A DNA stretch of 64,000 nucleotides, taken from assembly GCF_964204645.1 (NCBI RefSeq), contig NC_134027.1, positions 10,404,485 to 10,468,484 on the forward strand, in the 5' to 3' direction. The stretch comes from Tubulanus polymorphus. Taxonomy: Eukaryota; Nemertea; Palaeonemertea; Tubulaniformes; Tubulanidae. The position numbers and the translations under genes were made by a program. The notes under the pieces are model-generated. The model saw only the letters and a program-made list of their open reading frames with translations. It searched no databases and was not told where the DNA came from. Within the stretch, counting starts at the first letter, position 1, and every line of letters begins with the position of its first letter. This document shows, piece after piece, positions 1 to 64,000 of this stretch.

Positions 1-430
1 CTACAACTTTGCAATTGATCATGGTAACAAAATATGCCTAGGTACCAATATAATAAGGAAATATTAAGTTATTCCACTATACAACGCCCCCTGGTGACCA
101 TAGAGAATAACCAATGTCCTTAAAACTCGCAACAATCATAGATGATGTCATGAGCTACAACTTTCCAATTGATTGTGGTTACAAAATATGCATAGGTACG
201 AATATAATATAGAAATGCTAAGATATTGCATTATTCAACGCCCCCTGGTGGCCATATTCAAAATCCAATGACCTTGAAACTCACCACAATCATAGAACAT
301 GTAACAACTTTCTAAATGATTGTGGTAACAAAATATGCTTAGGTATCAATATAATGTGGAAAAACTTTTTCCCACTTACGAATGAGTACTGGTGACACCA
401 AGATGGCCGCCAATTGCGTCATAATTGGCT
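1..430. repeat. ~154-bp tandem repeat with CTCF-like motif
   Basis: Two full units and a third, degraded one begin at about 1, 153 and 303. Each opens CTACAACTTT and contains GGTAACAAAATATGC. The first two hold CGCCCCCTGGTGACCA at 85-100 and CGCCCCCTGGTGGCCA at 239-254. The reverse complement TGGCCACCAGGGGGCG matches the bilaterian CTCF consensus core. The array runs off the left edge of the window. Confidence 0.85.
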
Positions 431-840
431 GATGAAAAATACCTGTCTCAGGTATAAAACATCCCTTTCCAAAGAATACCCATCACAAAATGCAATAAGA
501 AATGGTAAACCAGTAGGAAGCTACAGGACTCAGAATTCGGGCCAAAATTAACATTTTTGGGCACTAAAAAGGTCACAGGACGGCCATCTTGAGTCCGATC
601 ATCCCAATTTTTGTTATGCTGATGGGCCATGGGGGGATTCACATATATCCGAAAGATCAAGGTAATTGATCGAAGCGTCTTCAAAATTTCCCTCAATAAG
701 TTCAAAAATGTGTAAAAAGTGCTGATTTTGGCGAACAACAATGGCTGCCAGTCGGCCATCTTGAATCTGATAGGGCCAGTTTTTGGGCTAAAGATGTGTC
801 TAGGGTAGATACATGCGTAACCCAAATATCAAGACATTAC
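430..840. repeat. Dispersed repeat with two internal ~190-bp units
   Basis: Two direct units share CGGCCATCTTGA and GAAGCGTCTTCAAAA followed by TTCCC. No convincing coding sequence is present. Related sequence in inverse orientation occurs at 24.0-24.6 kb, so this and the flanking tandem units probably belong to one transposon family. Confidence 0.65.
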
Positions 841-899
841 CTTGAAGCGTCTTCAAAACTTCCCAAAATCAGGGATGAGAACGCCGACCTGTAAAATCC

Positions 900-1682
900 G
901 CGGGTTATTTTTCTTGAGTGACATACGCGAACCAGCTGACGGCGTAGCTGTCAGCACTAGCGAGCGCCGAAGGCGCGAAGCTATTTCAGGGGGTTAGGGG
1001 GCCCTCCCCCAAGAAAATTTTAGAAATCAAATACGTTTTCCGAGCACTCAGAGCGATCTCGAACCCATGAACGACTATTATATTTTGGAAGGTAATGGCT
1101 AGTTCCAATGTGGTACATCCTCATTTGATGACATTCAGCATCTCATGCATTACGGGTCGAGCCCTGAATTATTGCAGTAAAAATGCGCCGATGAATGCTC
1201 ACTAAAAATCATCACCAAGTAGTAGTGTATGATATCCGAAGACGTTCGCCTCACACACGCAGCAACAGTAAGTAGACCTATATACGTTACTACTGTTGCT
1301 GTGCGTGCGTGTCTGCAACCGATCGATAAAATACATACACACTCATCGTAGTACAAATGTACATACAAAATCGCTGTGTTGCAATGAATATGCATTGAAA
1401 TGCGATACTTTTCCGTGACGATAAGTAAAACAGGCACTGAACGCTTTTACGGTTCACCTGATTACCGATCGCGCCGGACCAATTGAGTGAGATCATCACC
1501 CCCCCCATACTTTTACATCATTTTTGGACTATTTGGAAAATTGATATTTTTCAATACTGAAATCCGCGGATCCGCGGGGAATTCTCATATCTGCAAAATA
1601 ACTGGATTCCGGCTACGGACGGACGGACGGACGAAAAGTGAACGCAATAGCCCGCTGGGACTAAAGTCCCAAGTGGGCTAAA
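900..1682. repeat. Transposon-like repeat with GGAC tetranucleotides and 3' hairpin
   Basis: CGAAGGCGCGAAGC followed by G- and C-rich runs (950-1010) is echoed at 10425-10495. The right end holds (GGAC)n and then a hairpin at 1650-1680, TAGCCC...GGGACT/AGTCCC...GGGCTA. The same tail is seen in reverse at 23945-24010. Confidence 0.6.
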
Positions 1683-1689
1683 AATCGTT

Positions 1690-4600
1690 TTGTTTATTAG
1701 AATAGGTTGATACGCTAACTCACCAAGTATCTTTCAGAACATATGGACACTGGTCGCGTGATTGTTTTGGCAGATGGGTTTCGTGGACTGACATTTGGCA
1801 ATGGCACTTGTTTGAAGCGACTGGTTGAGCTGCAAAAAAAACCTCAAACATGTTAAATCTACTCTTTCAGAAATACAATTAGGCCTAATTAACACAAATT
1901 TTGCGGATTGCTCCTTTTAGAACACAAGTAATATCAAACTTAGGTTCATCTGACACATACACTGCCATGGGTAGAAGGTTTTTTATTGCCTTCCAGACTT
2001 AGGGTTGAGGAAATTACAAATTTAGGCAGCAGTTTCTGAAGTTTTTTTCTGGAATTTGAGGAAAAAGTGCATTTAGCATGGAGTGTTGTTGGTCTGATAT
2101 GTAAAAGTAGAATTATGAACCCAGTTCCATAATTCTTGAATTATATTTTACTTATGACTTAAAAACACTGGGAATGAACTAATCTTAACTGTAACCAAAC
2201 TCAAGTACCGGTAACCAACATGTGGAAATGGATGCCGAATACAGCTATGTCGGTACATGTACTAGGAAGAAAAACTTACCAAAACGAATAAGAAGAATGA
2301 GGTGTTTGAAAATTTCTGTCATCAACTTGAGCAGAAATCTACAAAAGTAAAAAGACAAACATCAAGGCCTTTGATCTTCGCCAAAATAAACAAACTTAAA
2401 CCTACTACCGGTAAATGAAAATCATTTTCACATACCCGGTAGTAGGCTAAGGTTTTTTTTTCATTCTAGCAATGATAGCTTCAATCAATAGGTAAAACTA
2501 AATATGCTTTAAAACACTTTATCCCTGTTTGAGGTCATGAATACTAAAAGATTCTATAGATTTTGTTCTCAGCACGATAAAAAACGTACTGGTTATCACC
2601 TTGTGTACAACTAAAATGACTTCAATGGCCCAGGAAACCACTTCATATCAAAGGAGTTCAAAGCAGTTTATGTAATGTATCAATAGGCAGTGTTACTGTT
2701 TTTTGTCCTACTGGTATGCACAGAATGTATACACTGTATATGCAACTTAACTTCATTGAAAAAATGAATACAAGTTTTTTCTTCATGTAACATGATTCTT
2801 CCCCGTGTCAACCCTGAAAATCTCATTTCCATAGAAATGTTATTGTTCATGCATATATCAAAGAAAACCTAAAATCAAAAGAAACTTTAAGGCTATCTTG
2901 ACATTTCACCTCAAATTATAAATGAGCCATTTATCTGTTGATTCGTACGTTTCTTTCAATTGTGGGCTCTTCTTTAATACATAGAATAGTCTCTACTCAC
3001 TGGCATGATGAAGTCCGTTATGAATTCTTGTCGCTTATTTTGATTTTGATTTTTTTCGTGTTTTAATGCACTTTTCCAATGAAACGTCGACGGCGCAGTA
3101 CGGCCGTGAAACGAGCTATGCACGATTTTACTATTTGGCAGCCATTGTGATTTTAACGTTATTCCTAACCGACTCGCGTGCTGAATGCCGGAATTGTCTA
3201 AGTTCGGATTCACTATATGCATACGTTTCATAGCACTGTTATTTCCATTGCCTGCGAAATTATCAAAGAAAAGCTATGATACAATCATTTCTTGAAATGG
3301 ATAGTAATTAGGCCTATTGATATGATATATCAATAAGTCCAACAAGATTCAAATAGGCCTAATTTCATTTGTCCAAAATGATCTGGAGAATGTAGAAAGT
3401 TCCTAGTTTCACAAAATAAGTGCATTAGGTATGTGTCGGTATGAAATGACCAGAGCTATTGATTTGGATTGGAAACAATGGCTAGGTACTGGTAGGCCTA
3501 CTAACAAACTACTTCAAAGCCCATGGAATCTTTTCTTCAAGGAGGGGTCAGTCAAAGCTGGTCATTCACTGGTCTCTTTAATCGAGGGTTCACAGGTTCG
3601 AATTCCGGAGATTCTTTTCGCATCTCTCTTCCTTGGGAACCGTGACTCTAAATCCGCTAGTAACAGTACTAAATGTAGTCTAGATTTTCTAGGGATTGCA
3701 AGATTGTCTGGTATTCAGACTATCCTGCCTATTGGTTGAGTGATTTTAAAAGATCCTTTTTCAGTTTCATTTTTTTGATAGTGGAAAGTATATTTACCTG
3801 ATGATACTGTTCCTTTTCTTTCCATTTTCCAAACCATCGTGATATCCTAGGCCAAACAGAAGTGACATATATAGTCTATGGTACTATTTCACCAACAGTC
3901 TCATTGACTCTTTATCAATTTGGTGTGACTGCATATATTTCAAATCAAGTCACTTAGGCCTATCCTATAGGCTACAACAAGACCTCCAGTCTTATCTAGA
4001 ACTGAACTCCTTTTTGGAAAAAATATCCAATTATCATCGAACCATAAGTAGTCTCGGAATGTGGAGTTAGTGAACGATTCAATTGTTTTTGGAAAGCTTT
4101 AATCCGATAGCCTTTAAATGAAATATCTGTTCATGCAGTCAATCGAAGGCACACACTCCTCAACGACAACAAGACTCAATCAAAACTTAAGTCTGTTCAC
4201 TGGCGTTGATGTAACGGCTGTGGTTATTCCTTGTTGTTGATGTAACTGGTAAATGTTGCGTGGTAGTCTTCTGAATGAATCAGGCATATAATCATCAGTA
4301 ATACATTCTGCTCGAGGTAAAAGGTTTTTAATAGTTAAAAGCCAATGGCGAAACTAAACTACACAGTTTTCCTGATTTTCAACGGGTGTACTTGTCGTGC
4401 GTCTCCTCAGTAGTGAGCTTGAGTTGCAACACTTTTTTCGAGTTCGACTTCTCTCGTTCTAACTCCTTTTAAGCTAAATCTACGGCCTGGTTCAATTTGT
4501 CACACCGTATCTACCAATATTTCACATTCTTAACGGTGTTTGTCATATCATCGACACTCTCTGCCTGTCTATTGTCTCCCGGAACGGTTGTTATTGACGC

Positions 4601-4970
4601 GATTTTCGCCCACGTTCAAACACTTTTTACACCGCTGTCGCCATTATTGATCGAAGATAGTTGTAGTAACAATATAGTCTCGTCATCGATTCAACAATTA
4701 CTTCGCTTCGTTTGTAATTTTGAAAATTGATCGTTTATATTACGTCAAAACATATTCATCAAAGAAAAAAATACTTAGGCTAAAGAAGATATTTATGTAA
4801 TGGGAATAAGAAGTAATGTAATGTAAATATGAGAGATTATATCATAGGTATGCCAGTGCCCGCTATCGATGGTTATTGGTGGCAGCACCTCACGAAGGCG
4901 GCACGCCGCACGACAAGTGCGTAGCAAGAAAAGAAAGAAATACGCAAATGATTATCATGATATGAGAAAG
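1690..4970. other. Intergenic, no gene recognised
   Basis: AT-rich sequence downstream of the Tan-like gene. It holds five TAGGCCTA octamers between 1.88 and 3.96 kb and a possible tRNA-SINE relic at 3541-3615. Open frames here (2974-3231, 3431-3739, 4497-4730) show no recognisable domain. A GC-richer patch lies at 4850-4925. Confidence 0.5.
3541..3615 (+). repeat. Possible tRNA-derived SINE relic
   Basis: ACAGGTTCGAATTCCGG resembles an RNA polymerase III B box, and the preceding 50 bases are loosely tRNA-like. The T-stem pairing is poor and no clear A box was found, so this is a weak call. Confidence 0.25.
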
Positions 4971-4975
4971 CCTAT

Positions 4976-4986
4976 TTTATTTTATT
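4976..4986 (-). terminator. Overlapping poly(A) signals of the Tan-like gene
   Basis: Two AATAAA hexamers overlap on the minus strand about 115 nt after the stop codon. This is a plausible 3' end that gives a short 3' UTR. Confidence 0.6.
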
Positions 4987-5098
4987 TTCTAGATATTTGT
5001 ATATCGACTAACACCCGCGAAACATTTAGAATGTAAATATACAATACAATCAACAATGAAAGGTTCTTTTGTATTTTGGAAAATATTATTCATTTTAT

Positions 5099-5220
5099 CT
5101 ATTTCAAAGGTTTTATCGAACCACACGCATCTAATTTGAATACGATGTTTGGCTCAATATTTGCATGCGGTCTTGTGTTGTCGTAGATTTCTAATTCTTC
5201 TTTGTCCAAATCAAATACAG
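5099..5220 (-). CDS. tan: Tan-like gene, exon 10 (stop)
   Basis: 122 nt, acceptor TTTTTCAG|CTG, stop TAG at 5101-5099. Encodes residues 357-396. AVFDLDKEELEIYDNTRP matches the Tan C-terminal block around I-F-D-L and S-L-Y. Length and end agree with the family. Confidence 0.92.
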
Positions 5221-8200
5221 CTGAAAAATAAGGAATGGTAGGTTATGGTTTGTGTACCGGTGCCGGTATTAGATTCTTTCTTGCCAGCCTGATGCTATGA
5301 TAACGAGGAGAAAACTTCTTCTGAGAAGAAAATTATGAGAACAAAATTATCCGATATCAACATTCGTTGGGGAGGAAAGCCACCAAAGTTATTCATCATT
5401 CATTTGGGGTTGATGTTCTTTTTTCGTTTATGTTCCAAGGGGGCTGAAGCACCCTTAGCACCCCATTGGATTAGCGCCGGCAACCAACCAGTATATGCAT
5501 CATATTACCTGTGGCGATTGTCACCATAACGCCTATCTTGTCTTTTGATTCCATAGTTTGATAGATTCTGTCGTGACCCAGAAGTTCCTTCACGTTTGCT
5601 TTCGTCGTCACCGCGCTGGTGCATAAACTTGCCAGGAATTGCGTACGTTTAGCACTGTTCGGGTGAATATCACAAACATTTTTCACGGATCTAAACCTAA
5701 ACATCAGAACTCGACAAAATCATTCGACTTCACAATCGTTATTTTAACTTGAAGCTTTGCCGACTAGGATTTTTGTTCTATGTATTTTGATTGAAATACA
5801 AAATGATTTACTTGATCCGGGAAGGTAAGGGTATATCAGCAGCGACCCCTCCCTTGTCCATCGGACAAAAATCAATATGCGACATCTGATATCCGGTCAT
5901 GCCAAAAATGTTTTTTTTTTCATTCACTAATCATTACTTTAAGTTATTCTATACATTTCTGAATGAACGAACGCCTTTTATGGACAGCCCCTAACGTCCT
6001 TTAGTTTTACTACCACCAGCTAACGCGTTCGAAACGTTTTGGTCACAAAAGCACATTCTGGAATTCGCTTTTATTCGTTTTATACTCTTAGGGGGGAGTT
6101 GTATTATTTGTTAACGTGGATTAGTGTGTTTCATGTACTTACTAGCTTTAAAACATGTAATGATGAAAGGACTTACTCGTTACCGTGGAAGAAGTATCCA
6201 TACGTGTATTTCTCGCCATATTGTTCACCAGCCGTCTCTTTCTGTTTCCGAATTTCCAAATACTCATACTCGGTTTTCCGTCCGTGCTCGTCCGAATTGC
6301 GGCTGGTGTATATGTCATAATGGCATAGAGTTTGCTTATCCGATAGAAAAGCTACATTCAAACTAAAAATAGACGACCAGAGATCGCAATTGTTGTGATA
6401 AATCAAATAAAACTAATTCAATGATTAAGAATTCCTTTACAAAAGACCAACGTATGACGTAGTCTATTTGAGTAAGTAGAATAATTTCAAATCTAGATCT
6501 TATGTTTATTCTATCAGATACCTATTATTACGTTATTGAACCAGAAGCAATGAAAATCACGATTATCTTATGTTACCTGACTGGACTAGCTACGCCATAC
6601 CCATGATTGATAATGATTTCACGTAGGTGTATTGGACTTGTTGCTGATAAACAGGCTCGTAGCAGAACGTTCATGGCTTAAATTAGATATGGAACATCGA
6701 TATAACATTGATATAGTCTTCTACATAAAATGTCATATAATTACCGCATGTATGTTAATTTACATACGTAATCTATTTTTCAACACATATTTTCCTAATA
6801 TGTAATTGCAGCTGGTGTTCAAGCCATGGCTATTGTAGCCTAATGTCGAATGTGCAAGACTACCTAAAAGGCACAAAATTCGGCATTAAAAATGCATTGG
6901 AACTTGTTGTTTTCAATGGATGTTTAATTTGTGATTTATGAACGTATACCCGGATAGCAAAAGCAGACGAATCGCTCTCGATCAACTAACAGCCTACCAC
7001 GTGGTCGATCGTTCACGATGTCCGCGTCCAATATGTAGCAAATATTGACATCTTCTTCTACAGCGTCCTCGTTATGACCAAAACATGTCTAGAATGCATG
7101 ATTTGCCGGCAGGGAATAACATTACATCTATAGATGAGCAACATGGGGATGATTTTGATAATAGGCCTACGCAACGTAAATTCACTCCCTGTAGTAATAG
7201 CTGATGACTCCTGGACTTCATTGGTAAGGCAGTTTAGTTGAATGACAAATTCATTTTACGAACAAATTTAATTCCGCTCGTTTTATTAAAAGAGAAATGT
7301 TACACTTAAAACTATTACAACATCATACATGAATATCAAATTTGTTCATTTACTTCGACCTTCGTTATCAACGGAAATCGCTCAGAGGCCCTTCTGAGCA
7401 TCAGATTTGCAAAATGACACGTTGGCTTACGGGTGCTTCGTGAATACGGTCCCAGGCCCCTCAGTCCTTACCGAATTAAGAACGAACCCACCCTCGCGCT
7501 ACGAGCTTGTGTGAGTCCAATGAATCGCGTTGAATTTGAAACCTACCGCTTTTTCCGTATTGACGAAGACGTCCGTACATCTTAAAGATGCTGATTTCTC
7601 GACCAGAAGTAGTTGAAATTCGTAAAGACTGCATATGAATATCTACACACACAAGGACAATAGATATGTTAAATCCTAGTTTCTTTGACTAATCATAACC
7701 TTTGTTTAAGTTATGAGTAGGCACTACAGGTGTAAAAAGCAGGGACCAGTTGCTCAAAAGTTGGTTGAAGATAACCAATAAATGAATACCAAAGTAACTT
7801 TTAAATGTCACTCTTTTGAGCAACTGGCCAGGCCCTCATCTTCACTATAATTTCAAAGAAAGCCAACAGTGTCATATCAAGTATCAGTTGGCGATAAGAT
7901 TGCCCGCCCTTTCACCTGAAGCTTTTGTAACGAGGTCTTCCTTATACGAAACTTTGTAGCTAAATGCAATGGCAGAATATCATTTAATTATTCTACATAG
8001 CCACACGATCCAACTAAAAGAACAGAGCTCAAATAAATGAATTTATACATAACCTTTTGAAATGACGTCCCTGAGCCGTCTGCAATACCTTGCATTTCTT
8101 CAACATACTGAGGGTACTCTTCAGCCACAACACTCAAATACCCGTCGTACAACTTGAGAGAAAGCATTTCATATTACGAAAAAGTAATTTAATTTAGATA

Positions 8201-10253
8201 CAGGGCTGCCAACCTCTGAAAGATTTGTGACATATTGATATTGAAATCAGTAACGAATTGAATTTTATTTCTGTATGCATTAAACAAATCAAATCAGTAT
8301 TTCTCGATATAACAAATACTGAAAATCAGAAACAGTTGGCAGAGGCACCATAATATGTCCTCATTTTCGCTAAGTAGAAAGTAAAAAGTTAAGTCAAGTT
8401 CCTTCAAAGTTAAGTCAAGTTCCTGCCAAAAGTAAAGTCAAGTTCCTTCAGGAGTGTTGTATCATCTCTGATTACTTGAATTAGTCTCTTTGTCTCTGGA
8501 TTGTATATATATCTCATAATTTTTGTAGTATCTCATTATTCCTGAAAATGACTATGAGGATATAGTCGAAACGTTGAAATAAACTACTATCTCGAAGTTA
8601 CATTTTCGGACTTATTCGTTATAATTGTGGGATTCTCTCTACATCGCGTCAACACGGATATACGTTTTGCGATTGATATTTCGTTTTGACATCTCGATCT
8701 TCGTTTTCCTTGCTACGTTTTGTATTATGTACTTTTGTAGTATGTATTAAAACTAACGAATTAGACGCACCTGTTTGTATTCGGAATCAGCATTTATTTT
8801 CGAAACAGCCTTGTCAAATAGTTCTTTTTTAAGCGCACTGTGAATCAATTCCTTTGTCTTTATTCCCTGGAAATCCGCAAGTATAAATCGCATTATCTCT
8901 TTCCAGAAATCAAATGATAAATCGAGAAAAACGATTGAAGAAAATAACACGGTATTTTTCAGGTTGGTACAGAAAAATTTGCTCGATATATCGACATGGT
9001 ATCTCATTTAAGGGCAAAATTATGATCTCAAAATGAAACGTTTTATGCATTATGAAAGGGCGAATGCAGATGATGATATCTTATGCTTTACACAAAAACT
9101 GACCTCCGAAATGATTATATGATTGCCAAGCCGAGGCCCTAGACGTATTGGACTCGCCATCTTTTAGATCGTATAAAAATAATATAGGTGGGTGAGAGGT
9201 AGGGTACCAAACAAAACATCACGCGCAGGCCTAATTTGCCAAAAAACTTGTGATCGTGGCTATTATTTGTACTTTGTCCTTCCAGAAGGAATAGATATTT
9301 TTGTTGATATTTATAGGTATAATATGAATATATTGTCCCAAATGTCGAACAGTTTAACATAAATCCCATGAAACTCAAATTTGATTGGAAGCAGGATTAG
9401 GATATCCCCATTTGAAAAGAAGCTTAACAATGTTCTTGGTATTCATTGCATTATTAAAAAGATATTTGCTCTTATGATATCGTTTGCAGGCATTAGAAAA
9501 GAAATAAACCTTATCAATCAAACGACTTCAATCTGCAAGCTGCAATCTTATTTATATTGAATATTAAAACAAACGTTTATGGTACATGTTGATAAAAAAA
9601 ACAAATATTGAATACAAAAATAACTACCAGCAAATGTAAGAATCTCTTTACGCGGATGATACTGAAATATAGCTGCCGATAGTGAAAACATCGAAATTAC
9701 GACAATTATTGAAATGAAACGAATCTGCACGAATCAACCAAATGAATCCGAAAATAAAAAAGTATAATTTTGATTATTCGCTACGATCATGATCAGCTAC
9801 ACAGAATAAAGCCTAGGTAAAAATTGGCTTAATTAAAATCGAATAAAACAGTTACCGGGCAATATATTCCTTACTCACAGCTATCGCTTAATTTAACACT
9901 AACCGCGACCCCCAAATTGCGAAGCACTGAATAAAGAAGTATGGTAGATAATTCACCCACAATGTATTATTTCTAATGTGCATATGGGAGCGCTTGAACT
10001 ACAAAACAAGGTAAAACATCGAATCTTTTTAGAAAAAAATCCTCTTTCGACGAGCAGAAACAAAGAATTTCTTGTTTTGGGGCCCTACCAGAATGGACCC
10101 CTCCAACACCGTTAAGATTTACTTTCGTTATGACGCCAGCCACCATCATAAGGAAATAACGTTGCTACTAAAGTGACCACTTACGATTTGATATCCCACT
10201 TCATAATGCGTCCCAGAAGCTTTTATAATGGGTAACGATCTCGGAGAAGACAT
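5099..10253 (-). CDS. tan: Tan-like C45 acyltransferase/amidohydrolase, 10 exons, 396 aa
   Basis: Joined CDS (minus): 10253-10185, 8866-8771, 8152-8054, 7642-7547, 7088-6950, 6863-6768, 6676-6577, 6362-6177, 5696-5509, 5220-5099, total 1191 nt. All splice phases match. The product resembles Drosophila Tan (N-beta-alanyl-dopamine/carcinine hydrolase, ~387 aa) and fungal acyl-CoA:6-APA acyltransferase from end to end. Landmarks are GTHYEVGY (14-21), EEYPQYVEEMQGIADGSG (66-83), a nucleophile-like Cys110 in RCTDVFVN, GHNEDA (124-129), HGNEF (291-295) and a C-terminal VFDLDKEELEIY segment. Family members are Ntn hydrolases made as a precursor that cleaves itself before the nucleophilic Cys. Here the preceding residue is Arg, not the usual Gly. 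No signal peptide is seen, so a cytosolic enzyme is inferred. The substrate is unknown; a beta-alanyl or other N-acyl amine is possible. Introns contain a MITE, a minisatellite and a retroelement-like tail. Confidence 0.92.
5509..5696 (-). CDS. tan: Tan-like gene, exon 9
   Basis: 188 nt. The first of two tandem AGs (TTTAG|GTTTAG) is preferred because it restores HGNEF. A second AG five bases further in would shift the frame. Donor ACAG|GTAATA. Encodes residues 294-356, including NSAKRTQFLASLCTS and IGVMVTIAT. Confidence 0.9.
6177..6362 (-). CDS. tan: Tan-like gene, exon 8
   Basis: 186 nt, acceptor ATTTTTAG|TTTG and donor ACGA|GTAAGT. Encodes residues 232-293, from SLNVAFLSDKQ through an acidic/basic stretch (KTEYEYLEIRKQKE) to YGYFFHGN. 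The HGN-E-F junction with exon 9 matches the family HxN-x-F motif. Confidence 0.92.
6577..6676 (-). CDS. tan: Tan-like gene, exon 7
   Basis: 100 nt, acceptor TTTAAG|CCATG and donor TCAG|GTAACA. Encodes residues 199-231 (PMNVLLRACLSATSP to GYGVASPV). It aligns with the Tan segment that begins P-R-H-F-L-T-R-A-L-L-A. Confidence 0.9.
6768..6863 (-). CDS. tan: Tan-like gene, exon 6
   Basis: 96 nt, acceptor CTTTTAG|GTA and donor TAC|GTATGT. Encodes residues 167-198 with GYNSHGLNTSCNYI, matching the family block around a conserved N-x-x-G in which the nascent enzyme continues its core sheet. Confidence 0.9.
6950..7088 (-). CDS. tan: Tan-like gene, exon 5
   Basis: 139 nt, starts in phase 0 and ends with one extra base. 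Encodes residues 121-166 (TCFGHNEDAVEED to FVCFCYP). GHNEDA is the conserved strand and active-site region after the nucleophile. Acceptor ATTCTAG|ACA, donor CCGG|GTATAC. Confidence 0.92.
7547..7642 (-). CDS. tan: Tan-like gene, exon 4 (putative nucleophile Cys)
   Basis: 96 nt, phase 0 at both ends, acceptor TGTGTGTAG|ATA and donor GCG|GTAGGT. Encodes residues 89-120, IFICSLYEF through LRCTDVFVNTEKA. Cys110 aligns with the autoproteolysis-generated nucleophile of the family. It is preceded by Arg109 rather than Gly. Confidence 0.88.
7742..7835. mobile_element. MITE in intron 3 of the Tan-like gene
   Basis: Terminal inverted repeats CAGTTGCTCAAAAG and CTTTTGAGCAACTG lie inside GGGACC/GGCCC ends. 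The centre is about 60 bp with no coding content. The size and foldback form are typical of a non-autonomous DNA transposon; the superfamily was not determined. Confidence 0.7.
8054..8152 (-). CDS. tan: Tan-like gene, exon 3
   Basis: 99 nt, phase 0 at both ends. Encodes residues 56-88 with the family motif YPQYVEEMQGIADGSG. The acceptor follows a pyrimidine tract (CTTTCTCTCAAG). The donor AAG|GTTATG is weak but gives the correct join. Confidence 0.9.
8385..8449. repeat. Minisatellite, three ~21-22-bp units (intron 2)
   Basis: The unit AAAGTTAAGTCAAGTTCCTT is repeated three times in tandem with few changes, within intron 2 of the Tan-like gene. Confidence 0.85.
8541..8645 (+). mobile_element. 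Retroelement-like 3' tail (intron 2, antisense to gene)
   Basis: A GACTAT/ATAGTC stem is followed by GAAACGTTGAAATAAA, then TTTCGGACTTATTCG and a GTGGGATTCTCTC end. The same order recurs at 49627-49785, and on the minus strand at 20028-20100. It resembles the 3' ends of Penelope-like or LINE elements (inference from the family pattern). Confidence 0.5.
8771..8866 (-). CDS. tan: Tan-like gene, exon 2
   Basis: 96 nt, phase 0 at both ends, acceptor TTTCCAG|GGA and donor CAG|GTGCG. Encodes residues 24-55, starting GIKTKELIHSALKK. It continues exon 1 as YQI-GIKTKELI, the helix after the GTHYEVG motif. Confidence 0.9.
10185..10253 (-). CDS. tan: Tan-like gene, exon 1 (start codon)
   Basis: Encodes residues 1-23, from MSSPRSLPII to the family N-terminal motif GTHYEVGYQI. 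The donor is ATC|GTAAGTGG, phase 0. The ATG was chosen because the encoded start lines up with Tan, and the motif lies 13 residues after it, as expected. Confidence 0.92.
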
Positions 10254-10500
10254 GATGACTGTTAGCTGTCCACAGGCGTCAATGACATTCAGTAGGTCGA
10301 CTCTCAATTCAATGAATTTTTTTCACAAACGTTCCATTCGTAATAATATCAGTCGGTTTAAATGCCAAGGTCGATCCTGGCCGGACGAAGATGGAGGGGT
10401 TCACCTCATATGAAGAGGGTACTTTTTTAGTCTGCAGGCGCGAAGTGCCCGCAGGGGGTCTGGGGATTGGGAAAATTCAGGTACATTTTTATGCAATTTT
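10254..10500. other. 5' flank of the Tan-like gene plus a repeat fragment
   Basis: The stretch nearest 10253 is the presumed 5' UTR. No TATA box was seen close by. From 10425 a fragment (GCGCGAAGTGCC, then GGGGGTCTGGGG) is related to the repeat at 950-1010. Confidence 0.4.
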
Positions 10501-11878
10501 AGAGCACATTATATCATAATCAGTACAGGAGATAAGAAGCCTATACCAAGTGAATTTTCTGAACGGCACTTGGTCAGGAAGGAGTAAGGGTGCGAACCAC
10601 CGCCATAGATGCCTGTCATTAGCGTGAATTGAATTGACAGATATATTTTCATTTCCTCAAATTTACTAACAGTCTAATTTTGTCTATTTGAGAGGAATAC
10701 GTAGATCATCTCAGCTTTACGTGAATTAATGTTTGATTATGATAATAATGGTGAGCCATTTATTCACTTAAGTGGTATAACATCTGTAAATATGATTTAG
10801 AAATAACCCCAGTAAGCATGCTCTTTTGTTCGGGCGGTTTATGTCCGTATACATCGTGAAGTACGCGAGAATGGAGCGTGGCATTCTCCTCTACTACTGA
10901 ACACGACCATGGATCCAGTGAGTATGGTGGCTGATTCGGGCCACAACGTTAAATACCTCATATGCAAATGATGGAGCCAGACCGCCAGAATGCCAAAACG
11001 TCGAATTTTCTTTTAAAAGTCCATTTTAGCGCTCCGTAGGAATCTTAAATCGATTTTGGCGCACCAAAACGGTTTTGGCGTCCCGTCGAAACAATCATTC
11101 AGCCACAGTCAATCATTTTTATCTAAATCGCCTTGCTATCTGTTTGCATTGGCTGTGTTCGTTTTCGCCTGAAATGTTCGTTTCGCTTTATCGACAACGA
11201 CCGTACGACATCTGTCGTAAATTGACGCGCGCCGACTGGTCGTAAAATAATATCGTGATCAAGTGAGATGACGATCTTGACATTACTTGACTAATGTCCA
11301 CTTGCGTGAATTATCTTAAACATGTATTTTCAATGTAATATATGTAGATAAAAAAGGTATTGCGTGAATAATTGGACTCTGTGAAATCAGTGCGTCGTTA
11401 CAGGCAAACTTTAACCATGGACTCTAGAGTCCATGCTTTAACCAAGGTTTATCCGTCTTGTTGGTCAAAATCTCTCTCAAAGACCCTCTTAATCGCAAAG
11501 CAATTTGAAATCAATTCTTCCCTATCAAAGGCATTGGCTATTGGAAGTTGGATATCTCTAGGTGGCGTGTGTATAATAGCGCTGAGAACCATTTGGTAGA
11601 TCTTTATTTTAAGTTCTTCAAATAATCTCTAGGCTTCTATCTGCACTCGGATCATCTGAAGTTAAACGTCTGAACTGAATTTTGCCAGTTTAACATCATC
11701 ATTTCGTTCTCTTAGCAAGAGCTAGGGCTATTTCGTTTTTAGCAAGCTGCGTTTCTTTATTTCATATACACTATATCGCTTTGATTGTACTCATAGGAGT
11801 ATGGATACGGTATTTCTTTTTAATTCGTATTTTGAGTGTTAGAATATGATATCATATTATATGATTTCATGTGTGTTT
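10500..11878. other. Intergenic, no gene recognised
   Basis: Unique-looking AT-rich DNA. ATGGTGGCTGATTCGGGCCA at 10923-10942 resembles the end of the foldback at 11879-12100 and is probably a broken copy. The open frame at 11372-11599 has no recognisable domain. Confidence 0.45.
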
Positions 11879-12100
11879 ACTACGGTGGCTGACTACTACC
11901 ACAAACCAATTCTGTACGGTTGGAGGCACGATAAACATTTTTTTTACAATGGCCCATTATTTGTTTCCCCGCGCGAGAATTCAAAACTTTTTCAATTCTC
12001 GCGCGAGAAAACAAAAAGGGCCTTCGTAAAATTTTCCATCGTACCTCTGTCGTAGAGAAAATATTTTTCATTTATGGCCTGAATCAGCCGCCATAGTTTA
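11879..12100. mobile_element. Foldback MITE with a GC-rich central hairpin
   Basis: The outer inverted ends are TACGGTGGCTGA and TCAGCCGCCATAG. An inner palindrome at about 11970-12008 has CGCGCGAGAATT and AATTCTCGCGCG around a 12-nt loop. Related ends occur at 10.92 kb. Confidence 0.7.
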
Positions 12101-13375
12101 CGCCTAGTGATTGAGGAAAATACATGTGATCCAAATACGTAGCTCCCACTCACTAATGTATCGGATGTTACCCAGAAACATTTCTAGCAAGCAGGACGAC
12201 ACCACAGACAAAGCCGTCGTATCTATTTGATTTTTTACCCTGTGGCGTATTCCTTCATTTTTTTGTTGTGTTACAGCAAAACGGCATATCGGTGGCGCAA
12301 TTTCGCAGTCAGCCTTTCAATAGCCAGATGAAGGAAAACGTCGCGCACTAAATCCACCGCCATCAAAAGATATACGATGGCTTGTGATTATCCCGTGTGG
12401 GAAGAGAACCAATTTCTAGTACATTTCCTCGCAAAATTACGCCGATGATCGCTACTTGAAAATGCACGTTGACTGCTTTAACTGCCGACAACCCGCGCAA
12501 TTGATATCTGGAAAATTAACAACTATTAAGGCCATCCTTTTAGATAGCGAGTAGGGCTACATTACGCTGTAAGACTTGACATTTTACTTAGGAGCGAGTG
12601 AGCTTCCTTTGAATTTCCGGCACTCGGGATACGACGTTCTTTGACGGCTTTTACTCGTTCGATTTTTGCCCGCTTTCGATAAAACCTGAAAGAAAATACA
12701 GGCCACGCGTCTTATCTGTTGCGAAATTAAAAGCTATTTTGGCTGAGTGCAGGATGCCGAGATTTTAGAAAGTTCCGAGGAGAAATACGGAATGTGCCGT
12801 CTTGACACTGAAGTTGCGCAACGGGCTTTGTACTCGTGGACGACTTCATTTATCTCGTCGGAAATATTTCTTTTTGTATGGGATTATATAAGGCCAACTA
12901 TTGAAACCGAGTAGGCAGTTAGCTACGCGCTGTAAATACGTACGTCGATGCATCGATGAAAACGAATAACGTTTTAATTGATAAAAGAAACAACGTCGGA
13001 CACAGAAAACATGGAACAACGTGTTTCCATTCTAATTAGAATACTGTAACTCGAAGAACGCCTGGCGCGTTTAAGCTTATTTAATGTCGTTTGATTAGTA
13101 GCGGAGCACGGCTCTATCAAACACCATGAAAGCATCAGCGAACTGCATTTAAAAACTATACTTCACATATTTTCGGCTTTAGGGCTTCGTTGTTAAGAAG
13201 AATTACACTTCATGTAAATTAAACTACACCATCTCCTTCCTGTACAACGGAGAAAGAAGCGGCTTCTATGCACTCGTTGTCACCCTGTATAAGCGAAGCG
13301 AAGATATGAAACAGAAATTATGATGGCGCTTTAATTGATCTTAATCATCAAAGAAATTTTTTGATCGATTAGATT
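12101..13375. other. Intergenic, nothing recognised
   Basis: No open frame with family resemblance and no obvious repeat structure. Moderate CpG content with scattered homeodomain-like TAATTA cores, so conserved noncoding DNA is possible but not shown. Confidence 0.4.
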
Positions 13376-13735
13376 TTTTTTACGCCGTAAAAACCGTTGC
13401 AATAATATCAATAACATTGATCCCTTTTGTGTTGGGGGTTCTACGTCATCAATATTGGCGTTTCAAAGTAACGACAATTGTGAATTGTGGCATCTATTTT
13501 GTAATCAAATTAATTTCATAACTCGTATTCTACTTTTGATGAATCTTTTAAGAGGATGACGTACACTACGTCATCATTTTAGATCGGGGCTAGACTGGTT
13601 GCCGGTCGGTTCAATTCAATTATCGATATATTAAAATCGAAAAATAACTTCATTGATCCTTGATGATATACAATTCATATCATATTATTCATGTCGGCAA
13701 TATTACGCAATATATGTGTTATTCTTCAAGGCTTC
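13376..13735 (+). repeat. CRE-bearing dispersed repeat, copy 1
   Basis: It opens GCCGTAAAAACCGTTGCAAT and has CTACGTCATCAATATTGGCG, then a second ACTACGTCATCA about 125 bp later. GGGGCTAGACTGGTTGCCGG, a run of TTCAATTCAATTATCGATAT and CTTCATTGATCCTT follow. Full-length member of the seven-copy family. Confidence 0.85.
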
Positions 13736-14299
13736 AATACAGTTTCAAGTTTTCGTTTTTCTAAATCATGCTTTATGCTGGTGTACATCTTAGCTTAGTA
13801 TGTTCACTGGTTACACATGCGGGGTAAGTTCAATTGTGATCATATGATCGAAAAAACGGAGAACGGGACAATACGTCACGGGCTATTCTTCCTCCGCTCT
13901 TACTCCACCGCAATAAATCACTTCTGGAATAATTATTCTGGAACATATTCGCTACGGGAAAAAAAGATCATCGTTGCGGAACCATTTGAGAAGCAATAAA
14001 CTTTCAAAAGTAAATTATCCAATTAATACAAACAATCTGCACCAATCGATCACCATGGAGACCGCTTCCTAAACCGCAATGACCAATTGATACATCAGGA
14101 AACAATAACATTATAATAGTCATCAGACTGAATCATAAACCAGGCCCTTTGATAGTCGCTAGACATGCATTGTTATCTCAATTAGAGTCACTGTCGTCGA
14201 AAACTACTACTCACTACTAACGTTATAGTATACCGGATAGTGTCGAGTGTATTTTCAGCGTTGAAAAAGAGAAAATATTGGTAAAATGTCAACAAAGAA

Positions 14300-14515
14300 A
14301 AATGATATTCGTGGTTATATGTGCACTACGTCATCGATATTGGTGTTAAATTAGCAATTATAATTGAGAATTTTTGAGTTTATTTTGTATTTAAGTATAT
14401 TTAATTACTCTTTTTTTAATGAATTTTGGTAATTATTTTGAGAGGATCTGCACTACGTCATCAATATAACGGGTCAATTCAATTCAATTATCGATATATT
14501 GTATCGGAAATATGT
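14300..14515 (+). repeat. CRE-bearing dispersed repeat, copy 2 (truncated)
   Basis: Both GTGCACTACGTCATC-type sites are present, about 130 bp apart, followed by TCAATTCAATTATCGATATA. The left end and the right third are missing. Confidence 0.8.
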
Positions 14516-14736
14516 ATAACCTCTAGATATTCACGCAGCTGTTTTAGTTACCGTTCATTTGAATACCGTAAAGCTCTATTTGACCTAATGAAAAATTGAA
14601 ATCCAATTTTTTGCCATTTTCGATTTACGCTAAAGAACATTATCATATCGTGCTGAACATGCTTGTCTTTCATAGAAGAGAATGTGCAAGAATCTGCGGT
14701 CCAAAACCAAAAGCACAAATTACAGTTGCTTGCCAT

Positions 14737-14961
14737 ATTCATTCATTCATTCATTCATTCATTCATTCATTCATTCATTCATTCATCCGTCCGTCCGTCC
14801 GTCCGTCCGTCCGTCCGTCCGTCCATCCATCCATCCATCCATCCATCCATCCATCCATCCATTCATTATTCATTCATTCATTCATTCATTCATTCATTCA
14901 TTCATTCATTCATTATTCATTCATTCATTCATTCATTCATTCATTCATTCATTCATTCATT
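14737..14961. repeat. Compound tetranucleotide microsatellite
   Basis: Blocks run in order (ATTC)n, (CCGT)n, (CCAT)n, (ATTC)n, each a one-base step from the next. No frame on the plus strand has a stop, which produces three overlapping spurious Ile/His/Ser/Phe frames. Confidence 0.98.
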
Positions 14962-15974
14962 TCTCTTTTCTTATTTTCTCATCGAATTTAAGCGATTCAT
15001 ATTCATTTATCACTAAGCGTATGAAAAATGATCTCTGAACTGGAGTTGCAAATATTCTACACGATTGGTCGTGGATCCGATCATGGACATTTGATCATCG
15101 TGGACATGGTAACTTGCATCAATGTGAATTTTCTTGTATTATTGTATTATTCTATGTACAAATTTTAAACACCATCTTTTTCTGTGTAGAAATTCAAAGT
15201 TATCCACATTCGTGTAAGATTTTGTGATGAATGAATATTGAATGAATTGAATTATAAACTAGTCCATAGGTCCATCCGAAAATTTGTCTCGTTATTCGAA
15301 TTAGAATATGAAAAATGTAAAATACATAACAGTCTTTTGAAGAAAAATTGAGAATTATGATGATAAAAGGAAAGCTATAGATAATGACGGAGGATATTTT
15401 GCTATAGGAACAAAAACGTGATCTCAGAGAGCGACGTACTATTCGATATCATTTGAGCTCGTATTTTTTTTCATTCGTCCATCTATCATCGTAAAACCGG
15501 GGCCATTAAGGAAACTTACACACATGACGACTTCCGTAACGAAGTCATGACGTCAATGTCGAAGAAATCCGGACTCTCGTATTAAAAAGCTTCCTCCGGG
15601 AAGTACATTACGACGAGTGAAAAGGCTCTCAATATTTTTACATCCGCAGCCGCGCATGGGACACAATATTAACGACGGAGTTGTATAATACGAAACATGA
15701 GCAATAACGTATTTATGCATCGATCACGTCATTAAAGCAGTTCGTCGTCGTCGTCGTTTCGGCGTAAAACTCAATCTGAAACGTTTTTGTTATAGAGTCG
15801 TGCGTTTTCTGTAAAATGCATTAGGCCTTGTCATAAGAGCCTTTAAGCATATCAACGTCTAATGGTAACGGTGAATTAATGACGTTTCGGACGTCAAAAT
15901 ATCAACGCGTGCGCGTTTTACGTTAACGTTAATCATATAGCCTCGATATTGATAATGATATATATTCATATTCT

Positions 15975-16241
15975 CCACGTTTGAGTGTGGTTATTCTACA
16001 ATCGAGGCTCTGTATATACATATCGTATTTACATATTTCATTAATCAATGTTGACCACATGTTCTTCTTGAATGTATATATTGGTATAAAGTTAGTGTTG
16101 CTTTAAAAAGAACATGTGCTGAACATGGATTAATAAGATATATCGATACGATATCCTCCATAGTAAAATAACCACACTCAAACGTGGTCTTTTTGAATGC
16201 GTATATAAAGTAAGTGTTCAAAAAGAACATGTGGTCAACAT
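15975..16241. mobile_element. Two interlocking foldback elements
   Basis: ATGTTGACCACATGTTCTT at 16048-16066 is the perfect inverse of 16223-16241. A second perfect 21-bp pair, 15975-15995 and 16167-16187, contains CGTTTGAGTGTGGTTATT. The right arm of this outer pair lies inside the first element, so the two inverted repeats cross. No coding content. Confidence 0.7.
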
Positions 16242-16299
16242 GTATACATAAAATCGCCTTCGGCTTACGTGTAATATGGTACGCGGATGCGCGCACGTA

Positions 16300-16950
16300 G
16301 TAAGTCTGCCATGGTTTCTGATGTTTGTTCTTGCGCAATGATATACGTATAGAACCGCTGCGGATCAAATGTCGGAAGCCGAGGCCGTTACTGGACCGGC
16401 GTCTTCCTCCATTTCCTTCCTGCACCATTTCCAGTCGGTGCAACGACCGAACAACGACTGTGCGCCACCAATGCGTCGCCAGATTTCACGCACCATGACT
16501 CCGGGCACCACGTTTCAGCCTTATAAACACCTATATCCGACGCCCCAAGATTCAATATGGAAAAACCTAGTTTATCCTGCTTATGTCCTGTTGATGGGTA
16601 ACCGTTTTCTAGATTTAATTGTTCATAATTGAAAAGCTAAGCACTCCAGGTATTACCTGGCAACTATCGGCTGCATTTAATGGCCAGGATAAATTGAATA
16701 AAGGCTTAGTAATGTCCCGTGTGGCTACTCCGTATAGCGTCTTCATCGACGTCGCCGGATCCTTGAAAAACTGCTACCGGAGTTTGCCGATGTTATCGCG
16801 ATTCAAGCCGAGCCAGAACCGGGAATTAATCAATGATTTGTACGACACTATCTCGCGTAATCTCGTTTTACGCGAGAAATGCGCGGTTCGCGAAACAATA
16901 CAGGATTGGATGGTTTCCGTGCGGAAAATTTATATTTGTTAGCGATAAAG
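16300..16950. other. CG-rich stretch with open frames on both strands
   Basis: Plus-strand frames at 16369-16632 and 16619-16942 and a minus-strand frame through 16.2-16.5 kb overlap. None resembles a known family. Base composition differs from the flanks. It could be a conserved regulatory block, an exon of an unrecognised gene or old transposon sequence. Confidence 0.25.
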
Positions 16951-18931
16951 ACGAGTGAATGACTTCATGAATTTCTTGCCAAGATTTCTATTAAGATTAC
17001 CCGTCTTGATAGCACGCTAAACGTCTGCTTGATATAATAAGATCACGAGGTCGACACGCAGGGGGCGCCATAGGATGCATTAGTTATCCAAAGCGTATTA
17101 GCACATTAATGGAAACATGAAATATCGCCGTAATATTTCACATCGAAGTGAAAGCCTATAATGAAATTTGAAATGATTCACCGCGCGACATGGAAAAGCG
17201 CAGACCTATAAAACTAAAAACGCTAGATAGCAAGGGCGGATTTAACGGGGTGTACCGGGTAGACTGGCCAACCACTTCAAAATTCGAATGTTCCTCCCAA
17301 AAAGTTAAATTAAGATAAGCCGAAAAATAAATCCAAATGGATTCTGATAGCTGCCAGCAAAGCTTCTTTTTGTCCTTATGTTTGTGGGCGAAACAATAAA
17401 ACTTTACGAATGTTCGCGCTTGTAGCCTTTTTCAAATTAAGTGCCCATTCCAATTTTGAGGTCCATTCCATCAAAAACGTTGAAGTAAGGTGAACTTACA
17501 GATTAATCATATCATAGATTTTATAAAACACCAAAGGCGTACGTAAGTTTTATGTGTAGGTGTTTATTTTTACGAAGGTGCGCACAGGTCAAGCTCAACA
17601 CGTGCAGAATACCCTCCGTCTATGGTTAAGCCAAACTATAATGAGTATCACCCACCCGACAGTGATGAAAAAAAACTAGATATCTTATTGTTCCTAATTT
17701 GACAGCGGACGCCGGAAAATGTTTTTCTTGTCATTGTTTCGTTTTGAGTCGATTACATGTTTTGTGTCGCGGACCTTTCTTAAGACTGACCACCTATGAG
17801 GCGCTGCTGGGCTCTTGGTTCATTAAAACGATCTGGGAGCAATACGAGAAAAACGATACAGCCCCGACGGTAGATTCCTGCCAGCAAATCGCCGGAATAA
17901 ATCGCCAGTGCGTGTGTGTATTTTCGCGTTTTTCAAAAAGCCAACGCGTGACACCTCCGGGGCTCGGCAGCGTCCCGCCGAAAGAACGTGTGCCGTTGCA
18001 AACCCACCCGGACCGGCAAAAAGATCGATGCGATACCGAAGAAGACGATTTTTATTGTTTTCAAAACAAGGCCCATAGCTCTTGGCGATGACTGATCTTG
18101 CATATCATCGCGCCGTCAGTTAGTTACCCGTCAAAAGGTAACAATCCTTCGGCTTCGCTGCGTCCGAAAAGATGCTTATCGAACGCATAATAAGCGGCCT
18201 TGCCGAGCCCATGATATTCGGAGTTTAAACGCGAGCGAACTCCGTATTTTCTAGAAGAACGAACAGCGAATTAACCACAACAAAAGAAAGCCAAGTGAAC
18301 CCGAATTATCTTTACGAAGTTTCGGATTAGACGAAGAGACTTTATACTCGAAGTAGCGTTCATTATTGTCGTTATTAAATCCGTAGTCGAACGTGACAAA
18401 GACCTCGGTGAGTTTTATTGCGTTGCTACACCTCCCGCTCTAAGACTGGCTAATTATCCACGTTTCTTAGGGTGAGAATTATGATCGATTGAGCCTGTGT
18501 TCAAGTTTATCCCCTTGTACACTAACTCGATCGATAAGTCTACGCAATGAGTCTTATGATCTTTGAGTACATATTGGAAATATTGAATTGTGCGATGCTT
18601 CTCGGTTATCGAAACCCAGAGCGAAAAAACTTTCAGTCCTTATCGATGTAGTAAACTTGTGATCTATTTGCAAACGATGCCAATCAATTGATGAAAAGTC
18701 TATCAGCGACACTATAGTGGATAATCTAAATTCACTGAGTTGTCCATATTCATAGTCTCAACAAAAACAGCTTTGAAATGAGTGGCACCAAAACGTTTAT
18801 CAACATGGCCTTTTTGGTAAATGATTTTACGCACTTTTTTTTGATACTTTACGATGGGACTTTCCAGCTTGTGCTATGTTAACGAGAGTCAGGGTTGTGA
18901 AATGCTCTACATCTATGAATGTAGCAGGCCA
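16950..18931. other. Intergenic, no gene recognised
   Basis: AGGGCGGATTTAACGGGG at 17224-17241 resembles the end of the GGGCGGATC MITE family. The open frame 17699-18091 (130 codons, Cys-rich N-terminal half) starts at a TTG codon and has no recognised domain; I do not call it a gene. Confidence 0.35.
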
Positions 18932-19041
18932 GGGTCCAGTTCCACAGTTCTGAGTTAAGATATAACTCAGAGTTAACTCATTCAAAATGAACTAATTTTA
19001 ACTCAGAGTTAACTCTAACTCACAACTGTGGAACTGGGTCC
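18932..19041. mobile_element. MITE with AGTTCCACAGTT ends
   Basis: The ends GGGTCCAGTTCCACAGTT and (reverse complement) GGACCCAGTTCCACAGTT enclose imperfect repeats of AACTCAGAGTTAACTC. A relative with similar ends lies at 55699-55805. Confidence 0.75.
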
Positions 19042-19194
19042 AGCTCATTAATTATGCTTTTCAATGTAGCCTACTGTTAAGTAAGATTTGACTTTTTCGA
19101 TAGCATCTTACGTAAAATCTTGTCACCATTTGCTGCATTACTGGTTATGTCCTGTCCTATTCTATCTACTGTATTCTAAATTGAGAATATTGTA

Positions 19195-19275
19195 ACCTCT
19201 TTCATGTAAAGCGCTATGATTATTTCATAGTTTAGCGCTATATAAACAAATGAATCGTTCATTATCATTATCACT
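19195..19275 (+). mobile_element. SINE/LINE-type 3' tail
   Basis: TGTAAAGCGCTATGA is followed by a hairpin partner TAGCGCTATATAAA and then ATTATCATTATC. This hairpin plus microsatellite order is a common 3' terminus of metazoan non-LTR elements. The 5' part is missing or unrecognised. Confidence 0.55.
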
Positions 19276-19379
19276 ACATTGTTTTGTGTACCTTAATTGT
19301 TTTTCTTTCAATTTCTGTCGAACACCTTACTTAGACCGTAGATCCTTCAGGAATAAGGCGTTATGTAAATATTATATAA

Positions 19380-19460
19380 GTAATCATGATAATGATAATG
19401 ATGGCAATAATGATAATTACATTGATAATAATGATGATAATGATAATAAGAATGAAAATA
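19380..19460. repeat. Imperfect (GATAAT)n/(GAT)n microsatellite
   Basis: A run of GATAAT, GATGAT and AATGAT units with interruptions. It creates spurious Asn/Asp-rich and Ile-rich frames on the two strands. Confidence 0.9.
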
Positions 19461-20027
19461 CTGAAGAAGATCAAACATCCTTCACAGGTCGCATTTGATC
19501 GTCGAAAGAACAGGTCGATGTAAATGTGAAAAATCAGTCGATATATCGACGACACTCTGCAGACAGACATTAAGTCAGCGCTCTCGTTTGTTTACATTAG
19601 TTTTAATAAATCAAACCTTGGCGAATTATTTCAACTATGAGAGAAAACAGACAATAAGTGGCCATTATTTATTTTTGAGGCGGATTTCGCCGTATTTGAA
19701 CATTGGTAGAAGCCCGGAGACGTTGTCGCACAAAGGGCCTGGAACGGAACCGGAAACCGGAAGTAGCGACTGATCGGCACAGAAGACGGATCGGGCGAAT
19801 TCAACACCAATATCAATACTGCTTTAATTACCTCGACTACCAATATACACAAGCGCATTAACGAATAACACGATTTCATAAATCGAGTAAAAGTCTGAAC
19901 GTACTTAATTGAAGTATGCAGATTATATCGATCCCCTCAAAAATCAAACAGTTAAGTATATCTTCCGTAGATATGCGATTGAATCTTGATATGAAATCCC
20001 CGCAACAAGAATAAAGAGTTTTTCCTG

Positions 20028-20100
20028 GGGTTGATATTTATTTGACGTTTCGACTATATTTTATCCACTCCATTTTCAAATCTTATTTAGGGATTCGTAC
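20028..20100 (-). mobile_element. Retroelement-like 3' tail, minus copy
   Basis: Read on the minus strand it gives TGAAAATGGAGTGG, then ATATAGTCGAAACGTCAAAT and AAATATC. This is the same pattern as 8541-8645 and 49627-49785. Confidence 0.45.
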
Positions 20101-20269
20101 ATGATAGAAGTTTCATCAACGATTTAAAACGAATACTGACTAGAAAAACTGTTATGTTAAGATATACCAAACACAGGAAAAGAAATTGATCTAATTCAAT
20201 ACTATTTAATGTTCCCCTATTGGTGTGAACTCATATTCAAGCGAGAAAACTAACTAGAAAATTTATTGG

Positions 20270-20660
20270 GAAAAATAACACATATACTGTGTGATATATT
20301 GTCAACAATGAATAATATTTTGATATAGATTACTTTTATTAAGGAACAATTAAGTTATTTTGGATTTGAGTATATCGATAATGTCTGGCGAACCATCTAG
20401 CCCGAAATATTCATGACGTAGCGCATCCTCTCAAAAATTGAAATTTATCAAAAATTGAATAAGAGTTATGAAATATATCTATCACAATTGATAATAAAGT
20501 ATTCAATTTACAAAATAAACTCAAAATTGTAATTGTTATTTTGAAAGACCAAAATTGATGACGTAGTGCACATCGACTCCCACAGAACCCCTTGAAAACT
20601 CATAATAGGTATCAATGTACCGTACATAAACATTATCATAACGGCTTTTACGGCGTCAAA
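20270..20660 (-). repeat. CRE-bearing dispersed repeat, copy 3 (inverted)
   Basis: All landmarks appear in reverse order: AACAATTAAGTTATTTTGG, ATTCATGACGTAGCGCATCC, TTGATGACGTAGTGCACATC, CCACAGAACCCCTTG and AACGGCTTTTACGGCG at the far end. It is essentially full length but has lost the TTCAATTCAATT core. Confidence 0.85.
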
Positions 20661-21540
20661 AACAAATTTACGTCGCGACAACTCGACAAGGGATGTTCAA
20701 CTCTGTTGTTGGTTTATATATACTTGTAGAGAGATAAATTAGTCGAGGAAAACATACTTGAAGCAGACTCGTTGTCGCCGAGGTGAAAATGATATTACGA
20801 AAGCGTAATACAGACTGCGTTTAAGTCGATGGCGCGACCGAAATGAAAGTTTTCCGGTCCCCGTATCGATAACGCGTGAAAACCGAGACTGCGAGTTTTC
20901 ACAATACATAAAAACCGTTTCCCACAGCGCGGGGGAAAACTCCGCTAATAATCAAGAGCCCTCGAAGAAGCGATAACTATAAAAACCATCGATGGAGGGT
21001 AGTATCATCGTGGATTGCAAAAGGTAATTTCTATTGAATGGCGACAAACAATACTTCGGTAAACGTCGTTATTGGTCGACTGAAGCCGAGTGTTGAGTTT
21101 ACAGTACTCGCGGGCCACGTGTACGACTGCGCGAAAAGTGTGGGAAACTGGCTGAAACTGAAATATTCTCACAGTACTGTCAGCCATCCACCCGGCGGGC
21201 TAGATTAAACACGCCGTATTATAAAGCCGTTTCGATGTTTGATTTTCGATCGAGTGGTCGCGTTAAGTCAATGCGACTCGACGATGTCGTAAGAATCTCG
21301 CAATTATGAATGATGTCTAATTTTCTGCGTAGATTTTTCAAATAGTAAGGTTTTTTCGGATGTTTTAAATGGTTAAAAAAAGAATGAAATAAAGGAATTC
21401 TACTGTTTGTTGTGATACGGTTGATCGTCATCGCATGGCAGAATGTTGCGGCCACGCAATGTTTTTCTAAGTCAACATTCAGACTTAATAAACTCGAAAT
21501 CTCGGCTTAAATTACTGGAAATGTTTTCATTTTAACTTGA
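20661..21540. other. Intergenic, nothing recognised
   Basis: No family-like reading frame. The 20820-21230 part is richer in CpG than its surroundings, which may mark a regulatory block. Confidence 0.35.
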
Positions 21541-21916
21541 AATCTCGACTCTATGACTCGAAATTCCGACATTTTAACTCGAAATCTTGACTTTTTAACA
21601 CATGCGCGCACGCTATATTGTAAAATCCACACACATGCCACACTGCGATCAGTTTTATCGTTCTCCCTTCAAACTAGGGTTAAACTGTGCCGAAATGCGG
21701 GCACGATACACTATCCTACGGAAGAGCAATGCGGCCAACAACACTTCATTTTCAGTTTAAAGTCGACTTTTCGAGTTATTAAGTCGACTTTTCGAGTTGA
21801 TAAGTCGACTTTTCGACTTTTGGAAGTCGTAAAGTCGACTTACAAACTCGAAAAGTCTATTTTTTAACTTAAAATAAAATGTTGTTGGCCACATTGCTCT
21901 TCTGTACGATAGTGTC
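21541..21916. mobile_element. Foldback with internal (AAGTCGACTTTTCGAGTT) repeats
   Basis: Ends ACACTATCCTACGGAAGAGC (from 21708) and the inverse of ACACTATCGTACAGAAGAGC (to 21914) continue into GGCCAACAACA on both sides. The centre is a short tandem array of AAGTCGACTTTTCGAGTT units. Similar CTCGAAAT repeats lie outside the left end (21541-21600). Confidence 0.75.
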
Positions 21917-23940
21917 ATTCTAAGTTACCAAACAATTCGTCGAATGGGAGCAAAGTTATAAAGTCAAAGTGTCTACTGGCTAGGATAACATTTTAAAAAA
22001 AGTTCTATGGTCCTAATGCTCTTCCGTAATGTGTAATTTCCTTTTTAATAGAAAACAAGTGGCGCAGTGAATGAGTGTCAAAACATTCGTGTGCGAATAG
22101 GTATATATAGTAAGGCTGCAAGTAAAAAAGTCACTTGCCGTCTGACTTGACGGCGTCGTCGGCCGATCTGAAACGGACGGTCAATAGCTTTAGTTTCGAT
22201 TAACTACGTATAAGTTTACAAGATTCCCCAAAAATATTCATGAAAATATATTCTTATATGTTTATGTTCTACTTTGCAGAAAGTCAGTTATTGCTGCTTT
22301 GCAGCTATATTTATTGCTTCTTACTTCAAGCGATGCGACATAATTCTACTCGGTCACGATTCCGGGATAATCGACAAGGTCGTTGTCAAGCGTTTACCGT
22401 ATTTTAGTCGATCGTTAGATGAGACCATTTTTTTCTTCTTTTAAATCCGGACGAGATAAGCGTCATTTTTCCATCCGGAATCACCCTCCATCCTATCATT
22501 TGTCCGGCAATTAAAATCAAAAATCTTGAAACGTGATACAGACAGAAAAATGGTTAATTAAATCGCCCCGAGAGACCAATAAAGTCACCTTCTTTAAGTT
22601 ACGCGTAATTACAGACTGTATTCACTAAGGTTATTATTTCGGCGAGTGAAGTCAATATTGTTATTAAGTTATCCACGTTTTTTAGCCTTTGTAGAGCTAT
22701 GGCCCCGGGGCTATTATCAATCGGAGTGTTAACCAAATTAGCTGTCTGGGAATTAAACGAGACGACGTAGATTTTGATCGCTTGATGGGATGTCCCGCCG
22801 TGTCGGAAGTCCAGCGCGCATTCAGGTAGAATGTGCTTGGTACAACGGCTACGCGCGGGACAAAAGAACGCGCTCAACGCTAATCATTATCAACTCCCAA
22901 TTATTATCATTCCGTTCATAATATTTGAAAATATTGCCGCCGAAGACAAATCACGAACGTCGCGAGGCGTACGCGTCGATTTCGGACCGACGCCGGCCGG
23001 CAACAATGGCGCTGCGACGGCCGCACGCTGCCGCTATTGTTTCATGCCAACGACAGCGTTAAATAAGTACGAAATAAATCAATCGCGAGCGCAAATCTTT
23101 GTCTGCCTAAAAACAAAACGTTGATGATGATGATGATGATGGCTCGTCAGCAATTTGACTGTTATCATTCAGTCAATCGGTGGACGGTCAGTGCAATTTT
23201 TTTTTCAACAATATTTTCTCTGATCTTCGAGCGTGGCAAAACGATTTCGTTTTGAGGAAAGAACCTAGAAATACAGTTGGAAATGAGTGGGCTTAATGCC
23301 GCGAAAGTGTTAATTTGACCATTAGACATCCAGCGGACGAAAACAAACCAATCCCTAATCCCCTTGCCCTTCACCCTATCCCATGGAGCGGGGATATGTG
23401 CAATCGAAGCGACCAGTTCGTGATCGCCAGGAAATTTGGACAAGAACTTCACTCGTCTGCAGCTAGCTTAACCACCTTAGTTCATTAGTTTTAACGTCAA
23501 AGAAATATGTTGTTATCATATGTAACGTCCCAAAATAATCATGGTTAATGAAATAATTCACACCTTCGCGATAGAGTTAATTGAAATTATCGACTACGTG
23601 AGTAACCATTTCGCAAAATTGAACCTGCACACAAGAACAGCCAGTGCAAACAGATAAACATTTAGAAAGCCTCCTTGACCTCCCTGAATATTTTCTATGA
23701 CCAACGATAAGTATTTCTAAACACTTTCGGGATCGTAATTTTGATGGCGTAAATGATTAGTCCATCGCAAAGTTTCAGTGGTATGGGTTCATAAGGGGTT
23801 CATAAAACCCCGGACTAATCGAATACGTCGACATGGTAAATAAACATTGGCAGGCGAGTTTTTTTCGGTCTCAGTAATCCCTCTGTTGCCGTTAAGATCT
23901 TAGTGAGACCTTTTGTTGTCCATCTACATACCAGAAGAAT
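21917..23940. other. Intergenic with a small (GAT)n microsatellite
   Basis: Tandem GATGAT at 23124-23142. A CpG-rich segment at 22780-23060 has overlapping open frames but no recognised domain. Nothing else is supported. Confidence 0.4.
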
Positions 23941-24600
23941 CCCGATCGAGCAAATTTAGCTAACCTGGGCTGTAGCCCCAGAGAGCTATCGCGTTCGTTC
24001 GTCCATGTCTGTCCGTTGTTCAACAAAAAACCAGCACTTTTTTCGTACATTTTTAAAGATGTCGAGGGAGATTTTGAAGACGCTTTCATCAATTATCTTG
24101 ATGTTTCATGTTTATGTTTCCCCTTACGGCCTATCATTTTAAGAAATGTTTGGTCGATAGGATACAAAATGGCGCCATCCTGTGAAATCTTTTTCTGAAA
24201 AGGTATCTTTGGCCTGATTGGCTTGCGAATTTTTCATTGAAATTTGTGATAGCATTCTTTGGAAAAGCTTTGGAAAAGGATCATCTCAGGCGGGTTTTTC
24301 TATCACTCAATTATTGAGCAATGAACAGCCATCTTTGTCTCATTAGTCCTCATTCGCAGGCGAAAATGTTAAAAAGGTTTCAACTTAAAGTCTTGATATT
24401 TAATGTACGGGTATAGAGTTTCGTCATTGGTTTCTGTTTGTATTCACCAGATGGCGTTGAATAGTTGTGAACATCATGGTACATGTATTTACATGTTCTA
24501 TGGTTGTGATGAGTTTCAAGGTAATTTATAACTGTATCTGTCCACCAGAGTGTGTCGGCTATCTAGATTTTCAGATTGTCAAGCGTTTCGCCAAGCAGGC
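23941..24600 (-). repeat. Inverse copy of the 1-1682 repeat family
   Basis: On the minus strand it shows CATAGAACATGTAAATACAT, TTGAAACTCATCACAAC and CAACGCCATCTGGTG, which match the units at 1-430. GGACGAACGAACGCGATAGC and the GGGGCTACAGCCC hairpin match the tail at 1608-1682. Older and more diverged than the left copy. Confidence 0.6.
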
Positions 24601-25440
24601 ATTGTTATCCCTGGACCCCATACTTGCAAATAGTTAGGCTACTAGTGTATCTACTAGTTACATCCGCATTAACTATCTAGTGTAGGCAGGGCTGTTACTT
24701 AAATCCTCGATTGCCTTTGTAGTATTATTGAGACCCCATGTCATCATTATAAACACTAATAAGCGCTATTTTCACACCCCGAGGACCCCAAGCAACCCAT
24801 AGATATACAATCCTTGAAACACTGAACTAAACATTTCGTGTTTTCTGGGTTTGAGATGGGTTATACATGAAGATGATGCCATCAACCTGGGGCGGTTACC
24901 TGCATACCTTTACACGTTTATACAATAACAGGATTGTCGCCGACGGTGTAGAGGTTTTAATTAAACGGGACCGTGACATCGGTAAAGGTTGCATTCTGTG
25001 ACAGATTTGTTCGCATATTTCGGCAGTAGATTTAACATTCGCGTTACTGCAGGGAGTTTGCAAATGGGTATTGACACGCATATCCTGGAATTTCAAGGGG
25101 TAATTGAGACATTTCTCATTGGTAACTATTGCAATATGCATACGCCGAGTCACTCTAATGATGATAGGAATGCTGTCTTTGTGAATGGCCCGGGAGAAAA
25201 TCATCTCAATAGCTGCGGGCCTGTAGAATTAAGGCCTTATTCCGTATCCCACTATCAGAGGATAACATCCCGTAGTCGGAATCTACGGTGCCATCTCCGT
25301 ACTAAAACCTCGATAGTCAAATCACCCAGTTGTAGTTTTTTGTTGTATCTGCAATTTATTTTCATATAGAATTACGTCATTATTCATCAGCCGATCATCC
25401 TGCAGAATTATTTTAAGTTATAGCCCGTGGAAAATAAAGA
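24601..25440. other. Intergenic, nothing recognised
   Basis: Open frames on both strands (24896-25204, 24989-25369) overlap each other and show no family resemblance. Confidence 0.35.
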
Positions 25441-25444
25441 AACT

Positions 25445-25500
25445 AATCCCCCGGCAGGGATTCGAATCGTGCCACCGTGGCGAGTCTAGATATCTTCACA
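25445..25500 (-). repeat. tRNA-like B box, probable SINE fragment
   Basis: The minus strand reads GGCACGATTCGAATCCCTGC, a good RNA polymerase III B box with T-loop. No convincing A box or cloverleaf lies 5' of it, so a truncated tRNA-derived element is more likely than a functional tRNA gene. Confidence 0.4.
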
Positions 25501-26141
25501 ATCAGAATCGTAATGAAATGTGTATGATTACTAACAGGGTTCGTAGGTATTCGCGATATTCATATTTGCATCGCCTTTCATTTGTATACAGGAAACGATT
25601 GTCCCCCCATCCCCGAGCCAGTGTTCCGTCAAAGCCACTCCAGCGCAACAAACACTCGACGTTTCCACAACGGTTATTATCAATTTCCAACGATCCATAT
25701 TATGGTAATTTCTCTTCCTTCCTCAAATTTGCTTCGTTTTTAATACGCTCGTATACCTACGACATTGCTGCCAGCATTTTATTCGATGGAGACGCAAATC
25801 CGATCCATTTGCGAAATATAGAATAGAATGACTTTAATGGCGATATTGACATACCGGATCGTATCATATGACTAAACTTAGTTTTAGGAGCTTATAATTT
25901 CTTATCGTTATGTTCGATGTTATGATTTTCTAAATGTACCTTGATAAGAACTACGGGGGCGAATTTAATTGAAATGACCGTATCGACATGACGGCTAGTC
26001 AGAAGGATATTCGGGAAGATTTTATGATTATTTCATTTTTTCTTTTAATTGAAACGATGATGACTGTAACCGATTAAATTGTTCAAACGAGAATAAACCT
26101 CTGCAACCGCGCTTCTGTCGCGTTACGGCATCATATCACCA

Positions 26142-26271
26142 GGGCCGAGTTTCACGAAAAAGTGAAAGCCTAACACGGTTAAGTTTGAATTGTTGTCCTC
26201 ATTGAAAAAGTGAAGTAACCAATAGTGATTACAACAAAAATTTGACTTAAACTTTTTGTGAAACTGGGCCC
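26142..26271. mobile_element. MITE with AGTTTCAC ends
   Basis: Inverted ends GGGCCGAGTTTCACGAAAAA and (reverse complement) GGGCCCAGTTTCACAAAAAG. GGCATCAT occurs on both sides (26127-26134 and 26273-26280) and may be an 8-bp target duplication, as hAT elements make, though it is offset by 7 bp on the left. Confidence 0.75.
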
Positions 26272-27599
26272 AGGCATCATTACGTGTGACAGTTGAAAAT
26301 AGTTTGGCGGTTTTGTTGAGATCTTCGTAAGAACGATGCCTGAAATACAGTCTAAATCCGTTACATCGCCATCCTTTTTAATGCCACAGCTCACTTAACG
26401 CCAACGCTTTTCTGAGAACGATTTTGCCCAATCCAACTCAAACTCCATGAAAATACCATTCCTTATAACGTCAAATTCGTTAAAGCACCACGTTTTTTAT
26501 TGATCCCAACCGTGGCATTATAAAGGACTTTACCTGTATAAGCAATGACTGTGTTGTCCCGTGCAGAAAGCTCCTTAGGTTCATTGTGCATTTGAACGAG
26601 CATGACAAGAAAACTCCATTGAGATCCGATGATGGTCAGGAACTTTGTCGATGCGATAACCCATTCTCAGAGGAAAAACACTCGAAAGTTTATCTTGTTA
26701 CATACAAATAACTTCGTTTTATTCATTTTCCGAAAACAGCACCATTTCAGTAAAACATTCAACGCTATTTACAACTTTCGTAATTTGATGTGACAATGAT
26801 ACTATATACTAAAATTCGATGAATTTCGGATGTTCTGAATGACTAGATAAAACTGAGGCTATTTCAATTATCAAGAGCATGGATTCTGCTACATGAAAAT
26901 AAAACTTCGTATAGGAAATTATTCTATTTTTAATTGTTTTTTGTCGAACTATTAATTCTAAAAAACAACTTTTTCTTACTTTTAGATATTTTCGTCTTAA
27001 TCTTCTACCGAATTATTTGCAGAAAATGTATTCATTTCTCAGATCATTTTAACTCAATTCTATACAATTTTGACTCTTTTTAAAGAAATCATTCCCACAG
27101 TCCTTCCGCATTTCATGCGGAAAAAAGTCGAATAATGAAAATTTAATTAAATTCTTTAAATTTCAGTTCTTTTGCCCTTCTATTTCTATTCTTTCCCGAA
27201 AAAATACGTACTCACAGTAATTAAAAAGGCCTGAAGACTAATTATCTTCTTATTGAAATCGCCATCAAGGCAGTAGCGATTTCTACTCTCGTAATGGAAT
27301 ATAACCGCGTCGCGATTTCAGAGATTTTAAGAGAAACCGCAAAGCAATTGCAATTCATGGATGAAACAAAATAAGTCGGGAAATCTTGCTCTTATTTTAG
27401 GAACATAATAATCCAACGATGAGTTTTGGCTACGACAATCAGCTACGTGATTTATGTACCCAATTATTCTCATTCCTAGGGTCGTCCGGTTTATTTATAG
27501 ACATCGAATCTGCATATATAGAGGGGGTTACAATATACACAGTTTGAGGAGTGGAATGTTGGACATGAAATCAGCAGCTTCAATTGATATTGACGCAAT
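26272..27599. other. ETS 3' UTR and downstream flank
   Basis: Very AT-rich stretch after the ETS stop codon with poly(A) hexamers at 27490-27495 and 26718-26723. No other gene is visible. The true mRNA end cannot be fixed from sequence alone. Confidence 0.45.
27490..27495 (-). terminator. Candidate proximal poly(A) signal of the ETS gene
   Basis: An AATAAA hexamer on the minus strand about 105 nt after the stop. Another lies at 26718-26723, so alternative long 3' UTRs over this AT-rich stretch are possible. Confidence 0.45.
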
Positions 27600-28129
27600 T
27601 CATGTGTAGTAGGACCCTAGAGGCGATGGCATATGGCCAGGGTGATGTGGAACTGGATGATTGGCGATATTATTATATATATTAGCACCGGCGGGTGACC
27701 AATAACTAGACGGTGTTGGGAAAAATCCTGGGCCGGAATTCGCCATCGATGCGTGCGCGTTTATGAAATTGAACTTGGCGTTGTGGTGGTAACTGGACAT
27801 GAACAACTCCTGTTGATACTTGTACGGACTTGTTTCCACGGTGCTGGGCTGCATCGCCTGCGCGAGTCCGGCAAAGTCAAATTTATACGCGTATCGTTTA
27901 CCGTGGACTTTCGTCATAATGTTCTTGTCGTAATAGTAACGTAGGGCGCGACTCATTTTATCGTAGTTCATGTTGGGCTTGCTTTTGCGTTCGCCCCAAC
28001 GTCTGGCCACCTCGTCCGGGTCGACCATCTTAAATTCGCCGTTAGTTCCTTCCCACGTAATACAGTTCGTGTTGCCGCTGTCGCTGAGAAGCTCCAGTAG
28101 AAACTGCCACAGTTGGATTTGCCCGCTAC
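27600..28129 (-). CDS. erg: ETS gene, exon 4 (ETS domain and stop)
   Basis: 530 nt, acceptor TCTTCCAG|GTAGC, stop TGA at 27602-27600. It carries the complete ETS domain and the C-terminal region in one exon, as the last exon of ERG, FLI1 and FEV does. The region after residue 160 is rich in Tyr, His, Asn, Ser and Pro, as in ERG activation tails. Confidence 0.96.
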
Positions 28130-31100
28130 CTGGAAGACAAAGAATACGTGCTTGACAAGTTAATGATTTAATCGGCATCTAATGCGTTCGGTAGACACGA
28201 CGAATGCTAATTTTACATCTTGTGATTGCAAAAGGCTTTTAAAGCTTCATTTGCCCGACAACGAATTGTCATTTCTTCATTTTCTTGTCATGTACGCATA
28301 GCACTGAGAACACTAGCAGGAAATATCAAATAGGAATCAGAAATTCTGGCCACACCGACGGAAGAATTCATTATCACACAGCCTACGCAAGATCGGAGGG
28401 AACTTTCTTTCATTTCCTATTTCCGGCAATGTTACGTAGTTTGTGATAATTTGGTGGCTTCCGGTCGAAAATCATTCGACGAATATTTCTGGTATCATGA
28501 TTTTAGAATGTACAAGACCAAGTTGAAGGGTTTCTCAATGTTGTGTGCAATGTCAAAGAAATATAATCATATTTACGAAATATCGCGATACGATTAAATT
28601 TAGCTCGAACTTTATCGATATTTTGCAATTTTTTTGTGAACTGTGAACAAAATTCCTGTCACACACGACCATCGATGGAACTATTCGATTGAAGAGCGCT
28701 TGTGATCGTACTTGCGCGACATCGCCTCCAGCGAGCCGTTCGTGGCTTTTATTGTGTGTACGAGTATCGTTTCGCTCGACGATGGGACTCATAATTAACC
28801 GATGGATCTGTTCTAGAGCCAATTAGCGGGCTGCGGTCGCGTTCAGTATAGATCACCGCGGCATTATTGCCCCGTTGGCGAAGTAACGATTCGGACCGTT
28901 TTGTTGTTCGGCGCAGGAGAGTAAAGCATGGCGTGATTGGCGATCGATCGATCTCTTTACGCTGAATCTCAAAGAATAATAATCAACTACAAGGGTCTGC
29001 ATTTCTTTTGTTTTGCTTTGGCGATAATTTGCTTTTTACCTCCGCACGTCACAACAAACACGGTAAGGTAACGGGCCACGAAAGCATTGTTTGGCAACAC
29101 TCTATTGCCATTAAGTTGCCTAGCAACGCCGTGTTCCGCAAAAGGGACTGGCTAAAAGGCCGGAAGTCAATGCTCGTGTGAAGTAGTTCCCCAATTGAAA
29201 CTGCTTTTACGGGTAGCACGAATACCGCGCTAATGTTGCGACTTGACATGCTACTCTTTGCTCAATAGCTCTTAGTCATGGAGATTTTTGCAAGTACGTT
29301 ATATTAAAGCTATTAGTTAAGTATATTCCGATCAAATCGTTTTTCACGCTGTTCTGCAATCCGTATGATTCAACGAGTTGAAAGTGAATAAGGACGTGCA
29401 CAACGATATATCGTCGACAATCGATCGCGAATGAAACAATGAAATAAAATTTAATATCGAATGCAAAAATGGTGCTCCAGCCACGCCGGCGTGATGGCTG
29501 ATCAAGAGCTAATGGTGTTTCACGTACTAGTACGTATATTTCATATACCAAGGTTTTTTAAATCTTGAAATGGTTATTCATTCGATTGGTAGATTCCGTT
29601 TGATTTGTTTTGATTTGGTGTCCCTTGCAAACCCACCATACCCGCCGGGAACGAAAATGGGTTTGATTTTGAAATCGGAAAATGGAGCACAGATATAGTT
29701 TTGTGATCGGCGATCGAATTTACTGAATTTTTTTTCAAAATCGAAGAAATCGATTGGTAATTTCGCTATATACCAAGGTTTATCGATCTGAGCTATTCAA
29801 CCAGTTATCATAACATAATCTAACAATAGACATCGCACTGTTAGCTTTTAAAATTGGTTTAAGGTTGTGATATGGTCGCTTTGGGACCCGTACACAACAA
29901 GAACCTGTTCCTTTGGGAATCATTTCACAGCGGTCTAGCCACCCATCTGCAATTATCGAGTCGTTCGCCATGACGTTTTCCTCTCTGCCGCATTTGTATT
30001 ATCGTCACTTTACACATCAATTGGCTTAAACCGGCTTTCGCAGGTCAATTAACCACTTGGCTTTGGTCCCATTGCGTCGAAAACATAATACGACGTTAAA
30101 TACACCGTGCTCAAAGAGTGGAATCGACTCTACGGTCGTATAGAATATCAATACGGATAATAACATCTATACAGCAGGATCCATGCGGCCCTACATACGA
30201 TAAGTCGAATTTCCCTCATCCCTCGTGAGTCGCTAACTTAGTGCTCGCTATTCCCGCTTTTTAATAACATTTCTTCAATGATACGCATAAGAAAATGAGG
30301 CTTGCGTCGGAATGTATGATGGATTTGGCCAGTAGGACGTGGTACATACCTTGAGGTCTCCACGAAGAGAACGTAGGATCCAATGCAGTCGGCTTCGATA
30401 TATTCGTTATCGGCGATGCTCCATAACCTGCGAATACAAAATAGCAAAATTTCCAACTTAATCCGTAAAAATTCTGAATAGCGGAATTCACTGTCAATTG
30501 ACGCTAAAATGAATGACAAGCTTGCGTAGATATCACCATAAAGTCACCGTGTACAAAATGCTATTTCACTGGGTTTTTATCGAACGCTGAAAAATGTTAA
30601 CGCGTTTAGGAAATCGGACGCATATTTTCGGTCATGTATACTGAATTTGATGAACATAGGGTGCAGTGATATGATATATTATGATATTATAGAATTGACC
30701 TTGAATGATTGCTGCTAATGACAAATTCAATTCTAAATGGTCCAGAACGTTTGTATTTTACTGTAGGCCCTACGAGCTAAATAATCTACGTTATACAAAT
30801 GAACTGCATTCCCGCCAAGTTTAACCAAATGTCTAAATGACTACCCGAAATAATGTAATACAAATACCATTTAGTTTCTTCTATTGTCAAATGAAACGAT
30901 ATGAGCATCAATTTCGATTCGTGCTCTCTTTTTAAATATTATTTTCCTGATTTCCCTCGGTGGTTTGCGCGATCAGATTCGAGATGATCTCGACCGTGAT
31001 TCAATTGTACACTCAGACCGAATATCGATGTTCTTCTGGCTAATAAACGTTTCCTTTCTATTAATTAGGGGCGTAATTGTGTCAGACGAAATTCAATAAA

Positions 31101-34100
31101 CTCGTCTTCAGGGGATTCTGCCGTATTGCGTCTAAATTTCAATGCCAGCCTGAACGAACCGCCGCACCAAGCCGAACGCGGCGAGAAAAAAGAGCGGCCT
31201 TCACATTTGAAACGCGTACGAGTCTGTGGAAAATATGAATCCTATATTGTTTGGTGAAATACGATTGATTAACTTAGGTTATATCATTGAAACTATATCA
31301 TCATGAATGAATTTGAAAGATAAATAAAAGATTGAACCGAAATTAGCTTTGTGGTTGCAGTTACATCCGGAGAAAAGGATACCTTTGCATAACCTTTCAG
31401 AGCCCGATGATTAAACGTTTTTCGTATCGGATAAGCTCCACATTTATGCATTAATAAATAGTGTCGTGTCACCCATGGTCGTTAATGTGATTTCTTTATG
31501 CTTATGTTTGTTTTATCTTCATTTTATCTTCAGAGACGCTACCCGTTTTCGCGGTGCTCGTTTCCTCTGCGCGGAGATGCAACATCTGAGTATCCGAATT
31601 GGATCCGATATTGCGATATAAGCGCAATTACGGTAGTAGAGGATAGAGAAAACACACGCAGCGTTCGGATAGATACCTTCTCGGCGGAAGGGACGAATTA
31701 TTCGCAAAACGGAGGATCTTTATGAATATTGATGCGCCAAGACGCTGTTCGTCTTAGCGAACAATAAGCCTGATTAACACGAGAAAATTGTCGGCTAAGT
31801 ATCCTACATTATCTTGCCAATTACTACGATCTGGCGAAGACAAAGAGACGACACCATCGTTTGCCCATAAGCCACGAAGACTCCCGTAGATCGGAGGAAA
31901 TAATCATTCGCTGGCAGTATTAATAATTAAACAGACGACTTCGCAGGAAACGACTAAATTGATTCTTAACTTCGCGAAAATGCGCATCGAGTTAATTTCG
32001 TTCGACTACAACGTATCAGGGCTAGCCCTGAGGGGCAGCTTATATATCCCTGTGGCAATTGTATTCATTATCCGGCTATTGAAACACCGTTATCTCGTGG
32101 TAAATAAAACTTTAGGTGAAAAACAATAATGAGAATCGATAGCGGGCCGGTTTTATCGATTCATTGGATCTTCTCTATTTTACAATATTTTGTACTAATT
32201 CCTACTACTTTATATTGTAATTTAATTCGTAAATAAAACATTATTATTATCTGATCAAGATTTTTAAGGGCGGAGGTAGGGTCTGACTCAGAGAGGGGCG
32301 CACTCCCAAAATAGGGCATATCATCTGAAAGGGCCCCTCGAATGAAAGATTGTCGGAAAACATTTAATTACTTCTGGAAATACGGAGTACAAGCTTGAAC
32401 TTTTGCATTTGAACTTTTTTTAGGATGCAGTTTTTACTTTTCATATTCACGTGAAATTTCAGGGCACCACTGCCCCATCCCCTCGGATCCGCCCATGCCA
32501 TTTCATTTAGAACAAATACATCGCCAAACTGAACTTGAACTGAAGATTCTACTAATTAGTTAAAACATCGTAATTTTCTTCGTTATGGATAATTCCTAAA
32601 ATCAATCATCATTATTTTTCAAGTTCGAAAAATAATAGACCACGGATAGCTATCCCCTTTTGAGCCCCTCAAGTAGGCGGGTGACTGGATCGATTTGTCC
32701 ATGTTGCTGCTCCATAAGATTGTTGACACAGACCCATGGAAGAAGACATTACTCCTCGAGTCGCGTGTTTAGCTGTTATTGAGTTTTCGGAAATGTTCGT
32801 TTCTTCTCTAATTGCCTGTGTTATAATTGACGAAAGCGTATCGCGTTCGGGATCTTCCGTATAAGGCGACAGAAAGAGAGATTTGTTTGTTCGTCGCTGG
32901 TTTGGGACAATATCGAGCAGTAACGACTTCTTTTCAAAAGTTAGAATTCGTTTCTCAGTCAACCCGTTCGCTTTGGGAAATGATGAATCGGCAGGAGTCG
33001 AGGAAACCGTAGCTCTGTGTGGATGTTTAACACGTGAAAGATCTGAAATACTCCCCCGTTATAGAGGAGCTGATCAGTTTTCTTACCAAGAAATAAGGTA
33101 CCGGCTACCCACTAGATGGTGTGAATAACGGTCGGCTTGATTGTGAATTTTGTATATTATATTGTCTATCTTCATGTACCATAGAAATGGTTAGAGTTTA
33201 AATAAAATCCTAATCCTTTTTTTCGTTGGAGTTAGTTCACTTTCATCTAACTTTGAATATGGTTTTGTAGGCTCTCGAATCAAGAATAAGAACTAGTTTT
33301 CAACAACGTTGCTTGGTATAGTTCCCATTGATAGCAGATGTAGTTTAGCGGTTGGATAATGAAGTATACTAGCGAACCTGGCGGATGGTCACTTGCCACA
33401 AGTGGAATCATCGCTTGCCACAGTATCGTTGCCGGTGTCATAGAATGAAATGCCTCCCCTTATTTATTTACTGTAGATCTCAGGATTGTAGGTAAGGGCC
33501 CCATTGTGGACTATTCACTTAATCCATCCGTCAAACTATTTGTTAGGGTATCCGACATCGGGGACATCTGATTCTATGACAGCGGTACCAAAATTAAACT
33601 TAATCTAAGGATGTATAAAATTGATGGTATAGTTATGAACGTCATATGCATGTCACTGAAACTTGTTCCGTGCCATCTGTTGGAACAACTTTCGAACCAG
33701 TGTCATTTTCTAACAGTAATCGGAAATAAAAAATAGAAACAATCCGTCAAGCGATATTGTTTTCGTTTCCTGACATTATTAGCCAATAAATCAACTACGT
33801 TCCGCGGTTTACATTATTCGTCCGCGGGGGCTATTTATTTTACCGTAATTTATGTATTACGAGCGCTCGCTACAAGCGATCAACTCATATTGCCGGACAG
33901 AATTGTGCTTTGCTATTTCACCAAATATTGACCGGCAAATCAAATTTCGAGATAATATTTCCGACAGTCGAATAGCGATCCGACCGTCTCCGCCACTATA
34001 CTCCACACACCGCCGTTGTTGACTCTATCCGCGTAATGGCCATGTCAATATCATTTAATCTACGATATCAAATATAATCTAACGGGTTCTGGTCTTTAGT

Positions 34101-36823
34101 CCATCATCATTTCTCTACACGCCGATTCGGAGTTACATTAAGCCGTGTTTTGCAGTGATTCACCGAGCACTTGCAGCTCGAACGCGGCATAGCGCGGCGC
34201 AGCGCACCGAGCAGAGCGCGGTTTTATGACATGTCTGGAGAGATGATTATGGCTAATGTTTAATTGACTCCATTTCAAATCCGCTGTGTTTAGAACTCAA
34301 AATAATCATCGATCATTTTATTTCATATGTCGACGACGACGACAACGACGACATGATATAATGAAACATTGACGTCTGATTTTGATTTCACCGGTGACGA
34401 ATGCGGCAACGTCGCCAAGAAATCAAGAAAAATGTCGAATTCTTTTTCTAGCAATAACAAAATGATTATATTAATTTGCTTTTTTTCATCTTTTCTGCAA
34501 CGACTTTTTTCGAACATGTTTTTTTTTTCGGTTTCGAGCTGTATGAAGTAATACCAAAGTATTATCGTATCAACGTCCGGACTAAAAAACTTGAAGAAAC
34601 AATGCTGATTCACCAATCAAAGCGCTCATGCATAAAAACGCATTCGAGTCAATGAATGGAATTTTTGGCTTATTTAGTTTTTTGACAATGATCATCGCAA
34701 ATTATGGCTTATAACAAAATTGGCTGGCTAATATGGGCTCTCCTCAATTCTTAAATGGTGTTATGTCCCATAAATATAAAATAGCGATGTTCAGAATTTA
34801 AATCGAAGTTTGATTTTCTGCATCTAATTATTCCCTAATTCGCGATGATTTAGATGATAATACAGGGGTGTTTATCTAGGTATTCTTACCCCGGGAGCCG
34901 TGAATACGAATGATATAGCATAAAACGATTATCTCTTTTCTAAAATAGAGAATAAAAATGTACCTTGAGGTTGGGGACTCGCTTGTGGTGGTGTCCAGGG
35001 TGATTTTCCGTACGACGGATCTGCAATAGTGAAAAGATCAGAATTGTGATAAAACCATAATTGGAATATCATTAGTAAAATAGAATTCCGGGATTCGAAT
35101 TCATCGAGAAATAACAAACCAAAATTGTTTTTGGTTTCTCTCATGATGAATTTCGTCCGAACTTCGAAAATGTCAGAAAATTAATATTTTAATTATAAAC
35201 TGTGGGGTTTGCTCATGAAGTCTGAGGACTGAGATTGATATCAGTCTACCAGTCAAATTGTTACAACTGTTTATATCTTCGAGTTCATTTTGGCAGTAAG
35301 AAATGCGAAAATGCACAATTCACTCCAATTACAATTACAATTAGTTTATTTACTCCACAATTATACAATTGCACGGAGCAGAAAATAATCTAAAATATAC
35401 ATTGCAACATTTAACATTAGAAATGTATTAAACATTTACGTATGTACAACGCCAGTTTTTTAAGGGTTTGGCAATTTGAGTTGAACAGATTATACAACTT
35501 TACATCATTGGGGAATCTCCAATAACGCTCCGGGATGTATCTAGCTCTGGATTCCTAGAAGTACGGGCAGACGAGTAATAAGTGATATTCATCCCCCACC
35601 GCCTCTAAATCACACTTTTGGCACAGCCTATTCGAATACGACTTTGCAAACATCCGATCAGATGGAAAATGATAATCGCGATAGCCGAACTTCTTAATTT
35701 GTCAACGATGGATTAATGGGCTGTTAAGGGTTGTATTACAAGCTTTTTCACTCGATGGCAAACATTCTAGTTGACAACATTGCATCAATTTCGTCCTTGA
35801 AAACTGACCTGGTCATAAGATAGCCGAGATCAAACTCAATAAAATCTACGCGGCATATGCCCTTGTTTATATTGGTTCCGATCGAAACCTCGGTAACTCG
35901 TGTGTGTGTTTGCTCGTTCGCTCCCCGGCAAGCTTCATTATTCTCGACTTAAAACAAATTTCGGAATAAAATTCGCCATCATTACGTGTTTGCTTGCAAA
36001 TTTCGGCCATATGCTGCCGAGTTTTACCCCCGAAAAGAGATCGGGTTTAACGTTTTGTGCAGTTTAATGAAATCAACGGATTATGGAAAATACCAACGGT
36101 CGACGAAATGGAATATTTTCCCACGAAAGACTAGTAATAAATTTAAATTGATCGTACATTCATTGATTTGGTTTCGGAATTTTACTTTCACGATGTTTAT
36201 TTCACGTGCTAATGCATTCAGTACGCCGCTTATTCAAACAACGAAGGTCATGTATGCGGAATATTAATAAAACGACACAATTAAAAAGAAAACGGAAAAC
36301 AGTTACCGACTAGGATGGTTTAATTAACCAATTAATGAGAGCGGGAATGCGAGAAAATATTCATATATGCGTTATTGATTGAGATTATCGTGAAACCACG
36401 CGTCATCATCAAATTGAAATGTTTACTTTCTGACCATTTATCCATGGCGGATGCATAAATTTGAGCAGAACGGGTCAAACACGGTGTTTTCCCAGGTATA
36501 TAGATTTTTTTGATATTTCAATGAAAAATTCATTCATAAGTATTTGGGCATTACATACAGTAATTTCTGGCAGACGCCAAAACAATTAATAACGATTTGA
36601 ATTGTGGTTAGTTTCATCATTGATACTATCAAGATCACTATCAGAAAATTTTTGAACACGGAGCATGGGTGTCGAAACTCTCTAACCCCTTGGATCCACC
36701 CCAGTTATCAGTAGAGCGTTTTTAAAAATGAATCGAAGATTTCTTACCTGGAAACATCATACCTGATAGACCTCCGAAGGTACATGCCCGATAGTAGTCC
36801 TGTTGTTTCATCCCTTGCATCAT
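27600..36823 (-). CDS. erg: ETS transcription factor, ERG/FLI1/FEV subfamily, 4 exons, 246 aa
   Basis: Joined CDS (minus): 36823-36748, 35020-34964, 30427-30350, 28129-27600, total 741 nt. Every intron is phase 1. Residues 1-70 are a short Pro/Ser/Gly-rich N-terminus. The ETS domain spans about 75-157, with [11 protein letters not shown], the Trp78/Trp96/Trp115 core, [13 protein letters not shown] and recognition-helix Arg131 and Arg134 in [25 protein letters not shown] and a tail ending SPLGSYYT are typical of ERG/FLI1. No Pointed domain is present, so the architecture and length resemble FEV (238 aa) while the domain sequence looks more ERG-like. It is inferred to be a nuclear DNA-binding regulator of GGAA sites. 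Met129 replaces the usual Leu. A TATA/CCAAT promoter lies upstream. Longer isoforms that skip exon 1 are possible. Confidence 0.95.
28130..30349 (-). other. ETS intron 3
   Basis: No internal gene. Contains one member of a two-copy repeat at 29585-29690 (see 54245-54365). The segment 28660-28920 is CpG-rich and lacks repeats, making it a candidate intronic enhancer. Confidence 0.5.
29585..29690. repeat. Dispersed repeat pair, copy A
   Basis: TTGGTGTCCCTTGCAAACCC, CCGCCGGGA and GGGTTTGATTTTGAAATCGG also occur, inverted, at 54245-54365. Function and class unknown. Confidence 0.7.
30350..30427 (-). CDS. erg: ETS gene, exon 3
   Basis: 78 nt, acceptor TTCGCAG|GTTA and donor CAAG|GTATGT, phase 1 at both ends. 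Encodes residues 45-70 ([13 protein letters not shown] to FSSWRPQ). It is a low-complexity linker. Skipping either exon 2 or exon 3 would keep the frame. Confidence 0.88.
32268..32494. mobile_element. MITE with GGGCGGATC-type ends
   Basis: The left end GGGCGGAGGTAGGGTCTGAC and the inverse of the right end, GGGCGGATCCGAGGGG, match each other and the element at 51617-51852. The centre is short and noncoding. Confidence 0.65.
33364..33425. repeat. Short dispersed repeat, copy A
   Basis: ACTAGCGAACCTGGCGGATG, AGTGGAATCATCG and TTGCCACAG recur in the same order at 63740-63800. A partial inverted repeat (TCATAGAAT/ATTCTATGA) follows at 33436-33580. Confidence 0.55.
34964..35020 (-). CDS. erg: ETS gene, exon 2
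   Basis: 57 nt, acceptor TATTGCAG|ATCC and donor CAAG|GTACAT, phase 1 at both ends. Encodes residues 26-44, [19 protein letters not shown], a proline-rich linker like the small alternative exons of ERG/FLI1 genes. Confidence 0.88.
35325..35704 (-). mobile_element. 5'-truncated LINE, C-terminal end and 3' tail
   Basis: Minus-strand frame from about 35695 to the stop at 35419-35417 encodes [15 protein letters not shown], then CQKC followed by [12 protein letters not shown]. This is the CxxC-H-CP zinc knuckle typical of the C-terminus of non-LTR retrotransposon ORF2 proteins. One in-frame TAG follows PYF, so the copy is dead. The noncoding tail ends in AAATAAACTAATTGTAATTG, a typical LINE 3' microsatellite. 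It sits in ETS intron 1, in the same orientation as the gene. Confidence 0.8.
35705..36747 (-). other. ETS intron 1, remainder
   Basis: The plus-strand open frame at 35986-36267 has no recognised domain. No further exon is supported here. Confidence 0.45.
36748..36823 (-). CDS. erg: ETS gene, exon 1 (start codon)
   Basis: 76 nt of coding sequence, [11 protein letters not shown] to GLSGMMFP plus one base, donor CCAG|GTAAGA. An in-frame TAA lies eight codons upstream and no AG acceptor lies between it and the ATG pair. Translation in the ETS frame must therefore start here for any transcript that contains this exon. Confidence 0.85.
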
Positions 36824-37042
36824 CAGTAGATGCGGCGGGCGACGTTAGAAAATGCGGTTCAACCGGTTATTCACTTGCCTCTGGTATAGTTCCCCTTATT
36901 TCGTAAACAAGCGAACCATTGAATCACCGATATGAGGATGCGGAAACCAAAATCAAAAATCATTCACTTCCGAATTTTCAGGAATTGACTTTGTGCTCTT
37001 ACACGAAATATATACATAAATTCTGTGCATTTTACGTTGGCG

Positions 37043-37119
37043 CTTTTATAAGCTCAGCGACAGACGACCGCGAATGGACCAATCGCTGAGCGTGTGGATT
37101 AATTATGCTCGGTGATTGG
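37043..37119 (-). promoter_or_regulatory. TATA/CCAAT core promoter of the ETS gene
   Basis: TATAAAAG lies at 37050-37043 on the minus strand, about 220 nt before the start codon. GCCAATCAC carries a CCAAT box at 37119-37115, and a second, inverted CCAAT lies at 37079-37083. A 9-bp inverted repeat, GCTCAGCGA/TCGCTGAGC, spans 37052-37091, directly upstream of the TATA box. Transcription is predicted to begin near 37015. The motifs are seen directly; promoter function is inferred. Confidence 0.6.
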
Positions 37120-37139
37120 CTTAAGTAGGCGGTCGTTCT

Positions 37140-38280
37140 GGATACGCGCGCATACACCGACTAACCATTCCTGAAACTCGTTCGTTTACAGAATGTGCAT
37201 AAATAACCCCAAAAATGAACGATCCCGTTTGTAAAAATTAGATAAAAAAATTAAATGCGAATTGTCCTTCTGAAAATTCATAATCATTCTCTGCACGATT
37301 TGGCTTAATTTCAAGTCTACGCGTTTGTAGTTATATTCTTACTTATCTATGGGGGAATGATTTGGTTTAAAGAAATTGATGTGCACTTTTCTTCGTAATT
37401 TTTATGGCTCCGAATGACCAGTAAACATCCACAGTAGAAAATATCAAAGAATGAGCGGAGTACAGACTTTCGGAGGCTCTATTAAACAGATAAAGAACTA
37501 AATTTGTGTTACAGCATTTCATAGGGATTTACAGCAGATTAAACAAGGTTGAAGGTACACGTCAGAAATGCGATTGGTAATTAAAAGGAGCATGACAGTA
37601 ATATTCGTCAATTTTTTCGGGTATTTCGGGAGGAAGTTGGAATCTCTAACAAGGTAGCGCGCGGCGCGTGCGTCCGTGCGATGCGACTGTCGAGCATTGC
37701 ATTATCCCACGGGACTCGATAATCTACAGTGGTACGTCGATTACGTATTGTTTGTGACGTTTGATTTTTAAATTACGCCACACCGAAAATATAAACGTAA
37801 CGCGATTAAAGCATACGTTTTATGTCGACTGTCGGGGGAGGAAAGTGCCACGAGGAACATGCAGACCCAACACGGACAGCACCGACACGTGTCCGCGCAG
37901 TTCTTGGGAAAATCAAACTTTTGCCAAACATAAGTGCATCGGTGCACGAGAATCGCTCAAAACTTGCTTCCCGTCTCATGTCTGAAATCCGCTTTTGTTT
38001 AAACGCGCATGTATTTTTCATATTTTCAAGTGGGCTCGTCGCGTGCGATCATATGCTGGTCATGTTCAGCCCATTGTGCGCCTACTCTTACTAAAGCTAA
38101 CTAAAGTTAATTTCGAGCGTATTAGCGATTTCGGGATTATTAAAATGCGTTTGTTGGTTTTATCCTCTATTCGGATCCCACGCGCCTTCCAGAATATAAT
38201 GACCGTCTGCAACAGTCAGTGCCTAGATACGGACGTACAGTAACGACCAACAGTTCGAGTTGCTTTGTATGATAGTTTAA
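37140..38280. other. Upstream flank of the ETS gene
   Basis: No gene. CpG-rich stretch at 37650-37700 and several overlapping non-family frames at 37761-38243. Proximal regulatory DNA is likely by position only. Confidence 0.4.
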
Positions 38281-38422
38281 GCTAAAAAATGATATCTTGT
38301 TTCTCCTTTCGGCTAAGCTTAAAGGTTGACCCGGCCGTATAGAAATGAACTGATTTCAAATTTTATTGCGTTTTATAAATGACTATAGGATGTTTAGGAG
38401 AAACAAGGTACCATCTTTTAGC
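38281..38422. mobile_element. Foldback MITE
   Basis: GATATCTTGTTTCTCCT (38291-38307) pairs with the arm ending at 38422 (inverse GGTACCTTGTTTCTCCT). The inner sequence AATCAGTTCATTTCTATA (minus strand) and GCCGGGTCAAC recur at 58470-58600. Confidence 0.65.
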
Positions 38423-41400
38423 ATTAGCCCTCGCAGAACCGGGCTTTTAAGTGCGATCAAATAGATATTATGGATTGTTTCAAGGCTAACCGATTAATGT
38501 AAACATCTTATTTTAGAATATACGCCCGGATTTCACCATCGATTTTCGAAATTCACGCGGTACTAGATCCGCGAAAATCCCCCATCAAAATTTCCCAGAT
38601 TGACTGAAGAAACATGAAAATCAGTTAGAAAACAAAGCTATTTGGTATTAAACTATCTTAAAAAATGGCAATAAGAGACATATGGTGGGGCAGCCATGTT
38701 TTCTTGAAGTGTCAGCGATCATCGGAACTCACTAAGGGACTCCAGGTCTTTCCATATACCAAAGTGTTTCATAATATTTCAAAAGCTAAGTCAAAGAAAC
38801 AGTGGCAGATGAAAGGTTTTGTAGTATAATGAATATGCAGTCGACCACGAATTACCGAGATGATGGGGTCTGTATCCACGGGAAATACACCGTCAGTTTG
38901 TACATACAGGTGGGCCTAGGTTGTGGACGCACGAGATTTCGTCCTCGTTAAAAGGTCGTAAACTGCCCCGGTGCGCCCGATCGGCTTCGGTCGGTCGACG
39001 CACGTCATTGCTTAACAACCAGCGTAGATCGTCATTTTATAGCCGTAATCGTACGCGCTAAATGATTATGGAACTAATATCGGAGGATTTTATAACTTTT
39101 CGAGTCGGCTGGTGAAATATTCAATAACGCACCATTCTCGATTGACACGAGTCTCCACACGACCGAGGCAGTATCCGACTGTGGTTTATTGGTCCCTGCA
39201 TCGTCGACTTAATGTACGTACGCTCAGATTTTTATGCGGACGTTCGTTAAACCTACAAAAGCAAATGTTTTTCGACAATAATTCAGCCAAGGCTGAGATA
39301 TCAATTAATTAAGAATAATCAAACGGCAAATTTGAAAGAATATCATAGTTTTCCATAACGAAATAACAATTCTGTAATGTTGTTGTTAGAAAGGAGAACA
39401 ACTCAGTGGAGAGAGTCCTATAGATAATCGGCTTATTGACACGTACGATCATAATGAAAAGAAATGGAAAGAGAGGCGAAAACCTCACTGAACCTTAAAG
39501 GTCTGTAGTGAATTGTAGCCACAATATTCATATCTATTCAGTTCCAATTGATGGACTACAACCCATCAGTCTATTCACACGCATAGGAATTAGGAGAAAA
39601 AAACGATTAGTTGTACTTTTGAGTATAGAAGCTGAACTGATTTTTAGCCGCTCCCCGATAACACTGCCACCATTGCGCTGACGTCATGCCGCCGTTATTG
39701 GCGGCTGTGTGTGGTTTCATATATCAATAACTGCATCGTCGAAGCCGTGATTTTACGGTGAAATTGAGATTGAAAGCCGCGACGATTGAAATTGGTCAAT
39801 ATCAAGGTAATAACGACCGTCGACTGCGTGTTTATATACGATCATGTCGTCAATGGAGCCGGTTAATTTGACCGTATTTACACTCGATCCGAAACGGGAA
39901 GGAAAGCTTTATGGAGTATTGCCGGACCGTCAAGATAAAATTGATGAAACTAATAGTAGTGCCTGGTTGCAGTAAACAATCCCTAGCGGTTGCGTTAGCT
40001 CGGTTTCCTGTGCCTCTTCCCCTAAACCAATATGGTTAAGCGACGAAGGAAACGGGCTCAGAATTCATTTAAGTGACTACACAATACGGATTTTCCGCGA
40101 CACGCCAGATAAAAAGTCGTAAAAGCGAGTGTCAATAACATGTTTGCCCGGGCGAAATGCATCAAGAAACCGAAGACAAAAGAAGTTTATTTGATTCGTG
40201 GCTCGAATGAAAAAACTCGTCAATCAAAACGACACGTTCCGTATCAAAAAATCGTTCCAGCGTCCGCCCCACGATTTTTCTGAATGCTACTTATATTCTA
40301 TGGTCGAGTCTTTATGTGAGCAAATCGGTAGTTACAGATGATTTGAAGAAAATTTGAAATAAAATGACGCCTATAGCAAAATGAGCACACACGCGTTTGT
40401 TTAAAGAATGGGTCTTTGTACCGTACTATATTTCACCGAGCCTTGTCGAATGAGCGTATTATAAATCTTTCGATTGCATTTTAATGGCCTACCTTTCAAA
40501 GAATTAGAGACTCTTGAAAAAGGATATCTATTAAATCATTTGCTGCTGTACTGACGATTGTTCTTTTTGGTCGTCGTCAAACGAAACGCCCTTGAACTCG
40601 ATATAGAGTCCTCACAAAAAAGAATGATGCTCGACACGTGCCTCAAAAAGTGGCTCGTGAAGTTTTTAAGAATCTCTTGACATCCGTAAAAACAAGTTAG
40701 TTTCTGCCTAACTGGGCTCAATTAGGCGACAATGGGGCACTTGTTGTCATTCGCTTATAGCCCAGATAAAATCCGGCCATAAATGCTTTAACAAAAAAGG
40801 TCTATTTATTTCCATTTTTGTACAACTTCTTAAAACGACCAAAAATCACCTTCTGTCCAAAAAATCTTTCTTTCGTCGACAACAAAGGGTTAACGATTCA
40901 TTTGCATAAACTTCTATGTTCTCAATTTTCACAGGGAGTTATGACATTCTCATAATACGTAGAGTCCAATATTGAGGACGGATATCCCATAATTAGATAT
41001 AAAACCAGAAGACATTATTTTATATCGTGGAAAGATCGAGAATTAGGGATTTCGTTCTATGTACATTATTCAAATCAGCGGAAGCGAGCGTGAGATAGAG
41101 CCGAGATGCAGCGAACCGCGGAAATGTCGGAAGGATGTTCTTCTCGCAGTCTCCGTCGTTGACCGGATTAACTAAGCCCAGCTAGATCCGTATCGGAGCG
41201 GTTGCATTTCCCCGAACAGTCCCGGGACTTCCTCGCCCCTGGTGCTTACCTATTACGGCCGCAAATAGCATTGGAAATAGAGGAAATCACTATTTCCCCG
41301 TGATATCTCAATATAGCCGCGTGGCAGTCACTCTGTTATTATATAGAGTAATTGACGCGTCGCGGGAGACGCTGGAATACATGGAAACGCACTTGGCGTT

Positions 41401-41611
41401 ACGTGTACGCCTATCAAATATTTCAATTCTCTAAACTAATGACTTTATCGATTCCTGTGATAAATGTGATCAAAGAATCCGCTATACGTTCTGGCGTGCG
41501 CGACTATAACGGTCGTTAAAAGTTCATACGGTCATAAATTAAACTCGACATAGATTCGTACGATACACGTACAAAATACCGACTCAAACTGTTCAGCTTT
41601 TACAATTTATT
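38423..41611. other. Intergenic, nothing recognised
   Basis: Unique-looking sequence with CpG-rich blocks (38930-39260, 41090-41250). No Pointed-domain or other exon could be recognised on either strand. Confidence 0.35.
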
Positions 41612-43365
41612 CAATAAAGAAGTTTCCAGTTTCTAGGCGTCATTTTGTGGCGGTACCTCGAGGTCCCTGTTGTTGCGATAATTTGCGCTCAATTTTAAAA
41701 CATAAGTTTAGATTGAATATCATATAGTTCTGCAGTCCCTTGCTCGACGAAATCAATTTATACACCATTTTAAAGGAAATGAAATGCAGATATTTGCTGG
41801 CGATTTTTGGAATTTATGAACGCAACAATTGAGAACAGTGACGATGTGAAACCAAGGACCGCATATCTTAACCGTGCGTAAAAGAAATCGCAATATTTAT
41901 TAATTTTAAAATATCTAAGTATCTCTTAAAGCTATATTTCCAATTTTCACAGAGGTTAAAGAGGGTTATTTGCAGTTAAAGCATGCGTTGAATTTTTAAA
42001 AATATCTTTCCTGACGACTGATCTGTACCCGCTTGAGTTTGAGATTACGCGCAAAAGGGGTCTCCCACTGCGCATCGCCATTTCACTGAACATTGAGATT
42101 TGTGAAAAGAAATCGCAAAAATAAGATTTTATACTGGTTTGTAATTATCAATATTGCTTCTGATGGTTATATATTACCTTTATTTTCGTATGGTTGAAAA
42201 TGGACTTTAAGTGTTTTGATGAATTCGAGTTTTGTAGCGTTGGGAAATTAAAGGATTTCTTGTTAGAGTGGGGACTTTCTGTGTTGGTTGCAAATGTGGC
42301 CTAGTTGAGAACCTAATTTGCGTTTCAACCGAATGTACCACTCATGGTTGGACACTAGAAAAAAAATCTAAGTTTTTATATATTTTTGAATATGCGGCGC
42401 AGCTGAAAGTTGCCGAACTGGACGTTGACCCCCTAAAACAGAATATCAAATGGGGGACAGATATGAACCCCTTTAAATATTATATTGGAATTTTATATCA
42501 GTAAGGTTTTCTGGTCGATGTTTTCCAGCAAGAAGGTTGAGATTCATTAAATTCATCGTATGATCCCAGAATGAGGGATTACCAGAGAGAGATATGTGTT
42601 AAATATGTCCTAAGCGTTTAAATTGACTGGCACATTTCACCATCGACTCTAAAACGTTTGATTTCACCGAACACAAAATCGGCGCTAGGCTGGACGGGCT
42701 GTATACGACAATTCCTCAACTGGGCCGTTCACACTTCAATAGCGGGACAAACCGGATCCCGGAACCAGATTAACGAATTGCTCCCGCCAAAATACGGTAC
42801 AAAGAAGATATGGATTATCATCTCAAAGTATCCCCATGGAAAATGTGAAGAAATCAAATTGCATTTAAAAATTTCTTGTCGCAAATCTCAATGTTCAGTG
42901 AAATTGCAATGCGCAGTGGGAGACCCCTTTTGCGCGTAATCTCAAACTCAAGCGGGTACAGATCAGTCGTCAGGAAAGATATTTTAAAAAATTCAACGCA
43001 GGCTTTAACTGCAAATAACCCTCTTTAACCTCTGTGAAAATATAGCTTTAAGAGATACTTAGATATTTTAAAATTAATAAATATTGCGATTTCTTTTACG
43101 CACGGTTAAGATATGCGGTCCTTGGTTTCACATCGTCACTGTTCTCAATTGTTGCGTTCAAAAATTCCAAGAATCGCCAGCAAATATCTGCATTTCATTT
43201 CCTTTAAAATGGTGTGTAAATTGATTTCGTCGAGCAAAGGACTGCAGAACTATATGATATTCAATCTAAACTTATGTTTTAAAAATGAGCGCAAATTATC
43301 GCAACAATGGGGACCTCGAGGGACCGCCACAAAATGGCGCCTAGAAACTGGAAACTTCTTTATTG
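41612..43365. mobile_element. 1.75-kb inverted repeat with ~500-bp arms
   Basis: Left arm 41612-42113 and right arm 42871-43365 are inverse copies with only scattered differences, roughly 97 percent identical by eye, plus a 7-bp insertion in the left arm near 41940. The outer ends read CAATAAAGAAGTTTCC. A 757-bp spacer holds two unrecognised frames (42268-42504; 42658-42939 runs into the right arm). No clear target duplication was seen. It could be a long-TIR transposon or a recent inverted duplication. Confidence 0.9.
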
Positions 43366-43479
43366 CGTTAAAAATATCGATGGGAACTTTTATGAAAATC
43401 ACAACCGGAGGAGTTGCAATATTCATAATAATGTTTTAACCATGAACCATATATGACGAATATAGTCCTCGGTGGAACG

Positions 43480-43524
43480 TTGGAGTAATCATTTGACAAT
43501 GGGTGAGTCAAATGATTACTCCAA
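43480..43524. repeat. Perfect 18-bp hairpin
   Basis: TTGGAGTAATCATTTGAC and its exact inverse are separated by a 9-nt loop. It lies just outside the large inverted repeat. Confidence 0.9.
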
Positions 43525-45244
43525 GGTGGACCTAAACCCAGGCACCGATGAATTCATGTGAGGTAGTTGAGTGTTTTTGGGTGTCCTCATTTGGAGATAT
43601 CAAGACATGAAATATGTTTTCCAAAGAGAGCCTCTACGCACTTAAGAGCTTGATAAATTATAGTATTTCGAATAGGAAGTTGCGGGCCGTCAGTATGGCG
43701 TTAGTACCAATCGCGTCCTCGGTTAAGGGACATTATTCGCTGGCTGCCTTTCGGTGCTTTTGCACGCGTATCTACCAAATAGAAAGAATAGAAAAAATCT
43801 ACGCCGAAATTATATATATGTATGTATATATATCCGTTCGTAAGTCAAACGTAATATGTCAAACGTAATATCTAAGTAAAGCTGAGTATCAAGTAATCCA
43901 ATACTTGCTTAATAAAACGGGCACGTGTTCCCACCCGTTACAGCCTACTAATGGGTTTCAAGTGCGCCAGATATTAACAACACCTCGTCTATGTACGTTC
44001 CATATACTTAAGTTACCGGAAGTCACGTGGAAGCATCGGACGAGTATAGCAGAAAACGGAAACAAGAAGAGATGTAGGTAGATTCCAGACTGCAAACAAG
44101 CCGGCACTCGGAGCCAGGAAACTGACTACTAAAATTCTGACATCGAGTGTCCAATTGATTGTTTTAACATTACTGACATCTTTTCGGATGCTGGAGAGGC
44201 AAGGCAAAAAGGCTCTTGATCCGCAGAGAGTAATTGACGAAAGCACGATCATCGTCGTGTGCGCATGAGCGAGCGACGCACAGCCGGAAGTGAATACTCA
44301 AACCTGGTTACGTTCGTATAATAAAACAGTACTGGAAAATTGGTTAATATGCAATAATGTGGAAATATAGTGGACGTTTTAATGAACCCGGAAAATGGTT
44401 CTTAACAATAGCACGCTAATTCAAAACCGTTAATTACAACTATTTTTCTTTGATTACTCCAAAGCGCGAGTAGCAGGCTTAGCAGGCAAGCCGTAATATT
44501 ATATAGTATAGGCGTCATGATAATTTTGGTCCAATTTCGGTTTATTGACTGTAAACTTAATTCGCTAAAGTGTAACTTGATATACGAGGTTATTTTTCAT
44601 CAGCATCAGTATTCAAATGTGGTATGAAGTTAATGTACTGTTTACTCAAGGTGCCATTGCGTGTCTTCAATGGTTACTAATCGAACACCCTATACCGCTG
44701 GTTTTATATGTTTTAGATGTCGATACGCCAGAGAACATGGCCATTAGTAACGATTATTGCGCCGACGCTATTGACTTTGCCATCCTTCTATCTATACTTA
44801 GCCAAATGCGAACGGAAGGAAACTTTCGTGTTACGGGGAAACTAGCAATTTCCATGTTCCTGAACAACGATTTTCTTCTCCTTGGTCCATCTAATGATTG
44901 TCGTTATTAGCGGGGCTTTCAGACTGACTTTTGGGGTTGAATAGACGCTAAATTGCGACCGCACGGCTACATTTCACTCGGCTAGTTAAGTCTTTATCGT
45001 TGACTGTACGGGTCATTAATTCTCGAGGTCTATTTTGCTAACAACCGCCATCTTACGAACGTATTATACGCGACGACGTGCACCCTACGGAAATATAAGT
45101 TTTCCGGTGTGACAGATCTTCACCGGACATCCTTTACCAAGTTACCAAATTGAGGCATTTCGAATCATGTTAGAGACTTATCTGATTCCAACGAGTTCGT
45201 ACGTCGGTTACAAAGATGTTTCGATCAAAACATTTCGACGCCTT
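43525..45244. other. Intergenic, nothing recognised
   Basis: Short AT repeat at 43808-43832. The frames at 44013-44252 and 44617-44910 do not resemble known proteins. Confidence 0.35.
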
Positions 45245-45600
45245 AAGACCGTAACAATAATATTTACTGATACCTAGTATGCGTTATATTAGGGGAGTCG
45301 ATGTCCACTACGTCATCAATATTGGCGTTTCAAAATAACAATTACAATTGTGTATTTTGACGTTCATTTTCTAATCAAATATATTTCATAAGCCTTATTT
45401 CATATTTGATAGATTCTAATGATACTTTTCGAGAATGTGCACCACGTCATCAATAAATCGGGGCTAGACTGGTTGCCGGTCAATTCAATTCAATAATCGA
45501 TATATTCAAATCAAAAATAACTTCATTGATCCTTAGTAGTGTATCATTTAAATTACATTATTCATTTTCGGCAATATTAAGCGAAATATTCCTAAAGGCG
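45245..45600 (+). repeat. CRE-bearing dispersed repeat, copy 4
   Basis: Full-length member. GATACCTAGTATGCGTTATA, CACTACGTCATCAATATTGG, a second CACCACGTCATCAATAAATC and GGGGCTAGACTGGTTGCCGG are all in order. Confidence 0.88.
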
Positions 45601-47470
45601 TAAATAAACTTTCAAGTTAGTTTTCTTGCTACTAATACCTTCACAATCGTCATTTTATCACCGTCAGTTCGAACAGCTTTTGACGCGTAATAACGAGGGT
45701 CGATATTGACACGGGAGGTTTTTCTGCGGTGAGAGCGAATTCACATCATCAAATCACACGGCGCGACAAAACCATCTGTTTTTATCTGACGGGCAACGCC
45801 GAGTGATTATCCAACGCACGTAAATAAACACTGTAAAATTCACGCCGTTGCGGTTTGCAATAAAACGGATTATGATCTCCTACGTTTTCTTCATAAACAC
45901 TGCAGCGAAACGTCGCTTACATCACTACATCGCACCGCGAAATCCTCAACTTTCATTTACCGAAACTTTCATAAAAAAACTGCGGCACAAAGAGATTATG
46001 CGCAGATGTCACAGACTTTTTACGCTCTGAATTTTGGAAATTTTACTTAAGAGACGTTTGCGCCAAAATGAAACGCTGTGATTACTCGGTGGTGGATCTA
46101 GAGTTTTCAAAGTGCAGGTGCTCTGCTGATCGTCCCCCAAAAAACCTGGGAAAATAAGTCCGTTTTAAGTTTTAAGTTTTAATAAGTTTTCATTCATTCT
46201 GAGTGAATATTTTAGGATCATCTCATAAGTTTAAAATATACCTTGTACTTTGTTATGTAGCGCTGGAAAACTGAAAGTAATAAGAAGGAAAGATTGTCTT
46301 GCGGGGCATTTCAATAGCAAAGCAACCCACAGCATCCTCCTGGATCCGCACTCTTTATAGTTTCTGTATTCCGTGCATAATCTTAATGGATGAATTGCTA
46401 TCAAAATTAAGTGGAATCTAATTTTGGAGATGGTTTCTTGGGCTTCTATAAGTATGATGGCCGAAAAGGGACCAGTTATTGTGCAACGTTTATCATTTGA
46501 CGCGAATAATTTCTTTAACGGGAAAATGCCCTTTTCAGCCACGATGAGCAACAAATATCAAAGTCAAATGCATCGATAAAAACTCGGAGGAACTATACAA
46601 TTCTCATCGATGTTTATTTGGGATTTCTTCGATCTGATGAACCTATACTATTCGCTATATGTTCGAGGCGTCGGGGATGCATTTATCGAGACGACGCCGC
46701 CGTCGTCATGTTTCACTGCTTGGTCGGCTTCTATTTTTCAGTGGAATCACGTTCCGTCGATGGTATATTGTCATGTAAATCATCGCTATTGCTTTTGTTT
46801 TATTAGCCAGCTCCGCTCTTTCCTGACCGGCGATTTCTCGATTTATATTCATTTCCTCAGCTGATTTCCTCGCTTCACTTTATTTTTCCTCGATCATCAA
46901 TAGCCGCGGCGATGTCCGCTCGGCGGCGTTTTCCATTCTAGTTTATATTGTTTATCCCATTTCACGAAGCCCATTGAAAGTCGCGCGAAGCACGAATTTA
47001 AAAGCCTTTCCTGGTACCTGTTTGACTTTATGATTCGAGACCATTAGTTACTTATATTTATGAAGTCGTCATATTTGCTGTTTTATTGACTTCCCTGTCG
47101 GTGTGGCATTAACTTTCATTTACGGCACCTATTAATCGCATAGCGCGGTTTAGATTGCGTTATACATCATAGATAACATGAAGTTTTCCGGGACCTAAGC
47201 CCGGTTTCCACTCAGCTTCCCCGTGTACACTGACGGCCATGTAACGACTCGGCAATCAACACTGTTGATTTAACGATAAGCTACGACAAACCACTGTAAT
47301 TACAAATATCATCGAATCGAGTTTTATTTCGTCGCGTTCGTATCGAGGATGTTTGATTCATTTTTAAACTCTAAAAAGAGCAATCCACGATGTGATTTAT
47401 AAATGAGGATCTTAGGTGATTAGCATCGTATCCACCCAATGTCGTCTGCTCCAAGAAAACCTTTTGTAAC
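45601..47470. other. Intergenic, nothing recognised
   Basis: Open frames at 45848-46030, 46231-46554 and 46610-46864 have no recognisable domains and no supporting splice context. Confidence 0.35.
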
Positions 47471-47636
47471 TACAGTGGAATCTCGTTAGAACGACCTTGG
47501 ATATAACGATTTATCGATTTACTAAAATTTCGTCCCAAGTAAGACAATTTTAATGGTTTGATACAACGAACTACATCGGTTATAACAAACAGATTTTCCT
47601 GTCCCTGGAATATCTTTGTAACGAGGTTCCACTGTA
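47471..47636. mobile_element. Tc1/mariner-like (pogo/Tigger-type) MITE with TA duplication
   Basis: TACAGTGGAATCTCGTTAGA at the left and the inverse TACAGTGGAACCTCGTTACA at the right. The CAGTGGAACCTCGTTA-type end and the TA target site are hallmarks of this group. 166 bp, no transposase. Confidence 0.85.
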
Positions 47637-48597
47637 TTATTTCTGTGGAGAAAAAAATCACTCCGGCTCCAAAACAAAGTAATGTCGGCGCTTTACAAGG
47701 AGGTAAAAGCCGACATGTGTGCCTAACTAACCGGATAGGGAGTCATTTTTTTCTGAATTTAAATTCGTCATGAGCTTATAAGGGATTCTTTGTGTCCAGT
47801 CTGGCAGGTCATTTAGTTATTGTGTTCGAAGCATTCCTGGTATTTGTCATTTTTTTCTGGTGACCAACGTACAACAAGGCCATTTAACGGTCAACCGTAC
47901 GCTTAAGTTTATAATTGTCTTTCGAATTGTCCGGCCACGTGGAGGATATTATATGAAGATATCATCCGTAGAGTTCATTAAAAAATGCGAAAAGGTCACG
48001 CATTTTTTGCGTCGTCTGAAAGACGTGGCCGAACGGTCAATGCGGCTTTGTAATCGGACAACCTGGTGGGAGGAACTCTATGGAGTCTACGAATCTGAAA
48101 CACCGGTTGTCATGATGAAACTCCCTTTTTTGTTTGGGGCTCTCTCAAAAGGGTTTTTTTACAAGGTGTCGTATAGTTACTGATTAAATTGAATAATTTT
48201 CTGAAATGAACGTCCAATAACTGTCGACGTTGATGCCTACTTTCTCAGGCCCGTGCCGAGCTTTTTAAGGAGCATTTCTATTTCAAAGGGCACTTTTTCG
48301 CCACGAAAAGGGGAAATTTCCTATCAAAAAAGGACAGATCTTGAATACGATCAGATAACCTAAGCTTAAACAACGCCTCATTTATGATTTTTAAGAAAAT
48401 CTAAAATCGGATGTTTCATTTGCAACTTTCAGTGATATTGTATTTAAGTACGCGTTTTACTGACTTAAACAGCGTTATTTTGGATTTAGAGTGGGCCAAC
48501 TTCCCGGGGCAAATACGATCTTTTCTCGATACTATTACTTTGGCCCGAGAATATCAAAGTATTCATTAATGCATTAGCATAGTTATGCAACGAGACG
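47637..48597. other. Intergenic, nothing recognised
   Basis: The open frame 47860-48183 (107 codons, alternative start) has no recognised domain. No repeats found. Confidence 0.35.
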
Positions 48598-48778
48598 AAT
48601 AGTACTTTATAGGTTAACTAGTTTATCAGGCACACGTGCTTTCGCTACTAGTGTATAGCAGCTTCATCAGGTGAATGAGTTAATAAATACTCAATCCTCA
48701 ATCAGCTGATTAGGCTACTGTACACTAGTAGCGAAAGCTCGTGCGTCAATAAACTAGTTAACCTATAAAGTACTATTC
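48598..48778. mobile_element. Foldback of two divergent retroelement-like tails, copy A
   Basis: The ~60-bp arms share AGTACTTTATAGGTTAACTA and CTTTCGCTACTAGTGTA with their inverses. Read outward, each arm gives CTGATGA (or CTGATTA), a GCTGCTA...TAGTAGC stem, GAAA and then AATAAACTAGTTAACC. The flank after the right arm (GGTGTTAACACCACTCCTCC) recurs in copy B. Confidence 0.85.
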
Positions 48779-49626
48779 ATCTATTCCACGCCAGGTGTTA
48801 ACACCACTCCTCCGCGAATCTTTCAAAATATATAGACCTAGCGGACACAAACTTTTAGGTTTACTATAGAGAGTTTGCAAATTTGTCGATGGTTTAATGG
48901 GCCCATATAATACTGCTCATAAACTGATTTTCTATGAAATGAATATCGTATTGAATTGAAATAACGAGCTGGCCGATTCGAAATTGAGTATAGGCAACAA
49001 TGGAAATTGGCTGCAAACATTTCATGGCCATCGTTGTATGTAATATTACTTAAATTCTGCATATATTCACCGTATCCATTGCCATCTCAATTAATATAGG
49101 AAAAGCGTTACGCGAGCGCCTAAATTATATTCAAAACACGACATCGGTAGCGCAGGCCATAGAGACACCGAAAGATGCAACGACGATCGCGCGCGGGCGT
49201 TCTGCCCAGATCACTGGTCCACGCGAGGTGTGCAGATCAATCCGATTGATAGAAACATCTCAAATGACCGGGTATTATTTCACTGCATTAAGCAACGACA
49301 ATATGAATTTAATTAGACCGCGCCGTTTGTATTCATACCGAAATGCGATACGCTCCGTCACCGTTAATTATATTCCACGGTAATATTGCGGTTCTAAATT
49401 ATAGTTCGTGAAAGCGAATTATTATATTGAGGCGGCCTCTGTGCGTCTTTATTAGTCAACAAGCGGCGGCCAGATTTTCGAGCATATGTTATTCTTGGGA
49501 GCATGGTAATTTCGTTGCCGGCGTCTAAACGCAGGCCCGTGGCTTAGCCGTGAAAGTCATTGAAATACATATGTTTGTAACTATTGATAAAACGCTATAT
49601 CCGTGCTATGAGGATAACCTAGAAAA

Positions 49627-49785
49627 TCCCACAATAATAATGAGAAAATGTAAAGTCCGAAAATGTTTCCCAGAGCCAGTGGTTTATTGGAAGATGACTA
49701 TAAGAATATAGCCGGAACTTCGAATAAACTACTTGCTCCAGTAGGAAACATTTTCGGACTTAACATTTTCTCGTTTTTATTGTGG
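49627..49785. mobile_element. Foldback with internal retroelement-like tail
   Basis: Arms AGTCCGAAAATGTTTCC and GGAAACATTTTCGGACT extend through TGAGAAAATG/CATTTTCTCG and CCACAATAA/TTATTGTGG. The centre has GATGACTATAAGAATATAGC, then AACTTCGAATAAACTACT, as in 8541-8645. Confidence 0.75.
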
Positions 49786-50704
49786 TACTCTCTACAACTA
49801 TTTCTATGTTTATCATTCTAATGACAGAAATAATGTAATGATTTTATCGTTCTTAGATAAAACTCTTCAACAACTAGAATATCAAAATTTTCACAATTCT
49901 TATACCAAAAATACATGTACTTTTTGCCTTATACCTATTGATAACGTTTAATGTTTAATGATGTATTTATGTCTTGAAATCCTAGCGAATGCATTCTTTT
50001 AAAGGCGATGCAGATTATATGGCTACGTCATAGTTTGATTGTTATTTTGAAACACGCGTAGGCCGCTGCAAAATCTTTTGAATATTGATGAAGATTTTGC
50101 GTACTAGAGAGAACGCATTGTTTCCTTCGCGAAGCCGAAATTAATTAACAAAGTTAACATTCGCCGTAAACGGTGCGTGAAATGGCCCCGATTTGCTGCG
50201 TGATAAGTTAAAATTCGAGGAAATGATGTTTTACTGTAAACAAAAGCGCCGTGCTACACGGTAACCTATCAAAATGGCCAATCAGCGCCGGTGCCAGGGC
50301 ATTATTAACCATTATGATTAATGAGCAACGGTTTTATATCGTGGCGCGTCGTAAATTCGAGAGAAAGTTAAAAGAATAATGGATTTTCTTCTGCGAACCG
50401 TTTCTTTTTCGATTACAAAGCGATGACAATGATGGATCTTGTTTTGTTGACTCGGTGTGTAGCCGGCGAAAAGGAAGACGAGCATGTCACGCGCGTCTAG
50501 ACTGTTTATCTTTCATCTGAGGAATATTTTCGCGCGATCGCCGTCATTGATTCGTAACGTATACGATAATTTGCAATAAAACAGTATCGCGTTTCGTCGG
50601 TCTTTAACGGTTCGATCTTTGGTCGGTGATTAGGCGTTGACGTGGCCGAAATTGACGTAGCGAGAAATTCTCTTCTCGTTATAGTGTATCAGGCTTTCTT
50701 TTAC
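49786..50704. other. Intergenic, nothing recognised
   Basis: A short piece at 50022-50055 (GCTACGTCAT, GTTATTTTGAAAC) resembles scrambled parts of the CRE-bearing repeat. No gene. Confidence 0.35.
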
Positions 50705-51065
50705 ATCCTAAAAACCGTTACAATATTGTTTGTATACATTGATACCTAGTATGCGTTATTTAAAGACTTCTGTCTGGGTCGATGTGCACTACGTCATCAA
50801 TATTGGCGTTTCAAAATAACAATTAAAATAAGAATGCGAATTTTGGCGTTTATTTTGAATTTAATTATATTTCATAACTCTTAATTTTGATTGATTTTGA
50901 TAATCATTTTTGAGAGGATGTGCGCTACGTCATCAATATATCAGGGCTAGACTGGTTGCCGGTCAATTCAATTCAATCATCAATATATTCAAATCCAAAA
51001 TAACTTTATTGTTCCTTAATAATATACAATTCATATCATATTATCATTCATTGTTGACAATGTTT
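50705..51065 (+). repeat. CRE-bearing dispersed repeat, copy 5
   Basis: Full-length member: CTAAAAACCGTTACAATATT, GTGCACTACGTCATCAATAT, a second GTGCGCTACGTCATCAATAT 140-150 bp on, and GGGCTAGACTGGTTGCCGG. One of the best-preserved copies. Confidence 0.9.
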
Positions 51066-51616
51066 TTTTTTGACTGCTTAATTTTGTTCTTGAGTTTCTA
51101 GATCAAAAATTGAGCGGAGGATTTTCATTAGTTATACAGAAAGCGAGAAAAGCGAATCATTGAGCATTGAAATATTGTCTATTACCGAGAAAAGCTATCC
51201 AGGATTCCAAACTTAATTGGGTATATCCAGACGACAATGAATAGCCTAAACATTTGACTTAAGAATTTAATGTATTAATTTACACACAATTTTGACCACA
51301 GTATAGGATAGGTTCTGTGACATCTTTACATCGCTATCTTCTTCGTCATCGTTGTGTCACATCACCTGAATAAGACCGACCGCGAAATTCTAAGCACACA
51401 CACGAAACAGGGAAAAAGGATTAACAAAAGCATGTCACCGTCGGTCCGCATCACTGTTTTGCAATTCACGATTCTACGTGGCTCGTATAGCTCAAGTTTG
51501 AGGTATATAGCCAGACGATAGGCCGAGAAAAAAAGTAAAAAAATAAATTCTATGTTTTATACCGTTCGTTGATATATCGTTTCATGATCATGATGGAAAT
51601 AGAATATGAAATAAAA
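51066..51616. other. Intergenic, nothing recognised
   Basis: AT-rich, no open frame with family resemblance and no clear repeat. Confidence 0.35.
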
Positions 51617-51852
51617 AAGGCGGATCTAGGCTCTGATTCGAGCAGGGGTGCATCCCAATAATAGGGCACAATAACTTAATGGGAGCCCCAAAAGAAAAAA
51701 GGTCCGGAGAACATGAACTCATTTTTGGAAACACAGCGGACGAATATAAATTCAAACTTTTCTAGGTATCAGTTTAATAATTTGCATTTTCCGTGGAATT
51801 GACATTTTTGTGGGGGGGGGGGGGGTGTCGCACCCTCCCCTAGGACCCACTC
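51617..51852. mobile_element. MITE with GGCGGATCTAGG end and G14 run
   Basis: Shares order and ends with 32268-32494: AAGGCGGATCTAGG, AATAGGGCAC, an internal CCGGAGAACAT, and CCCCTAGGACCC at the right. A homopolymer of 14 G lies at 51812-51825. Confidence 0.65.
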
Positions 51853-52939
51853 CTCAAATAGAAATAGAGCCAGCAACAGACACTGGCTATCTGACTATTA
51901 TCAATTCTTCCAGATTATTCCCTTTTTTTAATCTTTCACAAAAGGTTTCACTCATTATTATGTACGGTAAACTATATTGGGAAAAAACTCCTCGTCGACA
52001 ATGAATTTGCTATTGTGCTTCCGAGATGACTAAATGGTTCATGTAATGGACACCTTTCCAAACCACCGAAACCGAAGTCGCTTCGGTGACACTGAATAAA
52101 TTTGGGTGTATTAATGTTTCAATGCGGTGTGCCATGTTTTTATAATATATCTGGCTGCCGGCGTAATTCACGGGTTAACCGAGTCTTTTGTCGGTGGAAA
52201 TTGAGATAACAACACCTGCCCTTTCTTCATATGTTTTCGTACGTAAAAACGCAAATTTCCACCCGAAATTGCCGAGCCTAGGAGGCATTCGGGGGTTCGC
52301 GTATTCAAACGCGTGTGAGCGACAGTCGACGAATTCCCAGACTAACAATTAAAAAGCCACGCGAGTCAAAAAATTAAGATATCGCAATATTAAAACACCT
52401 CGAGCCTTCTGATCGGATATCGCTTAATGTTCTAGCACTCAAACGAAATGAGCCTTTGCCAACCGCCTAGTTACCACGCGTGACGACTATTGGGGTTTTT
52501 TTATGAAGTGTCAATCGATTTCGTCAGCGACAAAGGTGGGTCTAATTTTGCGTATTGTAACCTTTGGGCTTTGATGTGTGATGTGCGATGATTGTAAAAA
52601 TTTGCGAAACAAAACCGCTTCATTGACGCATCAGTTTTTATCGGCAATAATGGAGAAACCGTGAAATCCGATTCACCGAGATAAGTGCTCGAACGGACCG
52701 CAAACAATGGCAGGAATTTACAGCGGAATCCGACAAAATGAACTAAAATGAACTCGATCCATTCTCTTCTTCTTTTTCGCGTCAATGGTGAATTATGATG
52801 TCATTATTCAGGTGGAACGGCATCTCATCTCTTACGAGCTAAATCAATATTTATCAGGGAATGAAGAATATTTACCGTTAATATCTAAAATCGTTGAAAG
52901 ATTTTAAGTACACTGCGCCAAAACTGTCAATAGAACGGT
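51853..52939. other. Intergenic, nothing recognised
   Basis: Minus-strand frame 52501-52785 is uninformative. No repeat identified. Confidence 0.35.
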
Positions 52940-53175
52940 ACGAATATAGTACTTAATAGGTTAACTATAGTTTATTTGTCGCGCGAGCTTTCGCTACCAG
53001 TGTATAGTAGTTTCATGAGGCTAATAAGTAAAGTCAATCAAGTAACAGCAGTCACTTTGCCTATGAATGCTGTTGTTTCTCCATTGACTTAACTCATTTA
53101 CTTGATGAAGCTACTATGCACTAGTAGCAAAAGCTCGTGCGTCAAATAACCTAGTTAACCTATAAAGTACTCTAT
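52940..53175. mobile_element. Foldback of divergent tails, copy B
   Basis: Same arms as copy A with a longer centre that has its own weak symmetry (CAACAGCATTC, inverse of 53066-53076). The right arm reads TTGATGAAGCTACTATGCAC, TAGTAGCAAAAGCTCGTGCG, AAATAACC. The flank AGGTTTACACCGCTCCTC matches copy A. Confidence 0.82.
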
Positions 53176-53235
53176 TCGTCTCGTTCTATGCATTATATAC
53201 CAGGTTTACACCGCTCCTCTACGGATCTCCAAAAT

Positions 53236-54244
53236 ATCGAGGAATTAGAACTTTCTACCACATTTCTAATCACATTGTTCATTCGATCGGTTCGATGATG
53301 TCCGCTAAGACGTGGACTAAGCGGAGTTCTTCGTCATAAAAAAAGATGCGGGTTTGATGTGATCTTAGCCTCGGCATTGTTTGCAAAACATCGATACAAT
53401 GAATAGATTATTACTGACCAGGGGCTATCGCATGACACTGACCATTAACCACGCGTGTTCGCTCTGCGACGGGAACGGTTAGGCCCATTAGCCTAGTGTT
53501 TTTTCCTACCAGAATGACCGTCAACGGATAATCAGTCCCGCCATGATGCCCACTGGTCGACGGACACGTGTGCCGCTTTGCCGTCGCAATCAACCTGGCC
53601 GTTCCTCGCGGGAGGCTACCGTTATAAGTGCGTCTTTAGTGCGTCTTTATGTTGACTATGTTAATGACACGATGGCCGGTTGCTATGTCCCTCTAGTTCT
53701 GAACATTGTCTCTGCTCTGGGCTCTACCCCGTGCTGTGTGAGCATATTTTTCAGCGAACCTATGATCACACTTCGGGGAGACTATCATAATCATTTTTGC
53801 TGCGGGTGGTATTTTGGACCCATGCTGACCGGTACGATAGACGTCGCGGCGAGCGAGGTTTTACCAGTCTTGTTAATTTTTCGAGTATTGTATTTTAGTA
53901 CATTGTATCGAAGTTATAGGCTATGGTTCCCCCGGTTTCATTTGTTATCCTAACAATCTCCTATATCATTATCTGCGAGTCTTTATTGTTTTTTTTTTGG
54001 GACGGTCGTCAATCCTTTAATGCACGGACTGATTAAAATGTGGTTATACGTTGTGTTCGGGTACTTGCTTCGCTAAACCCAGCTTATACGGGCGATAGAT
54101 CATACGGATAAAGTTTAACCACCGATCCCCAATCAGTCGCTCGCTGGTTGAAGGAAAATTGTTTGAATGAACCGGAACCGAAATTTCCAATTACGTACTT
54201 CGCTTTAAATAAAAAAGTATATAAAATTCGACCGTTCAACTATA
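53236..54244. other. Intergenic with an unrecognised open frame
   Basis: The plus-strand frame 53543-53953 (136 codons, hydrophobic middle part) has no recognised domain, and a minus-strand frame overlaps its start. Not called as a gene. Confidence 0.3.
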
Positions 54245-54365
54245 TATCTGTACTTCGATTTCCGATTTCAAAATCAAACCCTGCTTTGATCCCGGCGGGT
54301 GTGGTGGGTTTGCAAGGGACACCAACTCAAAACAAATCAAACGAAATTTACCAACCAAATCAATA
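54245..54365. repeat. Dispersed repeat pair, copy B
   Basis: Inverse of 29585-29690: CCGATTTCAAAATCAAACCC, CCCGGCGGGTG and GGGTTTGCAAGGGACACCAA. The two copies are close, about 85 percent by eye. Confidence 0.7.
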
Positions 54366-55429
54366 ACAACATGCCCTATCTTAAGATCAAAAGGTTTAAC
54401 CACTGAATTCAGCAACCTGATAAAAAACCGACAAAAATGATCCGGTCGCACGATCGGTTTCGTAGATGATTGTTAATGATCTATATATGCCTTTCGATAT
54501 TTTCTAGTTGCTGTTAAAAACATTCAAAACCGCTCGTATCCCAGTAACAAAGAACTCGTTACCGTATAACAGCGTATCGACCGACAGTGTTTACCGAATC
54601 GTGTTGAGGATGAAGAAAGGCCGTCTTCCTTCCCTCCATTTCCTTCGACGGGGCAACGGATATAATAACACTGAGGTGCAGAGAAAACTAGCGAAGTGTC
54701 TTCTGTTTTGCTTCCATTGCCCCGAGCATGCCATCATCCTCTCCATTTGAGTTATTATGTTTATTTAATCTTCGCTGCCGTTTTCGTGTATAACTTAATA
54801 TTCCACTTTGATGGCAATACGTTGTCGCGGCGCATTCACGAAAGAGACGCTTTTTTCGGTCGATTATTTTTGCCAGGTTTCCAATCGAATTCACCAGTGC
54901 TTTCACTTCAGAATACTGCGCGCATAATTTTGATCTATGTTAAACTAACGGACGAGTCTCATACGTAGTCGATCTAGGATTTCTCTCGCTTTGAAGAGTC
55001 GAAACGAAAATAAAAAGCCGTCAGAATTTCCCGTTTTCTGCAGTGCCGCCGGCAGGTAGATCAGTGTGTCCTGTGTAGCGTATGCGCACTTCCTTAGCAC
55101 ACATTTCCATTTATTATGACTTGAAATGAGGACCGTGGAAGCGGTAAAAGTCGAACATCACACCAACATGTCCGTAAATTTTCCTCCTGGGCTTTTGTGA
55201 TGAACTGATTATTAGTTTTCGCGGATTGTAATGTTAGCGGCGGTATATTGCAGTGATAAACGATCTGATTAAGTCTACCGATCGGATACCTTTTACCACG
55301 GGCTCTTAAAAACTGCTTCTAAAACAGGTCTAGCATTTCATTCGGGTATCAGGAAGGTTTACTTCTATACATTTGGGATATCCAGACCGGTGACCATTAA
55401 GAAGTAGAATTGTGTATTAGCGTAAATAC
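54366..55429. other. Intergenic, nothing recognised
   Basis: No domain-like frame. A CpG-rich piece at 55035-55085. Confidence 0.35.
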
Positions 55430-55577
55430 AACGAGATGTATAGTATTTTCTAGCTTAACTAGTTTTTGACGCACGAGCTTTCGCTACTAGTGTGTAGCAG
55501 CTTCGAAACTACCATACACTAGTAGTGAAAGCTCGTGCGTCAAATAAACTAGTTAATCTATAAAGTATTTTACGTCT
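55430..55577. mobile_element. Foldback of divergent tails, copy C
   Basis: Arms match copies A and B (ACTAGTTTTTGACGCACGAG, TTTCGCTACTAGTGTGTAGC and inverses), but the centre is reduced to about 10 bp, leaving a nearly continuous hairpin. Confidence 0.85.
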
Positions 55578-55698
55578 CATTGTATCTATTTTTCACCAGG
55601 TTAACACGGCTTCACGAATCTATCAAAGGTCTAATGGTAGCGACGAAGTAATGACGAAGTCAACACGGGAAAAATGTGACAAGATTATGGGGCTACAC

Positions 55699-55805
55699 GG
55701 GGATCGAATTCCACAGTTAGATTTAACTCTGAGTTAAAATCAGTTCTTGTCAATGTTTTAACTCTAGAGTCAAATGTTAACCAAGAACTTGTGAACTGGA
55801 TACCC
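55699..55805. mobile_element. MITE related to 18932-19041
   Basis: Ends GGGATCGAATTCCACAGTT and inverse GGGTATCCAGTTCACAAG, with AACTCTGAGTTAAAATC inside. TGGGGCTACACGG lies on its left (55688-55700) and GGGGGCTACACGG occurs again at 55839-55851, suggesting insertion into or next to the SINE with a short duplication. Confidence 0.65.
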
Positions 55806-55837
55806 AGAATACAAATATATACAACTTTTCCGTTAGA

Positions 55838-55995
55838 CATGGGGGCTACACGGATTATCGCTCTAATGGGAAAAGAGAAGCAATGAAGATAAGTGTCCTG
55901 CGCTGGGACACTACGGTAAAGTTCGGTGTTCGAACCCACGACCTGAATTCCTAGTTTCGAACGCTCTAACCGCTCGCCTACATCGCTCGCTCGAG
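55838..55995 (-). mobile_element. tRNA-derived SINE
   Basis: On the minus strand: A box TAGGCGAGCGGTTAGAGCG (55980-55962) and B box GGGTTCGAAC (55937-55928) at normal tRNA-like spacing, with intervening TTCGAAACTAGGAATTCAGG. A non-tRNA body follows (CACCGAACTTTACCG, GTGTCCCAGCGCAGGACACT). It is not a functional tRNA because the acceptor stem is absent. Confidence 0.85.
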
Positions 55996-58469
55996 ATGAT
56001 TGCAAATGATTGCAAATACACAACTTTCCCGTTATTAAACAAAAGCGAAATGTCATCATCAGCCGAGGCGTCATCATCGCACGTATTATGTATAATCGTG
56101 AAATATTCGAATAGAATAACGAATAATCAGCGGAGATCGTTAATTCCAGGTTAATATAAGTTAACGACTTTAACGATTTGGCTTTTAGAACAAGACACAC
56201 GAGATGCATTATTCGCGATGTCACCGACACACTGCTGTGATTTCATGTATCGCTTCGGTGCCTCCAATAACATTATTTCATTAACGACGCGCCGGCTTGA
56301 TCTGGCGATGAAAGAGGCGGGAAATTGGAATTTTTCCTATTTCCAGTCTCACGGAACGCGCATGAAAGCTGTAATATGTCGCTTGCTGTGAGAAGGAAAT
56401 TCAACTTATGATTGGAAATGTGGGAAGTCGTGTTTGTCATCGGATCTCATCTTAGAAACGAACACGGAAGACTGGTTGCCACACGTCCTTCCGGGTCGGG
56501 AATAAATGGCTGACTGCGTTGTCGAAATGTTCTTATTTCTTATAGGTTATTTTGGTCGAACAAAAATGGACGGTCCGGGCCACGAGACGGAAAGTGAAAG
56601 GTTTTTGTGGTCCCGAATAAACTTCAGGGATGACCAAAATAAATCGACTTCATTCCGCGATCGTACGAGCATTTTGGCACGACAGTTACTGTTCACATCA
56701 GTGCTTGGGCCCATGCCCAAATTATTTAGCATGGGTCAAATTATTGCGTGTGAATTGCAACTTGTTCCGGAAGTGATTCACTTCGCTTTGTTTAAGCATT
56801 GTCTGTATCGAGTGAGTGGTTTACGTGTGAACCCGCTTTTTATAACCTTGTGATTTTTAATTAGATATTTAGATCTTCTCTAGTTGCCCTGCTGTTATTT
56901 TACATGAGTTTATATATACATATGTGCAAAACAAATCAATTATCTATTGTCATTTTGTGAATCTGGTATTTATTGATGAAAATTATTAAGGAAATGAATA
57001 AATAAACGAATAAATAGATAAATCATCTCCGTTTGATCGCGGCAATAGTCCCCAACTTCCGCCGATTGGCCAGTTGGTGCTGTAGGAATCTATTTTAGAT
57101 GACACTCGCGTTCACGTAATGATTTTATTGACCTAACACCCATGCATCCATCTTGCGAAATCATAAAAATGATCATACCGCGATAAAAAAGTATAAACAC
57201 AGTTGATGAACGCTAAATGTGCTTTTGTCGCTAAAACATCGATAGGATTAAACTCCCGATGACGATGGTGGTAGCTTTTAACGATATCGCGTGTCAATCC
57301 TTTCGCGTACATCTTTTACCATTTGGTCATCGTATATCATTTATGTATGAGGCTGTATATGTATATGTAGCATAGTACCGGTCTGGCATTATTTGAAATG
57401 ATCCGCTGTATTTCATTATGCACTTTTTACGCAATAAAGGTTTCGTGGTGATTATTTGTTTTGGCGTGTGATCAACCATGTAGTAATGATCACGCATAAT
57501 TGAACGAGTTTTATCTTCTGACATGCATAATCTACGTGAACGCGTGATTTAATTTGCGTCTTCCGAAATCAAACTCGATATTTTGCAATTCAATTTTCGC
57601 ACCGGTGATTTAGTTAAATTTTCTCTAAATGGTTCTGCCATAAAGCACTTCCGAAACGCTCTGGGCTCTATTTCGTATATGCCACCAGTCTAGGTATATT
57701 ATACGAAAAGATTTGTTTAAAAATGGAAGGAAAATTCATATCACAGCACATAATATACGGAAAACGTATTAATACATTTATCTACATATACACAGAATAA
57801 TATTTCTGGGTTTTGATTCTTTGTGGGAAGCGTGCAATATTTTTCCCGAGTCAAGTCATTATCTGTCAATTAGCGAACAATTTACGATGCAAATCACATT
57901 TTCGTCACAAAACCAGATTATGCTGTTGTGATGGTGAATGTAATTTCTGGATCACGGCTAATACCGTTCAGACCGGCATCGCGCATGTTTAAGACGCTGC
58001 ACTGGTAGCAGGAAGTTATTTGTGTTTGTCTGGCGTTTCGTGGTGCAGTCCTGATGTGTTTTGTTTCCTGAAGTTCAATAAATTACTGCATTTTGACGGG
58101 CTGTTTTGCATACTGGGATATCATCAGTTATAGGCTTCGTGTCTGATGAGGCTTTTCCTTCCGCGCAGGCCATGCCAAAGGAACTCGGCTGATTGAAGCA
58201 AATTTAACAGGAAATTTGCTGATATCTGCTGTCGGAGAAGGCTTTTTTGTACGATTGACAGTGGTACATTTTGTGTCTGATGATAGCATATAAAAATCTT
58301 CTTAGTTTTCGGTTTCCAATACCTCACGATGTGGAAGCGGAGCATTGTTCCTGTCACTGAAACATGCCGCTTGGAAATCGAATCCGAAAATAAACTAATC
58401 CACCTTAGGCTGAAAATGATACGTCGTTTCTCCAGATCGGCCGGGTCATTTTGCAAAATGCAGCAAAAT
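55996..58469. other. Intergenic, nothing recognised
   Basis: Several frames (56506-56853, 57327-57524, 58124-58456) without recognised domains. No repeat stands out. Confidence 0.35.
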
Positions 58470-58600
58470 CTAGTAATCAGTTCATTTCTATAGCTGCCGG
58501 GTCTGTTTGGGTTAGCTTGATCGTGATTTTAAGAAAAGTAATGTACATGGGTCAACTTTTAAAGCTAGGCAGAAATGAGAGATCAATTTCTCAGCCTAAA
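58470..58600 (+). repeat. Relative of the 38281-38422 foldback
   Basis: AATCAGTTCATTTCTATAGC, CCGGGTC and GGGTCAACTTTTAAAGCTAG match the inner part of the 38-kb element, with an extra ~45 bp in the middle. Confidence 0.55.
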
Positions 58601-60049
58601 TACGATAAGACCATTTAAAACCACATGAAACCGTGATATAAACGTTTGTAGTTTTATTAATCTTTCATACGTTTTATCAATTCTTATTTCCATTTGCGTT
58701 ATTGTATACGTCAAAAGTCGTTCGTTCCTCGATATTCGACCGCGTAAATGGACACGTTAATTTGCATATACGGCAATGGTGACACATCAACCGTGCACGA
58801 CATGTACGTGCGACGATCGGCGCCGTATTATGACATAATCGAATATGAGCTTTACACATCTCATAACTTCATCAGTAGTTAATTACGGCTTGTGCTGATC
58901 GGTCGACATCTTTCATCGAATCATCAACGGCGCTTTTGTGTGCGACGCGATCCTATCGTTCTTTCGTCGAGTGCGACGTCTTCATCGCAGACGTTTATCC
59001 GGTTGCAGATTCAGAGGCAAATTTTTAGGAAAAAGAATGCCCCAAAATGCAATTAGCGAAATCCTATTTCTTTTTGTAGCTTTGTATATTTCTTGTGTCA
59101 TGTTGTTTCTGCCCCTTTTTATCTTTATTTCATTGAAAATAATGTTACCTTGATTGCGATAAATAGAAAAACTCAAACTAAAATAGGATCTTAGAGGCAG
59201 CCATTAAAAATCGACCAGATAATCTCCACCACTCTTCTCTTACTGAACGATATTACTGAAAAATTAGTAAAACATTCGAAATATTTTGGTAGCGATGGCA
59301 AAATATTGACAATCCGCAAGAAAGCCGTCTGGAGCCCAAGCTACTTGATCGTTAAACTCCGTCAAAGATGGTGGCGGGCGCACGCTGAAACTCTGTTGCA
59401 GTGCCAAGTGTATTTAATGAGAGTCGCTCCCGATGCAGCGCACTGAAAATCACCATCTCCTTCGTACAACAATAAAAAGACAATCGGCCGCGCTAGCCGC
59501 GCTTTTAATAGCCGCATTAATGATTTCAAAGCTTTTGTATTCTCGCGAGAGAAAAGCTTCGACGCGCTTTCGAATAGCCTTAACAACGTGATAATAGTGC
59601 TCGGGTGACAATAAGCACGAGTCCCATCAATAAACCCGGCAATATTAGCTCGCCGGATAGTTCGAATATTAGATTCAGTGATTCAGTGGATTCGACGACG
59701 GCTTAATTCACCATTATTTACCGTTGACTTGATCGACGAAGGAAGGCCTTAAATGAGACAAAGACGATTAGATAATGCATTTTGATCATATCTTTTTGCT
59801 GATGATTTTGTCGTGGGCAAGATCGATAGATTAAATGCTGCGATGGGTGATCAGATCGTGGGAAAATTAGTGCGTGGCTTCATAAAAAACCGCTCGCAGA
59901 TATGATAAAACGAATATTTGATTTGAAATTTGTAAAAAAAGAAACAAAAATTGAAATTGGCCAGAATCAATTACTCTGAAATACTTATCGTAGAATCTTG
60001 GAGTAGGTGCCACAGATGAAACGAGATATGTCCCAATTAGGTTTTCAAT
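58601..60049. other. Intergenic, nothing recognised
   Basis: No domain-like frame. A short palindrome near 59540-59560 (TCTCGCGAGA). Confidence 0.35.
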
Positions 60050-60275
60050 TAGGTGAGTCGATGTGCACTACGTCATCAATATTGGCGTTGCGAAATAACA
60101 ATGACAATTTTGAATATTTGCGTTTATTTTCTAATCAAATAATTTCATGACTTTTATTTTCTATTTATGAATTTTCATGTCGTTCTGATAATGCTTATCG
60201 GATGAGTTGATGTACATCACGTCAACAATATTGGGGCTAGACTGGCTGCCGGTCAATATATCATTTTGAAGAAGT
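60050..60275 (+). repeat. CRE-bearing dispersed repeat, copy 6 (truncated)
   Basis: GTCGATGTGCACTACGTCAT, ATTGGCGTTGCGAAATAACA, a second decayed ACATCACGTCAACAATATTG and GGGGCTAGACTGGCTGCCGG. Both ends are lost. Confidence 0.82.
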
Positions 60276-61984
60276 TTTTGGAAGATTGAACCAATATATT
60301 CGTGAATTTATATCAGATAATTGAGAAGTCCCGTTCTCTTCAAGTGTAAACATCGGTTATATCGCGATTCCGCTCGTCTTGTCGGCATCACAGACTGGAT
60401 TATAGATTGCGTTGGTTTTCCCATAGAGTTGTCACACACTTTTCACATTACGGAGCATTCTCTTACCTGTCGTCGAGCATCGCGTACAGTTGATTTTCCC
60501 TCGTTAGTTATTGATGAAGTCGCGGTGTCGCTCGCTCGCGAACCTCGGTCAGACAACAAACGCGCATGCGCCGTCGATGCGGTAAGCACGCGCCACGCGC
60601 CCGATCGCGGAGTGGGAACATTTTCCCAGCTTCGGCGGCGTCGTGAAATCCGTACGTGCCGGTCGCACGTTTTGCGCCGAGTCGAACGCGGTTGAATTTC
60701 ATTCAAAACTTATCCGACTCTCGAGTTGACGAATAAATCAATGTTATGCATTTGTGGTCGAAACGTGACGATACGTGTAAATCGATTCATTATTTGTTGT
60801 CCGATGCCAAACACGGCATCGCTGACAATTGGAAACAATGAACGTGTAATAATGAAATATACGTACATCTCTTTAATACATCGGAACGGACTAATTTGAT
60901 ATTTAAAAAATCGGCCATTACGCGACGACCCCGGTGTTTTTAACGTTGGGTTTTATTTGTGATATCTTAAGAACACACCTGTGAGCTTCCAGCGTCGGCC
61001 GCGATATCCGGATTTGTATAGTCGAGCGTCAATCGAATTTGAATAAATCTACAATTACCGCATAGTTTGTATTTGATTTATCGACGGACACAATGCATTT
61101 TCATCGATAGCTTTGCTAAACGCGGGCGGCGTCGACTTCGGCCGTGCGTATTGATCTAAAATATTAGGGTATCTTGGTCATCATTCGGTACGACGATTCT
61201 GGAGCTGGACAGAGCGGACACGTGATCCGACAAAGCCCGCTATGGCACAAAGACACCGATATTTTGAAAGCTTGTTTTCGGTTATGAATCGGTTCTATTT
61301 GGATTAGGGGGCAATAAATCGCTTACTCGAGTCAAACCTGCAGTTAAGCTTTGCCGAGATGAATAGCGATATCGCACGTGTTCCGCAATGTCCAGCATTA
61401 ATCTCGGCCTAATCCGAATTCTTCGCCCAGATTGATTTCTTCTATTGAGACGGTCACGAGCCCACGGCTAACTGGACACACGCTCCACATTCAAAGCCAT
61501 TCCGGACAGCCGCTCGCCGGATTTGGAACTCATCGAGTCTTGTTTTGTCTGCGCTGACATAATCTTCTATTTTTCACGTTCGATCCGTAATAGTCATTTG
61601 TTATCTGCGGTGTTATTAATTTGCTCAATTACCCACAATTAATTTATAATGCAAATCCAGGCATCTCCGTACGAACGGGTCACCGAGAATAAATAGCCTC
61701 CTTATAGCTCGAGACGTGTATTTAAGAATTTGCTATAAACACGGAATGACAATGCCGCCGGCGTTATCTAGGCCTCACGCCGGCATTGAAAATGAAAATG
61801 TGTAAGAAGTTTTCAAAATGCTGAAGCCTATTTCTACTCGACACACTGATCGATAAGGCACATTGTCTATTTGGACCCATGAAATTTGGCCCTTGAGTGT
61901 GTTCGTTTCGAATGTTTTAACTCAAGATCATGATTTTAACACTCAACTGTGAAAGTTCTGCACATACAATGGTGTTTTCTATAG
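60276..61984. other. Intergenic, CpG-rich in parts
   Basis: The segment 60460-60700 is CpG-rich with overlapping Arg-rich frames on both strands, the pattern expected of a noncoding CpG-rich block. A strong hairpin lies at 61749-61786 (AATGCCGCCGGCGT/ACGCCGGCATT). Confidence 0.4.
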
Positions 61985-62340
61985 TTTTCGTTACAATAAT
62001 GTTCTTATATGCTGATACCTAGCATGCGTTATATAAGGGGTTCTGTGTGAGTCGAAGTGCACTACGTCATCAATATTGGCGTTTTAAAATAACATTTACA
62101 ATGGTGAATTTTGGCGTGAACTATTATTCTATACATTTGATAAATTTTGATAATCATTTTTGATAGGATGTGCACTAGGTCATCAACATATCAGGGCTAG
62201 ACTGGTGCCGGTCAATTCAATACAATTATCGATATATTCGAATTCGAATTAACTTTATTGACCATTAATATCATATAATCTATTTCGTATAATCTATTGT
62301 CGTCAATGTTAAGCAATATATGTGTTATTTTTTCAATGAA
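61985..62340 (+). repeat. CRE-bearing dispersed repeat, copy 7
   Basis: GTTACAATAATGTTCTTATA, GATACCTAGCATGCGTTATA, GTGCACTACGTCATCAATAT, then a second GTGCACTAGGTCATCAACAT in which CGT has become GGT, and GGGCTAGACTGGTGCCGG. Full length. Confidence 0.88.
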
Positions 62341-64000
62341 TCAATGAAGTTTGTTGTTTACAAGATAGTTTACTTGTTTACAAGATATGGCATTGTGGGC
62401 CACGAGGAACCACATTTTTCAACTGCGAAAGTTACGATGCCTTGAATATACGAATCACTTGAATTTCGTCAATCGATGAACACACTCGCGAAAAATGGCG
62501 AGCTTTTTACGGATAATAATAAGTGCTACTTAGAACTGTTTTTACTCATTAGCCACACGTTGAATTACGTTAGTTAGTTGAATGAACTGGAAAATAACAG
62601 CGCGCCTGAGTTGTGAGAACACAAACTCGATAGTGTGTTTACTGCACGTGCCGATTTTCGAACGGATTTTTCGAAAAAGCCATATCGCGGATAATACGCG
62701 GAAACGATTATTATGAATTTTTATCCATTGGCGGCGATATATCGTGCGGTCGCATTAATTGCTTTAAAAATAATCAATGCCGCTCGTATACGCGCAGACG
62801 AAAAATCGAAGAATCACGAGAACGGGCTTAAAAAACGGTGCATTTTACATATGTTTAAAAATTCCCGCGCGCGCGATACAGATCTATTGTCGCCGGAATA
62901 TCGTCGTACGCGCGGCCACCTCTGTTGTTTCTTCGGCGTTCATCTGGCCGACGGTTGAACGGCATAAATTTGACGCCCGTGTCAATAAATGACCGGTGGT
63001 CGCGATTTGGCTGTTTATTTCTGGAATGATGATCCGTGTGATGGGGTGATTTTCCGCACCTGTGATAACATGAAATTACCATTAGATTCATAACTAGAGC
63101 GCCGACGGTGTCATTCAGTATAACCCCTTGCATTGGGCCGGCGAAGATGATACATTTTTTCGCCTCTTCCACGTGTCTCACGGCCTTATGCATGCCTTTC
63201 GGGGCCCAAATGTAGAGTCCAGTTAAGTAGTTCCAGGACGAATAACCTATTTACATTCATCCGCACTACATCCGAGTTTATGCGCTAATCTACCAACGTA
63301 TGGAATATGTTCCTACACCCTTGTACTATTACCCCGTATTCTGGGCCCCTTTTAGTTTTATAGCTTTGAATTTAATCACATCGGTTTGGCTTTAGAAGCT
63401 AAGGCTGTGGGTTTTGTCTCATTAAGACGGCCACATTGGGAACCCGCAACACCAGCTAACCCACCAGATGGCGTGGTGAACACTCAGTCTTTCTTAGTCA
63501 AAATTAGTTTATTTTCAATGAATTTTGAACCGAATCTTTTGGCTCCCGAATCCGTATATTATCGCAAGACCCACTAAATATACAATAAATTCATTTTTCT
63601 ACTCAGATATGGGTATAATGTTCATAATTTGATCTATTTCTGAGAAAGGTCCATTCAGTTTTAATTGAAATGTAGAAGAAATCGAATGCGGAAGACCATG
63701 GACGTATCTAGTTTATACGTCCATGGGAAGACCAACTAACTACTAGCGAACTTGGTGGATCCTCGCATGCCATGAGTGGAATCCTCGATTGCCACAGAAG
63801 GTCGCAGATTTCCCATTGAAACACTTATCAACGTGATTGCATTCCAAGTCTGACACGAATTCCTTGCGTTCAGCTGTCTTACCTTTCTTCACACAAAATC
63901 CTTCACACAAAATCAAAATTGTTACAAAATCATCCTGTTTTGCTAAAAAAGTGAAATAAAAGCGCAAAAAGCGTTTGATTTCGCAAACGACTTGACTCGA
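62341..64000. other. Intergenic, nothing recognised to the window end
   Basis: Contains the second copy of the short repeat (63740-63800: ACTAGCGAACTTGGTGGATC, AGTGGAATCCTCG) and a CTCF-like CCACCAGATGGCG on the plus strand at 63461-63473. A 20-bp direct/inverted ATGGACGTATCTAGTTTATA motif lies at 63698-63725. No gene is supported. Confidence 0.4.

Follow-up and report, generated by a model that had tools for sequence, protein, structure and literature searches.

The seven-copy repeat analyzed here is probably a Helentron-type rolling-circle transposon (the HINE class, to which Drosophila DINE-1 belongs) that is old, non-coding, and non-autonomous and measures about 424 bp. We assign it to the HINEs provisionally, because its subterminal inverted repeat (subTIR) is only 8 bp long and because no autonomous partner with these ends appeared in the stretches read. 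The sequence-only reading, which presented the repeat as a unit with paired ACGTCA sites, knew of no named family with such a layout; the layout does fit a described class, the Helentron-associated non-autonomous elements, at class level and by description. The earlier interpretation was partly supported. The seven copies are members of an old mobile-DNA family, by itself an ordinary component of a genome.

We scanned the window (the whole 64,000-nucleotide stretch that was analyzed) with the family consensus and found copies at all seven places reported previously, one of them inverted; the same scan yielded no eighth copy in the window. The window copies are 82.0 to 90.5% identical to the family consensus over aligned bases, as follows:

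13376..13759, plus strand: copy spanning consensus positions 1-418, with its sites at 13442 and 13567; 88.6% of aligned bases
14252..14582, plus strand: partial and degraded copy, reliable at 14319-14500 (blastn, E 1.3e-49); sites at 14327 and 14454
20244..20662, minus strand: inverted copy covering consensus 1-420, with its sites at 20558 and 20413; 90.5%
45233..45628, plus strand: copy covering consensus 2-422, with site 1 at 45309 and only ACGTCA left of site 2, at 45444; 88.6%
50699..51133, plus strand: copy with a damaged 3′ end, reliable at 50709-51064 (blastn, E 6e-136); sites at 50790 and 50926
60036..60362, plus strand: partial copy, reliable at 60053-60257; site 1 at 60069, ACGTCA at 60219
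61989..62378, plus strand: copy covering consensus 20-424, with site 1 at 62063 and no intact site 2 (AGGTCA); 89.7%

The site, TACGTCAT, occurs 15 times on either strand of the window, with 12 occurrences inside the seven copies; it is intact at site 1 in all seven and at site 2 in four. The paired ACGTCA attributed to every copy holds for six of the seven, but the 62.0-kb copy has AGGTCA at its second site. The exact words quoted for the shared order are rarer than described; GATACCTAGTATGCGTTATA, for instance, has an exact match in a single copy.

Patterns drawn from the ends and interior of the element match 363, 305, and 650 places in the genome, compared with none for the reversed-pattern controls; the family is therefore not local. 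We fetched 37 of the 40 main genome places (the remaining three are window copies) and added further copies from pattern matches and 26 new places. Roughly 500 to 1,200 copies are present genome-wide, with a median divergence of ∼10%. A division into subfamilies was rejected, as linkage among the 39 variable columns was low (719 pairs, best p 1.7e-4). We also rejected a sibling family defined by a shared 5′ 30-mer, whose candidate locus (L101) looks like a local duplicate; its whole stretch has one other matching place, ∼7 kb off, among the 40 of 659 candidates scored.

Dispersed copies of the family share sharp common ends. The unit, put at ∼350 bp by the sequence-only reading, is ∼424 bp in the consensus of genome copies: it begins with TTTTTGACGCC, 17 bp further out than the “ACCGTTACAAT end” previously taken as its left limit, extends ∼134 bp beyond TTCAATTCAATTATCGATAT, and closes with TTTTCTTGT. 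At the left edge, a run of T's, variable in number among copies, precedes GACGCC, with T at 86 to 99% across the five positions just before it (73 of 85 copies); at the right edge, CTTG is followed by TT at 82 to 84% (50 of 85 copies). Flanks beyond these edge T's show no strong base preference. The outermost bases of the element do not form an inverted repeat. A subterminal inverted pair, TTGACGCC/GGCGTCAA, is set 3 nt in from the left end and 26 nt in from the right; it is a perfect 8-bp match starting at position 4, a length reached by 168 of 5,000 shuffles. Between the 3′ subTIR and the right end lies a palindrome, AACTT-TC-AAGTT, which is short and weak by folding. Conserved structure was rejected for both RNA and DNA, the whole-element z-scores being −1.4 and −1.9, respectively. 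With ends TTTTTGACGCC and TTTTCTTGT, the element is not a canonical Helitron (5′ TC, 3′ hairpin plus CTRR, A/T insertion).

As the sequence-only reading had proposed, we looked for target duplications (TSDs); none was clear in the 63 of 111 copies whose two ends were both recognizable. Edge words of at least 4 nt were shared in 10 of these copies (6.8 expected) and words of at least 6 nt in none, while words of at least 3 nt were somewhat commoner than expected (30 versus 22.9); applied to 42 of 85 copies, the test gave a concordant result. A duplication made up of T or TT alone would look identical to insertion between two T's. The copy L104 interrupts another dispersed repeat and, alone among 26 joined flanks, gave junction-crossing matches, at three places 75 to 76% identical. 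Of four uninterrupted relatives fetched for it, three show a run of four or five T's at the junction without sign of a duplicated word, and the fourth lacks a T-run; junction length varies in the alignment. No uninterrupted relatives were found for 14 joined flanks (40 of 117 candidates scored) or for 11 more (25 of 25 scored).

These data make it highly improbable that the repeat is an ordinary TIR-type MITE, or a SINE, with decayed target duplications. The element is indeed short, abundant, and non-coding, and has an A5 end when read backwards; but even at ∼10% divergence the 63 copies share no edge word of 6 nt or more, L104 has no duplicated word relative to its uninterrupted relatives, the ends are not inverted, and the pairing of TIRs with a fixed TSD is absent. 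Nor did the window yield a tRNA or an Rfam match at the gathering score, as might be expected of a SINE. A non-autonomous element of some other class that makes no target duplication (Crypton-like, Spy-like, or undescribed) would account for the lack of a clear TSD, for the short subTIR, and for the lack of an autonomous partner in the stretches read, yet we regard it as unlikely. Spy-type elements insert between AAA and TTT, a preference that misfits the flank composition. More generally, T-run and TT edges combined with asymmetric ends and subterminal inverted repeats are the pattern described for HINEs.

Helentron-type genes are present in this genome. Helitron_like_N has 58 matches, 57 of them over the cut-off, and one locus carries Helitron_like_N, PIF1, and Exo_endo_phos in a single open frame, which is the Helentron combination. 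The repeat's ends were not found at 30 Rep loci read with 1.5 kb on each side, a span outside which the termini of Helentron-type elements may fall, and there was no full match upstream of eight Rep loci. Two near-identical loci (L146 and L148) have a 33-bp partial match to the repeat's 3′ end upstream of Rep. We rejected it as the shared 3′ end of a Rep element: the DNA just to its left is a dispersed repeat with a hairpin and CTAGT end, which by that end is a canonical Helitron, and the 33-bp match is probably a fragment of an ordinary copy beside another Helitron. Four longer pairs among the matches listed suggested an autonomous element bracketed by the repeat's ends; these too were rejected, since the fetched DNA consisted of separate or degraded copies, or of one copy with inserts.

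The doubled site falls within a 29-bp direct repeat inside the element, and its ACGTCA core is presumably a CREB/ATF (bZIP)-type motif. Origin from a tandem array was rejected because what follows one site is unrelated to what follows the other (score 18 versus a null mean of 19.4). By its own criterion, the sequence-only reading would be refuted if the doubled site decayed no more slowly than the remainder of the element; we examined this in 40 copies picked through their 3′ half only (26 new places and 14 earlier ones, including two window copies, of which one served as the query). Agreement with the consensus is 94.1% of bases at site 1, 91.1% at site 2, and 87.2% in the rest of the 5′ half. 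Bootstrap differences from the rest are 3.8 to 9.6 points for site 1 and 1.3 to 6.5 points for site 2; site 1 thus decays clearly more slowly, but site 2 only slightly so, and by rank site 2 is unexceptional, as 17 to 25% of 8-mers score as high. The blocks TGAATTTT and AAAATAAC are about as conserved as the sites, as is GGGCTAGACTGGTTGCCGG, which was part of the search query.

Such conservation bears on the idea of a host-maintained, CREB/ATF-responsive enhancer, in which the element would have spread paired bZIP sites and selection would keep many of them, a proposal compatible with the transposon reading. We consider it improbable. A mismatch rate at site 1 about half that of the rest, and its retention in every window copy, point toward it; but both 8-mers are kept in only 28 of 111 copies, and ACGTCA at both sites in 40 of 111, the other blocks are conserved about equally well, and site-pair spacing, although 112 to 150 bp in 62 of 69 measurable copies, ranges overall from 31 to 176 bp. 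Constraint on the active element may explain the slower decay as well as host function would, and need within that element appears to be the simplest explanation. The doubled site is a built-in part of the element; its role as a gene switch is hypothetical.

An exon of the neighboring gene lies in the window, outside the repeat:

27600..28178, minus strand: ETS-domain exon, open reading frame (Pfam PF00178, 1.4e-36)

The copies at 45 to 62 kb lie on its 5′ side, as the claim that four copies are upstream of the ETS gene had it. No PNT-domain match was found in the window. It is very improbable, in our estimate, that the element scattered paired bZIP sites by the hundreds and that a subset, the ETS-gene cluster of seven among them, has been kept as cAMP- or stress-responsive enhancers; if true, this would constitute a Helentron-driven regulatory network. 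What appeared to be a local cis-regulatory oddity becomes a transposon family with defined ends, which makes the dispersal of bZIP sites by transposons testable with hundreds of natural replicates.

Under the Helentron-type reading, we infer that a Rep/helicase/endonuclease of the Helentron kind, whose gene is or once was located elsewhere in the genome, would have recognized a left signal (the T-run plus TTGACGCC) and a right signal (GGCGTCAA, the short palindrome, and TTTTCTTGT). The element would be copied as a single strand and inserted between two T's, leaving the target unduplicated; it would have reached at least several hundred places before decaying. Its source presumably already carried the doubled ACGTCA as the 29-bp direct repeat, needed while the element was active, perhaps as a promoter or protein-binding site, with any effects on host genes incidental.

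HINEs are described as leaving the target unmodified and inserting into T-rich targets in which the number of T's varies (PMC4067079, PMC7492417), and as having subTIRs of 11 to 15 bp, placed 2 to 4 nt from the 5′ end, along with a 3′ palindrome (PMC4067079). Like HINE/DINE-1 elements as described there, the repeat is non-coding and high in copy number, lacks a clear TSD, has a T-rich target with variable T's, and carries a short subterminal inverted repeat near its 5′ end and a weak palindrome near its 3′ end (PMC4067079). It differs from that account in its 8-bp subTIR (versus 12 to 15), in a 3′ subTIR 26 nt from the end (versus 38 to 60 in the mite HINE), in a consensus with no visible microsatellite, in its two copies of a 29-bp repeat that has an ACGTCA core, and in the absence of a partner in the stretches read (PMC4067079). 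Cg_HINE elements of Crassostrea gigas share with it left and right modules, internal repeated DNA, T-rich insertion, and lack of a TSD, whereas they carry satellite-like tandem arrays (PMC7492417). Our repeat is not a tandem array, given the unrelated stretches that follow its two sites. A combined literature search found no paper joining Helitron elements with CREB/bZIP binding sites. ISX of Drosophila miranda is a Helitron-related element. ISX is recent and functionally tested, whereas our family is old and known from sequence alone; what the two have in common is a mobile element that disperses the binding site of a regulatory protein, putatively so for the repeat (PMC4384637).

A consensus and whole-genome search, as proposed in the sequence-only reading, revealed an element of ~424 bp (TTTTTGACGCCGTAAAAACCG to GTTAGTTTTCTTGTT in the alignment of genomic and window copies) that is dispersed throughout the assembly (267.8 Mb, 77 contigs). 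With the first window copy as query, 40 of 1198 first-look candidates were scored and 40/40 matched; homology started and stopped sharply across the 37 fetched genomic copies and seven window copies used to define boundaries. Patterns for the 5′ end, 3′ end, and interior matched 363, 305, and 650 places, respectively, and their reversed controls matched 0 each. These patterns recovered 12/40, 25/40, and 33/40 copies found via the 3′ half, and 16/37, 12/37, and 31/37 copies from the first-copy search; matches divided by recovery rates gave six estimates of family size, ~490 to 1,210 copies, which are rough because similarity guided the choice of both calibration sets. Across 85 copies, a median of 89.7% of bases matched the family consensus, which marks the family as old.

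Since these estimates predict only ~0.1 to 0.3 copies per 64 kb, the seven in the window, which spans C3:10404485-10468484, are a local cluster. All seven had been claimed from sequence alone and are present, one of them inverted; scanning the window with the family consensus recovered the same seven and no eighth. They contain 12 of the window's 15 sites of TACGTCAT, which we take to resemble a CREB/ATF half site. Four copies, proposed in the same reading to lie upstream of the ETS gene, are located 5′ of a confirmed exon of that gene:

27600-28178, minus strand, ETS-domain exon

No PNT-domain match was found within the window, and no regulatory relation of the copies to this gene can be claimed. 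Other repeats in the window are as follows:

14737-14961, compound tetranucleotide microsatellite (CATT/CCGT/CCAT), ~150 bp from element copy W14
41612-43365, inverted repeat with ~500-nt arms, 96% complementary, and a ~760-nt spacer; it looks young
48570-48790, foldback family distinct from the element, TACTTTATAGGTTAACTAGTTT...GACGCACGAGCTTTCGCTACTAGTGT plus the inverted form
52934-53240, same foldback family
55413-55611, same foldback family

By eye, the foldback family resembles a hammerhead-type core, but it gave no Rfam match at gathering score.

The doubled site is a 29-bp direct repeat whose consensus units differ at two bases. Allowing ≤4 mismatches per 20-mer for each site, the pair was recognizable in 69/111 copies, spaced 112 to 150 bp apart in 62 of the 69 (full range, 31 to 176). 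For an unbiased test of decay, 40 copies were found via the 3′ half only and their 5′ half was then scored: consensus match in pairwise alignment was 94.1% at site 1, 91.1% at site 2, and 87.2% in the rest, with bootstrap differences from the rest of 3.8 to 9.6 and 1.3 to 6.5 points, respectively, both excluding zero. Multiple alignment instead gave 92.3%, 88.1%, and 84.9% (whole 5′ half). CpG positions as a class did not decay much faster (87.5% versus 89.0%). The sequence-only reading had supposed that a doubled site decaying as fast as the rest would not be under selection; site 1 departs from such decay, ranking in the top 1 to 3% of 8-mers, but site 2 reaches only the top 17 to 25%. Constraint on the source element while it was active would explain this conservation without host selection, because both sites are intact in only 28/111 copies and other internal blocks rank like the doubled site.

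The target-duplication check named in the same reading was run on the 63 of 111 copies with both ends recognizable. Words of ≥6 nt common to both edges occurred in 0/63, while edges shared ≥4 nt in 10 copies (6.8 expected from mismatched pairs) and ≥3 nt in 30 (22.9 expected). These counts give no clear target duplication, possible T's aside: a T-run of varying length lies just 5′ of GACGCC at the left edge and two T's directly follow CTTG at the right edge, beyond which the flanks are unremarkable. For 26 copies, the two flanks were also fused without the element and used as genome queries for uninterrupted relatives. For 14, none was found among 40 scored of 117 candidates; for the other 12 (25/25 candidates scored), only one copy, L104, had junction-crossing matches, at three places with 75 to 76% identity. 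Aligned with these and a fourth relative, L104 shows no duplicated word at its junction, and 3/4 relatives carry four or five T's at the element position; because the stretch right of the junction differs in length, the alignment does not place the insertion at an exact base. Target sites of HINEs (nonautonomous Helentrons) behave the same way, with T's at the junction and no duplicated word (PMC4067079). The L104 flanks, with stretches L152 to L155, represent a separate dispersed repeat, GAATTGAGTC.AAACGTCA...CAATTGAATTA...CACTTGTCTATGGAAACCAA, host of one element insertion. A further dispersed repeat, ACACCGCAGTGCGGTGTAGACGCACT...GGGTTAA, lies within or adjoining several element copies (L025, L080, L086, and L112).

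The genome contains 58 Helitron Rep-domain matches, 57 of them above cutoff, in two score groups. At one locus of the lower-scoring group, Helitron_like_N, PIF1 helicase, and Exo_endo_phos endonuclease share one uninterrupted frame, 1830 codons long, which is the Helentron combination. Judged by eye among the matches listed, Helitron and Helentron Rep matches grouped apart from element copies: on C1 they lie at 12.8 to 18.1 Mb, with no match to any of the three element patterns at ~11.6 to 20.4 Mb among those listed; an internal-pattern match amid Rep matches at C8:6.36 Mb is an exception. A different dispersed family (L148:1650-1923) has internal tandem units and, by eye, terminates at its 3′ side as canonical Helitrons do, in a hairpin followed by CTAGT; of 140 candidates, 40 were scored, and 37 of these were further places of this family. 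We regard our element as Helentron-like, with membership provisional because no autonomous partner with the same ends was found in the stretches examined and because its subterminal inverted repeat is only 8 bp. This repeat and a short palindrome occupy HINE-like positions, though each is weaker than its counterpart in HINE families on record (PMC4067079, PMC7492417).
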